Below, piece by piece: positions 1 through 56,828 of a DNA stretch of 56,828 bases. Both the position numbers and the translations under genes were made by a program. Source of the DNA: Frigoribacterium sp. CFBP 13712. Lineage in GTDB: Bacteria; Actinomycetota; Actinomycetes; Actinomycetales; Microbacteriaceae. The stretch lies in the NCBI RefSeq assembly GCF_014842255.1, contig NZ_JACYVH010000011.1, forward strand, positions 4,092 through 60,919. Reading direction: 5' to 3'. Under the pieces are notes generated by a model that was not told the origin of the DNA, did not search any database, and saw only the letters and a list, made by a program, of their open reading frames with translations. Every line of letters starts with the position of its first letter. Position 1 is the first letter of the stretch.

Positions 1-43
1 GCAGGAGGCGCGGTTCGGCACTGCAGGAGGCGCGGTTCGCGAC
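1..43. repeat. Tandem pair of the GGAGGCGCG motif
   Basis: Two copies of a 22-base unit (gcaggaggcgcggttcg plus a few bases) lie head to tail at the window edge. They belong to the dispersed GGAGGCGCG family found throughout this window. No gene is visible on this side of position 129. Confidence 0.7.
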
Positions 44-128
44 ACGCACGCGAGGCACGACCCGCGAACGATCCCGGGTCCGCCCTGAGGCCGATGACAG
101 CACAGGGGCCGAGCGCGAGACTCGAGTC

Positions 129-431
129 ATGAGCTCAGTGGACGACGGCCGGATCGTGCGGCGCATCTTCGCCGGCCTGCTGGTCGTCGTGACCCTGCTC
201 GGTCTGGCGATCTTCTCGCTGGGGCGCGCCTCCTTCGCGGTGCTCGACGCGGAGGGGCAGGAGGCGCCCCCGTTCACGGTCTGCTCGGTCGACTACCCGA
301 CGTGCACCGATCCACAGCCCGTGCTCGTGATCTTCGGAGCGGCGATGATGATCGCCGCCCTCGTTGCGCTGATCAGCATGATCGCCTCGCGGCGTCGCCG
401 GCACCGCCCGGTGCGCCGCGCTCGCCGCTGA
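129..431 (+). CDS. Small two-TM membrane protein, hypothetical
   Basis: Encodes 100 residues. A hydrophobic segment lies at about residues 13-33 (RIFAGLLVVVTLLGLAIFSL) and a second at about 66-86, followed by an Arg-rich tail that should sit in the cytoplasm. Between them is a short extracytoplasmic loop with two Cys (CSVDYPTC) that could form a disulfide. I do not recognise the family. The ATG at 129 has only a weak ribosome site. It converges on the nucleobase permease with a 14-base gap. GC-rich third positions and the clear membrane topology argue that it is real. Confidence 0.6.
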   Translation: MSSVDDGRIVRRIFAGLLVVVTLLGLAIFSLGRASFAVLDAEGQEAPPFTVCSVDYPTCTDPQPVLVIFGAAMMIAALVALISMIASRRRRHRPVRRARR

Positions 432-445
432 CCGCCAGCCGCTGC

Positions 446-1849
446 TCAGGCGTCGCGGTCGGCCGCCGCCGGTGCGGACGGGCCGCGGACGGCGTCGTGC
501 GCCGACACGTCGCGGTCGACGCCGCCGTGGCGCCGCTGCTGCGACTCCGAGTTGAGCAGCAGGTTGAGCAGCACCGCGACGAGGGCCCCGGCGCTGATGC
601 CCGAGTCGAACACGATCGTGAACCAGGTCGGGAACTGCGCGTAGATGTCGGGGCTGACGGTCGGCAGCAGGCTGACACCCAGCGCCACCGCGACGATCAG
701 GATGTTCGAGTTGTTGAACTTCACCTTCGACAGCGTGCGGATGCCGCTCGCGGCGACCATGCCGAACAGTGCCACGCCCGCGCCGCCGAGCACCGCCAGC
801 GGCACCCCCTCGACGACGGCGCCCAGGGCGGGCACGAGCCCCAGCACGACGAGGATCACCCCGGCGAACGTCGCCACGTAGCGCGACCGCACGCCGGTGA
901 TGCTGACCAGGCCGACGTTCTGCGCGAACGCCGTGTAGGGGAACGTGTTGAAGACGCCGCCGATCACGGTCGAGAGGCCGTCGGCGCGCAGGCCGTCGGC
1001 GAGGCGGCGCGGGGTGACGGGCTCGTCGACGATCTCGCCGACCGCGATGATGTCGCCGGTCGTCTCGGTCATGATGACGAGGCCGACGATGCACATCGAC
1101 ACGATGGCGCTGATCGGGAACGTGGGCAGCCCGAAGTGGAAGGGCAGTGCGAGGCCGAACCAGGCGCTCTCGCCGACGCCGCTCCAGTCGGTGAGGCCGA
1201 ACGGCCACGCGACGAGTGTGCCGATCACGAGCCCCAGCAGGATGGACACCCGCTGGATCGCAGGAGGCGCGAACCGCTCGATCAGGATGATCAGCAGCAG
1301 GGTCCCCGCCGCGAACCCGATGTCGAGCGGGTCGCCGAAGTCCTCCGAGCCGGTGCCGCCGCCGACCCAGCCGGCCGCGACGTCCATCAGCGAGACGCCG
1401 ATGATGAGGATGACGGTGCCGGTGACGATCGGCGGGAAGAACCGGACGAGTCGGGAGAAGAACGGTGCGAGCAGCATCATGAACAGGCCGCTCGCGATGA
1501 CGGAGCCGTAGATCGCGGTGATGCCGTACTCGCCGCCGATCACGATCATCGGGCCGACGGCGGCGAAGGTGCAGCCCTGCATCAGCGGCAGCCGCACCCC
1601 GAAGCGCCAGAATCCGACCGACTGGATGATGGTCGCGATGCCGGCGACGAGCAGGTCGGCGCTGATCAGGTACGCGATGTCGCCCGGCTCGAGCTCGCCC
1701 ATGCCGACGAGCGCACCACCGACGATCAGCGGAACCGCGACGGCGCCCGCGTACATCGCGAGCACGTGCTGCAGCCCGAGAGGGAACAGCCGTCGCAGCG
1801 GCGGGATCCGGTCGACGGGTCGCTTCTCGGCCTGCGCGCTCGCGGTCAT
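446..1849 (-). CDS. NCS2 family nucleobase:cation symporter (uracil/xanthine permease type)
   Basis: A 467-residue polytopic inner-membrane protein beginning with the NCS2 signature region (LFPLGLQHVLAMYAGAVAVP at about residues 23-42) and continuing with about 14 hydrophobic segments. Length and order fit the UraA/PbuX/UacT family, which imports uracil, xanthine or urate with a proton or cation; which substrate cannot be told from sequence alone. The ATG at 1849 has a strong Shine-Dalgarno AGGAGG (1854-1859) four bases upstream. It is transcribed alone, away from the M23 peptidase, with about 240 bases of divergent upstream region in which I see no clear operator or riboswitch. Confidence 0.9.
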   Translation of the reverse strand: MTASAQAEKRPVDRIPPLRRLFPLGLQHVLAMYAGAVAVPLIVGGALVGMGELEPGDIAYLISADLLVAGIATIIQSVGFWRFGVRLPLMQGCTFAAVGPMIVIGGEYGITAIYGSVIASGLFMMLLAPFFSRLVRFFPPIVTGTVILIIGVSLMDVAAGWVGGGTGSEDFGDPLDIGFAAGTLLLIILIERFAPPAIQRVSILLGLVIGTLVAWPFGLTDWSGVGESAWFGLALPFHFGLPTFPISAIVSMCIVGLVIMTETTGDIIAVGEIVDEPVTPRRLADGLRADGLSTVIGGVFNTFPYTAFAQNVGLVSITGVRSRYVATFAGVILVVLGLVPALGAVVEGVPLAVLGGAGVALFGMVAASGIRTLSKVKFNNSNILIVAVALGVSLLPTVSPDIYAQFPTWFTIVFDSGISAGALVAVLLNLLLNSESQQRRHGGVDRDVSAHDAVRGPSAPAAADRDA

Positions 1850-2087
1850 GGGGCCTCCTGATCAGGGTGAGTCGGTCATGACGACGCTAGGGCACGCGCG
1901 TTGCCCGGATGATGCCGTCATGTGTCGCCTGTGTGAAGGCGGCCGCGTCCGCGACCTGTGGAGAAGCCTGATTCTCATCCCCAGATCGGGGCAGGTCCGC
2001 CTCGCGGCATGAGCATGACGATAGTGTTGGGACTCCGCCGACAGTCGTCGAGCGATGTCCCAGCCGTTCTGACCGAGACTGAGAAGC

Positions 2088-3383
2088 ATGCACCGCCTCA
2101 CCACGCGCCCCGACCTCTCCGGGTCGACCCGCGCCTCCCGGGGACGACGTGCCGTCACGACCGCGATCGCCGTCGTCGGGCTCAGCGTCGCCTCGCTCCT
2201 CGCCGTCCCCGCTCAGGCCCAGGCCGCCGCCCCCACCTGGGCTCAGATCGAAGAGGCCCGCAGCTCCGAGACGGCCAAGAAAGACGCCATCGCCGACGTC
2301 GAGGCCGCACTCGAGGCGGCCACGAACCGTGCCGCCGACGCCCAGAAGGCCGCCGACGCCGCCGGTGAGGTGCTCGTCGACGCGCAGGCCGCGGCCGACG
2401 AGGCCAACGCGACCTACGCCGCCATCCAGAAGAAGGCCGACGAGGCCCGCGAGCAGTCCGCCTCGTCCGAGATCGTCGTCGGTCAGGCCGCCGCGATGCT
2501 CGCCCGCCCGACCAGCACCGGCACCCTCAGCGACCTGCTGTCGTCCGGCGCCGGCGCCGAAGACACCCTCCGTGGCCTCAGCATGTCGAGCAAGGTCGGC
2601 GAGAATCTCGACGCGCTGCGCGATCGCGCCATCGCCGCCGACAACCTCGCGACCTCGCTCGCCGACCAGGCCAAGGTCGCCCTCGACGAGCGCGACCGCC
2701 TGACCGACGAGGCCGACGCCGCCCTCGACGAGGCCGTCACCGCCAACGAGGCCGCCAAGGCCGACGCGTCGAAGATCGACACCGAGAAGGCCACGCTGGC
2801 CGCCCAGCTCGTCGTGCTGCAAGACGACCGCATCTCGATGGAGCAGGCCTTCGCCCAGGCGCAGGCCGCCGAGGCGGCGGCCGCCCAGGCGAAGCTCCAG
2901 GCCGGCGCCGCGGGCACCGGCCCGATCAGCGTCGGTGCGGGCTCCGGCCCCGGCACCACGCAGCCCGACCCCGGCACCGGCTGGGTCGCCGCGATCCGCT
3001 CGTTCGGCTCGTACCAGGCGTACGGCTACCGCGTGCACCCGATCACGGGCGAGTACAAGCTGCACGCCGGTGCCGACTTCGGCGCCTCGTGCGGCACGCC
3101 GATCTACTCGATCGCCGCCGGCACCGTCTCGTACGCGGGCCCCGCCGGCGGGTACGGCAACCTCGTGATCATCGACCACGGCAACGGCATCAGCAGCGCT
3201 TACGGGCACATGGAGTCGTCGGGCATCTTCGTGTCGCAGGGTCAGACCGTGACCCCCGGTCAGAACATCGCGGGCGTCGGCACGGCCGGCGGCTCGACGG
3301 GCTGCCACCTGCACCTCGAGGTCCGTCAGAACGGGCTCGCCACCGACCCCGTCGCCTACCTCGCCACGCAGGGCGTCCGCTAG
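2088..3383 (+). CDS. Secreted M23 family metallopeptidase with N-terminal coiled coil
   Basis: 431 residues. A long signal peptide (Arg-rich start, hydrophobic core, AQAQA cleavage region near residue 45) is followed by an Ala/Glu/Asp-rich coiled coil (about 50-260), a Gly/Pro linker, and a C-terminal LytM/M23 domain (about 305-425). Zinc ligands are visible as His326 and Asp330 in HAGADF and His409 in HLHLE. Proteins of this plan cleave peptidoglycan cross-links or activate other hydrolases at division (EnvC-like); here it should act outside the membrane. Its stop codon overlaps the stop of the convergent LysR gene in a shared CTAG (3380-3383), leaving no room for a terminator between them. 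Confidence 0.92.
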   Translation: MHRLTTRPDLSGSTRASRGRRAVTTAIAVVGLSVASLLAVPAQAQAAAPTWAQIEEARSSETAKKDAIADVEAALEAATNRAADAQKAADAAGEVLVDAQAAADEANATYAAIQKKADEAREQSASSEIVVGQAAAMLARPTSTGTLSDLLSSGAGAEDTLRGLSMSSKVGENLDALRDRAIAADNLATSLADQAKVALDERDRLTDEADAALDEAVTANEAAKADASKIDTEKATLAAQLVVLQDDRISMEQAFAQAQAAEAAAAQAKLQAGAAGTGPISVGAGSGPGTTQPDPGTGWVAAIRSFGSYQAYGYRVHPITGEYKLHAGADFGASCGTPIYSIAAGTVSYAGPAGGYGNLVIIDHGNGISSAYGHMESSGIFVSQGQTVTPGQNIAGVGTAGGSTGCHLHLEVRQNGLATDPVAYLATQGVR

Positions 3384-4327
3384 GCGGAAGCGCTCTCGGG
3401 TCTGATGCGCGCCTCCTCGGAGGCCGCCTCCGTCACCCGGGCCTCCGCCAGCAGCTCGTCGACCACGACGCGCACCGCCGGCCGCACGGCCCGATCCGGC
3501 CGCATCAGCGCCTCGATGTGCCGCCCGGCGCGCACCTCCTCGAGCGTCGCCAGATGGAACCGCCCCCGCGCGCGCCCCGCCGACGTGTGCCGCGGCACGA
3601 GTGCGATCCCGTGCCCCGCGGCCACCATGTTCTCGAGCAGCGGCAGGTGCAGGCTGCGGTGCACCACATCCGGAGTCACGCCCGCCCGCAATGCCATCGC
3701 CGTCAGCACGCGGTCGATCGGGAACCCGACCGGGACGCCGATCCACGGTTCGCCGATCACGTCGCCGAGCGTCACGCGCTCACGCCCCGCCAGCGGGTGA
3801 TCGAGCGGCATCGCCACCTCGAGCGGTTCGCGCAGCAGCGCCACGATCGCCAGCCGCGACCGATCAGGAGGCGCGACCCCGTCCGACCGGTGCCCCACCA
3901 CCACATCGAAGTCCGCGGTCAGCCGGGCGAACTCGTCTTCGCTCACGTCGCGGTCGTCGATCTCGACCTCGATGCCGGCGTGGGCCCGCATCCGCGTCAC
4001 GAACCCGGGCAGCAGCAGCTCGGCCGCCGACGGGAACACCGCGAGCCGCACGACGCCCGTCGCGCCGGTCCGCACCGCCTCGAGCGTCGCCTCCGCCTCG
4101 GCCACCGCCGTCGACACCGCCAAGGAGGCGCGCGCGAGCGCCTGCCCCGCCTCCGTCAGTCGCACCCCGCGTCCGACCCTCTGCACCAGCTCGACGCCGA
4201 GCTGGCGCTGCAGGGTCTTGAGCTGCTGCGACACGGCACTCGGCGAGCGGTGGGTCGCCGCCGCGACGGCCGTGACGCTGCCGCGTTCGTCGAGTTCGCG
4301 GAGGAGTTCGAGATGCTGCACGTCCAT
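3380..4327 (-). CDS. LysR family transcriptional regulator
   Basis: 315 residues. An N-terminal winged helix-turn-helix (about 1-60, with AAATHRSPSAVSQQLKTLQR as recognition region) is followed by a LysR effector-binding domain (about 88-300). The gene starts 71 bases from the divergent EamA transporter at 4399, the classical arrangement in which a LysR protein controls its neighbour and itself from the shared intergenic region. The effector is unknown. The 3' end overlaps the M23 gene by four bases (CTAG). Confidence 0.93.
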   Translation of the reverse strand: MDVQHLELLRELDERGSVTAVAAATHRSPSAVSQQLKTLQRQLGVELVQRVGRGVRLTEAGQALARASLAVSTAVAEAEATLEAVRTGATGVVRLAVFPSAAELLLPGFVTRMRAHAGIEVEIDDRDVSEDEFARLTADFDVVVGHRSDGVAPPDRSRLAIVALLREPLEVAMPLDHPLAGRERVTLGDVIGEPWIGVPVGFPIDRVLTAMALRAGVTPDVVHRSLHLPLLENMVAAGHGIALVPRHTSAGRARGRFHLATLEEVRAGRHIEALMRPDRAVRPAVRVVVDELLAEARVTEAASEEARIRPESASA

Positions 4328-4398
4328 GAAGGGAGGCTACAAGGTCACCGCGGAGATGCGCGCTGGTCCTGCAACGAGGCATCCGCCAGCATGGAGCC

Positions 4399-5427
4399 AT
4401 GAGCCCCCGCGACCGCCTCCTCGCCCTCGTCGTCGCGGTCTGCTGGGGTGTGAACTTCCCGATGACGGCGCTGGCGCTCGAGCACTTCCCGCCGTTCCTC
4501 CTCGTCGCGGTGCGCTTCGCTCTGCTGGCGGTGCCGACCCTGCTGCTGGTGCCGCGTCCGGCGATCCCGTGGCCGCGCCTCCTGATGGTCGGGTTCGCCC
4601 TCGGCATCTTGCAGTTCGGGTTCCTGTACCTCGGGATGGAGGCCGGCATGCCGTCGGGCCTCGCGTCGCTCGTGCTGCAGGCGTCCGCGCCGTTCACCGT
4701 GGTGATCGCGGGCATCTGGCTGCGCGAGCGCATCACGCGACGGCAGGCGATCGGTATCGGCGTGGCGGTGCTGGCGCTGGCCGTGATCGCGGTGCACAGG
4801 TCTCAGGTCGCGGCGCTGCTGCCCGTCGTGCTGTGTCTCTGCGCGGCGCTCGGCTGGGCGCTCGGCAACGTGGCGGTGCGGCGGGCCGCCGCTCCGAACC
4901 CGCTGCATCTGACGCTGTGGATGTCGGTCGTGCCGCCGATCCCGATGCTGGCGCTGTCGTTCGTCGTCGAGGGCCCGGAACGGATCGGCCAGACGTTCGC
5001 GACGCTGTTCACCCTCGACGCGCTGCCGTCGATCGTGGGGCTGCTCTACGTGGTGCTCGTCGCGACGGTGCTCGGTTACGGGCTGTGGACGCGCCTCCTC
5101 GCCACGTATCCGTCGAGCACAGTCGCGCCGTTCTCGATGCTCGTCCCGGTGATCGGCGTGCTGGCGTCATGGCTCGCCTTCGACGAGGTGCCCGACGTGG
5201 TCGAGCTCGTGGCGGGCGTGGTCGTGGTCGGCGGGGTGCTCTACGCGAGCCGCGTGGTGCGAGCCGTGCCGGAGCGGGGCGCCCGGTCTGCGGCGGAGTC
5301 GGAGCCCCCTGCCGGAGGTGCGGCGGAGGTCGGCACCGCGGGTGTCGTCCCGCAGGGCGGTGCCGGCACCGGTGCCGCCACCGGTGCTGCGGCCGGGGCG
5401 GCGCCCGAGGCCGGGGTGCGCCGCTAG
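4399..5427 (+). CDS. EamA/DMT family transporter
   Basis: 342 residues with ten predicted membrane segments arranged as two EamA repeats (about 5-135 and 145-285). Members of the drug/metabolite transporter superfamily export amino acids or other small metabolites. A glutamate and small-residue-rich start (ALVVAVCWGVNFPMTALALE) matches the first helix of the family. The C-terminal 60 residues are a low-complexity Ala/Gly/Thr tail with no membrane segment, longer than usual. It is divergent from a LysR regulator that probably controls it, and it shares a four-base CTAG stop overlap with the next, convergent gene. Confidence 0.9.
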   Translation: MSPRDRLLALVVAVCWGVNFPMTALALEHFPPFLLVAVRFALLAVPTLLLVPRPAIPWPRLLMVGFALGILQFGFLYLGMEAGMPSGLASLVLQASAPFTVVIAGIWLRERITRRQAIGIGVAVLALAVIAVHRSQVAALLPVVLCLCAALGWALGNVAVRRAAAPNPLHLTLWMSVVPPIPMLALSFVVEGPERIGQTFATLFTLDALPSIVGLLYVVLVATVLGYGLWTRLLATYPSSTVAPFSMLVPVIGVLASWLAFDEVPDVVELVAGVVVVGGVLYASRVVRAVPERGARSAAESEPPAGGAAEVGTAGVVPQGGAGTGAATGAAAGAAPEAGVRR

Positions 5428-5900
5428 CCCTCGCCGGAGGGGCGCGGTGCGTCGGGTGCGCGTCGCAGCCGCTCGTAGCGCACGAGGCTGCGGACGGCGA
5501 ACGCGCCGGTGGCGACGGCTCCGACGGCGGCCGCCCAGGGTGGGACGGTGAAGCCGGGGGAGTCGGCGGCCAGGGCGGCGGCACCGACGGCGAGCCCGGC
5601 GGTGATCGCTCCGAGTGCGATGCGGCGGCGGGGGTGTCGGCGGTGCGGGTCGACCAGGCGGACCGTGATGAGGGCGACGGTGACGGCGAGGAGGGCGACG
5701 AGCGCGCCGACGAAGCCTGCCACGGGTGCGGCGAACAGGTACGACGACGTCGACACCCCGGCGGGTGCCCCGATCGACGACACGATCGCGATGATGACGA
5801 CGACGGCGATGCCGAGCAGCGTGCCGCTCGCCATGGCCCGGACGACGAGGCCGAACACGAGACCCGCGTCGGGGCCCGTCGTGCCGGAGGAGTCGCTCAC
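5424..5900 (-). CDS. Four-TM membrane protein, hypothetical
   Basis: 158 residues, GTG start at 5900. Hydrophobic segments lie at about residues 14-38, 48-80, 90-108 and 118-138, with a basic loop between segments 2 and 3 (DPHRRHPRRR). No family is recognised and no catalytic motif is seen. It is convergent with the EamA transporter, sharing CTAG at 5424-5427. It is separated from the two-component operon by about 200 bases that contain an inverted repeat, so it is likely a separate transcript. Confidence 0.65.
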   Translation of the reverse strand: MSDSSGTTGPDAGLVFGLVVRAMASGTLLGIAVVVIIAIVSSIGAPAGVSTSSYLFAAPVAGFVGALVALLAVTVALITVRLVDPHRRHPRRRIALGAITAGLAVGAAALAADSPGFTVPPWAAAVGAVATGAFAVRSLVRYERLRRAPDAPRPSGEG

Positions 5901-5935
5901 CCGGACAGGCTAGCCCTGCCCCGCGTGACCGGTGT

Positions 5936-5987
5936 GACCTGCCGGCCTGAACGGCTCCGGGCGCAGAGTCGATCAGGCCGACAGGTC
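5936..5987 (-). terminator. Hairpin downstream of the two-component operon
   Basis: Inverted repeat with 15-base arms at 5936-5950 and 5973-5987 (14 of 15 pairs) around a GC-rich 22-base loop. It lies about 120 bases after the last gene (stop at 6108) of the leftward HK-RR operon and just upstream of the next leftward gene. No T-run is obvious, as is common in high-GC actinobacteria. Confidence 0.45.
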
Positions 5988-6107
5988 GCCCCCGCTCCCC
6001 TGCTGTTCCTCTGGTCGCAGTTTAGAGACCAGCCGCACGAATGTGCAGCCCCCGCAAAGGGGGATGACCTCGCCCCGCCCCCGCACCGCCGCACAGCCGC
6101 GCCCCCG

Positions 6108-7040
6108 TCACCGCCGTGCGGGCGTGCGCGTCTCGAGCACCCGCTCGACGGTCCGCGTCGCGGCCGCGATGCCCTCGACGTCGACCTGGGCCAGCACCTC
6201 GCCGTAGTCGTGCGGCACCGTCAGCTGCCGCTGCCACTCGGCCTGGTACAGCGCCTCCAGGTACCCCGACGACTCCCGGCAGGCCGCGTCGGCCGTCGCC
6301 AGGCGGATCTCGTCGCTGCTGATCGGCGACGACGGATCGTCCGACCCGAACTCGGCCGCCATGTCGATCGTCGGCATCCCCGCGGGCGAGCGCGGCAGGG
6401 TCTCGGCCAGCGCCTCCGTCGCGAACGGCCCCGTGTCGAAGACGTCGGCGTCGATCAGGCAGCTCCGCCACTCGTCGGCGGTGTCGAGCACGCGGTCGTC
6501 GCGCCGCGCCTCCGAGAACGCGGCGTCGCCGAGCCGGATCGCGATCGACGACGTCAGGTCGTCCTGTGCCAGCTCGGGGTGCTCCGTCAGCACCTGGTCG
6601 CCGCACCTCATCCGGGCGTCGAACACGGGATCGGCGAACACCGTCGTCGAGTAGGTGCGCCAGGCCGTCGCCCCCGGGTCGTCGGTCGGCGCCACGTGGT
6701 AGCCGCGCGCCCGGGCGTCGGTCAGATCGAACGCCCGCACCGGCTGCGACTCGAGGGCGTTCGTCGCGGCGTCGACGTCCCGCCACGGGACCTCGACCCC
6801 CTCGAATCCCGCCGCCTGCAGGCACGGCTCGATCAGCAGCTCCTCGGCGTAGGTCAGCCTCGTCGTGCTCGGGCCGATGTAGGCGTCGAGCGGCATCAGC
6901 CACTCCGTGCGGTCCTGCTCGGGCGGGCTCGGCAGCGTGTAGGCCGCATTGGCGGGGATGCCGACCGCGATCACCCCGGCGACGACGACCCCGACGGCGA
7001 CCGCGGTGATCCGCTTGGCGAGCTGCTCTCGGCTGCTCAC
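6108..7040 (-). CDS. Secreted or membrane-anchored protein of a two-component operon
   Basis: 310 residues. An N-terminal hydrophobic segment (about 10-33, ending in NAA) looks like a signal peptide or anchor; the remainder is hydrophilic, with several Cys (EPCLQAAGF, RMRCGDQ, SCLIDA, ACRESSG) that may pair outside the cell. I do not recognise the family. The GTG start overlaps the stop of the response regulator by four bases (GTGA), so it is translationally coupled to it and is the third gene of the leftward operon 9128-6108. It may be a sensed or accessory extracytoplasmic partner of the kinase; that is inference from position only. Confidence 0.75.
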   Translation of the reverse strand: MSSREQLAKRITAVAVGVVVAGVIAVGIPANAAYTLPSPPEQDRTEWLMPLDAYIGPSTTRLTYAEELLIEPCLQAAGFEGVEVPWRDVDAATNALESQPVRAFDLTDARARGYHVAPTDDPGATAWRTYSTTVFADPVFDARMRCGDQVLTEHPELAQDDLTSSIAIRLGDAAFSEARRDDRVLDTADEWRSCLIDADVFDTGPFATEALAETLPRSPAGMPTIDMAAEFGSDDPSSPISSDEIRLATADAACRESSGYLEALYQAEWQRQLTVPHDYGEVLAQVDVEGIAAATRTVERVLETRTPARR

Positions 7041-7738
7041 CCGCGCCTCCGGTCGGGCCCGGACACCACGCCGTTCTCGTATGCGAAGACGACGATCTGC
7101 ACCCGGTTGCGCATCCCCAGCTTCTGCAGCACCGAGCGCACGTGGCTCTTAACCGTCGCCTCGCTGAGGTACGCCTCGGTCGCGATCTCGGTGTTGCTCA
7201 GGCCCTTCGCGACGAGCGTGAACATCTCGCGCTCGCGGGGCGACAGGGGCGCGAGCGGGTCGACCCGGGGCGGCGCGGTCGGCGGCACGGCGAACTCGTG
7301 CACGACGTCGAGTGCGGCCCCCGCGGTCGGCACCGGGTCGCCCGCGAACGCCGCGCGGATCGTCGTGATGACGTCGTCGGGCGTCGCGTCCTTCGTGAGG
7401 AACGCGTACGCCCCGGCCTTCAGCGCACCGAACACCGCTTCGTCCCGCTGGATCGTCGTCAGCGCCACGACCCGCGGCAGATCGTCGGGCGACACCCCCT
7501 CGAGGATGCGCGCCGTCGCCTCGAGCCCGTTCATCACCGGCATGCGGAGATCCATCAGCACGACGTCGGGCGACTCACGGGCGACGAGCTCGAGCGCCTC
7601 GCGCCCGTCGACGGCCGTGCCGACGCAAGCGAGGTCGGGCTGCGCCTCGATCAGCATCCGCAGACCCGAGGCGAAGAGCGGCTGGTCGTCGACGACGGCG
7701 ACGCGGATGGCGCGGGTCGGCTCGGTGAGGTCAGGCAT
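7037..7738 (-). CDS. LuxR/NarL-type response regulator
   Basis: 233 residues from the ATG at 7738. The receiver domain (about 11-125) shows the acidic pair Asp17-Asp18, the phospho-acceptor Asp63 (LMDLRMPVMNG), the Thr in ALTT and the Lys in FLTKDA. A C-terminal LuxR helix-turn-helix (about 165-228: LSPREREMFTLVAKGLSNTE) binds DNA. I chose the ATG at 7738 because homologues begin just before the receiver domain; a longer open frame to 7840 gives a non-homologous Arg/Leu/Pro-rich extension. It overlaps the histidine kinase stop by eight bases and the next gene by four, so kinase and regulator are translated together. Confidence 0.93.
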   Translation of the reverse strand: MPDLTEPTRAIRVAVVDDQPLFASGLRMLIEAQPDLACVGTAVDGREALELVARESPDVVLMDLRMPVMNGLEATARILEGVSPDDLPRVVALTTIQRDEAVFGALKAGAYAFLTKDATPDDVITTIRAAFAGDPVPTAGAALDVVHEFAVPPTAPPRVDPLAPLSPREREMFTLVAKGLSNTEIATEAYLSEATVKSHVRSVLQKLGMRNRVQIVVFAYENGVVSGPDRRRG

Positions 7739-9128
7739 GAGGGTCTCTCTCGTGAGGAGCAGGCGGGGCAGTGGAGGGCGTGGGCGCAGCCGCAGGCGCG
7801 TGCCCAGCAGGAGAAGGGGCGGGGTCCGACGAACCCGCACCCGTCCCGTCGAGCAGCGTGCGCGGGTAGTTGCCCGTCGAGGCGCCGGAGGTGCGGGCCG
7901 AGTCGGGTCGACGTCTGGTCGGCACGAAGACGGTCACCTCGAACCCGGTGCCGTCGCTCGACGGCTGCGCGGTCAGCCACCCGCCGGCCAGGCGCGCCCG
8001 CTCGACCATGCCGCGCACCCCGGCGCCGCGGTCGACCCCGGTGCGTGCGGCCACGAGCGGGGCGCCGCGACCCCGCGAGGTCACCAGCAGCGACAGGCCG
8101 GGCCCCCGCCAGTCCATGGCGATCACGACCTTGCTCGTCGTGCCGGCGTGCTTGAGGGCGTTCGTCAGGCTCTCCTGCACGATGCGGTAGACGGCGAGCT
8201 GCTGCGACGGCGCCAGCTCGCCGGGCTCGCCCTCCTCGGTGACGCCGATGTCCATGCCGACCTCGCGCATCGCCGAGACGAGCCCCTCGATGTCGGCGAG
8301 GGTCTCGCGGGGCGCCGTGACGTCGTCGTCCTGCGTGATCCGCTCGACGAGGCGCCGCACGTCGAGCAGGGCCGTGCGACCCACCTCGGCGATGTTCTGC
8401 AGCGACTCGGCCGTCACCTCGGGTCGGGTGTGCTGCAACGCGATCGCCCCCTGCGCCTGCGAGACGACGACCGCCAGCGAGTGCGCCAGCGCGTCGTGCA
8501 CGTCGCGCGAGATGCGGGCGCGCTCCTGAGCGATGCGGAGCTCGAAGTCGGTCGCCTCGAACCGGGTCTCGGTGGCCTCGAGCGCCTGCCGGATGACCAG
8601 CACGCGCCGGATGCTCGCGAACGCCACGCCGATCGCCCACGCCCCGGCGAAGACGCCGAAGAGCGCCGCCGTCAGCAGCGAGAACTCGAGACGGAGCCCG
8701 CCGGCGGCGCCCGTGCCGACCCAGCTGCTCCAGACGTAGGGGCGCGTGATGGTCGGCACGGCGAGCAGCCAGGCGCCGAGCGCGGCGACGCCGGCCGCGA
8801 TCAGCAGGGCCGCGAGGCGCAGCCACGGTGAGGGGCGCACGGCGACGAAGAACATCACCAGGGCGATGGCCACGTAGGCGCCCCAGGTGTCCTCTCGCGG
8901 GGCCTCGACGACGCCGAACAGCTGCAGCACGGGCACGACGACGACCAGCACGAGGGCCGTGACGGGCATCCAGTAGGCCAGCCCGATCGCCATCGCGAAC
9001 AGACCGAAGACGACCGCATTGTCGGCGACGCCGCCGTTGCCCCAGGTGCTCGCCACCCAGAACGCGAAGTAGACGACCGCGGCGACCGGCGCGGCGACGT
9101 GCCGCTGCCACCGCCGTACGTTCGTCAT
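7731..9128 (-). CDS. Sensor histidine kinase (HisKA_3 type)
   Basis: 465 residues. The first 180 hold five to six membrane segments and no large external domain. The dimerisation/phospho-acceptor box follows (RISRDVHDALAHSLAVVVSQ) with His211, then a HATPase_c domain with Asn323 (QESLTNALKHAG) and a glycine-rich lid (RGAGVRGMVERA). This is the NarL-partner family typical of actinobacteria (DesK/LiaS-like), often responding to envelope or membrane stress. The last 50 residues are a low-complexity Ser/Pro/Ala tail. The promoter must lie in the about 95 bases before 9222. Confidence 0.92.
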   Translation of the reverse strand: MTNVRRWQRHVAAPVAAVVYFAFWVASTWGNGGVADNAVVFGLFAMAIGLAYWMPVTALVLVVVVPVLQLFGVVEAPREDTWGAYVAIALVMFFVAVRPSPWLRLAALLIAAGVAALGAWLLAVPTITRPYVWSSWVGTGAAGGLRLEFSLLTAALFGVFAGAWAIGVAFASIRRVLVIRQALEATETRFEATDFELRIAQERARISRDVHDALAHSLAVVVSQAQGAIALQHTRPEVTAESLQNIAEVGRTALLDVRRLVERITQDDDVTAPRETLADIEGLVSAMREVGMDIGVTEEGEPGELAPSQQLAVYRIVQESLTNALKHAGTTSKVVIAMDWRGPGLSLLVTSRGRGAPLVAARTGVDRGAGVRGMVERARLAGGWLTAQPSSDGTGFEVTVFVPTRRRPDSARTSGASTGNYPRTLLDGTGAGSSDPAPSPAGHAPAAAPTPSTAPPAPHERDPHA

Positions 9129-9221
9129 GCCGTCACGTTAGGGGAGGGTCGGGGTGCACCGCGCCTCCTCGGGGCCGTTTTCAACCCGGGGGCGCACGAC
9201 GGGGGTCTGTGGAGGAGACGA

Positions 9222-9255
9222 CGAGGGCGCACCCGCCGAAGCGGATGCGCCCTCG
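9222..9255 (-). terminator. Terminator of the superoxide dismutase gene
   Basis: Perfect 10-base stem (CGAGGGCGCA at 9222-9231 with its complement at 9246-9255) with a 14-base loop, placed 30 bases after the leftward sodA stop. Confidence 0.7.
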
Positions 9256-9285
9256 AGAGCAGCGATGCGGCTGCGGGGGACCGGA

Positions 9286-9909
9286 TCAGAAGCCGGTCAG
9301 CAGGCCCTGCGTCTTGGTGGTCGCGGCGGCGTAGCGGGCGGCGACGTTGTCCCAGTTGACGATGTTCCAGAAGGCCTTGACGTAGTCGGCGCGGACGTTC
9401 TGGTAGTCGAGGTAGTAGGCGTGCTCCCACACGTCGAGCATCAGCAGCGGCACGAGGCCGAACGGCACGTTGCCCTGCTGGTCGAAGAGCTGGAAGACGC
9501 TGAGCTTCTCGCCGAGCACGTCGTACGCGAGCACCGACCAGCCGGAGCCCTGCACGCCGAGAGCGGTCGCGGTGAAGTGCGCCTTGAACTTCTCGAGGTC
9601 GCCGAACTCGGAGCCGATGGCCTCGAGCAGGTCGCCGGTGGGCTCGCCGGTCTCGGGGGTCAGGTTCGTCCAGAAGATCGAGTGGTTGACGTGGCCGCCG
9701 AGGTTGAAGGCCAGGTCCTTCTCGAGCTTGTTGACGTTGGCGAGGTCGCCGGTCTCACGGGCCTCGGCGAGGGCGGCGTTGGCCGTGTTCGCGCCGGTCA
9801 CGTACGTGTTGTGGTGCTTGGAGTGGTGCAGCTCCATGATCTTCGCGCTGATGTGCGGCGCGAGCGCTGCATAGTCGTAAGGGAGATCGGGAAGGGTGTA
9901 CTCAGCCAT
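9286..9909 (-). CDS. sodA: Superoxide dismutase, Mn/Fe family
   Basis: 207 residues. Converts superoxide to hydrogen peroxide and oxygen in the cytoplasm. Metal ligands are visible as His28, His76 (in the stretch HVNHSIFW), Asp159 and His163 (DVWEHAYY). Gly71-Gly72 before HVNHS and Gln146-Gly in QQGNVPF resemble manganese-type enzymes, but cambialistic use cannot be excluded. The ATG at 9909 gives the normal family length; the frame stays open upstream without homology. It is monocistronic, divergent from the molybdopterin oxidoreductase, and closed by the hairpin at 9222-9255. Confidence 0.96.
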
Positions 9910-10063
9910 GTGGGGTCCTTTCGAGTTGACCTCCGTCCACCGTACGACCTCCACCCATGTCGGGGTCAACGTTCTCCCAGCGTGATCGCAGATACGGCGA
10001 CGCCGTGGTGGTGCGAAGCTGGGGGCGACGAGAGACCGAACAGCAGCACCCAGGAGGCGCACC

Positions 10064-10642
10064 ATGGCCGGATTCACCGGGCTCGGCAGGCGGCGCGCAG
10101 CCGACCCGCGCCTCCCACCGGGGCAGTACCTCGAGAACGGGTTCCCCGTGCTGTCGGCCGGGCCGACGCCGAACATCAAGCGGTGGGAGCTCCAGATCGC
10201 GACGGAGACGGCGCAGCGCTCGCTCAGCTGGGCCGACTTCCAGGCGCTGCCGCACGAGGACATCGAGACCGACATCCACTGCGTCACGAGCTGGAGCAAG
10301 CTCGGCACCCACTGGCGCGGCGTCTCGATCGACACCCTCTTCGACGGGCTCGACACGCAGCACGAGTTCGCGATGGCCACCAGTCACGGCGGCTACACGA
10401 CCAACCTGCCGCTCACCGAGCTGCTGGGCGGCAAGGCGTGGGTGGTCGACACCTACGAGGGGCAGCCGCTGCACGCCGAGCACGGCGGGCCCGCGCGCCT
10501 CTTCGTGCCCGGGCTGTACTTCTGGAAGAGCGCGAAGTGGCTGCAGGGCCTGCAGACCATGGCCACCGACCGTCGCGGCTTCTGGGAGAGCATGGGCTAC
10601 CACCCCCACGGCGACCCCTGGAAGGAGGAGCGCTACGCGTGA
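10064..10642 (+). CDS. Molybdopterin-dependent oxidoreductase (sulfite-oxidase fold, small form)
   Basis: 192 residues forming a single Mo-cofactor-binding domain. Cys73 in HCVTSWSK is the expected molybdenum ligand. Motifs [18 protein letters not shown] and the terminal GYHPHGDPW are typical of the small YuiH/YedY-like actinobacterial proteins. There is no Tat signal peptide, so it should act in the cytoplasm. The start has an AGGAGG at 10052-10057 that is itself a copy of the dispersed GGAGGCGC motif, here acting as ribosome binding site. The stop overlaps the GTG of the following flavin reductase (GTGA), so the two probably form an electron-transfer pair; the substrate is unknown. Confidence 0.9.
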
Positions 10643-11631
10643 GCCCCGTCGGTGACTCGTTCGACTGGCTGCCCGGCACGATCGTCGCAGCGTCCCCGCA
10701 GACCGGGCGGGCGCGGTCGCTGACGATCGCGGTGCCGGGTCTGCGGCCGGCTCGAGCCGGGCAGCACGTGGATCTGCGGCTCACCGCCGACGACGGGTAC
10801 ACGGCGGTGCGCTCGTACTCGCTGTCGGATGTGCGCGGCTCCCGACGGCCCGGAGGAGGCGCGGGTCGCGTCGCCGAGACGGGTGCGGATCCCGCGAGCC
10901 CAGGAGGCGCGGGTCGCGTCGTCGATGCGAGCCCGGTTCCCGCCGGCCCGGGAGGCGCGGGTCGTGCCCCGCAGATCGAGGTGACGGTCGAGCGGATGGA
11001 CGACGGCGAGGTGTCGCCCTACCTCGTCGACGCCGCCGAGCCCGGCGACCCGATCGAGGTCCGTGGCCCGATCGGCGGCTGGTTCGTCTGGCCGCCGACC
11101 GAGTTCGAGCCCGGCTCCGCCGTGCACGCCGTGCTGCCCGAGCCGGAGGGGGCCACGCCGGTGCGCGAGGCGCCCGTGCAGCTGATCGGCGGCGGGTCGG
11201 GCCTCGCTCCGCTCATGGCGATGGTGCGGGCGCGGAGCCTCGAGGCGCCTCCGTTCCGTCTGCTCGCGTCGGTGCGCGGCCCGCGGTCGCGCTGGTTCGC
11301 GGGGGAGCTCGACGAGGCCGTGCGCGCCTCCTCGGGGGCTGGTGGTGCTGCTGGTGCTGGTGCTGAGGCGGGTGCGGGTGCCGGCGCTCGTGCCGGCGGG
11401 GCGGGGTTGCGGGTCGACTGGGTCTACACGCGCGAGGTGCCGGAGGGGGAGGCGCGGCCGGCGAGGCGCCTGACCCGCGACGAGCTCGAGTCGCTCGTGC
11501 TGCCCGCCGTCGAGCACCCGCTCGTCTACGTCTGCGGGGCGAACTCGTTCGTCGAGGCCGTGGCGGGGTGGCTGGTCGAGCTCGGTCACGCGCCGACCCG
11601 CGTGCGCACGGAGCGCTTCGGCGGCGTGTGA
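10639..11631 (+). CDS. FAD/NAD(P)-binding ferredoxin-reductase-like protein
   Basis: 330 residues from a GTG that overlaps the previous stop by four bases. It has the FNR layout: FAD-binding barrel with RSYSLSD (about residue 56), a glycine-rich nucleotide-binding turn GGGSGLAPLMAMVRAR (about 183-198), and a C-terminal VCGANSFVE that contacts NAD(P). It probably passes electrons from NAD(P)H to the molybdopterin partner. Two inserts are unusual: residues about 65-113 contain three GGAGR-type repeats produced by three copies of the GGAGGCGCGGGTCG motif, and residues about 231-258 are a Gly/Ala-rich stretch. Both sit where loops are expected, so the fold may survive. Confidence 0.88.
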   Translation: MSPVGDSFDWLPGTIVAASPQTGRARSLTIAVPGLRPARAGQHVDLRLTADDGYTAVRSYSLSDVRGSRRPGGGAGRVAETGADPASPGGAGRVVDASPVPAGPGGAGRAPQIEVTVERMDDGEVSPYLVDAAEPGDPIEVRGPIGGWFVWPPTEFEPGSAVHAVLPEPEGATPVREAPVQLIGGGSGLAPLMAMVRARSLEAPPFRLLASVRGPRSRWFAGELDEAVRASSGAGGAAGAGAEAGAGAGARAGGAGLRVDWVYTREVPEGEARPARRLTRDELESLVLPAVEHPLVYVCGANSFVEAVAGWLVELGHAPTRVRTERFGGV

Positions 11632-11767
11632 CGGGGCGGGCGGCGGCGCGCTGTGCCGGCCGCGTCGGCTGTCCACAGGTCCGCACCCGCCGTCCATAAC
11701 GCCCAGTATGTCGCGTGTAGCATGCCGGTCAGCGCGTCCGTCGGATGCGCCTGACACAAGGAGCACC

Positions 11768-12877
11768 ATGTCCACTGCCAGAACCTGCCTCGCGACGATC
11801 GGCACCGCCGGCGTCGTCCTCGCCTCCCTCGTCGCCGGGCCCGCGTTCGCCGCGAGCCCCAACGCCTCGGCTTCCTCGACCGCGTCGGCGACGATCGCCT
11901 CGACCATCGGCGACGGCACGGCCGAGCGGCCCGCCATCACCCTCCTCGGCGTCAGCGACGGCGCCGTCGAGGTCTCCGTGCAGGGCGCGCCCCACGCTCT
12001 GGTCGTCTTCACGGACGAGCGCGGCGTCGAGACCCGCACCCTGCTCGACGGCTCGGGCCGCAACACGGTCTCGATCCGCGTGGCGAACGACCGCGAGAAC
12101 GTGTTCACCGTCCGCTCCGTCGTCGACGGCGTCCCCTACCTCTCCGAGTGGCGCGTCGACCCGCGCCAGGGTGTCGACCCCGGCACGCCGGTCGACCCCG
12201 AGGTGCCGGTCGACCCTGAGGTGCCGGTCGACCCTGAGACGCCCGTCGACCCGGAGACGCCGGAGGAGCCCGGCGTCCCCGGTGACTTCCGCGTCTCCTA
12301 CAGCGTCGGCGCCGTGATCGAGGGCTACGCCACGGTCACCCTCGCCGGCCCCGCGGGCCAGATCTGGAGCGTCGTCGACGCCTCCGGCGACTCGTACGGC
12401 CTCGACGCCTTCGGCACCGACGGCGTCGGCCGTGTGTCGCTCCCGGCCCCGGCCGGAGAGAAGACTGCGTTCACCCTCGAGCTGCGTGAGGGCTACAGCA
12501 CGGTCGTCGAGAGCCAGCCCCTCGTCATCGACCGCACCGAGGAGGGCGAGACCCCCGGCGAGCCCGGTGACCCCGGTGAGCCCGGCGACCCGGGTGAGCC
12601 CGGTGAGCCCGGCGACCCCGGTGAGCCCGGCACGCCGGCTCCGGGCACGGTCGTCGTCGGCGACATCGCGGACGGCCGCGCCGCGGTGACCATCCACGGT
12701 TCGCTCTTCGCGAGCTTCATGATCACGGATGCGCAGGGTCGGTTCGTCACCGGCAGCTGGCTGAACGGCGAGTCGGTCACTCTCGACCTCGCGGCACCCG
12801 CCGGTGCGGTGACGACGTACACGCTGCACATCGCCGATCTGCCCGCGCCGGTGCAGTTCTCGATCGACGCCCGCTAG
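11768..12877 (+). CDS. Secreted repeat-rich protein with collagen-like segment
   Basis: 369 residues from the ATG at 11768, which has an AAGGAG site seven bases upstream; an in-frame ATG at 11708 has none. A signal peptide (cleavage near AFA-AS, residue about 28) is followed by three similar beta-rich modules of about 80 residues. They are separated by a Pro-rich spacer (PVDPEVPVDPE repeats, about 137-165) and a GEPGDPGEPG spacer (about 262-288). Gly-X-Y-like periodicity comes from a short nucleotide tandem repeat and need not mean a collagen helix. No sortase motif or membrane anchor follows, so it is probably released or wall-associated. Function unknown. Confidence 0.82.
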   Translation: MSTARTCLATIGTAGVVLASLVAGPAFAASPNASASSTASATIASTIGDGTAERPAITLLGVSDGAVEVSVQGAPHALVVFTDERGVETRTLLDGSGRNTVSIRVANDRENVFTVRSVVDGVPYLSEWRVDPRQGVDPGTPVDPEVPVDPEVPVDPETPVDPETPEEPGVPGDFRVSYSVGAVIEGYATVTLAGPAGQIWSVVDASGDSYGLDAFGTDGVGRVSLPAPAGEKTAFTLELREGYSTVVESQPLVIDRTEEGETPGEPGDPGEPGDPGEPGEPGDPGEPGTPAPGTVVVGDIADGRAAVTIHGSLFASFMITDAQGRFVTGSWLNGESVTLDLAAPAGAVTTYTLHIADLPAPVQFSIDAR

Positions 12878-12913
12878 TCGATCCCGCTGCACCCTCTGTT
12901 CGGCGAGAACACG

Positions 12914-12941
12914 GAGGCCCTCGTGCGTGCACGAGGGCCTC
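12914..12941 (+). terminator. Rho-independent-like terminator
   Basis: Perfect 13-base stem (GAGGCCCTCGTGC at 12914-12926, complement at 12929-12941) with a minimal loop, 36 bases after the stop of the secreted repeat protein. Confidence 0.75.
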
Positions 12942-12966
12942 TGCTCGTCTCTCCGCCCTCGAGAGT

Positions 12967-13039
12967 CGCGCCACACCCCGAATATCGCGCCACACCCCGA
13001 TCTCTCAGGGTGTGGCGCGGCTTCCGGGGTGTGACGCGG
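12967..13039. repeat. Nested inverted repeat of the CACACCCCG type
   Basis: Two direct copies of CGCGCCACACCCCGA (12967-12981 and 12986-13000) are followed by two inverted, slightly diverged copies (13007-13020 and 13024-13039), so copy 1 can pair with copy 4 and copy 2 with copy 3. It lies between the convergent secreted protein and SDR genes and may work as a bidirectional terminator. It shares its ACACCCCG core with the hairpin at 18403-18474. Confidence 0.7.
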
Positions 13040-13118
13040 CGCCGTCAGCGCCGGTAGCGCCGGGCGGCGGGTGGCGGGTGGCGGGTGGCGGGCGGCGGCG
13101 CACGCAGCGCCGGGCGGA

Positions 13119-13784
13119 CTAGGCCTCGGGGGCGGTGGTGCGGAACGTGCTCCGCGAGACGTGCTGCTGCCAGAGCAGCTCGGCCAGGGCGTCGGGGTTC
13201 TTGCCCTCGCTCTGCGGGTCGATGCCGCCGGGGATGATCAGCTGCGCGACGTGGATCCCCTCGTCGGCCAGCACCTCGTGCAGCAGCTGCGCGTAAGCGG
13301 TCTCGCCGGCGAACGCGATCGACGTGCCGGTGAGGTTCTTGCCGGGGGTGACGGCCGAGCCGCCGTTGACGAAGAGGATCGTGCCGCCGCCTCCGGGCAG
13401 GAACCGCATGCCCGGCAGCACCTGGTGCACGGCCGCGACGGGTCCGTAGACGGAGAACTCGATCGGCCCGACGAGGTCCGCCGGCGTCGTCTCGAGCACG
13501 GGGCGCATGAAGTCCTTCTGCGGCAGGGGGCTGTACTGCAGCACCTGGATCGGCCCGAGCTGTTCGGTCGCCTGCTCGAGCGCGGCCGCGAGGCTCGCGG
13601 GGTCGCGCACGTCGGCGGTGAAGCCCTGAGCCGTGATGCCGTCGGCGCCGAGCTCGGCGGCCAGCGCGTCGAGCCGCCCCTGGTGCCGTGAGATCAGCGC
13701 GACGCTGAAGCCCTCCCGGCCGAATCGTCGGGCGACGGCAGCGCCGAGCCCCTTGCCTGCTCCGATGATCGCGAGTGTCGTCAT
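13119..13784 (-). CDS. Atypical SDR family protein lacking the YxxxK pair
   Basis: 221 residues from the ATG at 13784. The Rossmann start TLAIIGAGKGLGAAVARRF and the Asp59-Val turn show nucleotide binding of the short-chain dehydrogenase/reductase fold. A serine (Ser143, GGSAV) is present, but where the catalytic Tyr-x3-Lys should stand there is SIAFAGETAY, so the usual proton relay is missing. It may be a non-redox sensor/regulator or a divergent reductase. An upstream in-frame start at 13907 would add a Gly/Arg-rich segment that overlaps repeat DNA and is unlikely. It is transcribed away from the repeat array at 13891-14435. Confidence 0.85.
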   Translation of the reverse strand: MTTLAIIGAGKGLGAAVARRFGREGFSVALISRHQGRLDALAAELGADGITAQGFTADVRDPASLAAALEQATEQLGPIQVLQYSPLPQKDFMRPVLETTPADLVGPIEFSVYGPVAAVHQVLPGMRFLPGGGGTILFVNGGSAVTPGKNLTGTSIAFAGETAYAQLLHEVLADEGIHVAQLIIPGGIDPQSEGKNPDALAELLWQQHVSRSTFRTTAPEA

Positions 13785-13890
13785 GCCCCCACTCAACCAA
13801 GGAGGCGCGGGTCGGCACCCAGGCAGCGCCCCGCCCCCTGCGCCCCCGCCCCCCGCCCCCCGCCCCGCCCCCTGCGCCCCCCGCCCTGCC

Positions 13891-14435
13891 CCATCGAGGT
13901 GACGCAACGCGTGGCCTCCTGGCGCCTCGGGTCCCGTTTCGAGTCACTTCCTTCGGCGCCGGCGGCGCCCGCCTGCGCGCCGCCTCATCGAGGTGACGCA
14001 ACGGGGGGCTTCCAAGCGGGTGAGGGCCCGTTTCGAGTCACTTCGTTCGGGCTTGACGCGCGGGAGGTGCGGGAGGCGCGGGTCGACCCCCAGGGAGCCC
14101 GCCGCCCCCTGCACCCCGCCTCGCACCCCGTTCCACCCCATCGAGGTGACGCAAAGCGCGGCCTCCCGGTGCCCCAGCGCCCGTTCCGCGTCACATCGTT
14201 CGGCGTCGGCGGCGCCCGTCCGCGCGCCGCCCCATCGAGGTGACGCAAAGCGCGGCCTCCTGGCACCCCAGGCCCCGTTTCGAGTCACTTCGTTCGGGTG
14301 CGACGCGCGGGTCGGCGCCCAGGGAGCTCGCCGCCCCCTGCGCCCCGCCTCGCACCCCGTACCGCGTCATCGAGGTGACGCAAAGCGTGGCCTCCTGGCG
14401 CCTCAGGGCTCGTTTCGGGTCGCTTCGTTCGAGGA
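13891..14435. repeat. Repeat array A: five inverted-repeat units
   Basis: Five units begin at about 13891, 13986, 14139, 14233 and 14368 with CATCGAGGTGACGCAA. Each ends about 60-70 bases later with TTTCGAGTCACTTCGTTCG, which is the imperfect reverse complement of its beginning. Each can therefore fold into one hairpin with a GC-rich apex containing GCGGCCTCCTGG. Linkers carry Cys-poor, GC-only filler (CGCCGGCGGCGCCC and similar). The array fills most of the 775-base gap between the divergent SDR and DUF3817 genes. The rest of that gap is a GC-only stretch (13810-13890) and a GCGC-rich palindromic patch at about 14440-14500. No gene is seen in it. Confidence 0.85.
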
Positions 14436-14559
14436 GGGGGCGCGCGCGGCGCCGCAGCGCAGCGCGCTGCGCCGCAGCGCGCAGCGCGCGGGCGCACGCC
14501 CAGGCGGGGGCTGCGAGCATGGACGCAGTACCCCGTCGGCCCCTGACCAGGAGCAACTC

Positions 14560-15018
14560 GTGTCGCCTCGCACCCTCTTCCGCTCGTTCGCCGTCGCCGA
14601 GGTGGTGACCTGGTCGCTGCTGATCGGCGGCATGCTGCTGAAGTACGTCGCCCGCGTCGGCGACTGGCCGGTCAGCGTCGCCGGGCCGATCCACGGCTTC
14701 GTGTTCCTGGCGTATCTCGTCGCCGGGGTCGTCGTCGCGGTCAACCAGCGCTGGTCGCTCGGTGTCACGCTGGCCGCGCTGGCGAGCGCCGTCGTGCCGT
14801 ACGCCTCGGTCCCGGTCGAGCGCTGGATCGACCGCAGCGGGCGACTCCGCGGCGACTGGCGACGCACCGCCACCGACGACCCGCGCGATCGCCGCCCGCT
14901 CGACCGCTTGCTGCGCTGGATGCTCACGCACCTCGGGCTCGCCCTGGGGCTGCTCGTCGCCGGTGTCGTGGTCGTGTTCGTCGTGCTGCTCGTGGTCGGG
15001 CCTCCGGTCGGGGGCTGA
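14560..15018 (+). CDS. DUF3817 domain-containing membrane protein
   Basis: 152 residues from the GTG at 14560, preceded by AGGAG at 14550. Three membrane segments (about 10-30, 38-60, 65-80) form the DUF3817 domain, with the conserved G-P-I-H-G-F-V-F-L loop. A basic linker and a fourth C-terminal membrane segment (about 120-145) follow. The role is unknown; the domain is common in actinobacteria, often single or fused to MFS proteins. An in-frame extension upstream would run through the repeat array and is rejected. Confidence 0.85.
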   Translation: MSPRTLFRSFAVAEVVTWSLLIGGMLLKYVARVGDWPVSVAGPIHGFVFLAYLVAGVVVAVNQRWSLGVTLAALASAVVPYASVPVERWIDRSGRLRGDWRRTATDDPRDRRPLDRLLRWMLTHLGLALGLLVAGVVVVFVVLLVVGPPVGG

Positions 15019-15091
15019 CCGGCGCGACGGGCAGGGGTTGCCACGCCGCGCCTCCTCGACTCGGGATCGACCGGATGCTGGCGGTCTGACG

Positions 15092-15110
15092 TATACCCCC
15101 CTAGGGTATG
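15092..15110. promoter_or_regulatory. CsoR-like copper operator overlapping the start of copB
   Basis: The sequence GTATACCCCCCTAGGGTATG contains ATACCC and GGGTAT half sites (15093-15098 and 15104-15109) separated by five bases. This resembles the G/C-tract dyads bound by CsoR-family copper repressors. It overlaps the first possible ATG (15108) and lies just before the second (15114). No csoR gene is in this window. Confidence 0.65.
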
Positions 15111-17420
15111 TGTATGAGCACCGGGCACCCTGACAGCACCCCGCACGCCGACCACGCAGGAGGTGCGGGTCACGACGACCACGCCGGTCACGACGCGCAC
15201 GCCGGTCACGACGCGCACGCCGGTCACGACGCGCACGCTGGGCACGGCGGACACGGGCACGGCGGACACGGGCACGGCGGACACGGCGGGCACGGCGATC
15301 ACGCGGCGCAGTTCCGCGACAAGTTCTGGGTGAGTCTGGTCGTGGCGATCCCGGTGATCGTCTTCAGCTCGATGTTCGCGGGGCTGCTCGGCTACGACGT
15401 GCCCGAGTTCCCCGGCTCGACGTGGATCTCGCCGGTGCTCGGCACGTTCCTGTTCTTCTGGGGCGGCTGGCCGTTCCTCAGCGGAGGGGTCGCCGAGGCC
15501 CGCGCCAAGCAGCCCGGCATGATGCTGCTCATCGCGATGGCGATCACCGTCGCCTTCGCCGCGAGCTGGGCGACCCAGCTCGGCATCGGCGGGCTCGACC
15601 TCGACTTCTGGTGGGAGCTCGCCCTCCTCGTCGTCATCATGCTGCTCGGCCACTGGACCGAGATGCGGGCGCTCGGCGCCGCCTCCGGAGCCCTCGACGC
15701 CCTCGCGGCGCTGCTGCCCGACACCGCCGACCGCGTCGTCTCGCCCGCCGCCACCCACGCCGCCGCGACCGCCCCCGCCGCGACCGCCCCCGCCACCGGC
15801 GACACCGCCCACGCCGCCCCCGCCACCGGCGACACCGCCAACGCCAACGCCACCCCCGCCGCAGGCGGCACCGAGCCCGTCGCGATCGCCGATCTGGTGG
15901 TCGGCGACATCGTGCTCGTCCGCTCGGGCGGGAGGGTCCCCGCCGACGGCAGCATCGTCGACGGCGAGGCCGCGATGGACGAGTCGATGATCACGGGCGA
16001 GTCCCGCACGGTCTCCCGCGCTGTCGGCGACCGCGTCGTCGCCGGAACGGTCGCCACCGACGGCACCCTGCGCGTGCGGGTCGAGGCGGTCGGCGAGGCC
16101 ACGGCGCTCGCCGGGATCCGCCGTCTCGTGGCCGAGGCGCAGGCGTCGTCGTCGCGGGCTCAGGCGCTCGCCGACCGGGCCGCCGCCCTGCTGTTCTGGT
16201 TCGCCGCGGGCGCGGGCGTCATCACCTTCGTCGTCTGGCTGCTGATCGGCGACGTCGACCAGGCCATCACGCGCACGGTCACCGTGCTCGTCATCGCCTG
16301 CCCGCACGCCCTCGGCCTCGCGATCCCGCTCGTGATCGCCATCTCGACGGAACGCGCCGCGCGCGCCGGAGTCCTCGTCAAAGACCGCCTCGCCCTCGAG
16401 CGCATGCGTCTGGTCGACACCGTCCTGTTCGACAAGACGGGCACCCTCACGCGGGGCGAGCCGGTCGTGACGGACGTGACGACCGCCTCCTCGGCCTCCG
16501 GCACCGCCACCGCCTCCTCCGACCACCGCCGGCACGCCGCGCTCCGCCTCGCGGCCGCCGTCGAGCGCGACAGCGAGCACCCGCTGGCCCGGGCGATCGT
16601 CCGCGCCGAGGCCGAGTCGCCTCAGGCCCGACCCGAGGAGGCGCGGGTCGACGTCACCGACTTCCGCACCGTCACGGGACGCGGCGTCGAGGGCACGATC
16701 GACGGCGTGCGGGTCGCGGTCGGCGGCCCGGGTCTGCTGCGCGACGGCGACCACGAGGTGCCCGACGAGATCGCCTCCGCGACCGCATCATGGTCGGACG
16801 AGGGCGCGACCGTGCTCTACCTCCTGCGCGACGGCGCGGTCGAGGCGGCCTTCGCCCTGCGCGACGAGGTGCGCCCCGAGTCGGCCGAGGCGGTGCGACG
16901 TCTGCACGAGGCGGGCGTGCGCGTCGCCATGATCACCGGCGACGCCCGGCCGGTCGCCGAGGCCGTCGGGCGCGAGCTCGGCATCGACGAGGTGTTCGCC
17001 GAGGTGCGCCCCGACGAGAAGGACGCCCGCGTGGCCGAGCTCCAGCAGCGCGGCCAGAGGGTCGCCATGGTGGGCGACGGCGTGAACGACGCTCCGGCGC
17101 TCGCCCGCGCCGACGTCGGCATCGCGATCGGCGCCGGGACGGACGTCGCCGTCGAGTCGGCCGGCGTCGTGCTCGCCTCGAACGACCCGCGGGCCGTGCT
17201 GTCGGTCATCTCGCTGTCGCGGGTCGGCTACCGCAAGATGATCCAGAACCTCGTCTGGGGCGCCGGCTACAACGTGCTGTCGGTGCCGCTCGCCGCCGGA
17301 GTCCTGGCAGGGGTCGGCTTCGTCCTCTCGCCCGCGGCCGGCGCGGTGCTGATGAGCCTGTCGACCGTGATCGTCGCGCTGAACGCGCAGCTGCTGCGTC
17401 GCTGGAAGCCCGCCGCCTGA
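15108..17420 (+). CDS. copB: Copper-translocating P-type ATPase, CopB-like (CPH type)
   Basis: 770 residues (or 768 from the ATG at 15114). The cytoplasmic N terminus is His-rich (about 20 His in GHDAHAGHD-type repeats, residues 12-65) and has no CxxC metal-binding domain. The transmembrane metal site is CPH (Cys at about 398) rather than CPC, typical of the 1B-3 CopB subgroup that exports Cu(II)/Cu(I)/Ag(I). The phosphorylation motif DKTGTLT is at about 442; the actuator MITGES and hinge GDGVNDAPAL are present. An expanded Ala/Thr/Gly insert lies between the first TM group and the actuator (about 208-258). There is no clear Shine-Dalgarno, so leaderless translation is possible. Regulation is probably by copper through the operator at 15092. 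Confidence 0.93.
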   Translation: MCMSTGHPDSTPHADHAGGAGHDDHAGHDAHAGHDAHAGHDAHAGHGGHGHGGHGHGGHGGHGDHAAQFRDKFWVSLVVAIPVIVFSSMFAGLLGYDVPEFPGSTWISPVLGTFLFFWGGWPFLSGGVAEARAKQPGMMLLIAMAITVAFAASWATQLGIGGLDLDFWWELALLVVIMLLGHWTEMRALGAASGALDALAALLPDTADRVVSPAATHAAATAPAATAPATGDTAHAAPATGDTANANATPAAGGTEPVAIADLVVGDIVLVRSGGRVPADGSIVDGEAAMDESMITGESRTVSRAVGDRVVAGTVATDGTLRVRVEAVGEATALAGIRRLVAEAQASSSRAQALADRAAALLFWFAAGAGVITFVVWLLIGDVDQAITRTVTVLVIACPHALGLAIPLVIAISTERAARAGVLVKDRLALERMRLVDTVLFDKTGTLTRGEPVVTDVTTASSASGTATASSDHRRHAALRLAAAVERDSEHPLARAIVRAEAESPQARPEEARVDVTDFRTVTGRGVEGTIDGVRVAVGGPGLLRDGDHEVPDEIASATASWSDEGATVLYLLRDGAVEAAFALRDEVRPESAEAVRRLHEAGVRVAMITGDARPVAEAVGRELGIDEVFAEVRPDEKDARVAELQQRGQRVAMVGDGVNDAPALARADVGIAIGAGTDVAVESAGVVLASNDPRAVLSVISLSRVGYRKMIQNLVWGAGYNVLSVPLAAGVLAGVGFVLSPAAGAVLMSLSTVIVALNAQLLRRWKPAA

Positions 17421-17436
17421 CAGGTCGCTGATTGTT

Positions 17437-17447
17437 TTAGTTGCTAA
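17437..17447. promoter_or_regulatory. AT-rich dyad TTAGTTGCTAA, candidate MarR-type operator
   Basis: TTAG-TTG-CTAA is a short perfect dyad within one of the few AT-rich stretches of the window (17430-17454), 37 bases upstream of the TspO-like gene. The spacing and AT-richness suggest an operator/promoter. The MarR assignment is only by resemblance. Confidence 0.35.
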
Positions 17448-17483
17448 GAGAAATCTGCAGGAGGCGCGACTAGCGTCGTCCGC

Positions 17484-18374
17484 ATGAGTTCCGACCCGCA
17501 GACCAGCAGCCACGCCCGTACCCCGTCGCCCGCGGCGGGCGACTCGCGCGCCACCGGCGCCTCGCCCGCCACAGGCGCCGACGTCGTCCGCCAGATCGTC
17601 GTGCTGGTCAGCGCGGTCGTCGCGATCGTGCTCGCGGCCGTCGGGTCGGGCGCCTTCGGCGGCACCGCGGTCGCCGACGCCGCCGGGGGAGCCCTCAGCG
17701 CCACGGCCACGACCGTCGCCCCCGCGACCATCGCGTTCAGCATCTGGAGCGTCATCTACCTCGGCCTCGTCGCCTACGCCGTCTACCAGGCCCTGCCGCG
17801 TCAGCGGGCCGTCACGCGGCACCGCCGCCTCGGCTACTGGGTCGCCGCCTCGATGCTGCTGAACGCGGGCTGGCTCTTCGCGGCCGTGCAGCTCGGCAGC
17901 GTCTGGCTGGGCGCGGCCGTGATCGTCGCGCTGCTGCTCGTGCTGGCGCGCATCTTCGTCATCTGCTTCCACACCGCCTCGAGCGGCTGGGTCGACGCCG
18001 TCGTGACCGACGGCACCTTCGGCCTTTACCTCGGCTGGGTCAGCGTGGCGACGGTCGCGAACGTGGCCGCCGGGTTCGTCGACGCCGGCTTCGACGGCTT
18101 CGGTCTGCCGGCCGGCTTCTGGTCGGCCGTGGTGCTCGGGGTCGCGGCCCTGGTCGGCGTCGCGATCGCCTTCGCCGGGCGCGGGCGCATCGCCCCCGCC
18201 CTGTCGCTGAGCTGGGGCCTGTCGTGGATCGCCGTGGGCCGTCTGCTCGGCGAACCCGAGAACACGGTGGCCGGCGTCGCGGCGATCATCGCGGCGGTCG
18301 TCGTGCTCGGCGTGACGGTGGCCGTGCGGGTGGCGCGCGGTCGTGTCGGCGCCACCCGCTCGCTGCACCGCTGA
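17484..18374 (+). CDS. TspO/MBR-like (tryptophan-rich sensory) membrane protein
   Basis: 296 residues. After a 35-residue Ser/Ala/Thr-rich leader there are about seven hydrophobic segments. The region ATIAFSIWSVIYLGLVAYAV and the following LLNAGWLFAAVQLGSVWLGA match the pattern of actinobacterial long TspO homologues, which bind tetrapyrroles or related ligands and act in stress responses. It is longer than classical TspO (about 160 residues), with extra C-terminal helices. It follows copB by 63 bases on the same strand but has its own AT-rich upstream dyad. A hairpin at 18403-18474 ends the unit. Confidence 0.75.
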   Translation: MSSDPQTSSHARTPSPAAGDSRATGASPATGADVVRQIVVLVSAVVAIVLAAVGSGAFGGTAVADAAGGALSATATTVAPATIAFSIWSVIYLGLVAYAVYQALPRQRAVTRHRRLGYWVAASMLLNAGWLFAAVQLGSVWLGAAVIVALLLVLARIFVICFHTASSGWVDAVVTDGTFGLYLGWVSVATVANVAAGFVDAGFDGFGLPAGFWSAVVLGVAALVGVAIAFAGRGRIAPALSLSWGLSWIAVGRLLGEPENTVAGVAAIIAAVVVLGVTVAVRVARGRVGATRSLHR

Positions 18375-18402
18375 GCGCCGCCGCCGGCGCCGCCGCCGCT
18401 CA

Positions 18403-18474
18403 GCGCGACACCCCGTTCTCGGCGCAGCACCCCGGAAGATCCGGGTGTAGCGCCGAAAACGGGGTGTATCGCGC
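18403..18474. terminator. Long hairpin between convergent genes
   Basis: Outer arms at 18403-18425 and 18450-18474 pair almost fully (two-base bulge, one mismatch). The inner CCGGAAGATCCGG (about 18432-18444) is itself a dyad. The element sits between the stops of the TspO-like gene and the aldo/keto reductase and probably terminates both. Its ACACCCCG core relates it to 12967-13039. Confidence 0.75.
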
Positions 18475-18518
18475 CGGCGCCGGGCGCTGCGCGGCGGCGC
18501 GAGGGGCCGCGCGAGCGG

Positions 18519-19556
18519 CTAGCGGCCGCCGGCGAGCTTGCGGTCGCGCTGCGCGACGCCGGCGGTGCCGTACGGGTAGTCGTCGATCCGCGGTGCGCTG
18601 GCGGCCGACAGTCGGGCCACCTCGTCGTCGGTCAGCGCGACCGCGACGTCCGACGCCCCGAGGTTGTCGGAGAGCTGCTCGACCGACCGCGCGCCCAGGA
18701 TGACCGACGTCACCGCGGGCTGACGCAGCAGCCACGCGAGCGAGACCTGCGACGCCGACGCGTCGTGGGCGGCGGCGATCGAGGTGACCTCGTCGAGGAC
18801 GGCCCAGGTGCGCTCGTCCGCGTTCCGCGCCTCCCAGGCCTCCATTCCGCGCTTCGGGTCCTCGCCGAGGCGGGTGGCGCCGGTCGGGGCCTGGTCGCGG
18901 GTGTACTTGCCGCTCAGCCAGCCGCCCGCCAGGGGCGACCACGGCAGCAGGCCGATGCCGGCGTCGAGCGAGGCCGGCACGATCTCGTGCTCGATGTCGC
19001 GCACGAGCAGGTTGTACTGCGGCTGCAGGGTCACGGGCGGCGTGAAGCCGAGGGCCGCGGCGCGACCGACGGCCTTGCTCACCTGCCAGCCGAGGTAGTT
19101 CGAGAAGCCGTAGTAGCCGATCTTGCCCGCGCTGACGGCGTCGTCCAGGAACCGCAGGGTCTCGTCGATCGGCGTCAGGTGGTCCCACGCGTGCATTTGA
19201 TAGAGGTCGACGTGCTCGACGCCGAGTCGGGTGAGGGAGGCGTCGAGGGCGGTCGCGAGGTGACGGCGCGACAGCCCGACGTCGTTCGGGCCGGCCCCCA
19301 TCGGGAACCGCCCCTTCGTCGCGAGCACGACCTGCGCCTCCTCGGTCGGGTGCTTCGCGAGCCAGCGCCCGATGATCTCCTCCGACACGCCCGCGCTGTA
19401 CACGTCGGCGGTGTCGACCAGGGTGCCGCCCGCCGCGACGAAGGCGTCGAGCAGGGCGAAGGAGGTGGTCTCGTCGGCTTCGGCGCCGAAGGTCATGGTG
19501 CCGAGTGTCAGCTCCGACACGGAGGCGCCGCTGTTTCCCAGAGTTCTGTAGTCCAT
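18519..19556 (-). CDS. Aldo/keto reductase
   Basis: 345 residues, full AKR barrel. The catalytic tetrad is visible: Asp49 and Tyr53 (DTADVYSAG), Lys81 (LATKGRF) and His122 (DLYQMHAWD). NADPH is expected to be bound by the C-terminal region (SVILGARSVEQLSDN). The family reduces aldehydes and ketones; the natural substrate here is unknown. It is closest in style to the YghZ/Tas-like oxidoreductases. It is divergent from the AraC gene at 19725, which may regulate it. Confidence 0.93.
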   Translation of the reverse strand: MDYRTLGNSGASVSELTLGTMTFGAEADETTSFALLDAFVAAGGTLVDTADVYSAGVSEEIIGRWLAKHPTEEAQVVLATKGRFPMGAGPNDVGLSRRHLATALDASLTRLGVEHVDLYQMHAWDHLTPIDETLRFLDDAVSAGKIGYYGFSNYLGWQVSKAVGRAAALGFTPPVTLQPQYNLLVRDIEHEIVPASLDAGIGLLPWSPLAGGWLSGKYTRDQAPTGATRLGEDPKRGMEAWEARNADERTWAVLDEVTSIAAAHDASASQVSLAWLLRQPAVTSVILGARSVEQLSDNLGASDVAVALTDDEVARLSAASAPRIDDYPYGTAGVAQRDRKLAGGR

Positions 19557-19724
19557 GTCGGCGACGCTACGCCCCGTCCCGCGGCTCGGGATCCCACCCG
19601 TGCGGAGCCTGCTGTCGCGCGGGTTTCCGCGGTAGCCTTCGCCCAGTCGACGGATCAGGTCGACGAGCTCACGCGAACCCGGACCCCGTTCGCCGCGGCC
19701 ACCACCCGACCCGGGCCGACACCG

Positions 19725-20693
19725 ATGTCACCGAATCCCTTCGCGGACCCGCGCGTCCGCAGCATCGAGACGACCGACCGCGCCGTCGCGCACGAGATCC
19801 TGCACCGCGTCTACCGTCTGCAGTCGCTCGACGCCGCCGTCTCCGACGACTTCCGGTTCCGCCGATCGGTCACCGGCGAATCCCGCTTCGCCGTCGGTCA
19901 CCTCGAGTACGGCGGAGTCGTGCGGACCCTCAGCGACCCCCTCCCGTACTTCAGCATCGCGACCGTCGTCGCGGGTCGGGTGACCGTCTCGGACGGAGTC
20001 GAGGAGGTGCGGGGCACGACGGGCCAGACCGTCGCCTTCTCGAGCAGTCGCGTCAAGGACACCCGGTCGGAGCACCTCGAGCTGTCGCAGATCATGCTCG
20101 ATCGCGAGGCGGTCGAGAAGGAGCTCGCCGTGCTCGGTCTCACCGCCCCGCGCGGACTGCACCTCACCTCGATGAACCCCGTCTCGCCCGCGCACCAGAA
20201 GCACTGGCGGTCGGTGTCGGGGCATCTGCGGCAGCTGGTCGGCAACGACGCGGCGATGGAGAGTCAGCTCGTGCGGTCGGCCGCGTTCCGCACCGTGGTC
20301 GCGGCGTTCGTCGAGGGGTTCTCGACCACCGCCGTCGGGCTCGACGAGCGGAGCGAAGGGCCCCTGCTGCCCTCGACCGTGCGCCGCGCGATGACGTTCA
20401 TGGCCGAGCACGCGCACGACGACATCGGCGTCGCCGAGATCGCCGAGGCCGCCCGGCTGACCCCGCGCGGGCTGCAGCTCGCGTTCCGCAAGCACCTCGA
20501 CTCGACCCCCATGGCCGAGCTGCGGAAGGCTCGGCTGCGCGGCGCCCACGACGAGCTGCTGGCGAGCGACCCCACCCTGGGGCACACCGTCGCGGGCATC
20601 GCGGCGAACTGGGGTTTCGCCCACGCGGGCCGCTTCTCGGCGCTCCACCTCGAGGCGTACGGCCGCTCGCCGCGCGAGACCCTCGAGTCCTGA
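19725..20693 (+). CDS. AraC family transcriptional regulator
   Basis: 322 residues from the ATG at 19725. The N-terminal half (about 1-200) resembles the AraC-binding-like domain. The C terminus (about 218-320) holds two helix-turn-helix motifs (DIGVAEIAEAARLTPRGLQLAFRKHL and the second with VAGIAANWGFAHAGRFSALHL). The inducer is unknown. It is divergent from the aldo/keto reductase across 168 bases. The open frame continues upstream across the reductase but without homology. Confidence 0.9.
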   Translation: MSPNPFADPRVRSIETTDRAVAHEILHRVYRLQSLDAAVSDDFRFRRSVTGESRFAVGHLEYGGVVRTLSDPLPYFSIATVVAGRVTVSDGVEEVRGTTGQTVAFSSSRVKDTRSEHLELSQIMLDREAVEKELAVLGLTAPRGLHLTSMNPVSPAHQKHWRSVSGHLRQLVGNDAAMESQLVRSAAFRTVVAAFVEGFSTTAVGLDERSEGPLLPSTVRRAMTFMAEHAHDDIGVAEIAEAARLTPRGLQLAFRKHLDSTPMAELRKARLRGAHDELLASDPTLGHTVAGIAANWGFAHAGRFSALHLEAYGRSPRETLES

Positions 20694-21127
20694 CGCACGA
20701 CGAGTCGCCGCCACGGCTGCCACGGCGGCCACGGCTGCTCCCGCCGCCACGGCTGCCACGGCTGCCGCCGCCGCAGGGCTCAGGAGGCGCGGGTCGACAG
20801 GGGTGCGAGGTGCGAGCGTGCAAGGGATTGACCTTCGCGCGGCGTCCTGATACTTCGTTCTTCGTCCAGGACGCTCACAAAAGTGAGTATTCGTTACAAG
20901 ATGTTGATGCCTCGCGATGACCGGTTCAGGATCGCGAGTCACGGGGTGCGGGTTGAGATGTCGGGTTTCTCCCCGCACCCCCTTCTCATGCCCTGTGCCG
21001 GGCCCGGGGGTCTCGCTACCGAAGTCGATCAGTCACGACGCGCCGCGCCTCCTCGGGGTGCCGCGGCGTGTCGTGACTCATCGACCGAACTGGCGCGGCC
21101 GTGGCGACGCGACGCGGCGCCGCGGGG
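20694..21127. other. Intergenic region with low-GC island
   Basis: No protein gene is supported. The first 80 bases are a CCACGGCTGC-type simple repeat, followed by a GGAGGCGCGGGTCG motif at about 20783. From about 20825 to 20940 GC falls well below the surroundings (gatacttcgttcttcg, acaagatgttgatg). A hairpin of GGGGTGCGGG (20943-20952) with CCCGCACCCC (about 20972-20981) follows, then a C/T-rich tail. This order (AT-rich block, hairpin) could be a promoter plus terminator of a small RNA. The palindrome at 21024-21085 ends the region. Confidence 0.4.
21024..21085. repeat. Palindrome with GAGTCACGAC arms, motif in loop
   Basis: Arms at 21024-21047 and 21062-21085 match at 22 of 24 positions. 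The loop is formed by a CGCGCCTCCTCGG motif copy. It is the same family as the perfect palindrome at 56614-56673. It lies 43 bases after the dcd stop, so it may terminate dcd. Confidence 0.8.
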
Positions 21128-21709
21128 CTAGCGGCTGACGTCGGTGTGCACGAACGACTGCGCCGACCGGCTCGCCGTCGGCCCGCGCTGACCCTGGTAC
21201 CGCGAGCCGTACTCGCTCGAGCCGTAGGGGTGGTCGGCCGGAGAGCTGAGCCGGAAGAAGCACAGCTGCCCGATCTTCATGCCGGGCCAGAGCTTGATCG
21301 GCAGCGTCGCGACGTTCGACAGCTCGAGGGTCACGTGACCGCTGAACCCGGGGTCGATGAACCCGGCCGTCGAGTGCGTCAGCAGCCCGAGACGCCCCAG
21401 CGAGCTCTTGCCCTCGAGTCTGGCGGCGACGTCGTCGGGCAGGCTGACCAGCTCGTAGGTGCTGCCGAGCACGAACTCGCCCGGGTGCAGGATGAACGGC
21501 TCGTCGGCCTTCGTCTCGACCAGCCGGGTCAGCTCGGGCTGCTCGACGGCGGGGTCGATGAACGGGTACTTGTGGTTGTCGAACAGGCGGAACAGCCGGT
21601 CGAGCCGCACGTCGATGCTCGACGGCTGGATCAGCGCCGGGTCGTAGGGGTCGAGGCCGATGCGGCCCGCGTCGAGTTCGAGCTTGATGTCGTGGTCGGA
21701 GAGCAGCAC
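21128..21709 (-). CDS. dcd: dCTP deaminase
   Basis: 193 residues. Deaminates dCTP to dUTP for thymidylate synthesis. In actinobacteria the enzyme is often bifunctional and goes on to dUMP. Key regions are visible: PSSIDVRL (29-36), the phosphate-binding [10 protein letters not shown] (100-109), and the catalytic [19 protein letters not shown] (114-132) with Glu129. Length is normal. It is transcribed alone, leftward, and closed by the palindrome at 21024-21085. Confidence 0.96.
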
Positions 21710-21727
21710 GCGGCCAGCCTAGTCAGG

Positions 21728-21839
21728 ACCGCGGGGAGGCCCGGTCAGCCCGGCAGGAGGCGCGCTCGGCACCGCGGGGAGGCCCGGTCAGCCCGGCAGG
21801 AGGCGCGCTCGGCACCGCGGGGAGGCCCGGTCAGCCCGG
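21728..21839. repeat. 43-base tandem repeat, 2.6 copies
   Basis: A unit starting ACCGCGGGGAGGCCCGGTC begins at 21728, 21771 and 21814. Copies 1 and 2 are identical and each contains CAGGAGGCGCGCTCGG of the dispersed motif family. The third is cut short by the ribosome binding site of the next gene. It lies between divergent dcd and the quinone oxidoreductase, so it must contain or flank both promoters. Confidence 0.9.
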
Positions 21840-21857
21840 TTGGGGGAGGATGGGCGC

Positions 21858-22838
21858 ATGCGTGCTGTCACCGTCCCCGTGCCCGGAGGGCCCCGTGCCC
21901 TGATCGTCAGCGAGGTGCCCGAGCCCGTCGCCGGAGCGCACGAGGTCGTCATCGACGTCGCGGCCGCCGGCGTCAACCGCGCGGACGTGAACCAGCGCGA
22001 GGGGCACTACCCGTCTCCGGCCGGAGCGCCCGAGTGGCCGGGGCTCGAGGTGAGCGGCACGGTGGTGGCCGTCGGCAGCGAGGTGACCAGCGCCTCCTTG
22101 GGCGACCACGTCGTGGCCCTGCTGCCCGGCGGGGGCTACGCCGACCGCGTGTCGGTCGACGCAGGGCTGCTGCTGCCGTACCTGAAGGGCATGGACTTCG
22201 TCGAGTCGGCCGGTCTGCCCGAGGCGGTCGCGACCGTCTGGTCGAACGTGTTCATGAACGCGCAGCTGCAGCCGGGCGAGACCCTGCTCGTGCACGGCGG
22301 ATCGAGCGGGGTCGGGTCGATCGCGATCCAGCTCGCCAAGGCCCTCGGCTCGACCGTGTACGCCACCGCCGGCACCCCGGCCAAGGTCGAGTTCTGCGAG
22401 CAGCTCGGCGCCGACCGCGGCATCGACTACAAGAGCGACGACTTCGTCGAGGTCGTGCACGAGCTCACCGGCGGCCGGGGCGTCGACGTGATCCTCGACC
22501 TCGTCGGCGGCGACTACCTCGCCCGCGACGTCGACGCGCTCGCCGTCGGGGGTCGCATCATGGTGATCGCCGCTCAGGGTGGCCGCGACGCCACCATCGA
22601 CGTCGGCCGCCTGATGGCCAAGCGCGCCCGCATCTGGGGCACCACCCTGCGCGCCCGCCCCCTCGAGGAGCGCCGCGAGATCATGGCGCAGGTGCGCGAG
22701 CACGTCTGGCCGCTCGTCGAGCGGGGCGACGTGCGCCCGGTGCTCGACAGCGTGTTCCCGCTCGAGTTCGCGGCGGCCGCGCACGAGCGCATGGAGTCGG
22801 GCGGGCACAGCGGCAAGATCCTGCTCGCCGTGCGCTGA
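21858..22838 (+). CDS. NAD(P)H:quinone oxidoreductase, zinc-free MDR family
   Basis: 326 residues from the ATG at 21858 with GGAGG eight bases upstream. A GroES-like N-terminal domain (NRADVNQREGHYPSP at about 40-54) is followed by a Rossmann domain with GGSSGVGSIAIQLAKALG (about 146-163). The Cys/His zinc ligands of alcohol dehydrogenases are absent, so this is the zeta-crystallin/PIG3 type that reduces quinones one or two electrons at a time. It is a single gene. Confidence 0.93.
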   Translation: MRAVTVPVPGGPRALIVSEVPEPVAGAHEVVIDVAAAGVNRADVNQREGHYPSPAGAPEWPGLEVSGTVVAVGSEVTSASLGDHVVALLPGGGYADRVSVDAGLLLPYLKGMDFVESAGLPEAVATVWSNVFMNAQLQPGETLLVHGGSSGVGSIAIQLAKALGSTVYATAGTPAKVEFCEQLGADRGIDYKSDDFVEVVHELTGGRGVDVILDLVGGDYLARDVDALAVGGRIMVIAAQGGRDATIDVGRLMAKRARIWGTTLRARPLEERREIMAQVREHVWPLVERGDVRPVLDSVFPLEFAAAAHERMESGGHSGKILLAVR

Positions 22839-22885
22839 GGCCGCTGGCCGCCCGGGCCGCCCGGACGCCCGGCTGCCGCCGCCCG

Positions 22886-23368
22886 CTAGACGACGCGGGT
22901 CGCGACGGGTGCGGACCCCTCGTCGTCGTCGACCCCGGCGATGTGCACGTCGACGACGGCGACGTTCACCTCGGCGACCTGCATGCCCACGAGCTGCTCG
23001 ATCGCGTCGGCGACGCTGGCGCGCACGTCGTCGGCGATCCGGCTCATGGGCAGCGGGTACTCGACGACGATCGACACGTCGGCCGCGACCTGGGTCTCGC
23101 CGACCTCGACGCGGACGCCCTGGGCGAGGTCCTGGCTGCCGACCACGTCGCGGATCGCACCGAACGCGCGTGCGGCGCCGCCGCCGAGCGCGTGGACGCC
23201 GGGCACCGCGCGGGCGGCGATGCCGGCCACCTTCGAGATGACGGTGTCGGCGATGACGGTGCGCCCGGTCGCGCGCGCCGTGCCGGTCGCCGCGGCGGTG
23301 CCCGCGACGGGGGTGCTCGCGGCGCCGGTCGCAGCGGGGTTGACGGTGGGGGGAGTCGTGTCGGTCAT
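22886..23368 (-). CDS. Asp23/Gls24 family envelope stress protein
   Basis: 160 residues from the ATG at 23368. A 30-residue Ala/Thr/Pro-rich leader is followed by the Asp23 domain (about 35-150: TVIADTVISKVAGIAARAVPGVHAL, then DVSIVVEYPLPMSRIADDVR). Asp23 proteins coat the inner face of the membrane and respond to envelope stress. It is divergent from a sigma factor operon that encodes two more Asp23-like proteins, which suggests that the sigma factor controls this gene too. Confidence 0.9.
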   Translation of the reverse strand: MTDTTPPTVNPAATGAASTPVAGTAAATGTARATGRTVIADTVISKVAGIAARAVPGVHALGGGAARAFGAIRDVVGSQDLAQGVRVEVGETQVAADVSIVVEYPLPMSRIADDVRASVADAIEQLVGMQVAEVNVAVVDVHIAGVDDDEGSAPVATRVV

Positions 23369-23548
23369 GATCGGATCCTGTCTGTCGGATGTGCGGTGGA
23401 GTCGTTCGTGGTTTAGTCGTCTACGAGACGCATGCCGCGACCGAATCGTCACGGTGTCCGTCGGCACTCTGTTCCGCTCCGTTCTACCGGAGCACCGGAG
23501 GTCGGGTCACAGCGATGCGCCCCGATCGGATCCAGCCGAGGAGGCGCG

Positions 23549-24106
23549 GTGGCGGTCGACCTGTCCGAAGCGTCCGACGCGGTGCTCGCGTCGCGCGCCG
23601 CGGAGGGAGACGAGAGGGCCTTCGAGCAGCTGCTCCGCCGGCACCTCGGTCTGATGACCGCCTACGCGGTTCGTCTCACGAGCTCGCGCGCTGATGCGAA
23701 CGACGCCGTGCAGGAGGCCTCGATCGCGATCTGGCGCGAGCTGCCGACCCTCAGCGAGCCGGCCGCCGTGCGCGGCTGGATGATGCGGATCGTGTCGCGC
23801 AAGTCGTTCGACCTGGTGCGCTCGCGGCGTCCGGCCAGCGACGTCGACGAGCTGGAGTTGCCGAGCGAGCCCGGCGGCCGCGACGACCCCGAGCGCGCGG
23901 TCGTCACCGGCGACGCCATGTCGGGTCTCCGTTCGGCGCTGCGTCGACTGCCCGAGAGCCAACGCCAGGTCTGGACGCTCCGCGAGATCGGAGGCGAGTC
24001 GTACGCCGACATCGCCGAGACCACCGGCACGACCGTGACCGCCGTCCGAGGCCTGCTGGCCCGGGCCCGAGAGACACTGACCCGAGAGATGGAGGCCTGG
24101 CGATGA
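23549..24106 (+). CDS. ECF-type RNA polymerase sigma factor
   Basis: 185 residues from the GTG at 23549. Region 2 (about 20-85: RAFEQLLRRHLGLMTAYAVRLT, then DAVQEASIAIWRELP) and region 4 (about 125-180: LRRLPESQRQVWTLREIGGESYADIAE) are clear, with no region 3. The GTG is chosen because GAGGAGG at 23538-23544, part of a dispersed GGAGGCGCG motif copy, sits four bases before it. A longer frame from 23432 adds non-conserved residues. It overlaps the next gene by ATGA, so it is translated together with a probable regulator. Confidence 0.9.
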   Translation: MAVDLSEASDAVLASRAAEGDERAFEQLLRRHLGLMTAYAVRLTSSRADANDAVQEASIAIWRELPTLSEPAAVRGWMMRIVSRKSFDLVRSRRPASDVDELELPSEPGGRDDPERAVVTGDAMSGLRSALRRLPESQRQVWTLREIGGESYADIAETTGTTVTAVRGLLARARETLTREMEAWR

Positions 24107-24894
24107 GCGACGACCCGACCCGCTCCTCCGGGTACGACGGCGACGAGAGCGGGCCGACCCTCGCCTCCTCGGGGGCCGCTGACGCGACCCCGTCGCCCAC
24201 CGGCGCCGAGACGACCGCCGATGCGATCGCGCACGGACTCGACCCCGAGCACGCGACCGCGGCCGGCGACGCGGTGACCGCAGCCGACGCCGAGGCCGAG
24301 CTCGACGCGGCCGTCGACGCCGCCCCCGACGACGGCGTGAGCATCGAGCGGATCGCCGACTACCTCGACGAGGGCCGGCAGCCCTACGACCCCCTCATCG
24401 AGGACGACCCGTCGGCGCTCGCCCAGCTCAACGCGCTGCAGCGGCTGCGCGGCATCTCGGCCCAGCTGCTGACCGACGAGGTCGCCGCGACCCCCGCCCC
24501 GGCGCCGTCGTGGATCGCCGACGTCATGAGCCGCGTGCGACTCGAGTCGCGCTCGGGCCGCGAGATCCCGCTCACGTCGACCCACGAGCGGACGACGCTG
24601 CACATCACCGAGGGGGCCGTCCGCGGGCTGATCCGTGAGGCGGGCGACTCGATCGACGGAGCGCTCGTCATCTCGTGCGCCATCGTGGGCGACGTCGCGC
24701 AGCCCGACGCGATCGTGACGGTCGACGTCGCCATCAGCGCCCTCTACGGCGTGGCCGTGCAGCCGCTCGCCGACGAGGTCCGCGACGCCGTCGCCCGACA
24801 CCTCTTGCAGCAGACCGAGCTCGTGGTCGAGAGTGTCGATGTGACGGTGCGCGACGTGCACCAGCTCGACGACGAAGCCGACGGAGGCCTGTGA
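24103..24894 (+). CDS. Asp23/Gls24-domain protein with N-terminal acidic region, possible anti-sigma
   Basis: 263 residues. The first 75 residues are acidic and low complexity. A segment from about 78 to 140 (RIADYLDEGRQPYDPLIEDD...) resembles the short helical regions of anti-sigma factors, and an Asp23-like domain fills about 140-250 (RTTLHITEGAVRGLIREAGD). It is coupled to the upstream sigma factor (ATGA) and to the next gene. In related actinobacteria a sigma factor followed by an Asp23-type protein is a known order; the anti-sigma role is inference from position. Confidence 0.78.
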   Translation: MSDDPTRSSGYDGDESGPTLASSGAADATPSPTGAETTADAIAHGLDPEHATAAGDAVTAADAEAELDAAVDAAPDDGVSIERIADYLDEGRQPYDPLIEDDPSALAQLNALQRLRGISAQLLTDEVAATPAPAPSWIADVMSRVRLESRSGREIPLTSTHERTTLHITEGAVRGLIREAGDSIDGALVISCAIVGDVAQPDAIVTVDVAISALYGVAVQPLADEVRDAVARHLLQQTELVVESVDVTVRDVHQLDDEADGGL

Positions 24895-25355
24895 TGGACG
24901 ACAGCCGACTCTCACAGCTCGCGACCGAGCTCGGGGTCCTCGCCGCGGGCACGCCGGGCGTCGTGCGCGTCCAGGCCCGCCCGGGGTTCGGTACGGTCGT
25001 GCGGCGCGCGGTCGACGGACTGACCAGCGTGGTCGGCGGAGGCACGGGGCTCGGCGGTGGGGCGGATGCCGGTGCCGCGGGTGCGGCGGGTGGCGCTGGA
25101 GCCGCTGGTGCGGCAGATGTCGTGGACGGCTCGGGTGCCGTGGCGACGGTGACGGGGCCCTCGGCTCCGATCGTGGGGATCGTCGTCACGAAGGCCGAGA
25201 CCCGGATCACACTCGACATCGCCGTGAGCGACGAGGCCGCCGGGCCGCGGGTCGCGCGCGATGTCGCCGAGCGCCTCCTCGGGCGCCTCGCCGTCGAGTC
25301 CGAACTCGTCGAGCCCTCGCTCGACCTCCGCATCGTCGGCGTCGGCGGCCTCTGA
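24894..25355 (+). CDS. Small protein of the Asp23 island, hypothetical
   Basis: 153 residues from the ATG at 24894, which overlaps the previous stop (TGATG); a GTG at 24891 is also possible. The N-terminal part (QLATELGVLAAGTPGVVRVQARPG) and C-terminal part (RITLDIAVSDEAAGPRVARDV) look like two halves of an Asp23-like fold, separated by a Gly/Ala-rich insert (about 45-85). It is the last gene of the sigma operon; the tRNA-Gly gene follows. Probably an envelope-stress accessory; function unproven. Confidence 0.72.
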   Translation: MDDSRLSQLATELGVLAAGTPGVVRVQARPGFGTVVRRAVDGLTSVVGGGTGLGGGADAGAAGAAGGAGAAGAADVVDGSGAVATVTGPSAPIVGIVVTKAETRITLDIAVSDEAAGPRVARDVAERLLGRLAVESELVEPSLDLRIVGVGGL

Positions 25356-25393
25356 CCGCAGGGGTCGTGAGCGGCCGAGGAGGCGCGGGTCGC

Positions 25394-25399
25394 TATAGT
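25394..25399 (+). promoter_or_regulatory. -10 element (TATAGT) of the tRNA-Gly gene
   Basis: TATAGT lies 27 bases before the mature tRNA, an appropriate distance for the -10 box of a stable RNA promoter. No good -35 is visible; a GGAGGCGCGGGTCG motif copy occupies that region. Confidence 0.5.
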
Positions 25400-25425
25400 G
25401 GACTGGTCCGCGTCCGACGCGGTGC

Positions 25426-25496
25426 GCGAGTGTAGTTCAATGGTAGAACTCCAGCTTCCCAAGCTGGTAGCGCGGGTTCGATTCCCGTCACTCGCT
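25426..25496 (+). tRNA. tRNA-Gly (anticodon CCC)
   Basis: A 71-base cloverleaf. Acceptor arms GCGAGTG and CACTCGC pair perfectly and are followed by discriminator T. The D arm is TAGTTCAATGGTAGAAC and the anticodon stem CCAGC/GCTGG frames the loop TTCCCAA (anticodon CCC, reads GGG). The T arm is GCGGGTTCGATTCCCGT. CCA is not encoded (TCCGA follows). Confidence 0.95.
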
Positions 25497-25594
25497 CCGA
25501 TTCCTGTAGCGCGCCTCCTCGGTGGGGTCGCGGCACTGTCGCCGGTGACCGGTGCATCGTGTCGCCGAGGAGTCCCGGGGGAGGGGCGGATCAG

Positions 25595-26068
25595 GTGCCG
25601 AGTCGCAGCAGGGCCCTGGCGGTGCTCATGATCGCGTCGACCTCGATGGTGCTGAGCGCCTGCGCCGGTGCCCCGTTCGTCGGCGACCGGAGCGCCGAGG
25701 CCTTCGCGGAGCGACTCCACGGCACGTGGATCGAGAGCTCAGGCGACGGGGCCGCGGCGATCGTCCTGTCGGAGGACGGCACGTTCGAGGCGCACGACCT
25801 CCCGGCCGCCCTCGCGTGCGGCGGATCGGCCGGCGACCCCGAGCTCGAGGCCTGCCGCGCGGACCCGCGGCCGAGCTCGATCTCGACCGACGGCACCTGG
25901 TCTGTGCTCGACGAGGAGCAGGGCATGCTCGAACTCGACGTCGACGGACGACTCCTCGCCGTCGGGTACCGCGACTTCGACGGCTTCTTCGCGGAGTCGT
26001 TCTCTCTCGGGTTCTACACGGGCGCCCTCGACGTGCGAGAACCGGACCACGTCTTCTCGCGCCGCTGA
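25595..26068 (+). CDS. Lipoprotein, hypothetical
   Basis: 157 residues from the GTG at 25595, which has GGGGAGGGG eight bases upstream; an earlier GTG at 25559 lacks a site. A type II signal peptide ends in the lipobox LSAC. The mature part (about 130 residues) contains GTWIESSGDGAAAIVLSEDGTFEAHDLP, a lipocalin-like strand pattern seen in small actinobacterial lipoproteins, and two Cys (ACGG, EACRAD) that may pair. It is attached to the outer face of the membrane. Function unknown. Confidence 0.78.
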   Translation: MPSRSRALAVLMIASTSMVLSACAGAPFVGDRSAEAFAERLHGTWIESSGDGAAAIVLSEDGTFEAHDLPAALACGGSAGDPELEACRADPRPSSISTDGTWSVLDEEQGMLELDVDGRLLAVGYRDFDGFFAESFSLGFYTGALDVREPDHVFSRR

Positions 26069-26108
26069 GTCCCGTGCCGCGGCACCGCGCCGCTGCGCGG
26101 CGCCCCCC

Positions 26109-26585
26109 GATCGAGGTGACCCGAAAGGGCCCGCCGCGCGCCGCCAAGCCCCCCGACGCGTCACTTCGATGGGCCCCGGGCCGTGCCGCGCCAGCCCCGT
26201 CTCGATCGAAGTGACCCAATAAGGGCTGTCGCGGGCCGGGAGGGCCACCTTCGCGTCACTTCGATAGGCGTCGGGTCGCGTACCGCGGGCCGTGCGCGGC
26301 TCGAGGTGACCCGAGGGGGCCGTCGCCCCCGCCGATCGAGGTGACCCGAAAGGGCCCGTCGCGCACCGCCAGGCCCCCCGACGCGTCACTTCGATGGGCG
26401 TGGGGCCGTGCCGACCGCCCTGTGCCGATCGAGGTGACCCAAAAAGGGCTGTCACGGGCCGGGAGGGCCACCTTCGCGTCACTTCGATGGGCGTCGGGTC
26501 GCGTACCGCGGGCCGCGCGGATCGAGATGACTCGAAAGGGGGCGTCGGGGGCCGGGAGGGGCCCTGACGCGTCACTTCGATGGGG
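26109..26585. repeat. Repeat array B: inverted-repeat units with a higher-order duplication
   Basis: Units start at about 26109, 26203, 26300 (partial), 26332, 26427 and 26520 with GATCGAGGTGACCCGAAAG. They end with CGCGTCACTTCGATGGG, the near reverse complement. Two alternating subtypes exist (apex with GCCGCCAAGCCCCCC or with GGGCCGGGAGGGCCACC), and the pair of subtypes is itself duplicated with a period of about 223 bases. The array fills the 575-base gap between two convergent lipoprotein genes; I see no gene in it. Confidence 0.88.
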
Positions 26586-26643
26586 CGGCCCGCAGCGCGC
26601 GCGGTGCGCGGCGGGCGCGGCGCGCGCGGGGCGCGCGCCGGCG

Positions 26644-27801
26644 CTACGCGGCTGCGCGGGCGACGTAGTCGGCGGCGAGCGCCTCGCTGGCCGCTTCGAC
26701 GTCGGGCACCGCGACCGGGTGCACGGTCAGCCGCACCCAGTCGTCGCCGAGCACCAGGTCGGTGATGCACGTCTCGGCGCAGGTGCGGTAGGCGCGGTCT
26801 CCCGAGGCGAGCCCCGGCACCTCGACCGCCGACGACGCGTCGACGTGCCCGAACTCGAGCCGCTGATCGAGCGCCCACGCGCCTCCTACCAGCAGGCTCT
26901 CGTCGGCCACCGAGTCGACCGCGGCGTCGGCACCGCCGTCGGCGACCGACACGAAGCAGTTCGAGGCCGCCGCACGCTGCCAGGCCGCCGCGTAGATCGA
27001 GTACCCGCCGCCGGGCAGCACGAGCTGCACCTCGTCGTCGATGCCGAGCGCCGCTCCGTCGATCGGGGCGTCGGCGTTGCAGGTGAAGCCGGGCAGCGCC
27101 CCGCCGAGCGGCCAGGGGTCGTCCGAGACGTCGGCCGCGGTGACCGCGTCGGTGACCGAGCGCACGGCCGGCGCGAAGACCTTCTCGTTCGAGCCGCCCT
27201 CGGGCACGACGAGTCCGGTCGCGAGCATGCTGACCCAGGTGTCGCCGATCAGCATGTCGTGCGTGCAGCCCGCGGTCCCCTGGTTCTCGACGCTCATGTT
27301 GTCGTAGCAGTCGGGTTCGGTCTTCTCGCCGTAGGTGGCGACCAGCTGCGCGTACTGCTCGGCGGCGTGCGGCAGCACCTGCACGAGCAGCCCCGTGTAG
27401 TCGCTGCCCGGCACGGGGTTGTTCTTGCCGTCGGAGGCGGCCCCGTCGTTCCACGTGCAGATCAGGCCGCCCTCCTGCGCGATCGCGTAGTCGGCGGGCA
27501 CGGCATCGGCCCGGGCGTAGTAGTCGCGCGGAGTCCACTCGGGCTGCAGCGCGCTCGCGGTGGCGGAGTCGAGCAGGGCGGCGCAGTCGAGGTCGATCTC
27601 GGTGACCGGCGAGGCGGCCGAGTCGTCGGGTGCAGGCGTCGACGACGGCGTGGCGCCGGCGGAGGGGGTCGAGTCGCCACCGCCTGTCGGGCCGGGGCTC
27701 GCGGAGTCGTCACCCGCGCCTCCTGCGGTGCACCCGGTCAGCAGCAGCACGGCCGCGATTCCGCCGATGACGCCCTGTCGAAGTCGTGTCGTCGTCCCCA
27801 T
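26644..27801 (-). CDS. Large lipoprotein, hypothetical
   Basis: 385 residues from the ATG at 27801. A type II signal peptide with lipobox LLTGC is followed by a Ser/Pro/Gly-rich linker (about 30-65) and a Cys-rich extracytoplasmic part (IDLDCAALL, GLICTWNDG, PDCYDNM, AGCTHDM, GFTCNAD, SNCFVSV, YRTCAETC). The repeated pattern around LICTWND and TCNAD suggests two or three related modules of about 110 residues. I do not recognise the family; surface ligand binding is plausible from the layout. Confidence 0.78.
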   Translation of the reverse strand: MGTTTRLRQGVIGGIAAVLLLTGCTAGGAGDDSASPGPTGGGDSTPSAGATPSSTPAPDDSAASPVTEIDLDCAALLDSATASALQPEWTPRDYYARADAVPADYAIAQEGGLICTWNDGAASDGKNNPVPGSDYTGLLVQVLPHAAEQYAQLVATYGEKTEPDCYDNMSVENQGTAGCTHDMLIGDTWVSMLATGLVVPEGGSNEKVFAPAVRSVTDAVTAADVSDDPWPLGGALPGFTCNADAPIDGAALGIDDEVQLVLPGGGYSIYAAAWQRAAASNCFVSVADGGADAAVDSVADESLLVGGAWALDQRLEFGHVDASSAVEVPGLASGDRAYRTCAETCITDLVLGDDWVRLTVHPVAVPDVEAASEALAADYVARAAA

Positions 27802-27893
27802 GCCCCCGACGCTACCGAGCCGAGGAGGCGCGGGTCGTCACGATCGTGCAACACCCGTCGTGCACTCGGCCGGCCTCGTCGCGCGGCCGACGT

Positions 27894-27958
27894 GCATCGA
27901 GGTGACCCGTCCAGCGCTCCCCGCCCCTCGGAGGGCCCCGGATGCGTCACCTCGATGC
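27894..27958. repeat. Single-copy relative of the array units
   Basis: Perfect 13-base arms GCATCGAGGTGAC (27894-27906) and its complement (27946-27958) frame a GC-rich 39-base apex. Core and spacing match the units of arrays A and B, showing that the element also exists alone. It lies between divergent genes. Confidence 0.85.
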
Positions 27959-27998
27959 CGCTCGACGTCCGCGGAGGCCGCTGGACTACGGTCGAGCG

Positions 27999-28238
27999 AT
28001 GTTCCTCCTCTTCGGCACGACCCTCCGCCGTTCGCTGCTCGTGACCGTCGTGTTCATCTGCGGCTACTGCGACAAGAACGTGCCGCAGCGCGTCGAGAAG
28101 CTCTCGACGAAGTTCACGCTGTTCTTCATCCCGCTGTTCACGGTGTCGTCGCGGTACTCGAACCAGTGCACGAACTGCGGAGGAGTCACCGACCTGACCC
28201 GCGAGCAGGCCGAGCACGCGGTGGCGCGCCAGGGCTGA
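27999..28238 (+). CDS. Zinc-ribbon family protein
   Basis: 79 residues from the ATG at 27999. Two Cys pairs, CGYC at about 21-24 and CTNC at about 59-62, frame a hydrophobic middle (FTLFFIPLFTVSSRYSNQ), matching the short zinc-ribbon proteins common in actinobacteria. The hydrophobic N terminus (MFLLFGTTLRRSLLVTVVFI) may associate with the membrane. Function unknown. It is closed by the repeated hairpins at 28320-28525. Confidence 0.85.
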   Translation: MFLLFGTTLRRSLLVTVVFICGYCDKNVPQRVEKLSTKFTLFFIPLFTVSSRYSNQCTNCGGVTDLTREQAEHAVARQG

Positions 28239-28319
28239 GTCGCCGCCGAGTCCGCGCGCTCGCGCGCGAGCCCGCCCCGCCCGAGCGCGAGCGCGAGCCC
28301 GCCCCGCCCTGCCCCGCCC

Positions 28320-28525
28320 GAGGGTGGGCGGAAGAAGCCCTTGCGCGGGCGGTGAGGGGCGTTTTCTGCCCAGCCTGGTCGCGGGGTGGGCGGAAGATGC
28401 CCTTGCGCGGGCGGTGGGGGGCGTTTTCTGCCCAGCCTGGCGGGCGGGCGGGCGGGCGGGGTGCTCGAGGGTGGGCGGAAGACGCCCTCGCGCGCCGTGG
28501 CGGAGGGCGTCTTCCGACCACCGTG
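28320..28525. repeat. Three GTGGGCGGAAGA repeats forming hairpins
   Basis: Three related units of about 60-85 bases start at about 28324, 28385 and 28470 with GGTGGGCGGAAGA followed by a CGCCCTCGCGC-like block. The last unit carries perfect arms GGAAGACGCCCTC and GAGGGCGTCTTCC (about 28478-28490 and 28503-28515). In the first two the second arm is replaced by GGGGCGTTTTCTGCCCAGCC. The array lies between convergent genes and could terminate both. This is a different repeat family from arrays A-C. It is preceded by a CGAGCGCGAGC simple repeat (28255-28320). Confidence 0.75.
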
Positions 28526-28536
28526 GCCGGGGGCCG

Positions 28537-30090
28537 CTAGCGGAGGCGGCGGAGGCGTCGGCGTCGGACGACGATGAGCCCCGCTCCGGCGGCCACCAGC
28601 GCGAGCGCCGCGGCGACGATGCCCGCGATCGACTCCGAGCCCGTGTAGGCGAGCGACCCGTCGTCGGCCAGAGCGAGGTCGTCACCGGCGGACGTGCCGG
28701 GTCCGGGCTGCTGCGCCGCGCCTCCGGCGTCCTGCTCGTCGTCGGCGGGCACCGCGGCCGGGTCGGTCGGATCCGCGGGCGCGGGCGCGGCAGGGTCGGT
28801 CGGCGCCGGGTCGACGGGAGCAGGGTCGACGGGCGCCGGGTCGACGGGAGCCGGGTCCACGGGCGCGGGGTCGGTCGGCGCCGGGTCGACCGGCGGCGCG
28901 GCCGGGTCGACGAGCGAGACCGTGCCGTCGGCCGCGACCGTCACCGACGCCGACATGGCCGCCGCGAGGTCGAGCCGCTGCCAGCTGCCCTCGGCGCCCT
29001 CGTCGAGCGGACGACCCGAGTCGACGGCGGTCAGCGCGAGCACCTGGCGACGCTGCTCGGCGGTGAGGTCGGGGTGGCTCGTGATGAGCAGCGACTCCGC
29101 GTTCTCGGGCACGGTGATCGGCTCACCGGCGGCGCCGACCAGGGGGAAGTCGTAGCCGAGGCGGTCTCGGTAGACGGCCAGCGCCTCCTCGTCGCTCAGG
29201 TACGGGGTGTCGGCGGCGATGCACTCGGCGAGGGGCGCGCCGCAGCCGGCCTCGAGCACCTGGTGCAGCTCGGTGCTCGCCTGCTCGAACAGGGTGCGGA
29301 ACTCGGGGTCCGACCACCGGCGCTCGACGATGTGCTGACCCATCATGCGACCGCTCATCACGTCGAGCGGGTAGTGCGCGGCCATCACGATGCGGTTGTT
29401 CCCCGCCTCGGAGGTGCGGGCCAGGATCTGCGGCGCGAGCTCGGGCAGCATCGTGGCGAGCGAGGTGCCCTGCCAGTACGCCTGCGAGGTGTGCCCGCTC
29501 GGGTAGGCGCCCGACGTGGAGGCCCACGCGTCGCCGCCCGGCTTGTCGCGGTAGGTCAGCAGCTCGGGGAACCGGATGTAGGGGCGGTCCCAGTCGAAGT
29601 GCTCCTTCGCGGGGTTCGACGACGAGTAGTAGCCGACCAGCCCGCCGCTCTTCGCCAGCAGCGCCTCGGTCTTGGGCAGCTCGCCCGCCAGACGCGCGTC
29701 GCGGTAGATCGCACCCAGGTTCTCGCCGAGTCCGTCGGCCATCGACACGGACATGTCGTCGTACTGGTCGACGATGGCGCGGTCGACCTGCTCGGCGGTC
29801 GCATTCTGGTTGATCGTCACGGTCATCGCGTCGTTCAGCGCGATGATGTCGGGGCGGTCGGCCCGCAGCTGCGTGAACCGGTCGATGATCGGCACGTAGT
29901 CGTACGTGGCGTTCGAGGGGTACGGGTAGCTCAGCTCGGCCGGGTCGAAGGGCGTGGCCGCCGATGCGGAGAGCGCGCCGAAGCCGGAGAGGACGATGCC
30001 GAGGCCGGTTCCGGCGGCGAGGAGGGACGTGATGCGTCGGCGGGGAGCGAGGCCTGGTCGCGGGGTTCGTCGGGGGGTCGCGGTGGTGAT
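28537..30090 (-). CDS. Surface-anchored class A acid phosphatase (PAP2 fold); no canonical start codon
   Basis: About 517 residues. The PAP2 catalytic signature is complete: K-x6-RP (KEHFDWDRP), PSGHTSQAYW, and R-x5-H-x3-D (RIVMAAHYPLD). After the enzyme domain come a second globular part, a PVDPAPTDP repeat linker, and a C-terminal LAYTG sorting-like motif, a membrane segment and an Arg-rich tail, so it is probably sortase-anchored. The reading frame clearly extends upstream of the first canonical start (GTG at 29895) through a good signal peptide (RRRITSLLAAG... SASAATPFDPAEL). No ATG, GTG or TTG occurs in frame there; an ATC at 30090 lies seven bases after GAGAGG (30098-30103). The end coordinate is my best guess for the true start. 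Confidence 0.75.
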   Translation of the reverse strand: MTTATPRRTPRPGLAPRRRITSLLAAGTGLGIVLSGFGALSASAATPFDPAELSYPYPSNATYDYVPIIDRFTQLRADRPDIIALNDAMTVTINQNATAEQVDRAIVDQYDDMSVSMADGLGENLGAIYRDARLAGELPKTEALLAKSGGLVGYYSSSNPAKEHFDWDRPYIRFPELLTYRDKPGGDAWASTSGAYPSGHTSQAYWQGTSLATMLPELAPQILARTSEAGNNRIVMAAHYPLDVMSGRMMGQHIVERRWSDPEFRTLFEQASTELHQVLEAGCGAPLAECIAADTPYLSDEEALAVYRDRLGYDFPLVGAAGEPITVPENAESLLITSHPDLTAEQRRQVLALTAVDSGRPLDEGAEGSWQRLDLAAAMSASVTVAADGTVSLVDPAAPPVDPAPTDPAPVDPAPVDPAPVDPAPVDPAPTDPAAPAPADPTDPAAVPADDEQDAGGAAQQPGPGTSAGDDLALADDGSLAYTGSESIAGIVAAALALVAAGAGLIVVRRRRLRRLR

Positions 30091-30256
30091 GATCGTGCCT
30101 CTCGTCCGGTGCGGGGTGGGCCCGAGCGGGCCTCCGGCACCGTAATGAGAGCGCGTGACCGGCAGTGAGACGACAGGTGTCGCGGAGGTGGCCGGGCGTG
30201 CGGGGCGGTGCCGGGCCTGGGAGGGCGGTGCCGCGCCCGCGCCCGCGCCCCGCGCC

Positions 30257-32371
30257 CTAGCGGCGACCGCGCCAGAGCAGCCAGACGAAGTACGGCGTCC
30301 CGATCACGGCGGTCAGCAGCCCCGCGCCGAGCTGCGCGGGGGCGATCGCGGTGCGTCCGAGCACGTCGGCCAGGCCCACGAGCACGGCTCCGAGCAGCAC
30401 GGCGACGGGCACGACCCTGGCGTGCCTCCTGCCGACCAGCGCCCGGGCCGCGTGCGGTGCGACGAGCCCCACGAACCCGACCACGCCGACCGCCGCCACG
30501 GCCGTCGCCGTCAGCACCACGGCCAGGGCCAGGAAGACCAGGCGCGAGCGCGAGAGCGAGACCCCGAGGAGGCGCGGCGTGTCGTCGTCCACCCCCACGA
30601 GGTCGAGGCGGCGACGCTGTGCGACCACCACGACGACCGCCAGCACCAGTGCCAGCGCGACCGGCGCCGAGTCGGCGAGCGAGCGGCCGTAGGTCGAGCC
30701 CGACAGCCAGGTGAGCGCCTTCGCCCCATTGAACGGGTCGGTGAGCACGATGAGCAGGCTGATCGCGGCGGTCGTCGCGGTCGCGACCCCGATGCCGATC
30801 AGCACGAGGCGGTTCTGGGCGAAGCCGCTGCGCGCGGCGAGACCGAAGACGATCAGCGAGGCGAGGACCGCGCCGACGAAGGCCGCCCCGGCGATGCCCC
30901 AGCCCGACGCCGCGGGCACGGTGGTGACGAACAGCACGGCACCGAGCCCCGCGCCGCCGGTCACGCCGACGATGCCCGGCTCGGCCAGCGGGTTGCGGGT
31001 GGCGCCCTGCACGAGGGTGCCCGCGAGGGCGAGCGCGGCGCCCGCCGTGACGGCCGCGACGACCCGCGGCACCCGCGTGTCGAGCACGTAGCTGACGACC
31101 GGCCCCGAGCGGCCCGCGATCCAGTTGACGACGTCGCCGAGCAGCAGCTTCGCGTCGCCGAGCAGCACCGACGCGACGACGACGCCGATCAGCACCGCCG
31201 CGACGACGACGAGGGTCGCGACGTAGCGGGTGCGCGACACGATCGGGTGCCGCTCGACCGGCGTCGCCCCGCCGTGGTCGCGGGCCCTGAAGGCGAGCAC
31301 GACCAGGAAGACGGCTCCGAGCAGCGAGGTTACGACCCCGGTCGGCACCTGCACCGAGGCCTCGGCCCCGACCAGCACCCGCAGCAGCACGTCGGCGCCG
31401 AGCACGAGCCCGGCGCCGGTCAGCCCGGCGAGCGGCATGAGCACCAGCGAGCGCCGCACGGCGGGCACCAGGCGTCGCATCAACCGCACGAGGGCGGGTG
31501 CGCAGAGCCCGACGAACCCGATCGGACCGGTCAGGGTCACGGCCGCCGCCGACAGCAGCACGGCGGCGAGCACCGTCACGACGCGGGTCGTGCGCACGTC
31601 GACCCCGACGCTGCGGGCCGCGTCGTCGCCGAGGGCCAGGGCGTCGATGCGGGTCGAGGCGAGCAGCAGCACGGCGAGCCCGACCACGACGATCGGGGTC
31701 AGCTGCACCACGCCGGCGAAGCCGTTCTGCGAGATGCTGCCCTGCCCCCACTGGTAGAGGCCGACGGTCTGCTGCGGGAACAGCAGCAGCAGCGAGCTCG
31801 TGACCGAGGCGAGCCCGAGCGCCAGCGCGCTGCCGGCGAGCACCAGCCGCACGGTGCCCGAGCCGAGTCCCGACAGGGCCAGCACGACCGCCGCGGCGAT
31901 CAGACCGCCGACGAACGCGACGCCCGACGAGGCCAGCAGCGGCAGCGTCAGACCGGTGACCGCGGCCACGGCGAGGGCCGCGGAGGCTCCGGCGTTCACC
32001 GCGAGGGTGTCGGGCGAGGCCAGCACGTTGCGGCTGATCTGCTGCAGCGCGGCGCCCGCGGCCCCGAGGGCGACTCCGACGACGAGACCGGCGACCATCC
32101 GAGGGAGGCGCGACGCCACCACCACGGACGCGTCGCCCGCCGTCGCCGTCCCGGTCAGGGCCTGCCACACCTGCCGGGGCCCGACGTCGGCGGTGCCCTG
32201 CGTGATGTCGACGAGGGCGAGGAGCACGACGACGGCGACCAGCGCGACCGTCACCCCGACCGATCGAGGGGTGAGCCGGCGGGGCGCGGCGACCCGCGCC
32301 TCCTCGGCTCGCTCGGGTCGCCCCTGCCGGGTCGGCGGGACGGGATCGGTGGGGATGACGGTCGCGGTCAC
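30257..32371 (-). CDS. Ferric-siderophore ABC transporter permease, double-length (FhuB-like)
   Basis: About 704 residues from a GTG at 32371 (start uncertain). Two FecCD permease domains are fused in tandem, each with about nine to ten membrane helices. The repeated signatures LGAAGAALQQISRNVLASPD in the first half and LAGTLVQGATRNPLAEPG in the second mark the equivalent regions. Most FecCD permeases are separate subunits; FhuB is the known fused example. It is the third gene of a leftward operon with ATPase and binding lipoprotein, and it lies just 44 bases beyond the latter. Import of ferric hydroxamate-type siderophore is likely. The first 35 residues carry another TRASS/EEARV-type motif copy. 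Confidence 0.9.
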   Translation of the reverse strand: MTATVIPTDPVPPTRQGRPERAEEARVAAPRRLTPRSVGVTVALVAVVVLLALVDITQGTADVGPRQVWQALTGTATAGDASVVVASRLPRMVAGLVVGVALGAAGAALQQISRNVLASPDTLAVNAGASAALAVAAVTGLTLPLLASSGVAFVGGLIAAAVVLALSGLGSGTVRLVLAGSALALGLASVTSSLLLLFPQQTVGLYQWGQGSISQNGFAGVVQLTPIVVVGLAVLLLASTRIDALALGDDAARSVGVDVRTTRVVTVLAAVLLSAAAVTLTGPIGFVGLCAPALVRLMRRLVPAVRRSLVLMPLAGLTGAGLVLGADVLLRVLVGAEASVQVPTGVVTSLLGAVFLVVLAFRARDHGGATPVERHPIVSRTRYVATLVVVAAVLIGVVVASVLLGDAKLLLGDVVNWIAGRSGPVVSYVLDTRVPRVVAAVTAGAALALAGTLVQGATRNPLAEPGIVGVTGGAGLGAVLFVTTVPAASGWGIAGAAFVGAVLASLIVFGLAARSGFAQNRLVLIGIGVATATTAAISLLIVLTDPFNGAKALTWLSGSTYGRSLADSAPVALALVLAVVVVVAQRRRLDLVGVDDDTPRLLGVSLSRSRLVFLALAVVLTATAVAAVGVVGFVGLVAPHAARALVGRRHARVVPVAVLLGAVLVGLADVLGRTAIAPAQLGAGLLTAVIGTPYFVWLLWRGRR

Positions 32372-32415
32372 GGTCGTGGCGTCGCTCGGTGCGTCAGGCG
32401 TCGGTCGGTCGGGCG

Positions 32416-33405
32416 TCAGTCGGTCAGCGCGGCGACGGCGGCGTCGATGTAGCCCGTCATCGCGGCCGGGCCGCCGAACATCCAGATGCCGTCGGGCAGG
32501 CGGTGCACGTCGCCCGACTCGACGAAGGGCAGCGACTTCCACACGGCGTTGTCGCCCAGCACGTCGGCGAAGGGGTCGTCGCCGTCGACCTCGTTCGTGA
32601 TGTACAGGAACTGCGTGTCGTCGGGCAGCTGCGTGAGCCCCTCGACGTCGGTCGAGGCGAGACCGTAGGCGGGGTCGCCCTCGACCGTCCAGCCGTTGGC
32701 GAGACCGAGCTCTTCCGTGACGTCGCCGACGAGCGACCCGGCGGCGTACGGGCGGATCCCGACCTGGCCGGCGTCGACGTAGCCGTCGGCGAAGGCCACG
32801 TTCGTGCCCTCGAGCCCGGCGTCCGCGATGGCCTTCTTGCCCTCGGCCAGCGCGTCGGTGAAGGCGTTCTTGACCTCGGTCGCCTGGTCTTCGGTGCCGG
32901 TGGCCTTCGCGATCAGGTCCAGGTTGTCGGTCGAGTTCTCGATCTGGCGCGAGGCGTCGGCCGAGGTGATCTGCAGCACGGGCGCGATCTCACGCAGCTG
33001 CGTCACGGCGTCGGCGGGCAGATCGGTGGTCGCGACGATCAGGTCGGGCGCGAGCGAGGCGACGGTGTCGAGGCTCGGCTCGCCGCGCGTGCCGATGTCG
33101 GTGGGCTCGTTCGTCAGCGGCACCGCGGAGCCCCAGGCCTCGTAGCCGGGCACGTCGGCCACGCCGACCGGGTCGACGCCGAGCGCGACGAGGTCCTCGA
33201 CGACGTTCCACTCGGTGCCGACGACCTTCGTCGCCGGGCCGTCGAGCGTGATCTCGGTGCCGGTCGCGTCGGTCAGCGTGATCTGCTCGCCGCTCTCGGC
33301 GGTCGCACCGGCGTCGGTCGTCTCGGTGGTGCCGCACCCTGCGAGGGTGAGGGCTGCGGCGGCGGCGACGGCCGCCGCCGTCAGGAGTCGTCGTCTGGTG
33401 TTCAC
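32416..33405 (-). CDS. Siderophore-binding lipoprotein of the iron ABC transporter
   Basis: 329 residues from the GTG at 33405, with GAGAGG eight bases upstream. A lipobox LAGC ends the signal peptide, followed by a Periplas_BP_2 (TroA-like) domain. It includes TKVVGTEWNVVEDLVALGVDPVGV, SLDTVASLAPDLIVATTD and the C-terminal ...PFVESGDVHRLPDGIWMFG. It captures ferric siderophore outside the membrane. It overlaps the ATPase gene by four bases and precedes the permease. The order ATPase, binding protein, permease is less usual than binding protein first. Confidence 0.93.
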   Translation of the reverse strand: MNTRRRLLTAAAVAAAAALTLAGCGTTETTDAGATAESGEQITLTDATGTEITLDGPATKVVGTEWNVVEDLVALGVDPVGVADVPGYEAWGSAVPLTNEPTDIGTRGEPSLDTVASLAPDLIVATTDLPADAVTQLREIAPVLQITSADASRQIENSTDNLDLIAKATGTEDQATEVKNAFTDALAEGKKAIADAGLEGTNVAFADGYVDAGQVGIRPYAAGSLVGDVTEELGLANGWTVEGDPAYGLASTDVEGLTQLPDDTQFLYITNEVDGDDPFADVLGDNAVWKSLPFVESGDVHRLPDGIWMFGGPAAMTGYIDAAVAALTD

Positions 33406-34325
33406 GGGTGGAGCCTCTCGGTTCTGGTGTGGTGACGGCCGATCGCGCGGGTGCGCAGGTGGCCGGTGGTGGGGTCGGTGTCGACGTCGATGCGGATGCC
33501 CCAGACCTCGCTCAGGAGGTGCGGTGTCAGCACGGCCGCGGGCTCGCCCTCGGCGACGACGCGGCCCTCGCTGAGCACGACGATGCGATCGGCGAGAGCG
33601 GCAGCCTGGTCGAGGTCGTGCAGCACGACTCCGACGGCGATGCGCCGGTCGTCGGCCAGCTCGCGCACGAGGTCGAGCAGCTCGACCTGATAGCGGAGGT
33701 CGAGGTACGTGGTGGGCTCGTCGAGCAGCAGCACACCGGTGTCCTGTGCGAGGCAGCTGGCCAGCCAGACCCGCTGCAGCTGCCCGCCCGAGAGCTGGTC
33801 GACCCCGCGGTCGGCGAGGGCGGCGACACCCGTCAGGTCGAGGGCGCGGTCGACGGCGGACGAGCCGTCGGCATCGCCCCGACCCCAGCGGCCGCGGTGC
33901 GGGTAGCGGCCGAACTCGACGACGTCGCGCACGGTCAGACCGCTCGGGGTGGGGCGGCCCTGCGTGAGCATGGCGACGCGACGGGCGAAGTCGCGGGGCG
34001 AGAGCGCGAGGGCGTCGAGGGGCTGGTGGTCGGCGTCGCTGTGGTCGGCGGACCGGGTGGCGGCGGGCTGGTGGTCGGCGGGCCGGGTGTCGGCGGACCG
34101 GGTGTCGACGCCGTCGGCGAGGGCGAGTGAGCCGATCCGCGACTGCTGGAGGCGCGCGAGGGTCCGCAGGAGCGTCGACTTCCCGCTGCCGTTCGGCCCG
34201 ATCAGCGCGGTGACGCATCCGGGGCGGAGCTCGAGTCGGGCGTCGTGGACGACGTCGACGCCGTCGTAGGCGATCGAGACGCCGTCGGCCACGAGGGCGG
34301 CGCCGGTCGGCAGATGGGGGGTCAC
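33402..34325 (-). CDS. Iron-siderophore ABC transporter ATPase (FhuC/FecE-like)
   Basis: 307 residues, GTG start at 34325. Walker A GPNGSGKST at 43-51, signature LSGGQ at 178-182, Walker B VLLLDEP with Glu203, and the H-loop His in VVLHDLD are present. Between Walker A and the Q-loop there is a 40-residue low-complexity insert (TRSADTRPADHQP repeats, about 74-105) not found in typical FhuC. The iron box at 34332 is only six bases before the start and no ribosome site is visible, so the transcript is probably leaderless. It is the first gene of the operon. Confidence 0.92.
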   Translation of the reverse strand: MTPHLPTGAALVADGVSIAYDGVDVVHDARLELRPGCVTALIGPNGSGKSTLLRTLARLQQSRIGSLALADGVDTRSADTRPADHQPAATRSADHSDADHQPLDALALSPRDFARRVAMLTQGRPTPSGLTVRDVVEFGRYPHRGRWGRGDADGSSAVDRALDLTGVAALADRGVDQLSGGQLQRVWLASCLAQDTGVLLLDEPTTYLDLRYQVELLDLVRELADDRRIAVGVVLHDLDQAAALADRIVVLSEGRVVAEGEPAAVLTPHLLSEVWGIRIDVDTDPTTGHLRTRAIGRHHTRTERLHP

Positions 34326-34331
34326 AAGCGA

Positions 34332-34350
34332 TTAGGTTAGCCTAACCTCA
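34332..34350. promoter_or_regulatory. IdeR/DtxR iron box
   Basis: TTAGGTTAGCCTAACCTCA matches the 19-base actinobacterial iron box TTAGGTTAGSCTAACCTAA at all but two end positions. It lies immediately before the siderophore transport operon, so Fe(II)-IdeR should repress that operon in iron-replete cells. Confidence 0.93.
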
Positions 34351-34407
34351 CTCGCCGGCGCGACCCCGGTCGTTCGACGTCGAGGCGCTCGCCGCTCCCG
34401 CCCGCCC

Positions 34408-35205
34408 CGAACGAGGTGCCCCGAACCGTCGCCTAGGGCCGCGGCACGGCCCCCTTCTGCGTCACTTCGTGTGGCCGAGGTGCGGCGCCGCGGGCCCCGC
34501 GCCGCCGGCTCCGCCGGCTCCGAACGAAGTGCCCCAAACCGGCGCCTCAGTCCGCCAAACCGCCCCTTTTGCGTCACTTCGTGTGGCCGGGGTGCGGCGC
34601 CGCGGGCGCCGCGCCGCCGCCTCCGCCGGCTCCGAACGAAGTGCCTCAAACCGGCGCCTCAGCCCGCCGAACCGCCCCTTTTGCGTCACTTCGTGTGGCC
34701 GAGGTGGGGCGCGGCGGGCGCCGCGCGCGCCGCTCCGCCGGCTCTAAACGAGGTGCCGCAAACCGGCGCCTCAGTCCGCCAGACCGCCCCTTTCGCGTCA
34801 CTTCGTGTGGCCGGGCTGCGCACGCTGAGGCCGCCGCTCCAACGGCTCCGAACGAAATGCCTCAAACCGGCGCCTCGGGCCGCGGCACGGCCCCTTTTGC
34901 GTCACTTCGTGTGGCCGAGGTGCGGCGCGGCGGGCGCTGCTCCGTCGTCCCCGAACGAAGTGCCTCAAACCGGCGCCTCAGTCCGCCAAACCGCCCTTTT
35001 TGCGTCACTTCGTGTGGCCGGGGTGCGAGCCGCTCCGCCGGCTCCGAACGAGGTGCCTCAAACCGGCGCCTCAGTCCGCCGAACCGCCCCTTTTGCGTCA
35101 CCTCGTGTGGCCGAGGTGCGGGCCGCGCCGCCGGCTCTGAACGAGGTGACTCGAAGCGGGGGCTCGGGGCGCTGAATCGCCCGCTTCGCGTCACTTCGTT
35201 TGGGC
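34408..35205. repeat. Repeat array C: eight inverted-repeat units
   Basis: Units begin at about 34408, 34521, 34633, 34745, 34849, 34952, 35045 and 35139, i.e. periods of 113, 112, 112, 104, 103, 93 and 94 bases, shrinking to the right. Each starts GAACGAAGTGCCTCAAACC and ends CCTTTTGCGTCACTTCGTG, its near reverse complement, with CGGCGCCTCAGTCCGCC in the apex. Linkers GGCCGAGGTGCGGCGC... join them. The last unit has GAGGTGACTCGAAGC and is closest to array A. It fills most of the about 1-kb gap between the iron operon promoter and the DUF4190 gene. Open frames crossing it give only periodic peptides and are not genes. Confidence 0.92.
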
Positions 35206-35338
35206 GCGCGGCGCCAGACGCTGCGCGCTGCGCGCGCGGCGGCGGCGCCGGACGCGGCGACGGGCCGGCGCCGCTCCGGCGGGCCGATGACCCGGGGTGC
35301 GGCACCGGCCCGTCGGGCTGGTGCGGTGGGGGTGAAGC

Positions 35339-35779
35339 TCAGCTGCAGGTGTAGGTGACGCCGTCGACCACATGCGTGCCGGGGCCGAGGTCCGCACACT
35401 GCTGCAGCAGGACGGTGGCGCTGGCGATGAGCACGATGATGCCGATGACCGTGATGATGATGACCACGATCGAGATGATGATGCCGGCCAGCGAGAGGCC
35501 GCGCGGCTGACCCGCACGCCCGAACCGGCGGAACGAGATGATGTTCAGGATCAGACCCACGATGGCGAGCAGACCGAAGAACGAGAGGACGAAGCCGGCG
35601 ATGGCCATGCCCTTCGACGGGGGCTTGCTGCCGCCCGTGGTCTCGTTCGAGCCGGGCGTGTACGCCTGGGGAGCCGATCCGTAGGGCTGCTGCGCGCCTC
35701 CCTGGGGCGGGTAGCCGGGCTGGCCCTGCGGGTTCTGGTGGCCCGGCTGGTTCGGGTCGTTGGGCGTGTTGTCGGTCAT
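35339..35779 (-). CDS. DUF4190 domain-containing membrane protein
   Basis: 146 residues. A Pro/Gln/Gly/Tyr-rich cytoplasmic N terminus (1-50) is followed by the DUF4190 domain with two membrane segments (about 56-80 and 96-122; MAIAGFVLSFFGLLAIVGLI), then a short outer tail with two Cys (LQQCADL, YTCS) that may form a disulfide. The family is widespread in actinobacteria and has no known function. Confidence 0.88.
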   Translation of the reverse strand: MTDNTPNDPNQPGHQNPQGQPGYPPQGGAQQPYGSAPQAYTPGSNETTGGSKPPSKGMAIAGFVLSFFGLLAIVGLILNIISFRRFGRAGQPRGLSLAGIIISIVVIIITVIGIIVLIASATVLLQQCADLGPGTHVVDGVTYTCS

Positions 35780-35891
35780 GAGCGGTCCCCTCGGTACGCG
35801 GTCGTTTCGCTCAGCCTAGGGGGCGGGGGTCGCCGCGTCCGAGCCCTGTGGATAACGCTTTCGCGGCCGACTCGCCACCTACGATGAGACC

Positions 35892-36356
35892 GTGACCATC
35901 GCCTCCGCCCCCAACGACCGCGACCGTCGGCCGATCGACCAGCCGTACTACCGAGCGTCGTTCGTCGAGGCCATGCGCCGGTTCGTCGTCAAGTACGCGA
36001 CCTTCTCGGGTCGGGCGGGGCGGGCCGAGTACTGGTGGGTGGCGCTGGTGCAGTTCGCGCTGCCGTTCGCGATCCAGGGTGTCACGGGTGTGCTGACCGG
36101 CGACTGGAGCGAGGTCGACGGGCAGTCGTTCTCGACCGCGCCGAACGCGATCCTCCTCGCGATCTACCTCGCGACGGCCGTGCCGACCCTCGCCATCACC
36201 TGGCGGCGTCTGCACGATGCGAACCGCAGCGGGCTGTGGGCGTTCATCCTGTTCGTGCCGTTCGTCGGCTGGCTCGTCTTCCTGATCTTCGTGCTGACGC
36301 CCCCGCGGCCCGAGGGTGCCCGCTTCGATGCGGAGCCGGCGGTCGCGACCGGCTGA
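35892..36356 (+). CDS. DUF805 domain-containing membrane protein
   Basis: 154 residues from a GTG. The DUF805 signature is clear: YATFSGRAGRAEYWW near residue 36, a first membrane pair (about 50-95), and RRLHDANRSGLWAF followed by a further hydrophobic pair. Function unknown; the family is common in bacteria. It is divergent from the DUF4190 gene and convergent with the LysM gene; the intervening hairpin at 36358-36410 begins right at its stop. Confidence 0.92.
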   Translation: MTIASAPNDRDRRPIDQPYYRASFVEAMRRFVVKYATFSGRAGRAEYWWVALVQFALPFAIQGVTGVLTGDWSEVDGQSFSTAPNAILLAIYLATAVPTLAITWRRLHDANRSGLWAFILFVPFVGWLVFLIFVLTPPRPEGARFDAEPAVATG

Positions 36357-36357
36357 C

Positions 36358-36410
36358 CCGCGCCTCCTGCCGTGCGGCGCAGGCCTCTCAGGAGAGCCGA
36401 GGAGGCGCGG
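36358..36410. terminator. Hairpin built from two facing GGAGGCGCG motifs
   Basis: CCGCGCCTCCT at 36358-36368 and its perfect complement AGGAGGCGCGG at 36400-36410 frame a 31-base loop, between convergent genes. Two copies of the dispersed motif in opposite orientation make this possible terminator. Confidence 0.7.
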
Positions 36411-36420
36411 CGCGGGCCGG

Positions 36421-37527
36421 TCAGACGCTCGCGGGATCGAGATTGAGCGTCGTGCCCTCGAACAGGCGCTGCTCGTCGTCGAGCACCTGCAGCCCGGCGT
36501 TCAGGTAGATCAGCGCCGCGACCGAGATGCCGAACCGGGCGGCGACCGCGTCGGTGGTGTCGTTCGGGGAGACGAGGTACCTGCGGGGCGCTCCGGCGTC
36601 GGTCGTCGAGGTGACCGTGCCGGCCGCGAGCGACGCGGGGCCCGAGTCGGCGGGGGCGATGTTGGTCTCGCGCGGCGGGATGCTCCAGGCGACGGACTGC
36701 ACGGCCAGCACCTTGTCGGGACCGATCTCGAGCGGGACGCCGTCCGCCGACGGAGCCGACGAGTAGGTCACGATCGTGCCGAGGTACGACGGCTGGCTGG
36801 TGCCGAGGGGCGTGCCCCCCGACGTCGGCGCGCTCGTCGGCCCGCCCAGCAGCACCGAGCCGACGCCGTACGAGGTCAGCCCGTCGCCCACCGAGGGCGC
36901 GATGTCGATGAGCGTCACGGACACCGGCACGGGCAGCGTCGACGTGAAGCCCGAGTACTGGACGTCGTAGCCGTTCGAGCCGTCGGCGACCACCCGGTAG
37001 TGGTACGCGACGCTGCCGAGCGGAGAACGCACATCGCCCTCGGTCACGACCGTGCCGGCCGGGACGGACGCCACCGACGGCGCCGGCAGATCGGCGTCGA
37101 CGGGCGCGGCCGTGGCGGCGCGCGGGGTCGGTTCACCCGACGGGGTGGGGGTCGGGGTCGGCGTGGGGGTCGCGCTGGGGCCGAACTGCGCGGCACCCGG
37201 TCGTGCGGTCGCGGACGTCGTGGCCGGTTCGGCCGTCGGCTGGCCAGCGCTTCCCAGGACATCGCCGAAGACGACGAAGCAGGCGGCCACCACGGTGACG
37301 ACGGCGACCGTCACGGCGATGATCGGCAGGGCGAGACTACCGCGACGCCGGTCGGGGTCGGTGTCGGTGGCGGGTTCGGGGTCGTCGTCGGGGGTGCCGA
37401 AGAGCATCTCGTGCCCGGATAGCTCAGCGGGCTGGCGGGGCTCGGCGGGCTGGCGGGGCTGATCGGGCTGGCGGGCCCCGTCGGGCGCGTCGTCCGGCCC
37501 CTGCGCGTCGCGGTCGTCGTCGGTCAT
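36421..37527 (-). CDS. Membrane-anchored LysM-domain protein
   Basis: 368 residues from the ATG at 37527. A cytoplasmic Pro/Gln/Arg/Asp-rich segment (QPRQPAEPRQPAEL repeat) is followed by one membrane segment (about 64-88), a TPTPTPTP spacer, an extracytoplasmic domain rich in beta strands (about 140-310) and a C-terminal LysM-like module (about 320-365: YLVSPNDTTDAVAARFGISV). LysM binds peptidoglycan, so the protein likely spans from membrane to cell wall. The middle domain is not recognised. Confidence 0.83.
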   Translation of the reverse strand: MTDDDRDAQGPDDAPDGARQPDQPRQPAEPRQPAELSGHEMLFGTPDDDPEPATDTDPDRRRGSLALPIIAVTVAVVTVVAACFVVFGDVLGSAGQPTAEPATTSATARPGAAQFGPSATPTPTPTPTPSGEPTPRAATAAPVDADLPAPSVASVPAGTVVTEGDVRSPLGSVAYHYRVVADGSNGYDVQYSGFTSTLPVPVSVTLIDIAPSVGDGLTSYGVGSVLLGGPTSAPTSGGTPLGTSQPSYLGTIVTYSSAPSADGVPLEIGPDKVLAVQSVAWSIPPRETNIAPADSGPASLAAGTVTSTTDAGAPRRYLVSPNDTTDAVAARFGISVAALIYLNAGLQVLDDEQRLFEGTTLNLDPASV

Positions 37528-37713
37528 GCGGCCCCCCAAGGGTGATCTCTCGAAGCAGGTGCTCCCCCGTGGACGATCCTAGGGCGGGTCGGAGTAGTGT
37601 GCCGCGCCGATCGGGAGCCGGGGTACGGCGGGCCGATCATCGGCTGTCAGTCGTGCGCGTGTCACGGTCGGCGAGCCTGAGATGGACCTCTGCCCCACCG
37701 ACACGAGGACCAC

Positions 37714-39447
37714 ATGAGCACGACACGCACCGCACCCACCGCCGACACCGCAAGCACCGCATGCACCGCACCCCCCGCAGCCCGCACCGTCCGCATCACG
37801 ACCGCCGCCGCCGACCTGTTCGGCTGGGACGATCTGCACGCCGGGCAGCTCGAGGCGATCGAGGCCGTCGTCGCGGGTCGCGACACCCTGGGCATCATGC
37901 CGACCGGGTTCGGCAAGTCGGCGATCTACCAGGTCGCCGGTGCCGTGCTCGACGGGCCGACCGTCGTCGTGTCGCCCCTCATCGCGTTGCAGGCCGATCA
38001 GGTCGCCGGGCTGGTCGGCCGCCCCGATGCGCCCTCGGCCGTCGCCATCAACTCCGGTCACACCGACGCCGAGAACGACGCCGGCTGGCAGCGTCTGGCC
38101 GCGGGCGAGATCACGTACGTGTTCCTCGCCCCCGAGCAGCTCGCGCGAGACGAGACCGTCGACCGGCTGAGAGACGCCGGAGTCGCCCTCGTCGTGGTCG
38201 ACGAGGCCCACTGCGTGTCGTCCTGGGGTCACGACTTCCGGCCCGACTACCTGCATCTCGGCGAGATCGTCGAGCGCCTCGGCCGCCCGACGGTGCTGGC
38301 GCTGACGGCGACCGGGTCGGGGCCCGTGCGCGACGAGGTGGTCGAACGGCTGCGACTGCGCGATCCGCTGATCGTCAGCCGCGGCTTCGATCGTCCCAAC
38401 CTCGCCCTCGAGGTGGTGCGCCACGAGGACGACGACGAGAAGATGCGCGCCGTCGTCGAGCAGGTGGCCGCCTCGACCACGCCCGGCATCGTCTACGTGG
38501 CGACCCGCAGAGCGACCGAGGCCTACACGGCGGCGATCGCGGAACGCCGCCCCGACCGGACGGTGGTCGGCTACCACGGCGGGCAGCGGTCCGCCGAGCG
38601 CGGGCAGCTGCACGAGAGGTTCCACGCCGGCGAGGTCGACGTCGTCGTGGCGACCAGCGCCTTCGGCATGGGCATCGACAAGCCCGACGTGCGCTTCGTC
38701 GTGCACGCCGACGTGCCCGACTCGCTCGACGCCTACTACCAGGAGATCGGGCGAGCCGGTCGTGACGGCGACCCGGCCACCGCCACCCTGCACTACCGGC
38801 CCGAGGACCTGTCGCTGCGGTCGTTCTTCGCCTCGGGGCTGCCCGGCCGCGCCGATCTGCGAGGGGTCTTCACGGCGCTGTCGGCCGCCGGACGCCCGGT
38901 GACCCGTGCCGAGGTCGCGGGTCAGCTCGCGCTCGGTTCGCGCACGGTGTCGCGCCTCATCGATCTGCTGCTCGAGGGCGGGGCGCTGACCGAGTCGACG
39001 GACGGGTTCGAGCCGGTCGCCGGTCTCGACGCGGCGGAGGCGGCGGGCGCGGCTCGCGAGGTCGCCCAGACCCGCGAGCGCGTCGCGACGTCCCGGATCG
39101 AGATGATGCGCACCTTCGCCGAGGCCGCCGGCTGCCGCCGCCGGTTCCTGCTCGGCTACTTCGGCGAGGACTCGCCCGAGCACTGCGGCAACTGCGACCT
39201 CTGCCTGTCCGACGACCGCGCCGGGATCGATGCCGAGGAGGCGCGCTCGGGAGACGAGGAGGCGCACCCCACCGACACCGCGCCTCCTGCATTCGCCACC
39301 GACGCCCGCGTCGTCCATGCGACCTGGGGCGAGGGCACGGTCATGGGCACCGACGACGACCGGATGACCGTCTTCTTCGAGAGCCAGGGCTACAAGGTGC
39401 TCTCCGTCGCGGACGTGCTCGAGCGGGGGCTGCTGACCCCGGCCTGA
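37714..39447 (+). CDS. RecQ family ATP-dependent DNA helicase
   Basis: 577 residues. Unwinds DNA 3' to 5' in repair and recombination. Walker A is MPTGFGKSAIY (about 63-73); the DEAH box is at 163-166 within VVVDEAHCVSSWGHDFRPDY, and the RecQ-specific motif and helicase motif VI (QEIGRAGRDGDP) are present. A zinc-binding set Cys474, Cys491, Cys494, Cys497 marks the RecQ-Ct domain. There is no HRDC domain; instead the last 45 residues form a small basic beta domain (ATWGEGTVMGTDDDRMTVFF) like the DUF3553/UvrD C-terminal module. The ATG at 37714 has GAGGA six bases upstream. No LexA box is seen here. Confidence 0.93.
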   Translation: MSTTRTAPTADTASTACTAPPAARTVRITTAAADLFGWDDLHAGQLEAIEAVVAGRDTLGIMPTGFGKSAIYQVAGAVLDGPTVVVSPLIALQADQVAGLVGRPDAPSAVAINSGHTDAENDAGWQRLAAGEITYVFLAPEQLARDETVDRLRDAGVALVVVDEAHCVSSWGHDFRPDYLHLGEIVERLGRPTVLALTATGSGPVRDEVVERLRLRDPLIVSRGFDRPNLALEVVRHEDDDEKMRAVVEQVAASTTPGIVYVATRRATEAYTAAIAERRPDRTVVGYHGGQRSAERGQLHERFHAGEVDVVVATSAFGMGIDKPDVRFVVHADVPDSLDAYYQEIGRAGRDGDPATATLHYRPEDLSLRSFFASGLPGRADLRGVFTALSAAGRPVTRAEVAGQLALGSRTVSRLIDLLLEGGALTESTDGFEPVAGLDAAEAAGAAREVAQTRERVATSRIEMMRTFAEAAGCRRRFLLGYFGEDSPEHCGNCDLCLSDDRAGIDAEEARSGDEEAHPTDTAPPAFATDARVVHATWGEGTVMGTDDDRMTVFFESQGYKVLSVADVLERGLLTPA

Positions 39448-39501
39448 CGCGGGTGCCGGCTGCCGGGTGCCCGCCGCCCGCGGCCGGGTGTGCCGGCGGT
39501 C

Positions 39502-40413
39502 CTAGCCGCGGTAGCCGAACGAGTGCAGACCGTGCTGCTCGGCGAGGGCGCGGCTGAGGGCCTCGCCGCGGACGCTCGTGCCGAGCTCGTCGAGCGGCGG
39601 GCTGATGATCGCCGCGCCGAGCCGATTCGGGGCGGCGAGCACGATGGCGCCCGAGACGCTGGACTTCGCGGGCACGCCGACCGAGCGCATCCAGCGCCCC
39701 GAGCCGTCGTAGACCCCGCAGGTCGCCATCACCGAGACCACGTCGCGCGCCACCTCGGCCGAGACGACCCGCTCGCCGGTGACCGGATTGCGCCCGCCGA
39801 ACGCCAGCGTCGCCCCCATCACGGCGAGGGCGACGGCGTCGACCATCACCGAGCAGGCGCGGGCGTAGACGGCGACGGCCTCGTCGGCGGTCTCGTCGAG
39901 CGTCCCCTCCGAGCGCATCAGGTGGGCGAGCGCATGATTGCGGTCGCCGTGCAGCTGCTCGCTCTCGCTGATCTCGCGGTCGTAGTCGAGCTCGCGACCG
40001 GCGAAGGCGCTGAGGCCGGCGAGGATCCGGTGGATGCGCGCATCGCCCGAGTCGCCGTCGACCAGGTTGGCGGTGAGCAGCGCCCCCGCGTTGACCATCG
40101 GGTTCGGCGGCCGACCCGTGTCGCTCTCGAGCTTGATCGCGTCGAACGCCTCGCCCGTCGGCTCGATGCCCACCCGGTCGAGCGCGGCGCCGTCCGAGTC
40201 GGCGAGAGCCAACGCGAACAGGAACGGCTTCACGGCCGACTGGATCGAGAACGGATGCTCGGCGTCACCCGAGGCCACCACCTCGCCCTCGGGCCGGACC
40301 AGAGCGACCCCGAACAGGTCGGGGTCGGCCTCGGCGAGCTGCGGGATGCTGTCGTCCACCGCCCCTCCTCGGGTGGACACGAAGGAGGCGCGGAGGGCAT
40401 CGAGCGACGGCAT
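39502..40413 (-). CDS. glsA: Glutaminase A
   Basis: 303 residues. Hydrolyses glutamine to glutamate and ammonia. It has the serine-hydrolase-like fold with Ser59-x-x-Lys62 (FSIQSAVKPF), NPMVNAGA and the C-terminal AAPNRLGAAIISPPLDELG. The start is uncertain: ATG at 40413 gives a slightly short N terminus and a Shine-Dalgarno that is too close. A GTG within it (VDDSIPQ) has a better-spaced GAGGAGGGG but would cut into the conserved helix. It is convergent with recQ and probably co-transcribed with the 107-residue gene upstream (20-base gap). Confidence 0.92.
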   Translation of the reverse strand: MPSLDALRASFVSTRGGAVDDSIPQLAEADPDLFGVALVRPEGEVVASGDAEHPFSIQSAVKPFLFALALADSDGAALDRVGIEPTGEAFDAIKLESDTGRPPNPMVNAGALLTANLVDGDSGDARIHRILAGLSAFAGRELDYDREISESEQLHGDRNHALAHLMRSEGTLDETADEAVAVYARACSVMVDAVALAVMGATLAFGGRNPVTGERVVSAEVARDVVSVMATCGVYDGSGRWMRSVGVPAKSSVSGAIVLAAPNRLGAAIISPPLDELGTSVRGEALSRALAEQHGLHSFGYRG

Positions 40414-40433
40414 GCCTCCCAGCGTGGCAGGGT

Positions 40434-40757
40434 CTACGGCTTCCCGACCGACGCGAACCAGTCGGCGTACCGCGTGTTCTCGGCCATGCGGCGGGTCTCG
40501 TCGGGTGCGTCGTCGCTCCACCAGACGGGGCCGCGCTCGCCGAGGGCGGTCTTCGCCGCGTCGACTCGGGCGTGGGCCTGCTCGACGGCGGCCGGGTCGT
40601 CGTCGCCGAGCGCGGTCTTCTTCGCGCGCCGCGCCTCCATCAGGTCGTGCACGAGCTCGGCCCGACGGTCGTCGCTCAGCGACGGGTCGGACCGCCGCCA
40701 GAGGCGGCCGCGCACGACGATGTAGCGGCCGTCGGGGGTCTCGAGCGGGGCGGTCAT
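40434..40757 (-). CDS. Conserved small protein, hypothetical
   Basis: 107 residues, hydrophilic, mostly helical. The start APLETPDGRYIVVRGRLWRR and the adjoining SLSDDRRAELVHDLMEARRA recur, as I remember, in many bacteria as a stand-alone protein of unknown function; the second half (ERGPVWWSDDAPDETRR) is equally characteristic. It precedes glsA on the same strand. Confidence 0.82.
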   Translation of the reverse strand: MTAPLETPDGRYIVVRGRLWRRSDPSLSDDRRAELVHDLMEARRAKKTALGDDDPAAVEQAHARVDAAKTALGERGPVWWSDDAPDETRRMAENTRYADWFASVGKP

Positions 40758-40938
40758 GACGCCAGTCTGGCTGCGTCGGCGTCGCGGGGGCCGAACCCGA
40801 CCGGCCGGGCCGTCGGGCGCGTGCCGAACCCGACAGTTCTGCCCCGAGGGAGCTAAAAGGCCAGGAGATGCTGCCCGTCAGGGGCCGTTCAGTCGCGAGT
40901 TGCTCAGAAGGGGGGCGGGGGCGCGCGGAGCGGTGCGG

Positions 40939-41253
40939 CTAGGGGTGCTCGTCCTTCATGGGGAGGCGGTCGTCGCCGACGCTGTCTCCGGTCGTGGCCG
41001 ACCAGCGGGTGACCAGACGGCGGGCGATCGGCAGGGGGCACGGGATCGTGACCGCGCCGGTGCGGCTGACGATCGTCAACCGGGCCGCACCCGACTGGCC
41101 GCGGTGCCACATGCGCGAGATGTCCATCGTGACACCGCCGCTGTCATCGCTGTCGTCGCGGCGAGGTTCGGTCATCTCGAGGGTCAGGCGGTTGCCGAAG
41201 ACGGTGATGCGGTAGACGACGCCGCCGTCGCTCCAACTCTCGTCACTACCCAC
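40939..41253 (-). CDS. Small protein behind a LexA box, hypothetical
   Basis: About 104 residues from the GTG at 41253. It is rich in beta strands (GGVVYRITVFGNRLTLEMTE, then RLTIVSRTGAVTIPCPLPIA), with no signal peptide, membrane segment or known motif. An upstream GTG-free extension to 41376 would run through the operator and is rejected. The SOS-type box at 41265-41280 is 12 bases before the start, so expression is likely DNA-damage inducible. Function unknown. Confidence 0.68.
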   Translation of the reverse strand: MGSDESWSDGGVVYRITVFGNRLTLEMTEPRRDDSDDSGGVTMDISRMWHRGQSGAARLTIVSRTGAVTIPCPLPIARRLVTRWSATTGDSVGDDRLPMKDEHP

Positions 41254-41264
41254 GGGACCAAGAT

Positions 41265-41280
41265 ACGAACAAGCGTTCGA
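41265..41280. promoter_or_regulatory. LexA (SOS) box, near consensus
   Basis: ACGAACAAGCGTTCGA matches the actinobacterial LexA consensus TCGAACRNNYGTTCGA at 15 of 16 positions (first base differs). It lies directly upstream of the leftward small gene at 40939-41253. Confidence 0.8.
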
Positions 41281-41437
41281 TCCTGTCCAGCCGAGTACGG
41301 CCCCGATCCGCCGGAGTTTCCGAAAACGGACAACCCAGAGATGCCCGCCGCCCGCACCGCTTATCCTGCGATCCACCGACCGGCCGCCTGCCGATCGACC
41401 AGGCCCCGCTGCCCCGGCCCCGCCGACCGGCCCCCGT

Positions 41438-42994
41438 CTACCCCGCGACCCGCGCCGCCAGGAACTTCTCGGCCGTCCGCAGCCCGAGCGCCATGATCGT
41501 CAACGCGGGGTTGGCGACGACCGCGCTCGGGAAGACGGAGTTGTCGCAGACCCAGAGGTTCGGTACGTCGAAGCTGCGCCCGTCGGCGTCGACCACGGCG
41601 TCCGTCGCGTCGTCGCCCATGCGGCAGGTGCCGATGGTGTGCGCCGTGCGAGCGAGCACCATCGTGTCGGTGGCGCCGGCGGCCTCGACGATGGCGGTCA
41701 TCGTCGCGATGGCGTGCTCGTCGATGGCGTCTTCGTTGGGGCCTGCGCTGAACGAGACGATCGCCTTGGGGATGCCGAACTCGTCGAGCTCGTCGGACAG
41801 CACGAGGCGGTTGTCGTCGCTCGGCAGGCACTCGGCGTTGATGCCGACCCCGGCCAGGTACCGGTAGCCCTCCATCGCCTCGACGAGCTCGTCGCCCCAG
41901 AGTCCGCCGCCGCGCACCAGAGTCGTGGCCAGCGTCAACGGCATGACCCCGAGGCTCTGGATGAGATAGCCGCCCACGAAGTCGACGCCCTCGGGTCGCA
42001 TCGTGTCTTCGGTGATGATCGACGACGGGTAGCCGCGGTGGCTGCGGATCTCCTCGGTGAAGGTGCCCCACACCTGGGTCGCCCCGTGCGCCATGTAGTT
42101 GCGGCCCACCTGGTCGCTGCTGTTGGCGAGCCCGGTGTGCAGCAGCAGACGGGGTGTCTCGACGCCGCCCGCGCAGAGGAACAGCGCCTTCGTGCGCTGA
42201 CGGTGCTCGACCCCGTCGCGGGTGTAGACGACGGCCGATACCTCGCCGGCCTCGTCGAGCTCGATGCCGTGCACCATCGACCCGGGTCGGATCTCGGCGC
42301 CGTGCGCCACCGCCGACGGCAGGTAGGTGGTGTCCATGCTGACCTTGGCGCCGTTGCGGCAGCCCTGGTGGCAGCTGCCGCAGTTGACGCAGGCGTGGCG
42401 CATGCCCGCGTGCTCCTGCTCGCGGTCGACGGTGGTGATCGCGACCGGGCCGTCGGTCGCGGTGATGCCGAGCGCCTCGCACCCGCGGATCATCATGTCG
42501 GACGACGCGTTGCGCGGCGCCGGCGGCAGCGTGTATCGCCGCGAAGGATCCCACGGGTAGTCGGCGGGCCCGGCGATGCCGACGAAGGCCTCGACGCGCT
42601 CGATGTACTCGATCAGCTCGGCGTGCTCGATCGGCCAGTCGACGCCCTTGCCGGTCAGCGACTTCAGCCGCAGATCGCGCTCGTCGGGGCGGGGTGTGAA
42701 GGCACCCCAGTGCAGGGTCGACCCGCCGACCCCCTTGCCGCTGTTGTTGAGGCCGAAGGCCGTCGGGTTCTCGCCGGCGCTGAGGCGTTCGTCCATCCAG
42801 TTGATGGCGACGGCCTCGGTCTCGTCCTGGGTGAAGAGCTCGGGGTCGAAGTTCGCCCCCGCCTCGAGCGCGACGACGTGCAGACCCTGCGCCGCCAGCG
42901 TGCTGAGGATCGGCGCCCCGCCGGCGCCCGTGCCGATCACGACGGCGTCGACGATCTCGTCATCGGAGTAGGTGGTCATCTGGTCGAGGTTCAT
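41438..42994 (-). CDS. GMC family oxidoreductase (FAD subunit)
   Basis: 518 residues from the ATG at 42994. The FAD-binding GTGAGGAP is at 21-28; the GMC signature GKGVGGSTLHWGAF and the C-terminal AHTIGTCRMG and ANPALTIMALGLRTAEK are clear. A Cys cluster CVNCGSCHQGC in the middle resembles that of glucose/gluconate-type dehydrogenases that carry an iron-sulfur centre. There is no Tat signal. Its start overlaps the end of the upstream gluconate-2-dehydrogenase-subunit-3-like gene by four bases, so the two form a dehydrogenase pair oxidising a sugar or alcohol; the electron acceptor is not encoded here. Confidence 0.92.
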   Translation of the reverse strand: MNLDQMTTYSDDEIVDAVVIGTGAGGAPILSTLAAQGLHVVALEAGANFDPELFTQDETEAVAINWMDERLSAGENPTAFGLNNSGKGVGGSTLHWGAFTPRPDERDLRLKSLTGKGVDWPIEHAELIEYIERVEAFVGIAGPADYPWDPSRRYTLPPAPRNASSDMMIRGCEALGITATDGPVAITTVDREQEHAGMRHACVNCGSCHQGCRNGAKVSMDTTYLPSAVAHGAEIRPGSMVHGIELDEAGEVSAVVYTRDGVEHRQRTKALFLCAGGVETPRLLLHTGLANSSDQVGRNYMAHGATQVWGTFTEEIRSHRGYPSSIITEDTMRPEGVDFVGGYLIQSLGVMPLTLATTLVRGGGLWGDELVEAMEGYRYLAGVGINAECLPSDDNRLVLSDELDEFGIPKAIVSFSAGPNEDAIDEHAIATMTAIVEAAGATDTMVLARTAHTIGTCRMGDDATDAVVDADGRSFDVPNLWVCDNSVFPSAVVANPALTIMALGLRTAEKFLAARVAG

Positions 42995-44064
42995 CGGACG
43001 ACCTCCATCGTCGGTTCCCACTGTTCGCGTCGGTCGGCGCCGAGCAGGTCGAAGCCCTGGAAGAGCGCGCCGCCCGGTCCGCCGTTGGCGAAGCCGTCGA
43101 AGCCGATGCGCTCCATCGTCGCCGGGTGGGCGAGCCAGGCGCGCACGAGGTCGACCCGCGCGTCTTCGAACCAGAGCTGCATCTGCTCGGCGGTCATCTC
43201 ACCGGCCGGCGGCTCGAACTCGCCGGCGACGAGTGCGGCGACCCGTGCCCGCTGGTCGTCGACACCGAGGAGGCGCAGGTCGGCGAGGGCGTCGAGCCCG
43301 CGTCGGTAGGCCTCGCGGTCGGGCGGCAGGGCGTTGTTCCGCCAGCCGTCGGACCTGCCGAGGTTCTGATCGACGTCGATCCGTGCCGCGAGGTCCAGTT
43401 CGGCACCGGGCCAGGGGGCGCGCTGGGGCACGACCAGGTCGGCGACGACGCGCAGCGTCTCGAGCTGCGACGTCGAGAGGGTCTGCGGCCGGTAGTCGGG
43501 GTCGTCGGCGAGGGCGCGACGGGCGAGCAGCGCCCGGGTCTGCGGACTGGTGCGGGTCGAGGCGATGACCTCGGCGAAGTCGAGCGACATGGTCGGCCCG
43601 AGCCCGGCGCGATCGCGCCAGAACGTCGCGATCGCCTCGACGGGCGACTCGCCCGAGGCCGAGGCCGAGGCCGAGGCGTCGTCGAGCACGAGCGTGGGGA
43701 CGCCGTCGAAGTCGCCCGGCGAGGTCACCACCACGCCGGCGAGACCGAACACGCCCGCCTCGCCCGACAGGATGCGCGCCACCGTCTGCGAGACGGCGTC
43801 GACGCGGGCGCCGCTCGCGGCCAGCAGCCACCGGGATGCTCCGGAGGCGCGGATCGCCTTGACGACGGCCGTCACGATCTCGTCGTCGGTCGCCCCGGGC
43901 GAGGGCGCCGAGGCGACGTGGACGTCGAGGGAGGCTGCCCCCGGGTCGCTCGACGCGGCGGCGAGCGCGGCACCGAGCGAATCGTCGGACCGATCGGGGT
44001 CGGGGTCGGCGTCGGACAGGAAGACGACGGTCGCACGTGGTGGCGTGGGTCGATCAGATGACAC
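42991..44064 (-). CDS. Gluconate 2-dehydrogenase subunit 3-like protein with N-terminal extra domain
   Basis: 357 residues from the GTG at 44064, with AGGAG four bases upstream. The C-terminal half (about 185-350: LSTSQLETLRVVADLVVPQRAPWPGAELDLA, then WLAHPATMERIGFDGFANGG) is the small-subunit family that partners GMC dehydrogenases. The N-terminal half (about 1-140) is an alpha/beta, Rossmann- or glycosyltransferase-like segment (ATVVFLSDADPDPDRSDDSL, then ASGASRWLLAASGARVDAV) that I cannot name. It replaces the Tat signal usual in this subunit. The pair may therefore be cytoplasmic. Confidence 0.82.
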   Translation of the reverse strand: MSSDRPTPPRATVVFLSDADPDPDRSDDSLGAALAAASSDPGAASLDVHVASAPSPGATDDEIVTAVVKAIRASGASRWLLAASGARVDAVSQTVARILSGEAGVFGLAGVVVTSPGDFDGVPTLVLDDASASASASGESPVEAIATFWRDRAGLGPTMSLDFAEVIASTRTSPQTRALLARRALADDPDYRPQTLSTSQLETLRVVADLVVPQRAPWPGAELDLAARIDVDQNLGRSDGWRNNALPPDREAYRRGLDALADLRLLGVDDQRARVAALVAGEFEPPAGEMTAEQMQLWFEDARVDLVRAWLAHPATMERIGFDGFANGGPGGALFQGFDLLGADRREQWEPTMEVVR

Positions 44065-44554
44065 GGGGCTCCTCGTGAGAACGGCCTCGAACGAGGCTCG
44101 TCCGACGATACGTCTCCCGCCTCGACTCGGCCCGGCTTGCGCCGGAGAGCGAACAGCGGGACGGCGGCGCACGACCCTGTGGAGGGATCGGCGCCGCGAG
44201 ATCGGTGCCCAGCAGGATCCCGGATCGTCGTTGATCCGAGAGCCCGCGCCGAGGTTCGGGTCCTCGACGGGTGTCGTCCGCTGCGTCGACGCGTGATCTC
44301 GGCGGGTTTCGGGTACTCGCCGGGAACGCCGTCCGCAGTGGACCGGACACACGGGTTGCTAGGCACCCGGGAGAGCATTCGGAGGCGTCGGCGCCCCGGT
44401 TGGGGGGTATCCGGATGTGTTCGCGAATCGGATAGCGAGGCCGTTCCGTGGCCAGCTGGCGATTACTCTAGCGCGCCTCCGGCGACCACCCTTCGCGCGC
44501 CTCCTGCGGCTCCCTTCGCGCGCCTCCTGAAGGCGTCGACGTGCGCGGTCGGGC
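44065..44554. other. Intergenic region with three motif copies
   Basis: 490 bases without a convincing gene. The left part must hold the promoter of the leftward GMC operon. At 44470-44523 three copies of CGCGCGCCTCC(T) follow each other at 22-24-base spacing, just beyond the end of the NIPSNAP-like gene. A short dyad GGATCC...GGATC at about 44215-44240 is seen; nothing else. Confidence 0.5.
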
Positions 44555-44893
44555 TCAGCGCGCCGTGCGGGCTCCTGCGGGCACGACCGGCTCGATCAGG
44601 CGCACATGGCTGGCGGCGACCCTCTTCGGCTGATCGGCGAAGGCGGCGGCGCGCGAGTCGCTCGCGAGGTAGGCCTCCTCGACCGCGGCGAACGTGGCGG
44701 CGTCGCCTGCGACGCTGACCGCCCAGACGAACTCCCCGGCCTCGCGGTCGGCGTACGCGAACTCGACGGCGAACCCCTCGGCCTCGCGGGCCGGAACGAT
44801 CCGGGCCTGGAACCACTCGACGAACTCGTCGAACACGCCCTCGACGAGTTCGTAGCGGCGCAGCTGGACTGTCTTCTCGGCGTCGATGCTCAT
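44555..44893 (-). CDS. NIPSNAP-like small protein
   Basis: 112 residues. The start QLRRYELVEGVFDEFVEWFQARIVPAREAEGFAVE is typical of NIPSNAP / dimeric alpha-beta-barrel proteins, which act as monooxygenase-like or binding dimers in the cytoplasm. No catalytic residue can be assigned. A single gene. Confidence 0.83.
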   Translation of the reverse strand: MSIDAEKTVQLRRYELVEGVFDEFVEWFQARIVPAREAEGFAVEFAYADREAGEFVWAVSVAGDAATFAAVEEAYLASDSRAAAFADQPKRVAASHVRLIEPVVPAGARTAR

Positions 44894-44948
44894 GGCGGAC
44901 AGCCTAAGACGGCCGCACCCGCACCCGCACCCGCACCCGCAGACGACG

Positions 44949-44976
44949 ACGGGCCTCCCGGTGAGGGGAGGCCCGT
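44949..44976 (-). terminator. Terminator of the micro-ORF operon
   Basis: Perfect 11-base stem ACGGGCCTCCC (44949-44959) with its complement (44966-44976), loop GGTGAG. It lies 140 bases beyond the last of three small leftward ORFs and before the NIPSNAP-like gene start. Confidence 0.65.
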
Positions 44977-45033
44977 GGTCGGTGATCCTCGTCGGCGCCC
45001 CACGTCGTGGGCCGCTGGTACGGATCGTGCTCG

Positions 45034-45089
45034 GTCGTGCTGATGACGCAGGAGGAGCGGGTCGTGCTGATGACGCAGGAGGAGCGGGT
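45034..45089. repeat. 27-base tandem duplication
   Basis: GTCGTGCTGATGACGCAGGAGGAGCGG occurs at 45034-45060 and again at 45061-45087. It contains AGGAGGAGCGGGT, a relative of the dispersed motif. It lies between the micro-ORF operon and its hairpin. Confidence 0.85.
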
Positions 45090-45117
45090 GACGCGGTGAC
45101 GTCAGGTGACGCCGATC

Positions 45118-45216
45118 TCAGTCGAGGTCGTCGTCGTCGATGCCGGTGTCGAAGTACGACACGTGGTCGACGTCGTCGGACGAGGCCAGGATGCGGCTGG
45201 AGAAGGAGGGTCGCAT
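45118..45216 (-). CDS. Micro-ORF 3 (32 residues)
   Basis: Begins MRPSFSSRILASSDDVDHVS and ends with a run of Asp (TGIDDDDLD). It starts three bases after the stop of micro-ORF 2, so translation by coupling is likely; no ribosome site of its own is visible. Third positions are almost all G or C, as in real genes here. There is no known family. Confidence 0.5.
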   Translation of the reverse strand: MRPSFSSRILASSDDVDHVSYFDTGIDDDDLD

Positions 45217-45219
45217 GGC

Positions 45220-45324
45220 TCAGGCCGCCAGCGGACCGTCTTCGCCACGTCCGACGAAGAGTTCGGAGAGGTCGAGCGCTTCGGTGGGCGCGAGTTCGAC
45301 GTGACGCAGCTCGGACGCGCTCAT
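45220..45324 (-). CDS. Micro-ORF 2 (34 residues)
   Basis: Begins MSASELRHVELAPTEALDLS and ends FVGRGEDGPLAA; acidic, probably helical, no Cys. Its ATG overlaps the stop of micro-ORF 1 (ATGA). GC at third positions is lower (about three quarters) than in neighbours. No known family; the size and leader-like acidic helix recall peptide precursors, but no modifying enzyme is near. Confidence 0.45.
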   Translation of the reverse strand: MSASELRHVELAPTEALDLSELFVGRGEDGPLAA

Positions 45325-45482
45325 GCGCCGAAGCCCAGGGTGACGAGGAGGGCGGCCGTGGCCATGACGCTGGCCGCGACGGCCGACGTGGCGACGACGA
45401 AGAGGGTGGCCTGGCGTTCCGTGTCGCGCACCTCGGAGAAGGGGCTGCGGACGCGACCGGTGGTGGGGCGGATGAGGCTCAT
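45321..45482 (-). CDS. Micro-ORF 1: 53-residue single-TM peptide
   Basis: Begins MSLIRPTTGRVRSPFSEVRD, then has a hydrophobic segment (about 28-51, FVVATSAVAASVMATAALLV) and ends almost at once (GFGA). Third positions are strongly G/C. The ribosome site is weak (GAG). It is the first of three coupled small ORFs. An in-frame ATG at 45578 would add an unlikely extension. Probably a small membrane peptide. Confidence 0.6.
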   Translation of the reverse strand: MSLIRPTTGRVRSPFSEVRDTERQATLFVVATSAVAASVMATAALLVTLGFGA

Positions 45483-45725
45483 CGTGGTGCTCGTTTCTGG
45501 CAGCCCTGCGCTGCCCTTGACTCTCGGTGGAGAGGCCATGAGCCGCTCCGCACCGCCGTGAAGTCGATGCATGAGCATGCTGTCACGGGAATCGCTAGAC
45601 CGACTAACTATCCGTGCACCCAGTGCGCATGACGGATAACACCCGCCGATCGGGGTCGCGGGCCACCGTGCGACCCGGGGTACGCACGCACCCTCCGCTC
45701 AGGACCCCGGCGTACGACGGACGGC

Positions 45726-46625
45726 ATGGACCGCGATCAGTACACCTTCGACGACCCCCGCACGCGCTTCCCCGTGATCAGCCCCGAGGTGCAGCAGCAG
45801 CCCGAGCCGGGCCTGCAGTCGAGGATGGACCCGGTGCCCGACCTCGGCGAGAGCACCTACCGCGGCTCGGGTCGCCTCGCGGGTCGCAAGGCGCTCATCA
45901 CCGGTGCCGACTCGGGCATCGGCGCCGCCGTCGCCATCGCCTACGCGCGTGAGGGCGCGGACGTCGCGCTGTCGTACCTCCCCTCCGAAGAGGAGGACGC
46001 CCGCCACGTGATCGAGGTCGTCGAGGCGGCCGGTCGGAAGGCCGTCGCGATCCCCGGGGACCTCACCAGCGCCTCCTTCTGTCGCACCCTGGTCGAGGAG
46101 GCGGTGGCCGGCCTCGGCGGACTGGACGCCGTCGTCAACGTGGCCGGTCGGCAGATCTGGCAGGACGGCATCGAGAAGATCACCGACGAGCAGTTCGACC
46201 TCACCTTCAAGACCAACGTCTACGCCCCGTTCTGGATCATCAAGGCCGCCCTGCCGCACCTCGGCCCGGGCTCGACCATCATCAACACCGCGTCGCTCGA
46301 GGCCTACACGCCGGCGCCCGACCGCCTGGACTACGCCACCACCAAGGGCGCGATCAACAACTTCTCGAAGGGGCTCGCGCAGCAGCTCGTCTCGAAGGGG
46401 ATCCGCGTCAACGTCGTCGCGCCCGGGCCGACCTGGTCGGTGCTGCAGGTCACCCAGGGCGTCGACCCCGAGACCCTGCCCGAGTTCGGCTCGAGCGAGT
46501 CGCCGATGGGCCGCGCGGCGCAGCCCGCCGAGCAGGCCCCCGCCTACGTGTTCCTGGCGAGCGCCGAGTCGAGCTTCGTCGCCGGCGAGACCCTGAACGT
46601 GAACGGCGGCATGGTCACTCCGTAG
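45726..46625 (+). CDS. SDR family oxidoreductase (YhdG/glucose-dehydrogenase-like)
   Basis: 299 residues. An N-terminal extension (1-50, FPVISPEVQQQPEPGLQSRMDPVPDLGE) is typical of the long SDRs induced in general stress in many bacteria. The cofactor motif TGADSGIG is at 59-66; catalytic Ser190, Tyr203 and Lys207 (LDYATTK) are complete. The substrate is unknown. It is followed after 48 bases by a kinase gene with its own ribosome site. Confidence 0.93.
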   Translation: MDRDQYTFDDPRTRFPVISPEVQQQPEPGLQSRMDPVPDLGESTYRGSGRLAGRKALITGADSGIGAAVAIAYAREGADVALSYLPSEEEDARHVIEVVEAAGRKAVAIPGDLTSASFCRTLVEEAVAGLGGLDAVVNVAGRQIWQDGIEKITDEQFDLTFKTNVYAPFWIIKAALPHLGPGSTIINTASLEAYTPAPDRLDYATTKGAINNFSKGLAQQLVSKGIRVNVVAPGPTWSVLQVTQGVDPETLPEFGSSESPMGRAAQPAEQAPAYVFLASAESSFVAGETLNVNGGMVTP

Positions 46626-46673
46626 CCCGAATAAGGTGGGGGGCGTTGCCCGACGACCCGGACAGGAGGCGAC

Positions 46674-48404
46674 ATGGACACCCCGGACCTCACCGCAGGC
46701 ATGGTGCTCGACGGCCGCTACGAGATCGAGTCGGTGCTCGGCCGTGGCGGCATGGCGAGCGTCTACCGCGCCCGCGACACGCTGCTCGGTCGCGTCGTCG
46801 CCATCAAGCTCTTCGCGCCGACGGGGGCCGACGCCGCCGAGCTGCGCCGCGAGACCAGCGAGGTGCAGGTGCTCGCCGGTCTCGCCCACCCGGCGATCGT
46901 GACGCTCTTCGACGCCCGCGTCGACGATGCCGACCGCGCCTACCTCGTCATGGAGTTCGTCGAGGGGCCGACGCTCCAGACGCTCGTCTCGGAGGGCCCG
47001 CTGACCCCCGCCACGGCCGCCGCGATGCTCGCCGACCTGGGCGAGGCGCTGCACGTGGCCCACGAGGGCGGCGTCGTGCACCGCGACGTCAAGCCCGCGA
47101 ACATCCTGCTCGCCCCCGTGCCCGGCGGCGAGGGGCGCTACCGCGCGAAGCTGGCCGACTTCGGCATCGCCTACCTCGTCGACTCGACGCGGCTGACCGC
47201 GACCGGCACCGTCATGGGCACCGCGGCGTTCATCAGCCCCGAGCAGGCGCTCGGTCAGCCGATCGAACCGCCGTCGGACGTCTACTCGCTCGGTCTCGTG
47301 GCGCTCGAGGCCCTGACGGGCACGCGGGTCTTCACGGGCTCCGCGATCGAGTCGGTCATGGCGCGCCTGCACAACGACCCGATCGTGCCGTCGTCGCTCG
47401 AGACCGGCTGGGCGTCGCTCCTCACCTCGATGACCGCCAGGGATCCGGAGGCGCGACCCACCGCGCTCGAGGTCTCCCGCCGCGCGTCGCGACTGGCCTC
47501 GGCCGCCCGCGGCGGCGACACCTCCGACCTGGCCTCGGTGCCCGATCCGACGGAGCCGATCAACCGCAGCGACCGGACGATGGTGCTGCCCGCCGCGGCG
47601 GCCGCGGCTGCGGCGGCCGGGGTCGCCGGTGCGGGCGTCGCCGGTGCGGCGGCGGCTGACGCGCCGACCGCTGCGTACGGTGCGGGTGCCGGTGCTGACG
47701 CGCCGACCGCTGCGTACGGTGCGGGTGCTGACGCGCCGACCGCGGCCTACGGCGCGAACGCCCCGACGTCGTCGTACTCGAACGGCGCTCCCGGCTCGGA
47801 TGCGCCGACCGAGCGCTTCGCTCCGGCGGTGGCCCTCGGCTCCGCCGCGACGGGTGGCGGAGTGGCGGCCGGTGCCGGTGCGGGAGGCTCCGGTGCCGGT
47901 GGCGGCCCCGGCGACTTCGAACGCGCCTCCTCGGGACGACGTCGCTGGGTGCTGCCGGTGATCATCGTCGCGGTGCTGGCACTCATCGCCGGGGCCGTCG
48001 TCTGGGGGATCACGCAGGGTGGCGACGGCGACGGAGCACCGGTCGAGTCGTCGCAGCCGAGCAGCGGCACGCCCAGTGACGACCCGTCCGGCGAGGCCAC
48101 GACCCCCGCCGAGACGACCGAGCCGCAGCCGGAGCAGACCGAGGAGGCGCCCGCGCCGGCCCAGCCGTCGGAGGAGACGGCGCCCGAGCCGACCACCCCC
48201 TCCGAGTCGACCGGCGAGGACGAGCCCGACGAGAACGAGCCCGACGAGAACGAGCCGGACGAGAACGAGCCCGGGGAGGTCCCGGGGCCCGAGGCGACCG
48301 TGCCCGGTACCGGGGTGGGCACCGGCGCCGTGACCGGTCCGGGCAACAGCGGGTCGAACCCGAACTCGGGCCCCGGCAACAACAACGGGAACGGGAAGCC
48401 CTAG
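46674..48404 (+). CDS. Membrane Ser/Thr protein kinase (PknB-like, no PASTA)
   Basis: 576 residues; AGGAGG four bases before the ATG. The kinase domain (about 14-265) is complete: GRGGMASVYRARD loop, Lys45, HRDVKPANILL with Asp138, and DFG with Asp162. An Ala-rich juxtamembrane region contains three to four DAPTAAYGAGA repeats (about 325-365) and APT phospho-acceptor-like Thr. One membrane segment (about 424-448) leads to an outer Pro/Glu/Thr-rich tail with DENEPDENEP repeats and an Asn/Gly-rich end. No PASTA or other sensor domain, so the signal is unknown. Confidence 0.93.
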   Translation: MDTPDLTAGMVLDGRYEIESVLGRGGMASVYRARDTLLGRVVAIKLFAPTGADAAELRRETSEVQVLAGLAHPAIVTLFDARVDDADRAYLVMEFVEGPTLQTLVSEGPLTPATAAAMLADLGEALHVAHEGGVVHRDVKPANILLAPVPGGEGRYRAKLADFGIAYLVDSTRLTATGTVMGTAAFISPEQALGQPIEPPSDVYSLGLVALEALTGTRVFTGSAIESVMARLHNDPIVPSSLETGWASLLTSMTARDPEARPTALEVSRRASRLASAARGGDTSDLASVPDPTEPINRSDRTMVLPAAAAAAAAAGVAGAGVAGAAAADAPTAAYGAGAGADAPTAAYGAGADAPTAAYGANAPTSSYSNGAPGSDAPTERFAPAVALGSAATGGGVAAGAGAGGSGAGGGPGDFERASSGRRRWVLPVIIVAVLALIAGAVVWGITQGGDGDGAPVESSQPSSGTPSDDPSGEATTPAETTEPQPEQTEEAPAPAQPSEETAPEPTTPSESTGEDEPDENEPDENEPDENEPGEVPGPEATVPGTGVGTGAVTGPGNSGSNPNSGPGNNNGNGKP

Positions 48405-48430
48405 CTGTACCGAGGCCGCTCGGAGGTGCG

Positions 48431-48490
48431 GCGGGTTGCCGTCATCGGGGGCGGGTCAGCGCTGACCCGCCGCGAGTGACGGGAACCCGC
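48431..48490. terminator. Nested palindrome after the kinase gene
   Basis: Outer arms 48431-48444 and 48477-48490 pair at 13 of 14 positions. Inside is a perfect 20-base palindrome (48451-48470, GCGGGTCAGCGCTGACCCGC). It lies between convergent genes. Confidence 0.65.
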
Positions 48491-48520
48491 CGAAGCCGCG
48501 GAGGCCCAGGCGCCCGAGAA

Positions 48521-48550
48521 CGGGCCGCCCTCCGACTGGAGAGCGGCCCG
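48521..48550. terminator. Second hairpin between convergent genes
   Basis: CGGGCCGC (48521-48528) pairs with GCGGCCCG (48543-48550), and the inner CTCC/GGAG extends the stem. It lies 21 bases from the stop of the leftward GlsB/YeaQ gene and is probably its terminator. Confidence 0.7.
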
Positions 48551-48570
48551 TCCGCGCGGTGCAGGGTCGA

Positions 48571-48849
48571 CTAGTTGCGAGCGCCCTTGCGGCCGGTGAC
48601 CTTGAGGTAGATGACCAGGACGATGATGGCGCCGATGATCGAACCGATGATGCCCGAGGTCTGGAAGAAACCGTCGGGGTTGTTGCCGGGGAAGATCAGG
48701 TAGGCGAGGAATCCACCGACGAACGAGCCGATGATGCCCAGGAGGATGGTCATCGGGATCGAGATGTTCTGCTTGCCGGGGACGACGAGGCGGGCGACTG
48801 CACCGGCGATGAGGCCGATGATGATGAGGCTGACGATCAGACCGAGCAT
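48571..48849 (-). CDS. GlsB/YeaQ/YmgE family membrane protein
   Basis: 92 residues from the ATG at 48849. Three membrane segments with the family pattern GLIAGAVARLVVPGKQN, GIIGSFVGGFLAYLIFP and GIIGSIIGAIIVLVIYL. These small proteins (formerly called transglycosylase-associated) are stress-induced; the Gls name links them with Gls24/Asp23, and a Gls24 island is present at 22.9-25.4 kb. A start at 48909 would add a non-conserved segment. Confidence 0.93.
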   Translation of the reverse strand: MLGLIVSLIIIGLIAGAVARLVVPGKQNISIPMTILLGIIGSFVGGFLAYLIFPGNNPDGFFQTSGIIGSIIGAIIVLVIYLKVTGRKGARN

Positions 48850-49022
48850 GATGACTGCTTTCTTTGCGAGCGCCGGGTCGGGCGCGGTTGCTGCCACGGG
48901 GTCGGGCAATCACCGACTCAACCACTTCTGCGCGTCGGCGGGCCAGATTCGTCCGATTCCATCCAGATGATCCTCCGAATGACTGGTGGCGCAGGTAGGA
49001 GTTCGCTGAATATGATCGCGAC

Positions 49023-49421
49023 ATGTACGTGCTCGTCTCCGGTCTCATGTTCGCCCTCGTGCTCATCGCCCTGGTCGACATCGTCACGCGCCAGGACGGC
49101 CAGGTGCAGCACCTGCCGAAGCTCGTCTGGGTGCTCCTCGTGGTGTTCCTGCCCCTGATCGGCAGCATCCTGTGGTTCGCCGTGGGCCGTGAGCGGTCGG
49201 CCCCGTCCGAGCACGTGTCGTTCGGCGATCCGAGGAGGCGCGAGCGGCTCGGATTCGGCGGCCAGCGCACGCAGACGGTCACCACCACCTCCCGCCCCCT
49301 CAGCACGGAGGAGCAGCTGGCCGCCCTCGACCGCGAGATCGAGTTCCACGAGCAGCAGGCCCGCCTGCGGGCTCTCGAGATCGAGGTCGAGAAGCGCCGC
49401 GACGGCGATCGCCCGGTCTGA
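49023..49421 (+). CDS. PLDc_N-domain membrane protein
   Basis: 132 residues. Two N-terminal membrane segments (about 2-20 and 33-54, [26 protein letters not shown]) form the PLDc_N (phospholipase D-nuclease N-terminal) domain. A cytoplasmic tail ends in a coiled coil ([20 protein letters not shown]). No catalytic HKD motif, so it is not a nuclease. Function unknown; such short forms are frequent in actinobacteria. Confidence 0.9.
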
Positions 49422-49506
49422 GCGGGTCGCCGGTTTCGCCGTCGTGCCGCGACGGTCGATGATGGACGACGAGCCGATCGGGCTCGATCGCCCCGGAAGG
49501 ACCCCC

Positions 49507-50196
49507 ATGACCGAGACACTGCAGGCCGCCGACATCGTCCGCCTCGTCGACCACACCCTCTTGAAGCCCGAGGCGACGCACGCCGACGTCGACGCCCTCA
49601 TCGCGGAGGCCGTCGAGCTCGGCGCCTACTCGGTCTGCGTCTCGCCGTCGATGCTGCCGCTCGTGCTGCCCGAGGGGTCCGAGCTGAAGATCGCCGTCGT
49701 CGCCGGGTTCCCGAGCGGCAAGCACACCCCGGCCGTCAAGGCGTCGGAGGCCCTCGAGGCCGTCGCGTCGGGCGCGCACGAGGTCGACATGGTCATCGAC
49801 GTCGGTGCCGCGAAGGCCGGCGACTTCGTCAGCGTCGAAGAGGACATCGCGATCGTCCGCGGCGCCGTGCCGAGCCCGACCGTGCTCAAGGTGATCATCG
49901 AGTCGGCCGCCCTGAGCGACGACGAGATCGTGGCCGTCTGCCAGGCCGCCGAGCGGGCCGGGGCCGACTTCGTCAAGACGAGCACCGGATTCCACCCCAC
50001 CGGCGGCGCGACCGAGCATGCGGTCAGGCTCATGGCTCAGACCGTCGGCGGCCGCCTCGGCGTCAAGGCCTCGGGTGGCGTCCGCACGATCGACGACGCC
50101 CGTCGCTACGTGGCCGCGGGCGCGACCCGTCTGGGCGTCTCGGGAACCCGCGCGCTCGTCGAGGGTGCCGCTCCGTCGGCCGGCGCCGGCTACTGA
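49507..50196 (+). CDS. deoC: Deoxyribose-phosphate aldolase
   Basis: 229 residues from the ATG at 49507. Splits 2-deoxyribose-5-phosphate into glyceraldehyde-3-phosphate and acetaldehyde in deoxynucleoside breakdown. The Schiff-base Lys157 lies in FVKTSTGF and the helper Lys187 in [20 protein letters not shown] at the N terminus is typical. No other deo genes are adjacent. It ends at the strong hairpin 50211-50246. Confidence 0.97.
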
Positions 50197-50210
50197 GACC
50201 CGCCTGACAC

Positions 50211-50246
50211 GGAGCCCGGGCCGGCATCGCCGTCGGCCCGGGCTCC
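50211..50246. terminator. Bidirectional terminator between deoC and the SOS gene
   Basis: Perfect 13-base stem GGAGCCCGGGCCG (50211-50223) with its complement (50234-50246) and a 10-base loop, 14 bases after the deoC stop and directly before the stop of the convergent gene. Confidence 0.85.
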
Positions 50247-50248
50247 GC

Positions 50249-50521
50249 TCAGTCGTAGAGGCGCCCGAGCAGCCAGTGCCCCGCGGCGTCGCGGACGACC
50301 TCGAACATGTGGGTCGTGCCGTCGGACGCCGTGGCCTGGAACCGCCACCCCAGGAATCTCCGCGGCGGGTGCGTGATGAGCTCGTGGACGAACAGCGGCT
50401 CGTCGACGAGGGGCGTGGGGGTGTCGCTGACCCGCCACCGGACACCGTCGTGGACGAGGCGCGCGGGCAGGCCGTCGTCGAACCAGAGCGCGACGGCCGA
50501 TCGGGTGGTGGAGATGTTCAT
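50249..50521 (-). CDS. SOS-regulated small protein, DUF6504-like
   Basis: 90 residues. It starts with a Trp/Phe-rich strand set (ALWFDDGLPARLVHDGVRWRV) and ends GTTHMFEVVRDAAGHWLLGRLYD, the pattern of a small beta domain. This resembles the DUF6504 proteins that in other actinobacteria accompany the ImuA/ImuB/DnaE2 mutasome, but the resemblance is from memory. A perfect LexA box is 15 bases before the start. A role in the damage response is inferred. Confidence 0.72.
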   Translation of the reverse strand: MNISTTRSAVALWFDDGLPARLVHDGVRWRVSDTPTPLVDEPLFVHELITHPPRRFLGWRFQATASDGTTHMFEVVRDAAGHWLLGRLYD

Positions 50522-50535
50522 GGCCTGCCTCTCGT

Positions 50536-50551
50536 TCGAACACGTGTTCGA
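50536..50551. promoter_or_regulatory. LexA (SOS) box, perfect
   Basis: TCGAACACGTGTTCGA is a perfect 16-base palindrome and matches the actinobacterial SOS consensus at every position. It overlaps the expected promoter of the leftward gene at 50249-50521. Confidence 0.93.
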
Positions 50552-50628
50552 TCAGAGGCGAGTGTAAGCAGGCCGATCCGGCTCGCGCAACTGCATCGGC
50601 GAGTCGCGCGGCGGCGCGGCGCGGCGCG

Positions 50629-51741
50629 TCAGCCGAGCGTCGCCGACGCGGCCAGCGGCATCCCGAGCGCCGCCGCGACGCCGGCGTTCGTGACCTCGCC
50701 CGCGTGCACGTTCACCCCGGCCGCGAGCGCCGGGTCGGCCGCCGTCGCCGCGTCGAGGCCGCGGTCGGCCAGGGCCACGACGTACGGCAGCGTCGCGTTC
50801 GTCAGCGCCCGCGTCGACGTCTCGGGCACCGCGCCCGGCATGTTCGCGACGCAGTAGTAGACGGCGTCGTGCACGGCGAAGGTCGGGTCGTCGTGGGTGG
50901 TGGGCCGCGACCCCTCGAAGCAGCCGCCCTGGTCGATCGCGATGTCGACCAGCACCGCGCCCGACCTCATGCCCGCGACCATCTCGTCGGTGACGAGCTT
51001 CGGCGCGGCCGCCCCCGGGATCAGCACCGATCCGATCACGAGGTCGGCGTCGCGCACCTGGACCGCGATCTCGTGCGGCGTCGACGGCCGCGTCTGGATC
51101 CGTCCGTCGAAGCGCGCCTCGAGAGCCCGGAGGCGCGGCAGCGACAGGTCGATCACGGTCACGTCGGCGCCGAGGCCGAGCGCGTTCGCGGCGGCGTGCT
51201 CGCCGGCGACACCGCCGCCGATCACGACGACCTTGGCGCGCGGGGTGCCCGGCACTCCGCCGAGCAGGGTGCCCCGACCGCCGGAGGCGCGCATCAGCTG
51301 GTACGCCCCCACCGTGATCGAGAGCCGCCCGGCCACCTCGCTCATCGGCTGCAGCAGCGGCAGCGAGCGGTCGGGCAGCTGCACCGTCTCGTAGGCGATC
51401 GCGGTCGTGCCCGAGGCGACCAGCGCCTCCGTCAGCTCGCGGTCGGCGGCCAGGTGCAGGTAGGTGAAGAGCACCTGATCGGCGCGCAGGAGGCGGTGCT
51501 CGGCCGCGATCGGCTCCTTCACCTTGAGCAGCAGATCGGCCCGGGCCCAGACCTCGTCGGCCGTCGGCACGATGGTCGCGCCGGCCGCGGCGAAGTCGTC
51601 GTCGAAGATCCGCGAACCCGTGCCCGCCCCGCTCTCGATCAGCACCTCGTGCCCTCGGCGCACCAGGGCGTCGACGCCAGCGGGCGTGATGGCCACGCGG
51701 TTCTCGTTGTTCTTGATCTCGGTGGGCACTCCGACGCGCAT
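50629..51741 (-). CDS. ald: Alanine dehydrogenase
   Basis: 370 residues. Interconverts L-alanine and pyruvate/ammonia with NAD. Pyruvate-binding Lys75 (LLLKVKEP) and His96 (TYLHLA) are present, as is the NAD motif [14 protein letters not shown] (about 170-183). The length is normal. It is divergent from an Lrp/AsnC gene, the arrangement of ald with its activator AldR in actinobacteria, so alanine-dependent activation is likely. Confidence 0.96.
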
Positions 51742-51895
51742 GGGCGTCTCCTGTCGCGTCAGGGCCTCGCGGGCCGGTCGTCGTCGATCGATGAGACGAT
51801 GCTGTCGATCATTCGTTTCACTCGTGTTTCGACCGAAGAAGATTCTGCGAGACCGGATGGATCGACCCGATGACACCCTGCGAGAGGCGCTGAGC

Positions 51896-52429
51896 ATGAC
51901 CGGATCGAACGATCTTCGACCTGCAGGAGGCGCGGCGGGCGACGGAGCCGTCGCCGCGCCTCCTGCGGACCTCGACGAGGTCGACCGCCGCCTCCTCGAC
52001 GTGCTCGCCACCGACGGCCGCCTGTCGAACGCGGCGCTCGCCGCGGCGGTCGGCGTCGCGCCGTCGACCGCGCACACGCGACTCCGGTCGCTGATCGACC
52101 GCGGGGTGATCACCGGGTTCCTGACGAGCGTCGACCAGCGTCGCATCGGCCGCCCGCTGCAGGCGGTCATCGGCGTGACCCTGCGCCCGGGGTCGCGGCA
52201 GGCGGCGATCACCGCGTTCTCGGAGGCCGTGCGGAGTCTGCCCGAGGTGCTGCAGGTGTTCTTCCTCGGTGGGCACGACGACTTCATCGTGCACATCGCC
52301 GTCTCGGACTCGAGCGAGATCCGCACCTTCGTCGTCGACCATCTCTCGGCCCAGCCGAGCGTGGCGTCGACGCGGACGAGCATCGTCTTCGACTACCACC
52401 GCAACGGGGTCGCGGCCTCGTTCCGCTGA
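51896..52429 (+). CDS. Lrp/AsnC family regulator (AldR-like)
   Basis: 177 residues from the ATG at 51896, with GAGAGG eight bases upstream; an earlier in-frame ATG at 51857 is possible. A 25-residue linker is encoded by the long hairpin at 51923-51966. The helix-turn-helix follows (about 30-75: LSNAALAAAVGVAPSTAHTRLRSL), then the RAM/AsnC ligand domain (about 85-170). It is divergent from ald. Confidence 0.93.
   Translation: MTGSNDLRPAGGAAGDGAVAAPPADLDEVDRRLLDVLATDGRLSNAALAAAVGVAPSTAHTRLRSLIDRGVITGFLTSVDQRRIGRPLQAVIGVTLRPGSRQAAITAFSEAVRSLPEVLQVFFLGGHDDFIVHIAVSDSSEIRTFVVDHLSAQPSVASTRTSIVFDYHRNGVAASFR
51923..51966. repeat. Long hairpin of facing GGAGGCGCG motifs inside a gene
   Basis: Arms GCAGGAGGCGCGGCG (51923-51937) and its perfect complement (51952-51966) surround an inner dyad CGACGG-AG-CCGTCG. 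It encodes the poorly conserved linker before the helix-turn-helix of the Lrp protein. Confidence 0.85.
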
Positions 52430-52563
52430 ACACCCGGCGCCGAGGGAGGGGCGCCCTCGTCGTGCCGACCACCCGCGGGGCGACCCCCTGGCCGGCTCTT
52501 ATCACCCTCGCCGGCTCCTGTCGACGGAGCCCGGGAATCCCCTCGGCGGCCTACGGTCGAGGT

Positions 52564-53670
52564 ATGCAACTCACCGGCCCCAGCGAACCGGGCTCGCTCA
52601 CGCGTCTCGTCGCCGACGACCTCCCCTCCGACGTCGAGGGCTCCCTCCGACTCGGCATCGCCCTGACCAGCCGAGGAGGCGCGGCGCCCGTCCCCGGGGC
52701 GGGGCGCACCGCCGACCTGTGGCGGGCCCTCGCGACGCTCGCCGCCCACGATCTCGGCGCGGCCCGCGCCGTCGAGCCGCACCTCGACGCGTTCGCCATC
52801 CTGCAGCAGGTCGATGCGGCGGGCGGCGCCGACGCGGCCGGCGCGACCCGCGCCTCCGACGCGACCGGCACGCCCGACGCGACGGACGCACCGGGCGCGA
52901 CCCGCGCCTCCTCGGCGGCGACACGCAGCTGGGGCGTCTTCGCGGCCGAGCTGCCCGGCACCCGTCTCGAGGCGCAGCAGATCGGCGACGGCTGGTCGCT
53001 CTCGGGTGAGAAGGGCTGGTGCTCGCTCGCCGGCGTGCTCGACTCGGCGCTCGTCACGGCCTGGGTCGACGACGAGCGGCGGCTGTTCTCGGTCGACCTG
53101 CGGCAGGGCGGTGTCGAGGTCGTCGACGGCGCCTGGCACGCCCGTGGGCTGGTCGAGATCCCCTCCGGCCCGGTGCGCTTCGACGCCGTCGCGGCCTCGC
53201 CGGTGGGCGCCCCCGGCTGGTACCTCGAACGGCCCGGCTTCTCGTGGGGCGGCATCGCCGTCGCCGCGTGCTGGTACGGCGGGGCCGTGGGCATCGCCCG
53301 CGCGCTGCACCGCACGGTCGTCCGACGCGACCCCGACCCCCACACCGCCGCCGCGCTCGGAGCCGTCGACGAGCGCCTCTCCGACGCCCGACGCGCCCTG
53401 GCCGAGGCCGCCGAGCTCGTCGACGCGGGCCGCGCGACCGGCGCCGACGGCCGTCTGCTCGCCAAGCGGGTCCGTGCGACCGTCGCCCATGCCGCCGACG
53501 ACGTGCTGACCCGGGTCGGTCGCGCGCTCGGCCCGGCTCCCCTCGTCGCCGACGCCGCCCACGCCAAGCGGGTCGCCGACCTCACGCTCTACCTGCGCCA
53601 GCACCACGCCGACGCCGATGACGCGTCGCTCGGCCGCCAGCTGCGCGAGAGCGCGGTCGCCCCGTGGTGA
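52564..53670 (+). CDS. Acyl-CoA dehydrogenase-like protein
   Basis: 368 residues. Middle and C-terminal parts resemble acyl-CoA dehydrogenases (IGDGWSLSGEKGWCSLAGVLDSALV; ...WGGIAVAACWYGGAVGIARAL), but the catalytic Glu region is not obvious and the N-terminal domain is short. Three copies of the dispersed motif encode SRGGAAP and two TRAS(S/D) segments in a loop at about 38-122. It is the first of three genes with four-base overlaps. In this operon type the protein may act on a lipid or sugar intermediate rather than in beta-oxidation. Confidence 0.83.
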   Translation: MQLTGPSEPGSLTRLVADDLPSDVEGSLRLGIALTSRGGAAPVPGAGRTADLWRALATLAAHDLGAARAVEPHLDAFAILQQVDAAGGADAAGATRASDATGTPDATDAPGATRASSAATRSWGVFAAELPGTRLEAQQIGDGWSLSGEKGWCSLAGVLDSALVTAWVDDERRLFSVDLRQGGVEVVDGAWHARGLVEIPSGPVRFDAVAASPVGAPGWYLERPGFSWGGIAVAACWYGGAVGIARALHRTVVRRDPDPHTAAALGAVDERLSDARRALAEAAELVDAGRATGADGRLLAKRVRATVAHAADDVLTRVGRALGPAPLVADAAHAKRVADLTLYLRQHHADADDASLGRQLRESAVAPW

Positions 53671-55223
53671 GGTTCGACGCACGCGACCCCGCCGGCCCCG
53701 TCGAGGCGTGGGTCGCCGACGGGAGGCTGGCCGCGCTGCCGGTCGACCCGCGCCTCCTCGGCGACGGCTCCGGCTTCGGTTCGGCGGCCGGTCCGCTGCT
53801 CGTGCTCTCGGCGCACGCCGACGACGAGACGCTCGGCGCGGGCGGGCTCATCGCGCTCGCCGTGCGCTCGGGGCGCGCCGTCACCGTCGTGGTCGTCAGC
53901 GACGGAGCCGGCTCGCACCCCGACTCGACCACCACCTCGGCCGACGCCCTGTGCCACGAGCGCGCGGCGGAGGCGCGAGCCGCCCTCGACGAGCTCGGCC
54001 CCGGCATCGAGCTCGTGCTGATGGGCGTCGCCGACGGAGGACTGCAGGAGGCGCGGGTCGACATCCGCACCCGCCTAGCCTCGGTCGTCGCCGACGTCCG
54101 CCCGGCCGTCGTGCTCGCCCCCTGGCGCGGCGACGGTCACCGCGACCACCGCGTGCTCGGCGAGATCGCGGCGGAGCTGGTGCGGGGCGCCGCGGCCGAC
54201 GCCGGTGCCGTGGGCGCCGTGGGCGCCGGTGCCGAGGCGGTCGGTGCCGACCTCGCGCCGGCGCTGTTCGAGTACCCCGTCTGGCTCTGGCACTGGGGCG
54301 CCCCCGATCACCCCGACGTGCCGTGGGCGGATCTCGTGCGGGTCGAGCTCGACCCCGAGGCCCGCGCCGCCGCGGCTCGCGCCCTCGATCGGCACGCCTC
54401 GCAGCTGCGCCCGCTGTCGTCGCGCCCCGGCGACGAGGCCGTGCTGCGCCCCGACTTCGTCGCGCACTTCCGGCGCGACGCCGAGGTCTTCGTGCGCTCC
54501 GAGCCGCCCGAGCCGGCGCAGCCCGTGTCCGCGCAGCCCGCATCGGCGCAGCCCGAGTCGGCGCAGCCCGAGTCGGCGCCGCACGAGCCGGTGCTGCCCG
54601 AGACCGCGCAGCCCGAGCCCGCGCAGCCGCAGGGCACCCGCTTCGACGCGACGCACGCCCGCCAGGCGGATCCCTGGGGGGTCACGACGCGCTGGTACGA
54701 GCGGCGCAAGCGCGCGATCACGCTCGCGTCGCTGCCCGACGAGCGGCTCGGCTCGGTGCTCGAGATCGGCTGCTCGATCGGCGTCGTGACGGCCGAGCTC
54801 GCCGAGCGCGCGTCGTCCGTGCTGGCGCTCGACGTCTCCGAGGTCGCCGTCGGGCACGCCAGAGCGCGGCTCGCCGATCGTCCGCACGTGCGGGTCGAGC
54901 AGGCCGACGTGACGCGCGGGCTGCCCGACTCCGGCCCGTTCGATCTCGTGCTGATCAGCGAGGTCGGCTACTACCTCGACCCCGACCAGTTCGAGCGGCT
55001 GCTCGACGACGTCGAGCGGGTGCTCGCCCCCGCGGGCACCGTCGTCGCCTGCCACTGGCGGCACGGGGCCGACGACTTCCGGCAGAGCGGCGACGACGTG
55101 CACGCCGCCCTGCTCCGCCGCCCCGGGCTGCTCCCGGTCGCGCACCACGACGAGGACGACTTCGTGCTCGACGTGCGGTCGCGCGACGGGCGATCCGTGG
55201 CCGACCGGACGGGTCTGCGGTGA
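53667..55223 (+). CDS. Bifunctional PIG-L family deacetylase / SAM-dependent methyltransferase
   Basis: 518 residues from the GTG that overlaps the previous stop. The N-terminal half (about 40-250) is a zinc-dependent LmbE/PIG-L deacetylase with SAHADDETLGAGG (His50, Asp52, Asp53) and HRDHRVLGE. A repeat linker of AQPESAQPE units (about 280-320) joins it to a NodS-like class I methyltransferase (about 330-510; VLEIGCSIGVVTAELAE, LISEVGYYLDPDQFE). Such fused enzymes would remove an N-acetyl group from a sugar and methylate the product, as NodS does for chitin oligomers. It is the middle gene of the operon. Confidence 0.9.
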   Translation: MRFDARDPAGPVEAWVADGRLAALPVDPRLLGDGSGFGSAAGPLLVLSAHADDETLGAGGLIALAVRSGRAVTVVVVSDGAGSHPDSTTTSADALCHERAAEARAALDELGPGIELVLMGVADGGLQEARVDIRTRLASVVADVRPAVVLAPWRGDGHRDHRVLGEIAAELVRGAAADAGAVGAVGAGAEAVGADLAPALFEYPVWLWHWGAPDHPDVPWADLVRVELDPEARAAAARALDRHASQLRPLSSRPGDEAVLRPDFVAHFRRDAEVFVRSEPPEPAQPVSAQPASAQPESAQPESAPHEPVLPETAQPEPAQPQGTRFDATHARQADPWGVTTRWYERRKRAITLASLPDERLGSVLEIGCSIGVVTAELAERASSVLALDVSEVAVGHARARLADRPHVRVEQADVTRGLPDSGPFDLVLISEVGYYLDPDQFERLLDDVERVLAPAGTVVACHWRHGADDFRQSGDDVHAALLRRPGLLPVAHHDEDDFVLDVRSRDGRSVADRTGLR

Positions 55224-55963
55224 GCGCGCCGCGCCTCCTCGGCTCGCGTGTCCTGGGCCCGCGTGTCCTGGGGATCGCCGTCGTGGTGCCCGCCCGCGAC
55301 GAGTCCGCCCTGATCGAGCGCTGCCTCGCCGCCGTCGGGGTCGCACGGCACCGCCTCCACGACGATCACCAGGCGGTGCGGGTCGTCACCGTCGTCGTGG
55401 CCGACGCCTGCACCGACGACACCGCCGAGCTCGCCCGACGCGCCCCCGGCGTGACGGTGATCGAGACGGCCGGCGGCGCCGTCGGCGTGGCCCGCGCCGC
55501 CGGAGTCGACCGGGCCATGCGACTGCTCGCCGCAGAGGGCGTCGACGAGAGCGCCGTCTGGATCGCCAACACCGACGCCGACTCGGTCGTGCCGCCGCAG
55601 TGGCTCGTGGCGCAGGTGGCCCTCGCCGACGACGGCAGCGACGTGATGGTCGGCACCGTGCGACCCGACTTCGCCGACCTGAGCGCCGAGCAGATCGCGG
55701 CCTGGACGGCCCGGCACACGCCGGGGCGCCCGAACGGCCACGTGCACGGCGCGAACCTGGGGCTGCGGGCCAGCGCCTACCGGGCAGCCGGAGGGTTCGA
55801 CGCGCTCGACCTGCACGAGGACGTCGTGCTCGTCGAGCGGCTCCGCGAGACCGACGCCGTCGTCACCGCATCCGACGCCGGCGAGGTGCTGACCTCCGGC
55901 CGCCGCGTGGGGCGCACCCGCGGGGGGTACGCCGGGTACCTGGCCGTCGACCTGCTCGCGTAG
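55220..55963 (+). CDS. Family 2 glycosyltransferase
   Basis: 247 residues from a GTG overlapping the previous stop. A GT-A fold: VVVPARDESALIERCL at the N terminus, ADACTDDTAE, a DxD-like TDADS (metal/nucleotide sugar), GANLGLRASAYRAAGGF, and LHEDVVLVERL (catalytic ED region). No membrane segments. With the upstream genes it suggests synthesis of a modified amino-sugar glycoconjugate. Downstream (55946-56024) an imperfect 36-40-base tandem of CTCGATCTGCTCGCGGAG is seen. Confidence 0.9.
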   Translation: MSAPRLLGSRVLGPRVLGIAVVVPARDESALIERCLAAVGVARHRLHDDHQAVRVVTVVVADACTDDTAELARRAPGVTVIETAGGAVGVARAAGVDRAMRLLAAEGVDESAVWIANTDADSVVPPQWLVAQVALADDGSDVMVGTVRPDFADLSAEQIAAWTARHTPGRPNGHVHGANLGLRASAYRAAGGFDALDLHEDVVLVERLRETDAVVTASDAGEVLTSGRRVGRTRGGYAGYLAVDLLA

Positions 55964-56028
55964 GGGGGCGGCCCGGCGCCGCCTCGATCTGCTCGCGGAG
56001 GGGCGGCCCGGCGCCGCGCGGCCTCGAC

Positions 56029-56514
56029 CTACGCGGGGAGCGACGCCTCGATCAGCGACACGATCTCAGGGGCGTCGGGTTCGGTGGTCGGTCGGAAGCG
56101 GTGCACCGCGCCTCCGGGGGTGATCACGAACTTCTCGAAGTTCCACTTCACCTTGCCGGCCTTGCCGTCGGCGTCCGCCGCCTTCTTCAGCTCGGTGTAG
56201 AGCGGGTGCTCGTTGCGCCCGTTGACCTTGATCTTCTCCATCATCGGGAACGTCACGCCCCAGGTCGCCGAGCAGTACTCGTCGATCGCCTCGGACGACC
56301 CCAGCTCCTGCAGGAACTGGTTGCTCGGGAACCCGAGCACCGTGAAGCCGCGCTCGCCGTAGGTCTTCTGCAGCTCCTCGAGCTTCTCGTACTGCGGAGC
56401 CAGACCGCAGCGCGAGGCGACGTTGACGACCAGCACCACCTTGTCGCTGTAGGCGCCGAAGGTCGTGCTGTCGCCGCGCAGGGTGGTCAGGTCGATGGTG
56501 TCGAGTTCGCTCAT
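56029..56514 (-). CDS. Glutathione peroxidase family protein
   Basis: 161 residues. Reduces hydrogen and lipid peroxides; in actinobacteria, which lack glutathione, thioredoxin is the likely reductant. The active site is Cys36 (VASRCGL, cysteine not selenocysteine), Gln66 (GFPSNQF) and Trp124-Asn125 (VKWNFEKF); Cys81 may be the resolving cysteine. The ATG at 56514 gives normal length. It is a single gene, convergent with the glycosyltransferase. Confidence 0.96.
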   Translation of the reverse strand: MSELDTIDLTTLRGDSTTFGAYSDKVVLVVNVASRCGLAPQYEKLEELQKTYGERGFTVLGFPSNQFLQELGSSEAIDEYCSATWGVTFPMMEKIKVNGRNEHPLYTELKKAADADGKAGKVKWNFEKFVITPGGAVHRFRPTTEPDAPEIVSLIEASLPA

Positions 56515-56613
56515 GGCCCCGAGGGTACGCCGCGCGGATCGGCGGAAGCCTCCGCGAGCGGCCAGCCGCCCCGCGCCCCGCGCCGGGCCGCGCCCCGCCC
56601 CGCACCCCCGGGG

Positions 56614-56673
56614 TCGATGAGTCACGACTCGCCGCGGGGTCGGGAGGGTGCGCGGCGAGTCGTGACTCATCGA
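56614..56673. repeat. Perfect 23-base palindrome with GAGTCACGAC arms
   Basis: Arms at 56614-56636 and 56651-56673 are exact reverse complements around a 14-base loop (GGGTCGGGAGGGTG). It is the same family as 21024-21085. It lies upstream of the peroxidase gene, so it is not its terminator. The surrounding 56515-56828 shows no gene. Confidence 0.9.
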
Positions 56674-56711
56674 GCGGGCGAGCAGGGGGCGGGCGTGCGG
56701 GCGCACGGGAA

Positions 56712-56753
56712 AACCCCACCTCGCGAAGCCGTGAGGCCTTGCGGGGTGGGGTT
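56712..56753. terminator. Hairpin near the right edge
   Basis: AACCCCACCTCGC (56712-56724) pairs with GCGGGGTGGGGTT (56741-56753) at 12 of 13 positions, with AAAA before and TT after, a usual factor-independent layout in either direction. It probably ends a gene beyond the window. Confidence 0.6.
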
Positions 56754-56828
56754 CCACCGGGAACACGGGCCCCGGCCGGGGGCCGGAGCCCGAGTCGTCG
56801 TACTGAGAAGCGATGCCGCCGGAGCGGC

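Follow-up and report, generated by a model that had tools for sequence, protein, structure and literature searches.

Uptake sequences have been described for Neisseriaceae and for Pasteurellaceae; among other genome signals, HIP1 is a palindrome, KOPS are strand-skewed and many Chi motifs are strand-biased. For the neisserial DUS, the passages available from PMC2397512 describe stringent conservation in permissive regions, a spacing of ~1.1-1.5 kb and inverted pairs acting as terminators, and those from PMC3630211 describe eight dialects with a common 3-nt core. The USS of Pasteurellaceae is a ~9-bp word, present genome-wide, with subtypes within the family (excerpts of PMC3630211 and PMC12616744). 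Natural transformation of Micrococcus luteus involves a Flp/Tad pilus and comEA/comEC (PMC6370729, in extract), and two members of Microbacteriaceae are naturally transformable (PMC11577799, in extract). A term search of the accessible portions of PMC4322843 and PMC8467076 returned no statement on uptake specificity in M. luteus; according to the accessible portion of PMC10526031, no uptake sequences are reported for mycobacteria, and for Actinobacteria we found none in the open-access literature among the matches listed, in the portions of text that these offer.

We describe here a DNA word of 9 to 10 letters scattered genome-wide in leaf-dwelling Frigoribacterium, at hundreds to ~1,500 copies per genome. 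In the window, i.e. the whole 56,828-bp stretch of Frigoribacterium sp. CFBP 13712 that was analysed, GGAGGCGC matches 81 times, 40 on the forward and 41 on the reverse strand, close to the ~40 and ~37 copies of the original prediction. The several-fold excess over composition claimed there is borne out, since 100 dinucleotide-preserving shuffles give 14.2 ± 3.8 matches, none of them (0/100) reaching 81, and a second-order Markov model predicts only 7.0. The 9-mer GGAGGCGCG is present as 66 dispersed copies over positions 1-56828 (34 on the + and 32 on the - strand), which are part of the genome-wide set, and the longer or variant forms AGGAGGCGCG, GGAGGCGCGGGTCG and GAGGAGGCGCGGGTCG occur 45, 16 and 7 times, respectively. 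The excess is real and genome-wide: instead of vanishing in the rest of the genome (3.16 Mb), it persists, with 1,492 copies of the 10-mer AGGAGGCGCG (724 + and 768 -) against 33 of the reversed word (17 + and 16 -). The specificity is sharp, GGAGGCGCG standing at 13.2 times its expectation and 21 of its 27 one-letter variants at 1.5 times or less, in a count in which one 20.9-kb stretch was entered twice.

Codon usage does not explain the counts, in genes or between them. Inside called genes (1,024 kb), we observed 613 copies against 123.2 ± 11.4 after synonymous shuffling, and between genes (160 kb) 225 copies against 5 reversed words; the genes were called by a crude GC-frame method, which makes both counts approximate, and the pooled Frigoribacterium stretches are mutually orthologous, so that pooled counts are not independent. 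These main counts, redone without the duplicated stretch, are hardly altered from those obtained with it (632 vs 129.9 in genes and 228 vs 5 between genes). Neither a higher-order Markov model nor a codon model reproduces the count. In 237 kb of Frigoribacterium sp. CFBP 13712, composed of the window and nine 20-kb stretches, there are 190 copies at a mean distance of 1,193 bp, 115 of which lie in called genes and occupy all six frames (62 antisense, 53 sense), in agreement with the predicted occurrence between and inside genes in every frame. Intergenic DNA is 3.4 times as dense in copies as genic DNA (1.99 vs 0.58 per kb).

The word is restricted to the genus. In a survey of 299 genomes from 85 genera of Microbacteriaceae, at least 100 copies together with a 5-fold excess were found only in the seven Frigoribacterium genomes (7/7 surveyed, 513-1,492 copies) and in 0 genomes of the other 84 genera, and all 12 of the 12 named Frigoribacterium loci hold 9-13 GGAGGCGC per 10 kb. 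Different words are hyperabundant in sister genera and dominant in congeners. GGATGCCG exceeds its control at least 5-fold in 148/292 other Microbacteriaceae genomes and in only 2/139 genomes sampled from other families of the order. We dropped the idea that a remnant of GGATGCCG persists in Frigoribacterium (142 in genes vs 128.8 expected). A differing dominant word in one surveyed species was seen in two genera: G164 holds 2,804 GGATCCSG and 485 GGATGCCG, compared to 442-787 and 2,303-4,831 in its four surveyed congeners, and G042 holds 1,309 GGATGACC and 609 GGATGCCG, compared to 341-750 and 1,256-1,982 in four congeners. Note that congeners are the control for GGATCCSG because its reversed words contain CTAG and are a poor control. 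GGA lies within the top word of 13/19 sets and is not in that of 6/19, these sets being partly preselected by earlier screens. In Frigoribacterium there is hardly any excess of the hexamer GGAGGC, which reaches the top four of the GGA hexamers in G110 alone (395 vs 342), and GGATGA falls outside the top four in G042; descent of the words from one core is therefore a matter of similarity, not proof.

The sites are maintained at fixed places. In a relative of 87% identity, G303, 102/136 sites are intact against 25% of GC-matched words, both in genes (71/91 vs 26%, p 1e-24) and between genes (31/45 vs 21%, p 6e-12), and against 16/39 (41%) of permuted words (p 0.0002). The conserved footprint is nine bases, and the flanks of the sites are conserved below the local baseline, indicating permissive surroundings. 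In the more distant G110, 32/88 sites are intact vs 5/26 permuted words, a surplus that is not significant (p 0.15), and in the recA region of five genomes GGAGGCGCG displays no extra conservation (19% vs 20%, 62 directed comparisons over 25 sites). GGATGCCG sites are over-conserved in three of the four genera tested, the fourth, g85, displaying no extra conservation (23% vs 21%). DNA without counterpart in two relatives has a weakly lower density (0.50 vs 0.84 copies per kb, from 5 sites in 10.1 kb). An all-or-none loss of sites was considered and dropped, 11/34 non-intact sites holding one mismatch.

These properties resemble those of the DUS of Neisseriaceae, as described in the passages cited above: a short word that is not a palindrome, present on both strands in hundreds to thousands of copies, with dialects in relatives, a conservation of sites far above that of the permissive flanks, a spacing of ~1 kb and inverted hairpin pairs. 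They differ from them in belonging to another phylum with a Gram-positive envelope and in using GGA-type rather than CTG-core words; the common core is also weaker, the Frigoribacterium word being long and stringent and several of the others hexamer-centred. The Pasteurellaceae USS is likewise a ~9-bp genome-wide word, and the same differences apply. By these likenesses, GGAGGCGCG is probably the Frigoribacterium dialect of a DUS-like signal of Microbacteriaceae with a putative role in uptake, and we infer that its putative reader serves the uptake of DNA. Fragments carrying the word would be preferred by a DNA-binding component, either on the cell surface or where DNA enters during natural transformation, and conspecific cells would recombine the fragments taken up, so that intact copies would spread at the cost of mutated ones, which would be restored. 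Such a molecular drive, whether or not it is aided by selection for the uptake of self-DNA, would lead to hundreds to thousands of copies, equally on both strands and ~1 kb apart, to a sharply bounded conserved footprint in permissive DNA, to intergenic hairpin pairs and to species-specific dialects. The wider proposal, for which we see the case as evenly balanced, is that Microbacteriaceae own a DUS system whose letters are unrelated to the words of Neisseriaceae or Pasteurellaceae. It would comprise several GGA-type dialects (GGATGCCG in many genera, GGATCCSG, GGATGACC, GGATGCGC, and GGAGGCGCG in Frigoribacterium), a putative receptor in a Tad/Flp-type competence pilus, and a switching of dialects that would lead to partial isolation of gene exchange.

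If true, this would be a third, independent origin of uptake sequences; it would lie in Gram-positive bacteria and include many dialects, which in two cases differ inside one genus. Questions of long standing could then be taken up in a fresh system: whether drive or selection gives rise to such words, which component of a Tad-type pilus reads them, and whether a change of dialect splits species. The transformation of these bacteria of leaves, soil and water would also gain a practical tool.

The machinery would likely be a Tad/Flp-type pilus with ComEA/ComEC, of the kind known from M. luteus, and the same class of genes is present in Frigoribacterium: in L210, T2SSE, T2SSF and Tad-domain genes have a topoisomerase gene as neighbour, and in L211 ComEC adjoins an HHH/SLBB (ComEA-like) gene. 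ComEC was found in 293/299 and the T2SSE/Tad ATPase in 297/299 surveyed Microbacteriaceae genomes; being near-universal, even in genomes without a detected word, their presence is not discriminating. Frigoribacterium sp. CFBP 13712 and G303 have one T2SSE-family match each, lacking the strong match (E ~1e-139) seen in the remaining six Frigoribacterium genomes surveyed, and are the densest in the word among the stretches compared despite this single match. From its score and from the neighbouring T2SSF and N_methyl pilin genes in L212, we read the stronger match as possibly of the PilB type. We gave up the idea that a type IV pilus is required, since these two genomes have the Tad-type ATPase only. 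A comparison of the Tad-type loci of G164 and G106, of the same genus and different dialects, gave no candidate for a specific receptor of the kind that minor pilins such as ComP represent: the matched Tad proteins share 53-66% identity and the proteins around them 66-84%, several of the small reading frames are without a match and no gene stands out.

The maintained sites and species-specific words call for some sequence-specific reader, not necessarily one acting in uptake. The word could thus be a self-label or a chromosome-structuring site, its presence being selected through another reader such as a sparing defence system, a condensin or nucleoid protein, or an orphan methyltransferase. 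We regard this as unlikely, though worth keeping in mind: specificity would have to change from one congener to the next and selection would have to act at well over 1,000 dispersed sites in every kind of region, whereas biased uptake accounts for dispersed sites by drive, which is an argument and not a test.

Improbable as well, in our view, is a Chi-like recombination hotspot, at which a helicase-nuclease of the RecBCD, AddAB or AdnAB type, reading the word in a single orientation, would pass from degradation to repair, the reader having changed between congeners. Chi words are also short, oriented, non-palindromic, over-represented, genic and species-specific (partly covered by the passages of PMC3630211), and a word that is maintained at its sites and rare in other genera would fit as well. 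However, the Frigoribacterium word is symmetrical between strands, the balance being kept within 55 stretches (heterogeneity chi2 37.6, 55 df) in a test of local balance only. The 472/858 copies on the locally G-richer strand, counted with the 20.9-kb stretch entered twice, amount to a small bias, of a kind that a G-rich word favours by itself. The higher density between genes and the facing pairs with predicted hairpins also differ from Chi. Among the kinds of signal offered by the original prediction, that of uptake sequences is supported by most of the experiment-free tests, and both refuting conditions named there, a higher-order or codon model and the rest of the genome, turned out in its favor. 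HIP1 of cyanobacteria and KOPS share with the word only the character of a hyperabundant genome signal: the word differs from its own reverse complement, unlike the palindromic HIP1, and displays no local polarity in the 55 stretches, unlike KOPS, so that the HIP1-like, the KOPS-like and, by the same strand balance, the E. coli-type Chi-like readings are unsupported.

A mobile or expanding short repeat, either a MITE or REP remnant or the product of tandem-unit slippage, would fit the tandem arrays of the window. Those claimed by the original prediction are all real: two copies 22 bp apart (starts 4 and 26, + strand, 1-43), an array of 2.6 identical units with a 43-bp period (copies 21756 and 21799, + strand, 21728-21839) and three copies with a 23-bp period (- strand, 44471-44529). 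We observed a further one, absent from its list, with a 48-bp period and 2.3 units (+ strand, 10854-10964), whose copies at 10855, 10903 and 10951 are each followed by GGGTCG. Gaps are moreover involved at 12/34 sites non-intact in G303, against 1,859/~17,570 controls (p 0.0001). Yet 11 gapped sites share no gap length or boundary, no gap being exactly the 9-mer, the footprint is limited to nine bases and most of the copies in the 237 kb lie in called genes. We thus consider a mobile origin very improbable.

The facing pairs that were predicted to form hairpins are also real. The copies at 36359 (-) and 36401 (+) form a predicted hairpin (36359-36409; -54.2 kcal/mol for an 81-base piece, without shuffled control), both being altered at the orthologous place in G303; those at 51926 (+) and 51955 (-), separated by 22 bases, form a long one (51926-51963; -48.1 kcal/mol for a 65-base piece, again without shuffled control), of which G303 retains the right copy, the left one falling in an alignment gap. 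A facing pair of 8-mers with a 14-base gap (39258-39287) gives a predicted -21.9 kcal/mol over 55 bases. Facing pairs are the commonest among close pairs (within 70 bp) in 1.17 Mb, with 60 '+-' compared to 35 '-+', 33 '--' and 29 '++', and many have long predicted stems, as expected of a word that is mainly a transcription terminator element. Most copies, however, lie outside such pairs, and the densities in tandem and divergent gaps (1.78 and 1.39 per kb) are near that in convergent ones (1.91 per kb; with the 20.9-kb stretch entered twice), which makes this main function hardly credible, though a secondary use may remain. Finally, the idea that the excess arises as a side effect of high G+C content, of codon usage or of the Shine-Dalgarno-like AGGAGG, a common ribosome-binding motif, has in its favor the ~73% G+C of the window but is already refuted, the Markov models, reversed word, synonymous shuffling and intergenic counts all failing to reproduce the excess and both gene orientations being common.

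Besides these features, the surroundings of recA carry 9 copies per 20 kb, below the average of ~16 per 20 kb (one region). An Rfam search of the window gave a tRNA as the sole match (25426-25496); ~40 bp upstream of this gene, a long-form copy lies between called genes (25379-25387, + strand), and another one, GAGGAGGCGCGGGTCG, lies inside a P-type ATPase gene (16637-16645, + strand; gene at 15108-17420).

GGAGGCGC, originally counted at about 75 copies, is present 81 times in the window (40 on one strand, 41 on the other), against 14.2 expected from dinucleotide shuffles and 7.0 from a second-order Markov model. The core of the word is AGGAGGCGCG, often followed by GGTCG, and the excess persists outside the window: the whole 3.16-Mb source genome holds 724 + 768 copies on its two strands, against 17 + 16 of the letters read backwards. 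Base composition and codon usage do not explain it. Called Frigoribacterium genes (1,024 kb) contain the 9-mer GGAGGCGCG 613 times, against 123.2 ± 11.4 when synonymous codons are shuffled within genes, and 160 kb between genes contain it 225 times, against 5 for the reversed word. Over 237 kb of the source genome, its intergenic density is 1.99 per kb; within genes it falls to 0.58, with 53 copies sense and 62 antisense. GGAGGCGCG is enriched 13.2-fold and 21 of its 27 one-letter variants at most 1.5-fold (the pool counts one 20.9-kb stretch twice), the six enriched variants changing either the last letter (2.7- to 5.6-fold) or the sixth or eighth (1.9-, 3.2- and 2.2-fold). A putative reader would recognise the word with high precision.

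Within the survey, the word marks a single genus, Frigoribacterium of the Microbacteriaceae, to which the closest named relatives of a protein encoded in the window belong. GGAGGCGC reaches 9–13 per 10 kb in 12/12 named Frigoribacterium loci and 0 to 4.3 in the remaining named loci, apart from Rathayibacter L036 (8.6) and L037 (5.7) and L042, a 3.7-kb Curtobacterium contig whose two copies amount to 5.4. Across 299 genomes from 85 genera of Microbacteriaceae, AGGAGGCGCG occurs 513–1,492 times (29–51 reversed) in all seven Frigoribacterium genomes, and no other genome combines at least 100 copies with a 5-fold excess, the closest being G055 (216 vs 75). Called genes from six Curtobacterium loci (L027–L030, L034, L035; 113 kb) hold no GGAGGCGCG, with 4.9 expected from codon shuffling.

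Word sites are maintained. We aligned 177 kb of the source genome with orthologous DNA (identity 0.870) of its closer congener G303, which includes the Frigoribacterium sp. Leaf263 locus L009, identical letter by letter, and so connects this genus group with the name Frigoribacterium. There, 102/136 alignable sites are intact (18 further sites are not alignable), against 25% of same-GC 9-mers and 16/39 permuted words (p 0.0002); this holds in genes (71/91 vs 26%) and between them (31/45 vs 21%). The surplus covers the nine bases of the word and little beyond. Conservation of the flanks falls below the local average, at 0.81–0.86 in genes (average 0.877) and 0.70–0.82 between genes (average 0.825). 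In the more distant G110, 32/88 sites are intact (66 not alignable) against 16% of GC-matched words, the difference from permuted words (5/26) not being significant (p 0.15); a five-genome comparison of the recA region gave no surplus (19% vs 20%; 62 directed comparisons, 25 sites).

This whole package is most likely accounted for by biased DNA uptake and recombination. Word-bearing DNA would be taken up preferentially and then recombined, a drive that would spread copies and keep them at fixed sites; copies would avoid neither strand and accumulate in permissive DNA, and a change of reader would change words as sets. That the word acts in uptake is our inference. Of the single named rivals, a Chi-like site is the strongest, but three features weaken it: the enrichment between genes, the balanced strands (chi2 37.6, 55 df, in 55 stretches having at least four copies) and the predicted hairpin pairs. 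Among close pairs within 70 bp in 1.17 Mb, facing '+-' pairs are commonest (60, vs 35 '-+', 33 '--' and 29 '++'), and many have extended stems. The word may also be a label for another reader protein. A mobile repeat is disfavoured: lost sites carry substitutions or gaps of varying length, which shows that the word is not moving en bloc. A role in termination only is likewise disfavoured by similar densities in gaps between convergent (1.91 per kb), tandem (1.78) and divergent genes (1.39), which leave transcription termination as at most a secondary use. A by-product of codon choice is disfavoured by the synonymous shuffling and the intergenic excess.

In behaviour the word resembles the DNA uptake sequences (DUS), of which it is a candidate member. 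Neisserial DUS are described as 97% identical where aligned sequence averages ~85%, with 71% of sites exactly conserved, and inverted pairs terminate transcription (PMC2397512); their spacing of 1.1–1.5 kb (PMC2397512) compares with a mean of 1,193 bp for GGAGGCGCG in the source genome. Eight DUS dialects share a CTG core (PMC3630211). Among the matches listed by full-text search of open-access papers, no title or abstract describes uptake sequences in Actinobacteria, and our words are absent as whole words. According to one paper, no such sequence was on record for mycobacteria (PMC10526031); the matching passages of another name only Neisseria and Pasteurellaceae (PMC2734928).

Natural transformability is described for two freshwater Microbacteriaceae (PMC11577799), and in Micrococcus luteus, which possesses homologues of comEA and comEC, transformation depends on Flp pili (PMC6370729). 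The source genome has one ComEC match and one T2SSE ATPase only, whose locus also contains T2SSF and Tad-domain genes adjoining a topoisomerase gene; in a congener, an HHH/SLBB, ComEA-like gene adjoins ComEC. Both ComEC and Tad-type ATPases are too widespread among Microbacteriaceae to be discriminating. G303 also has one T2SSE-family ATPase, of Tad type like that of the source genome (G000), while each of the other six Frigoribacterium genomes in the survey has three, one matching at ~E 1e-139, which suggests that a type IV pilus was lost in the G000/G303 clade. In genome G218, a ComEC reading frame of 1,168 aa (L211, 6871–10377, +) ends in a match to the DNA polymerase III delta C-terminal domain, either a fused or a frame-joined comEC-holA pair.

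Stretches from other genera of the family, screened without seed and then for GGATG and GGAGG words, often have GGATGCCG as top word. It exceeds its reversed control at least 5-fold in 148/292 non-Frigoribacterium genomes (at least one genome in 55/84 genera) and at least 10-fold in 68/292; among genomes of the order outside this family, 2/139 reach 5-fold (median 2.1). Against codon shuffling, it reaches 3.0- to 3.8-fold in five enriched sets and 0.8- to 1.7-fold in Curtobacterium, Rathayibacter, Cellulomonas and Arthrobacter; Frigoribacterium shows 1.3- to 2.3-fold, and 1.1-fold against codon shuffling. Its sites are over-conserved in genera g63, g26 and g57 and not in g85. Genus g51 (G051, G121) is the sole one surveyed with GGATGCCG under the reversed control (0.7- to 0.8-fold, both genomes).

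A second seedless screen compared word counts with synonymous shuffles in 19 sets; GGA is in the top word of 13, not an unbiased rate as sets were partly picked on earlier results. These are GGATGCC types (three sets), GGATC types (G164, G034, G087, G014), GGATGACC (G042), GGATGCGC (Schumannella), GGGATGCG (G020), CGGAGTCG (two Rathayibacter loci), AGGAGGCG (Frigoribacterium) and GGCAGGAA (one stretch of G233); top words of G045, G016, G121, G052, Curtobacterium and Frondihabitans lack GGA. Whole-genome counts confirm that two genera each hold a genome with a differing dialect. G164 has 2,804 GGATCCSG and 485 GGATGCCG, against 442–787 and 2,303–4,831 in congeners G106, G215, G258 and G296; G042 has 1,309 GGATGACC and 609 GGATGCCG, against 341–750 and 1,256–1,982 in G114, G170, G220 and G262. 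G052 is a weaker third case: it has 948 GGATGACC, where two congeners have 304 and 380, and 898 GGATGCCG, where they have 1,179 and 1,095. GGATCCSG reaches 3,618 in G034 and 3,885 in G109. What connects the Frigoribacterium word with the others is similarity of letters: a single base separates GGAGGCGCG from Schumannella GGATGCGCG, yet the hexamer GGAGGC by itself has hardly any excess in Frigoribacterium.

Other repeats were also seen. In L232 (G233, genus g70), GGCAGGAA is accompanied by GGAAGGTA and AAGGTACA, which may represent a further dialect or a repeat confined to that locus. In the window, two arrays that lie outside called genes (26103–26584 and 34385–35203; units of 93–223 bp and ~112 bp) centre on a different word, GAAGTGACGC / TTTTGCGTCACTTC, unrelated in letters, and a tandem repeat at 28322–28455 (62-bp unit, 2.2 copies) contains CCCTTGCGCGGGCGG. 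Rathayibacter carries a repeat around CGTATCGAGATC in 4/4 loci (L031, L033, L036, L037), with 14 copies of TCTCGATACG where 0.1 are expected. One of two 21-kb Cryobacterium loci (L026 or L039) holds 11 ACAGACCACA, probably a tandem array.
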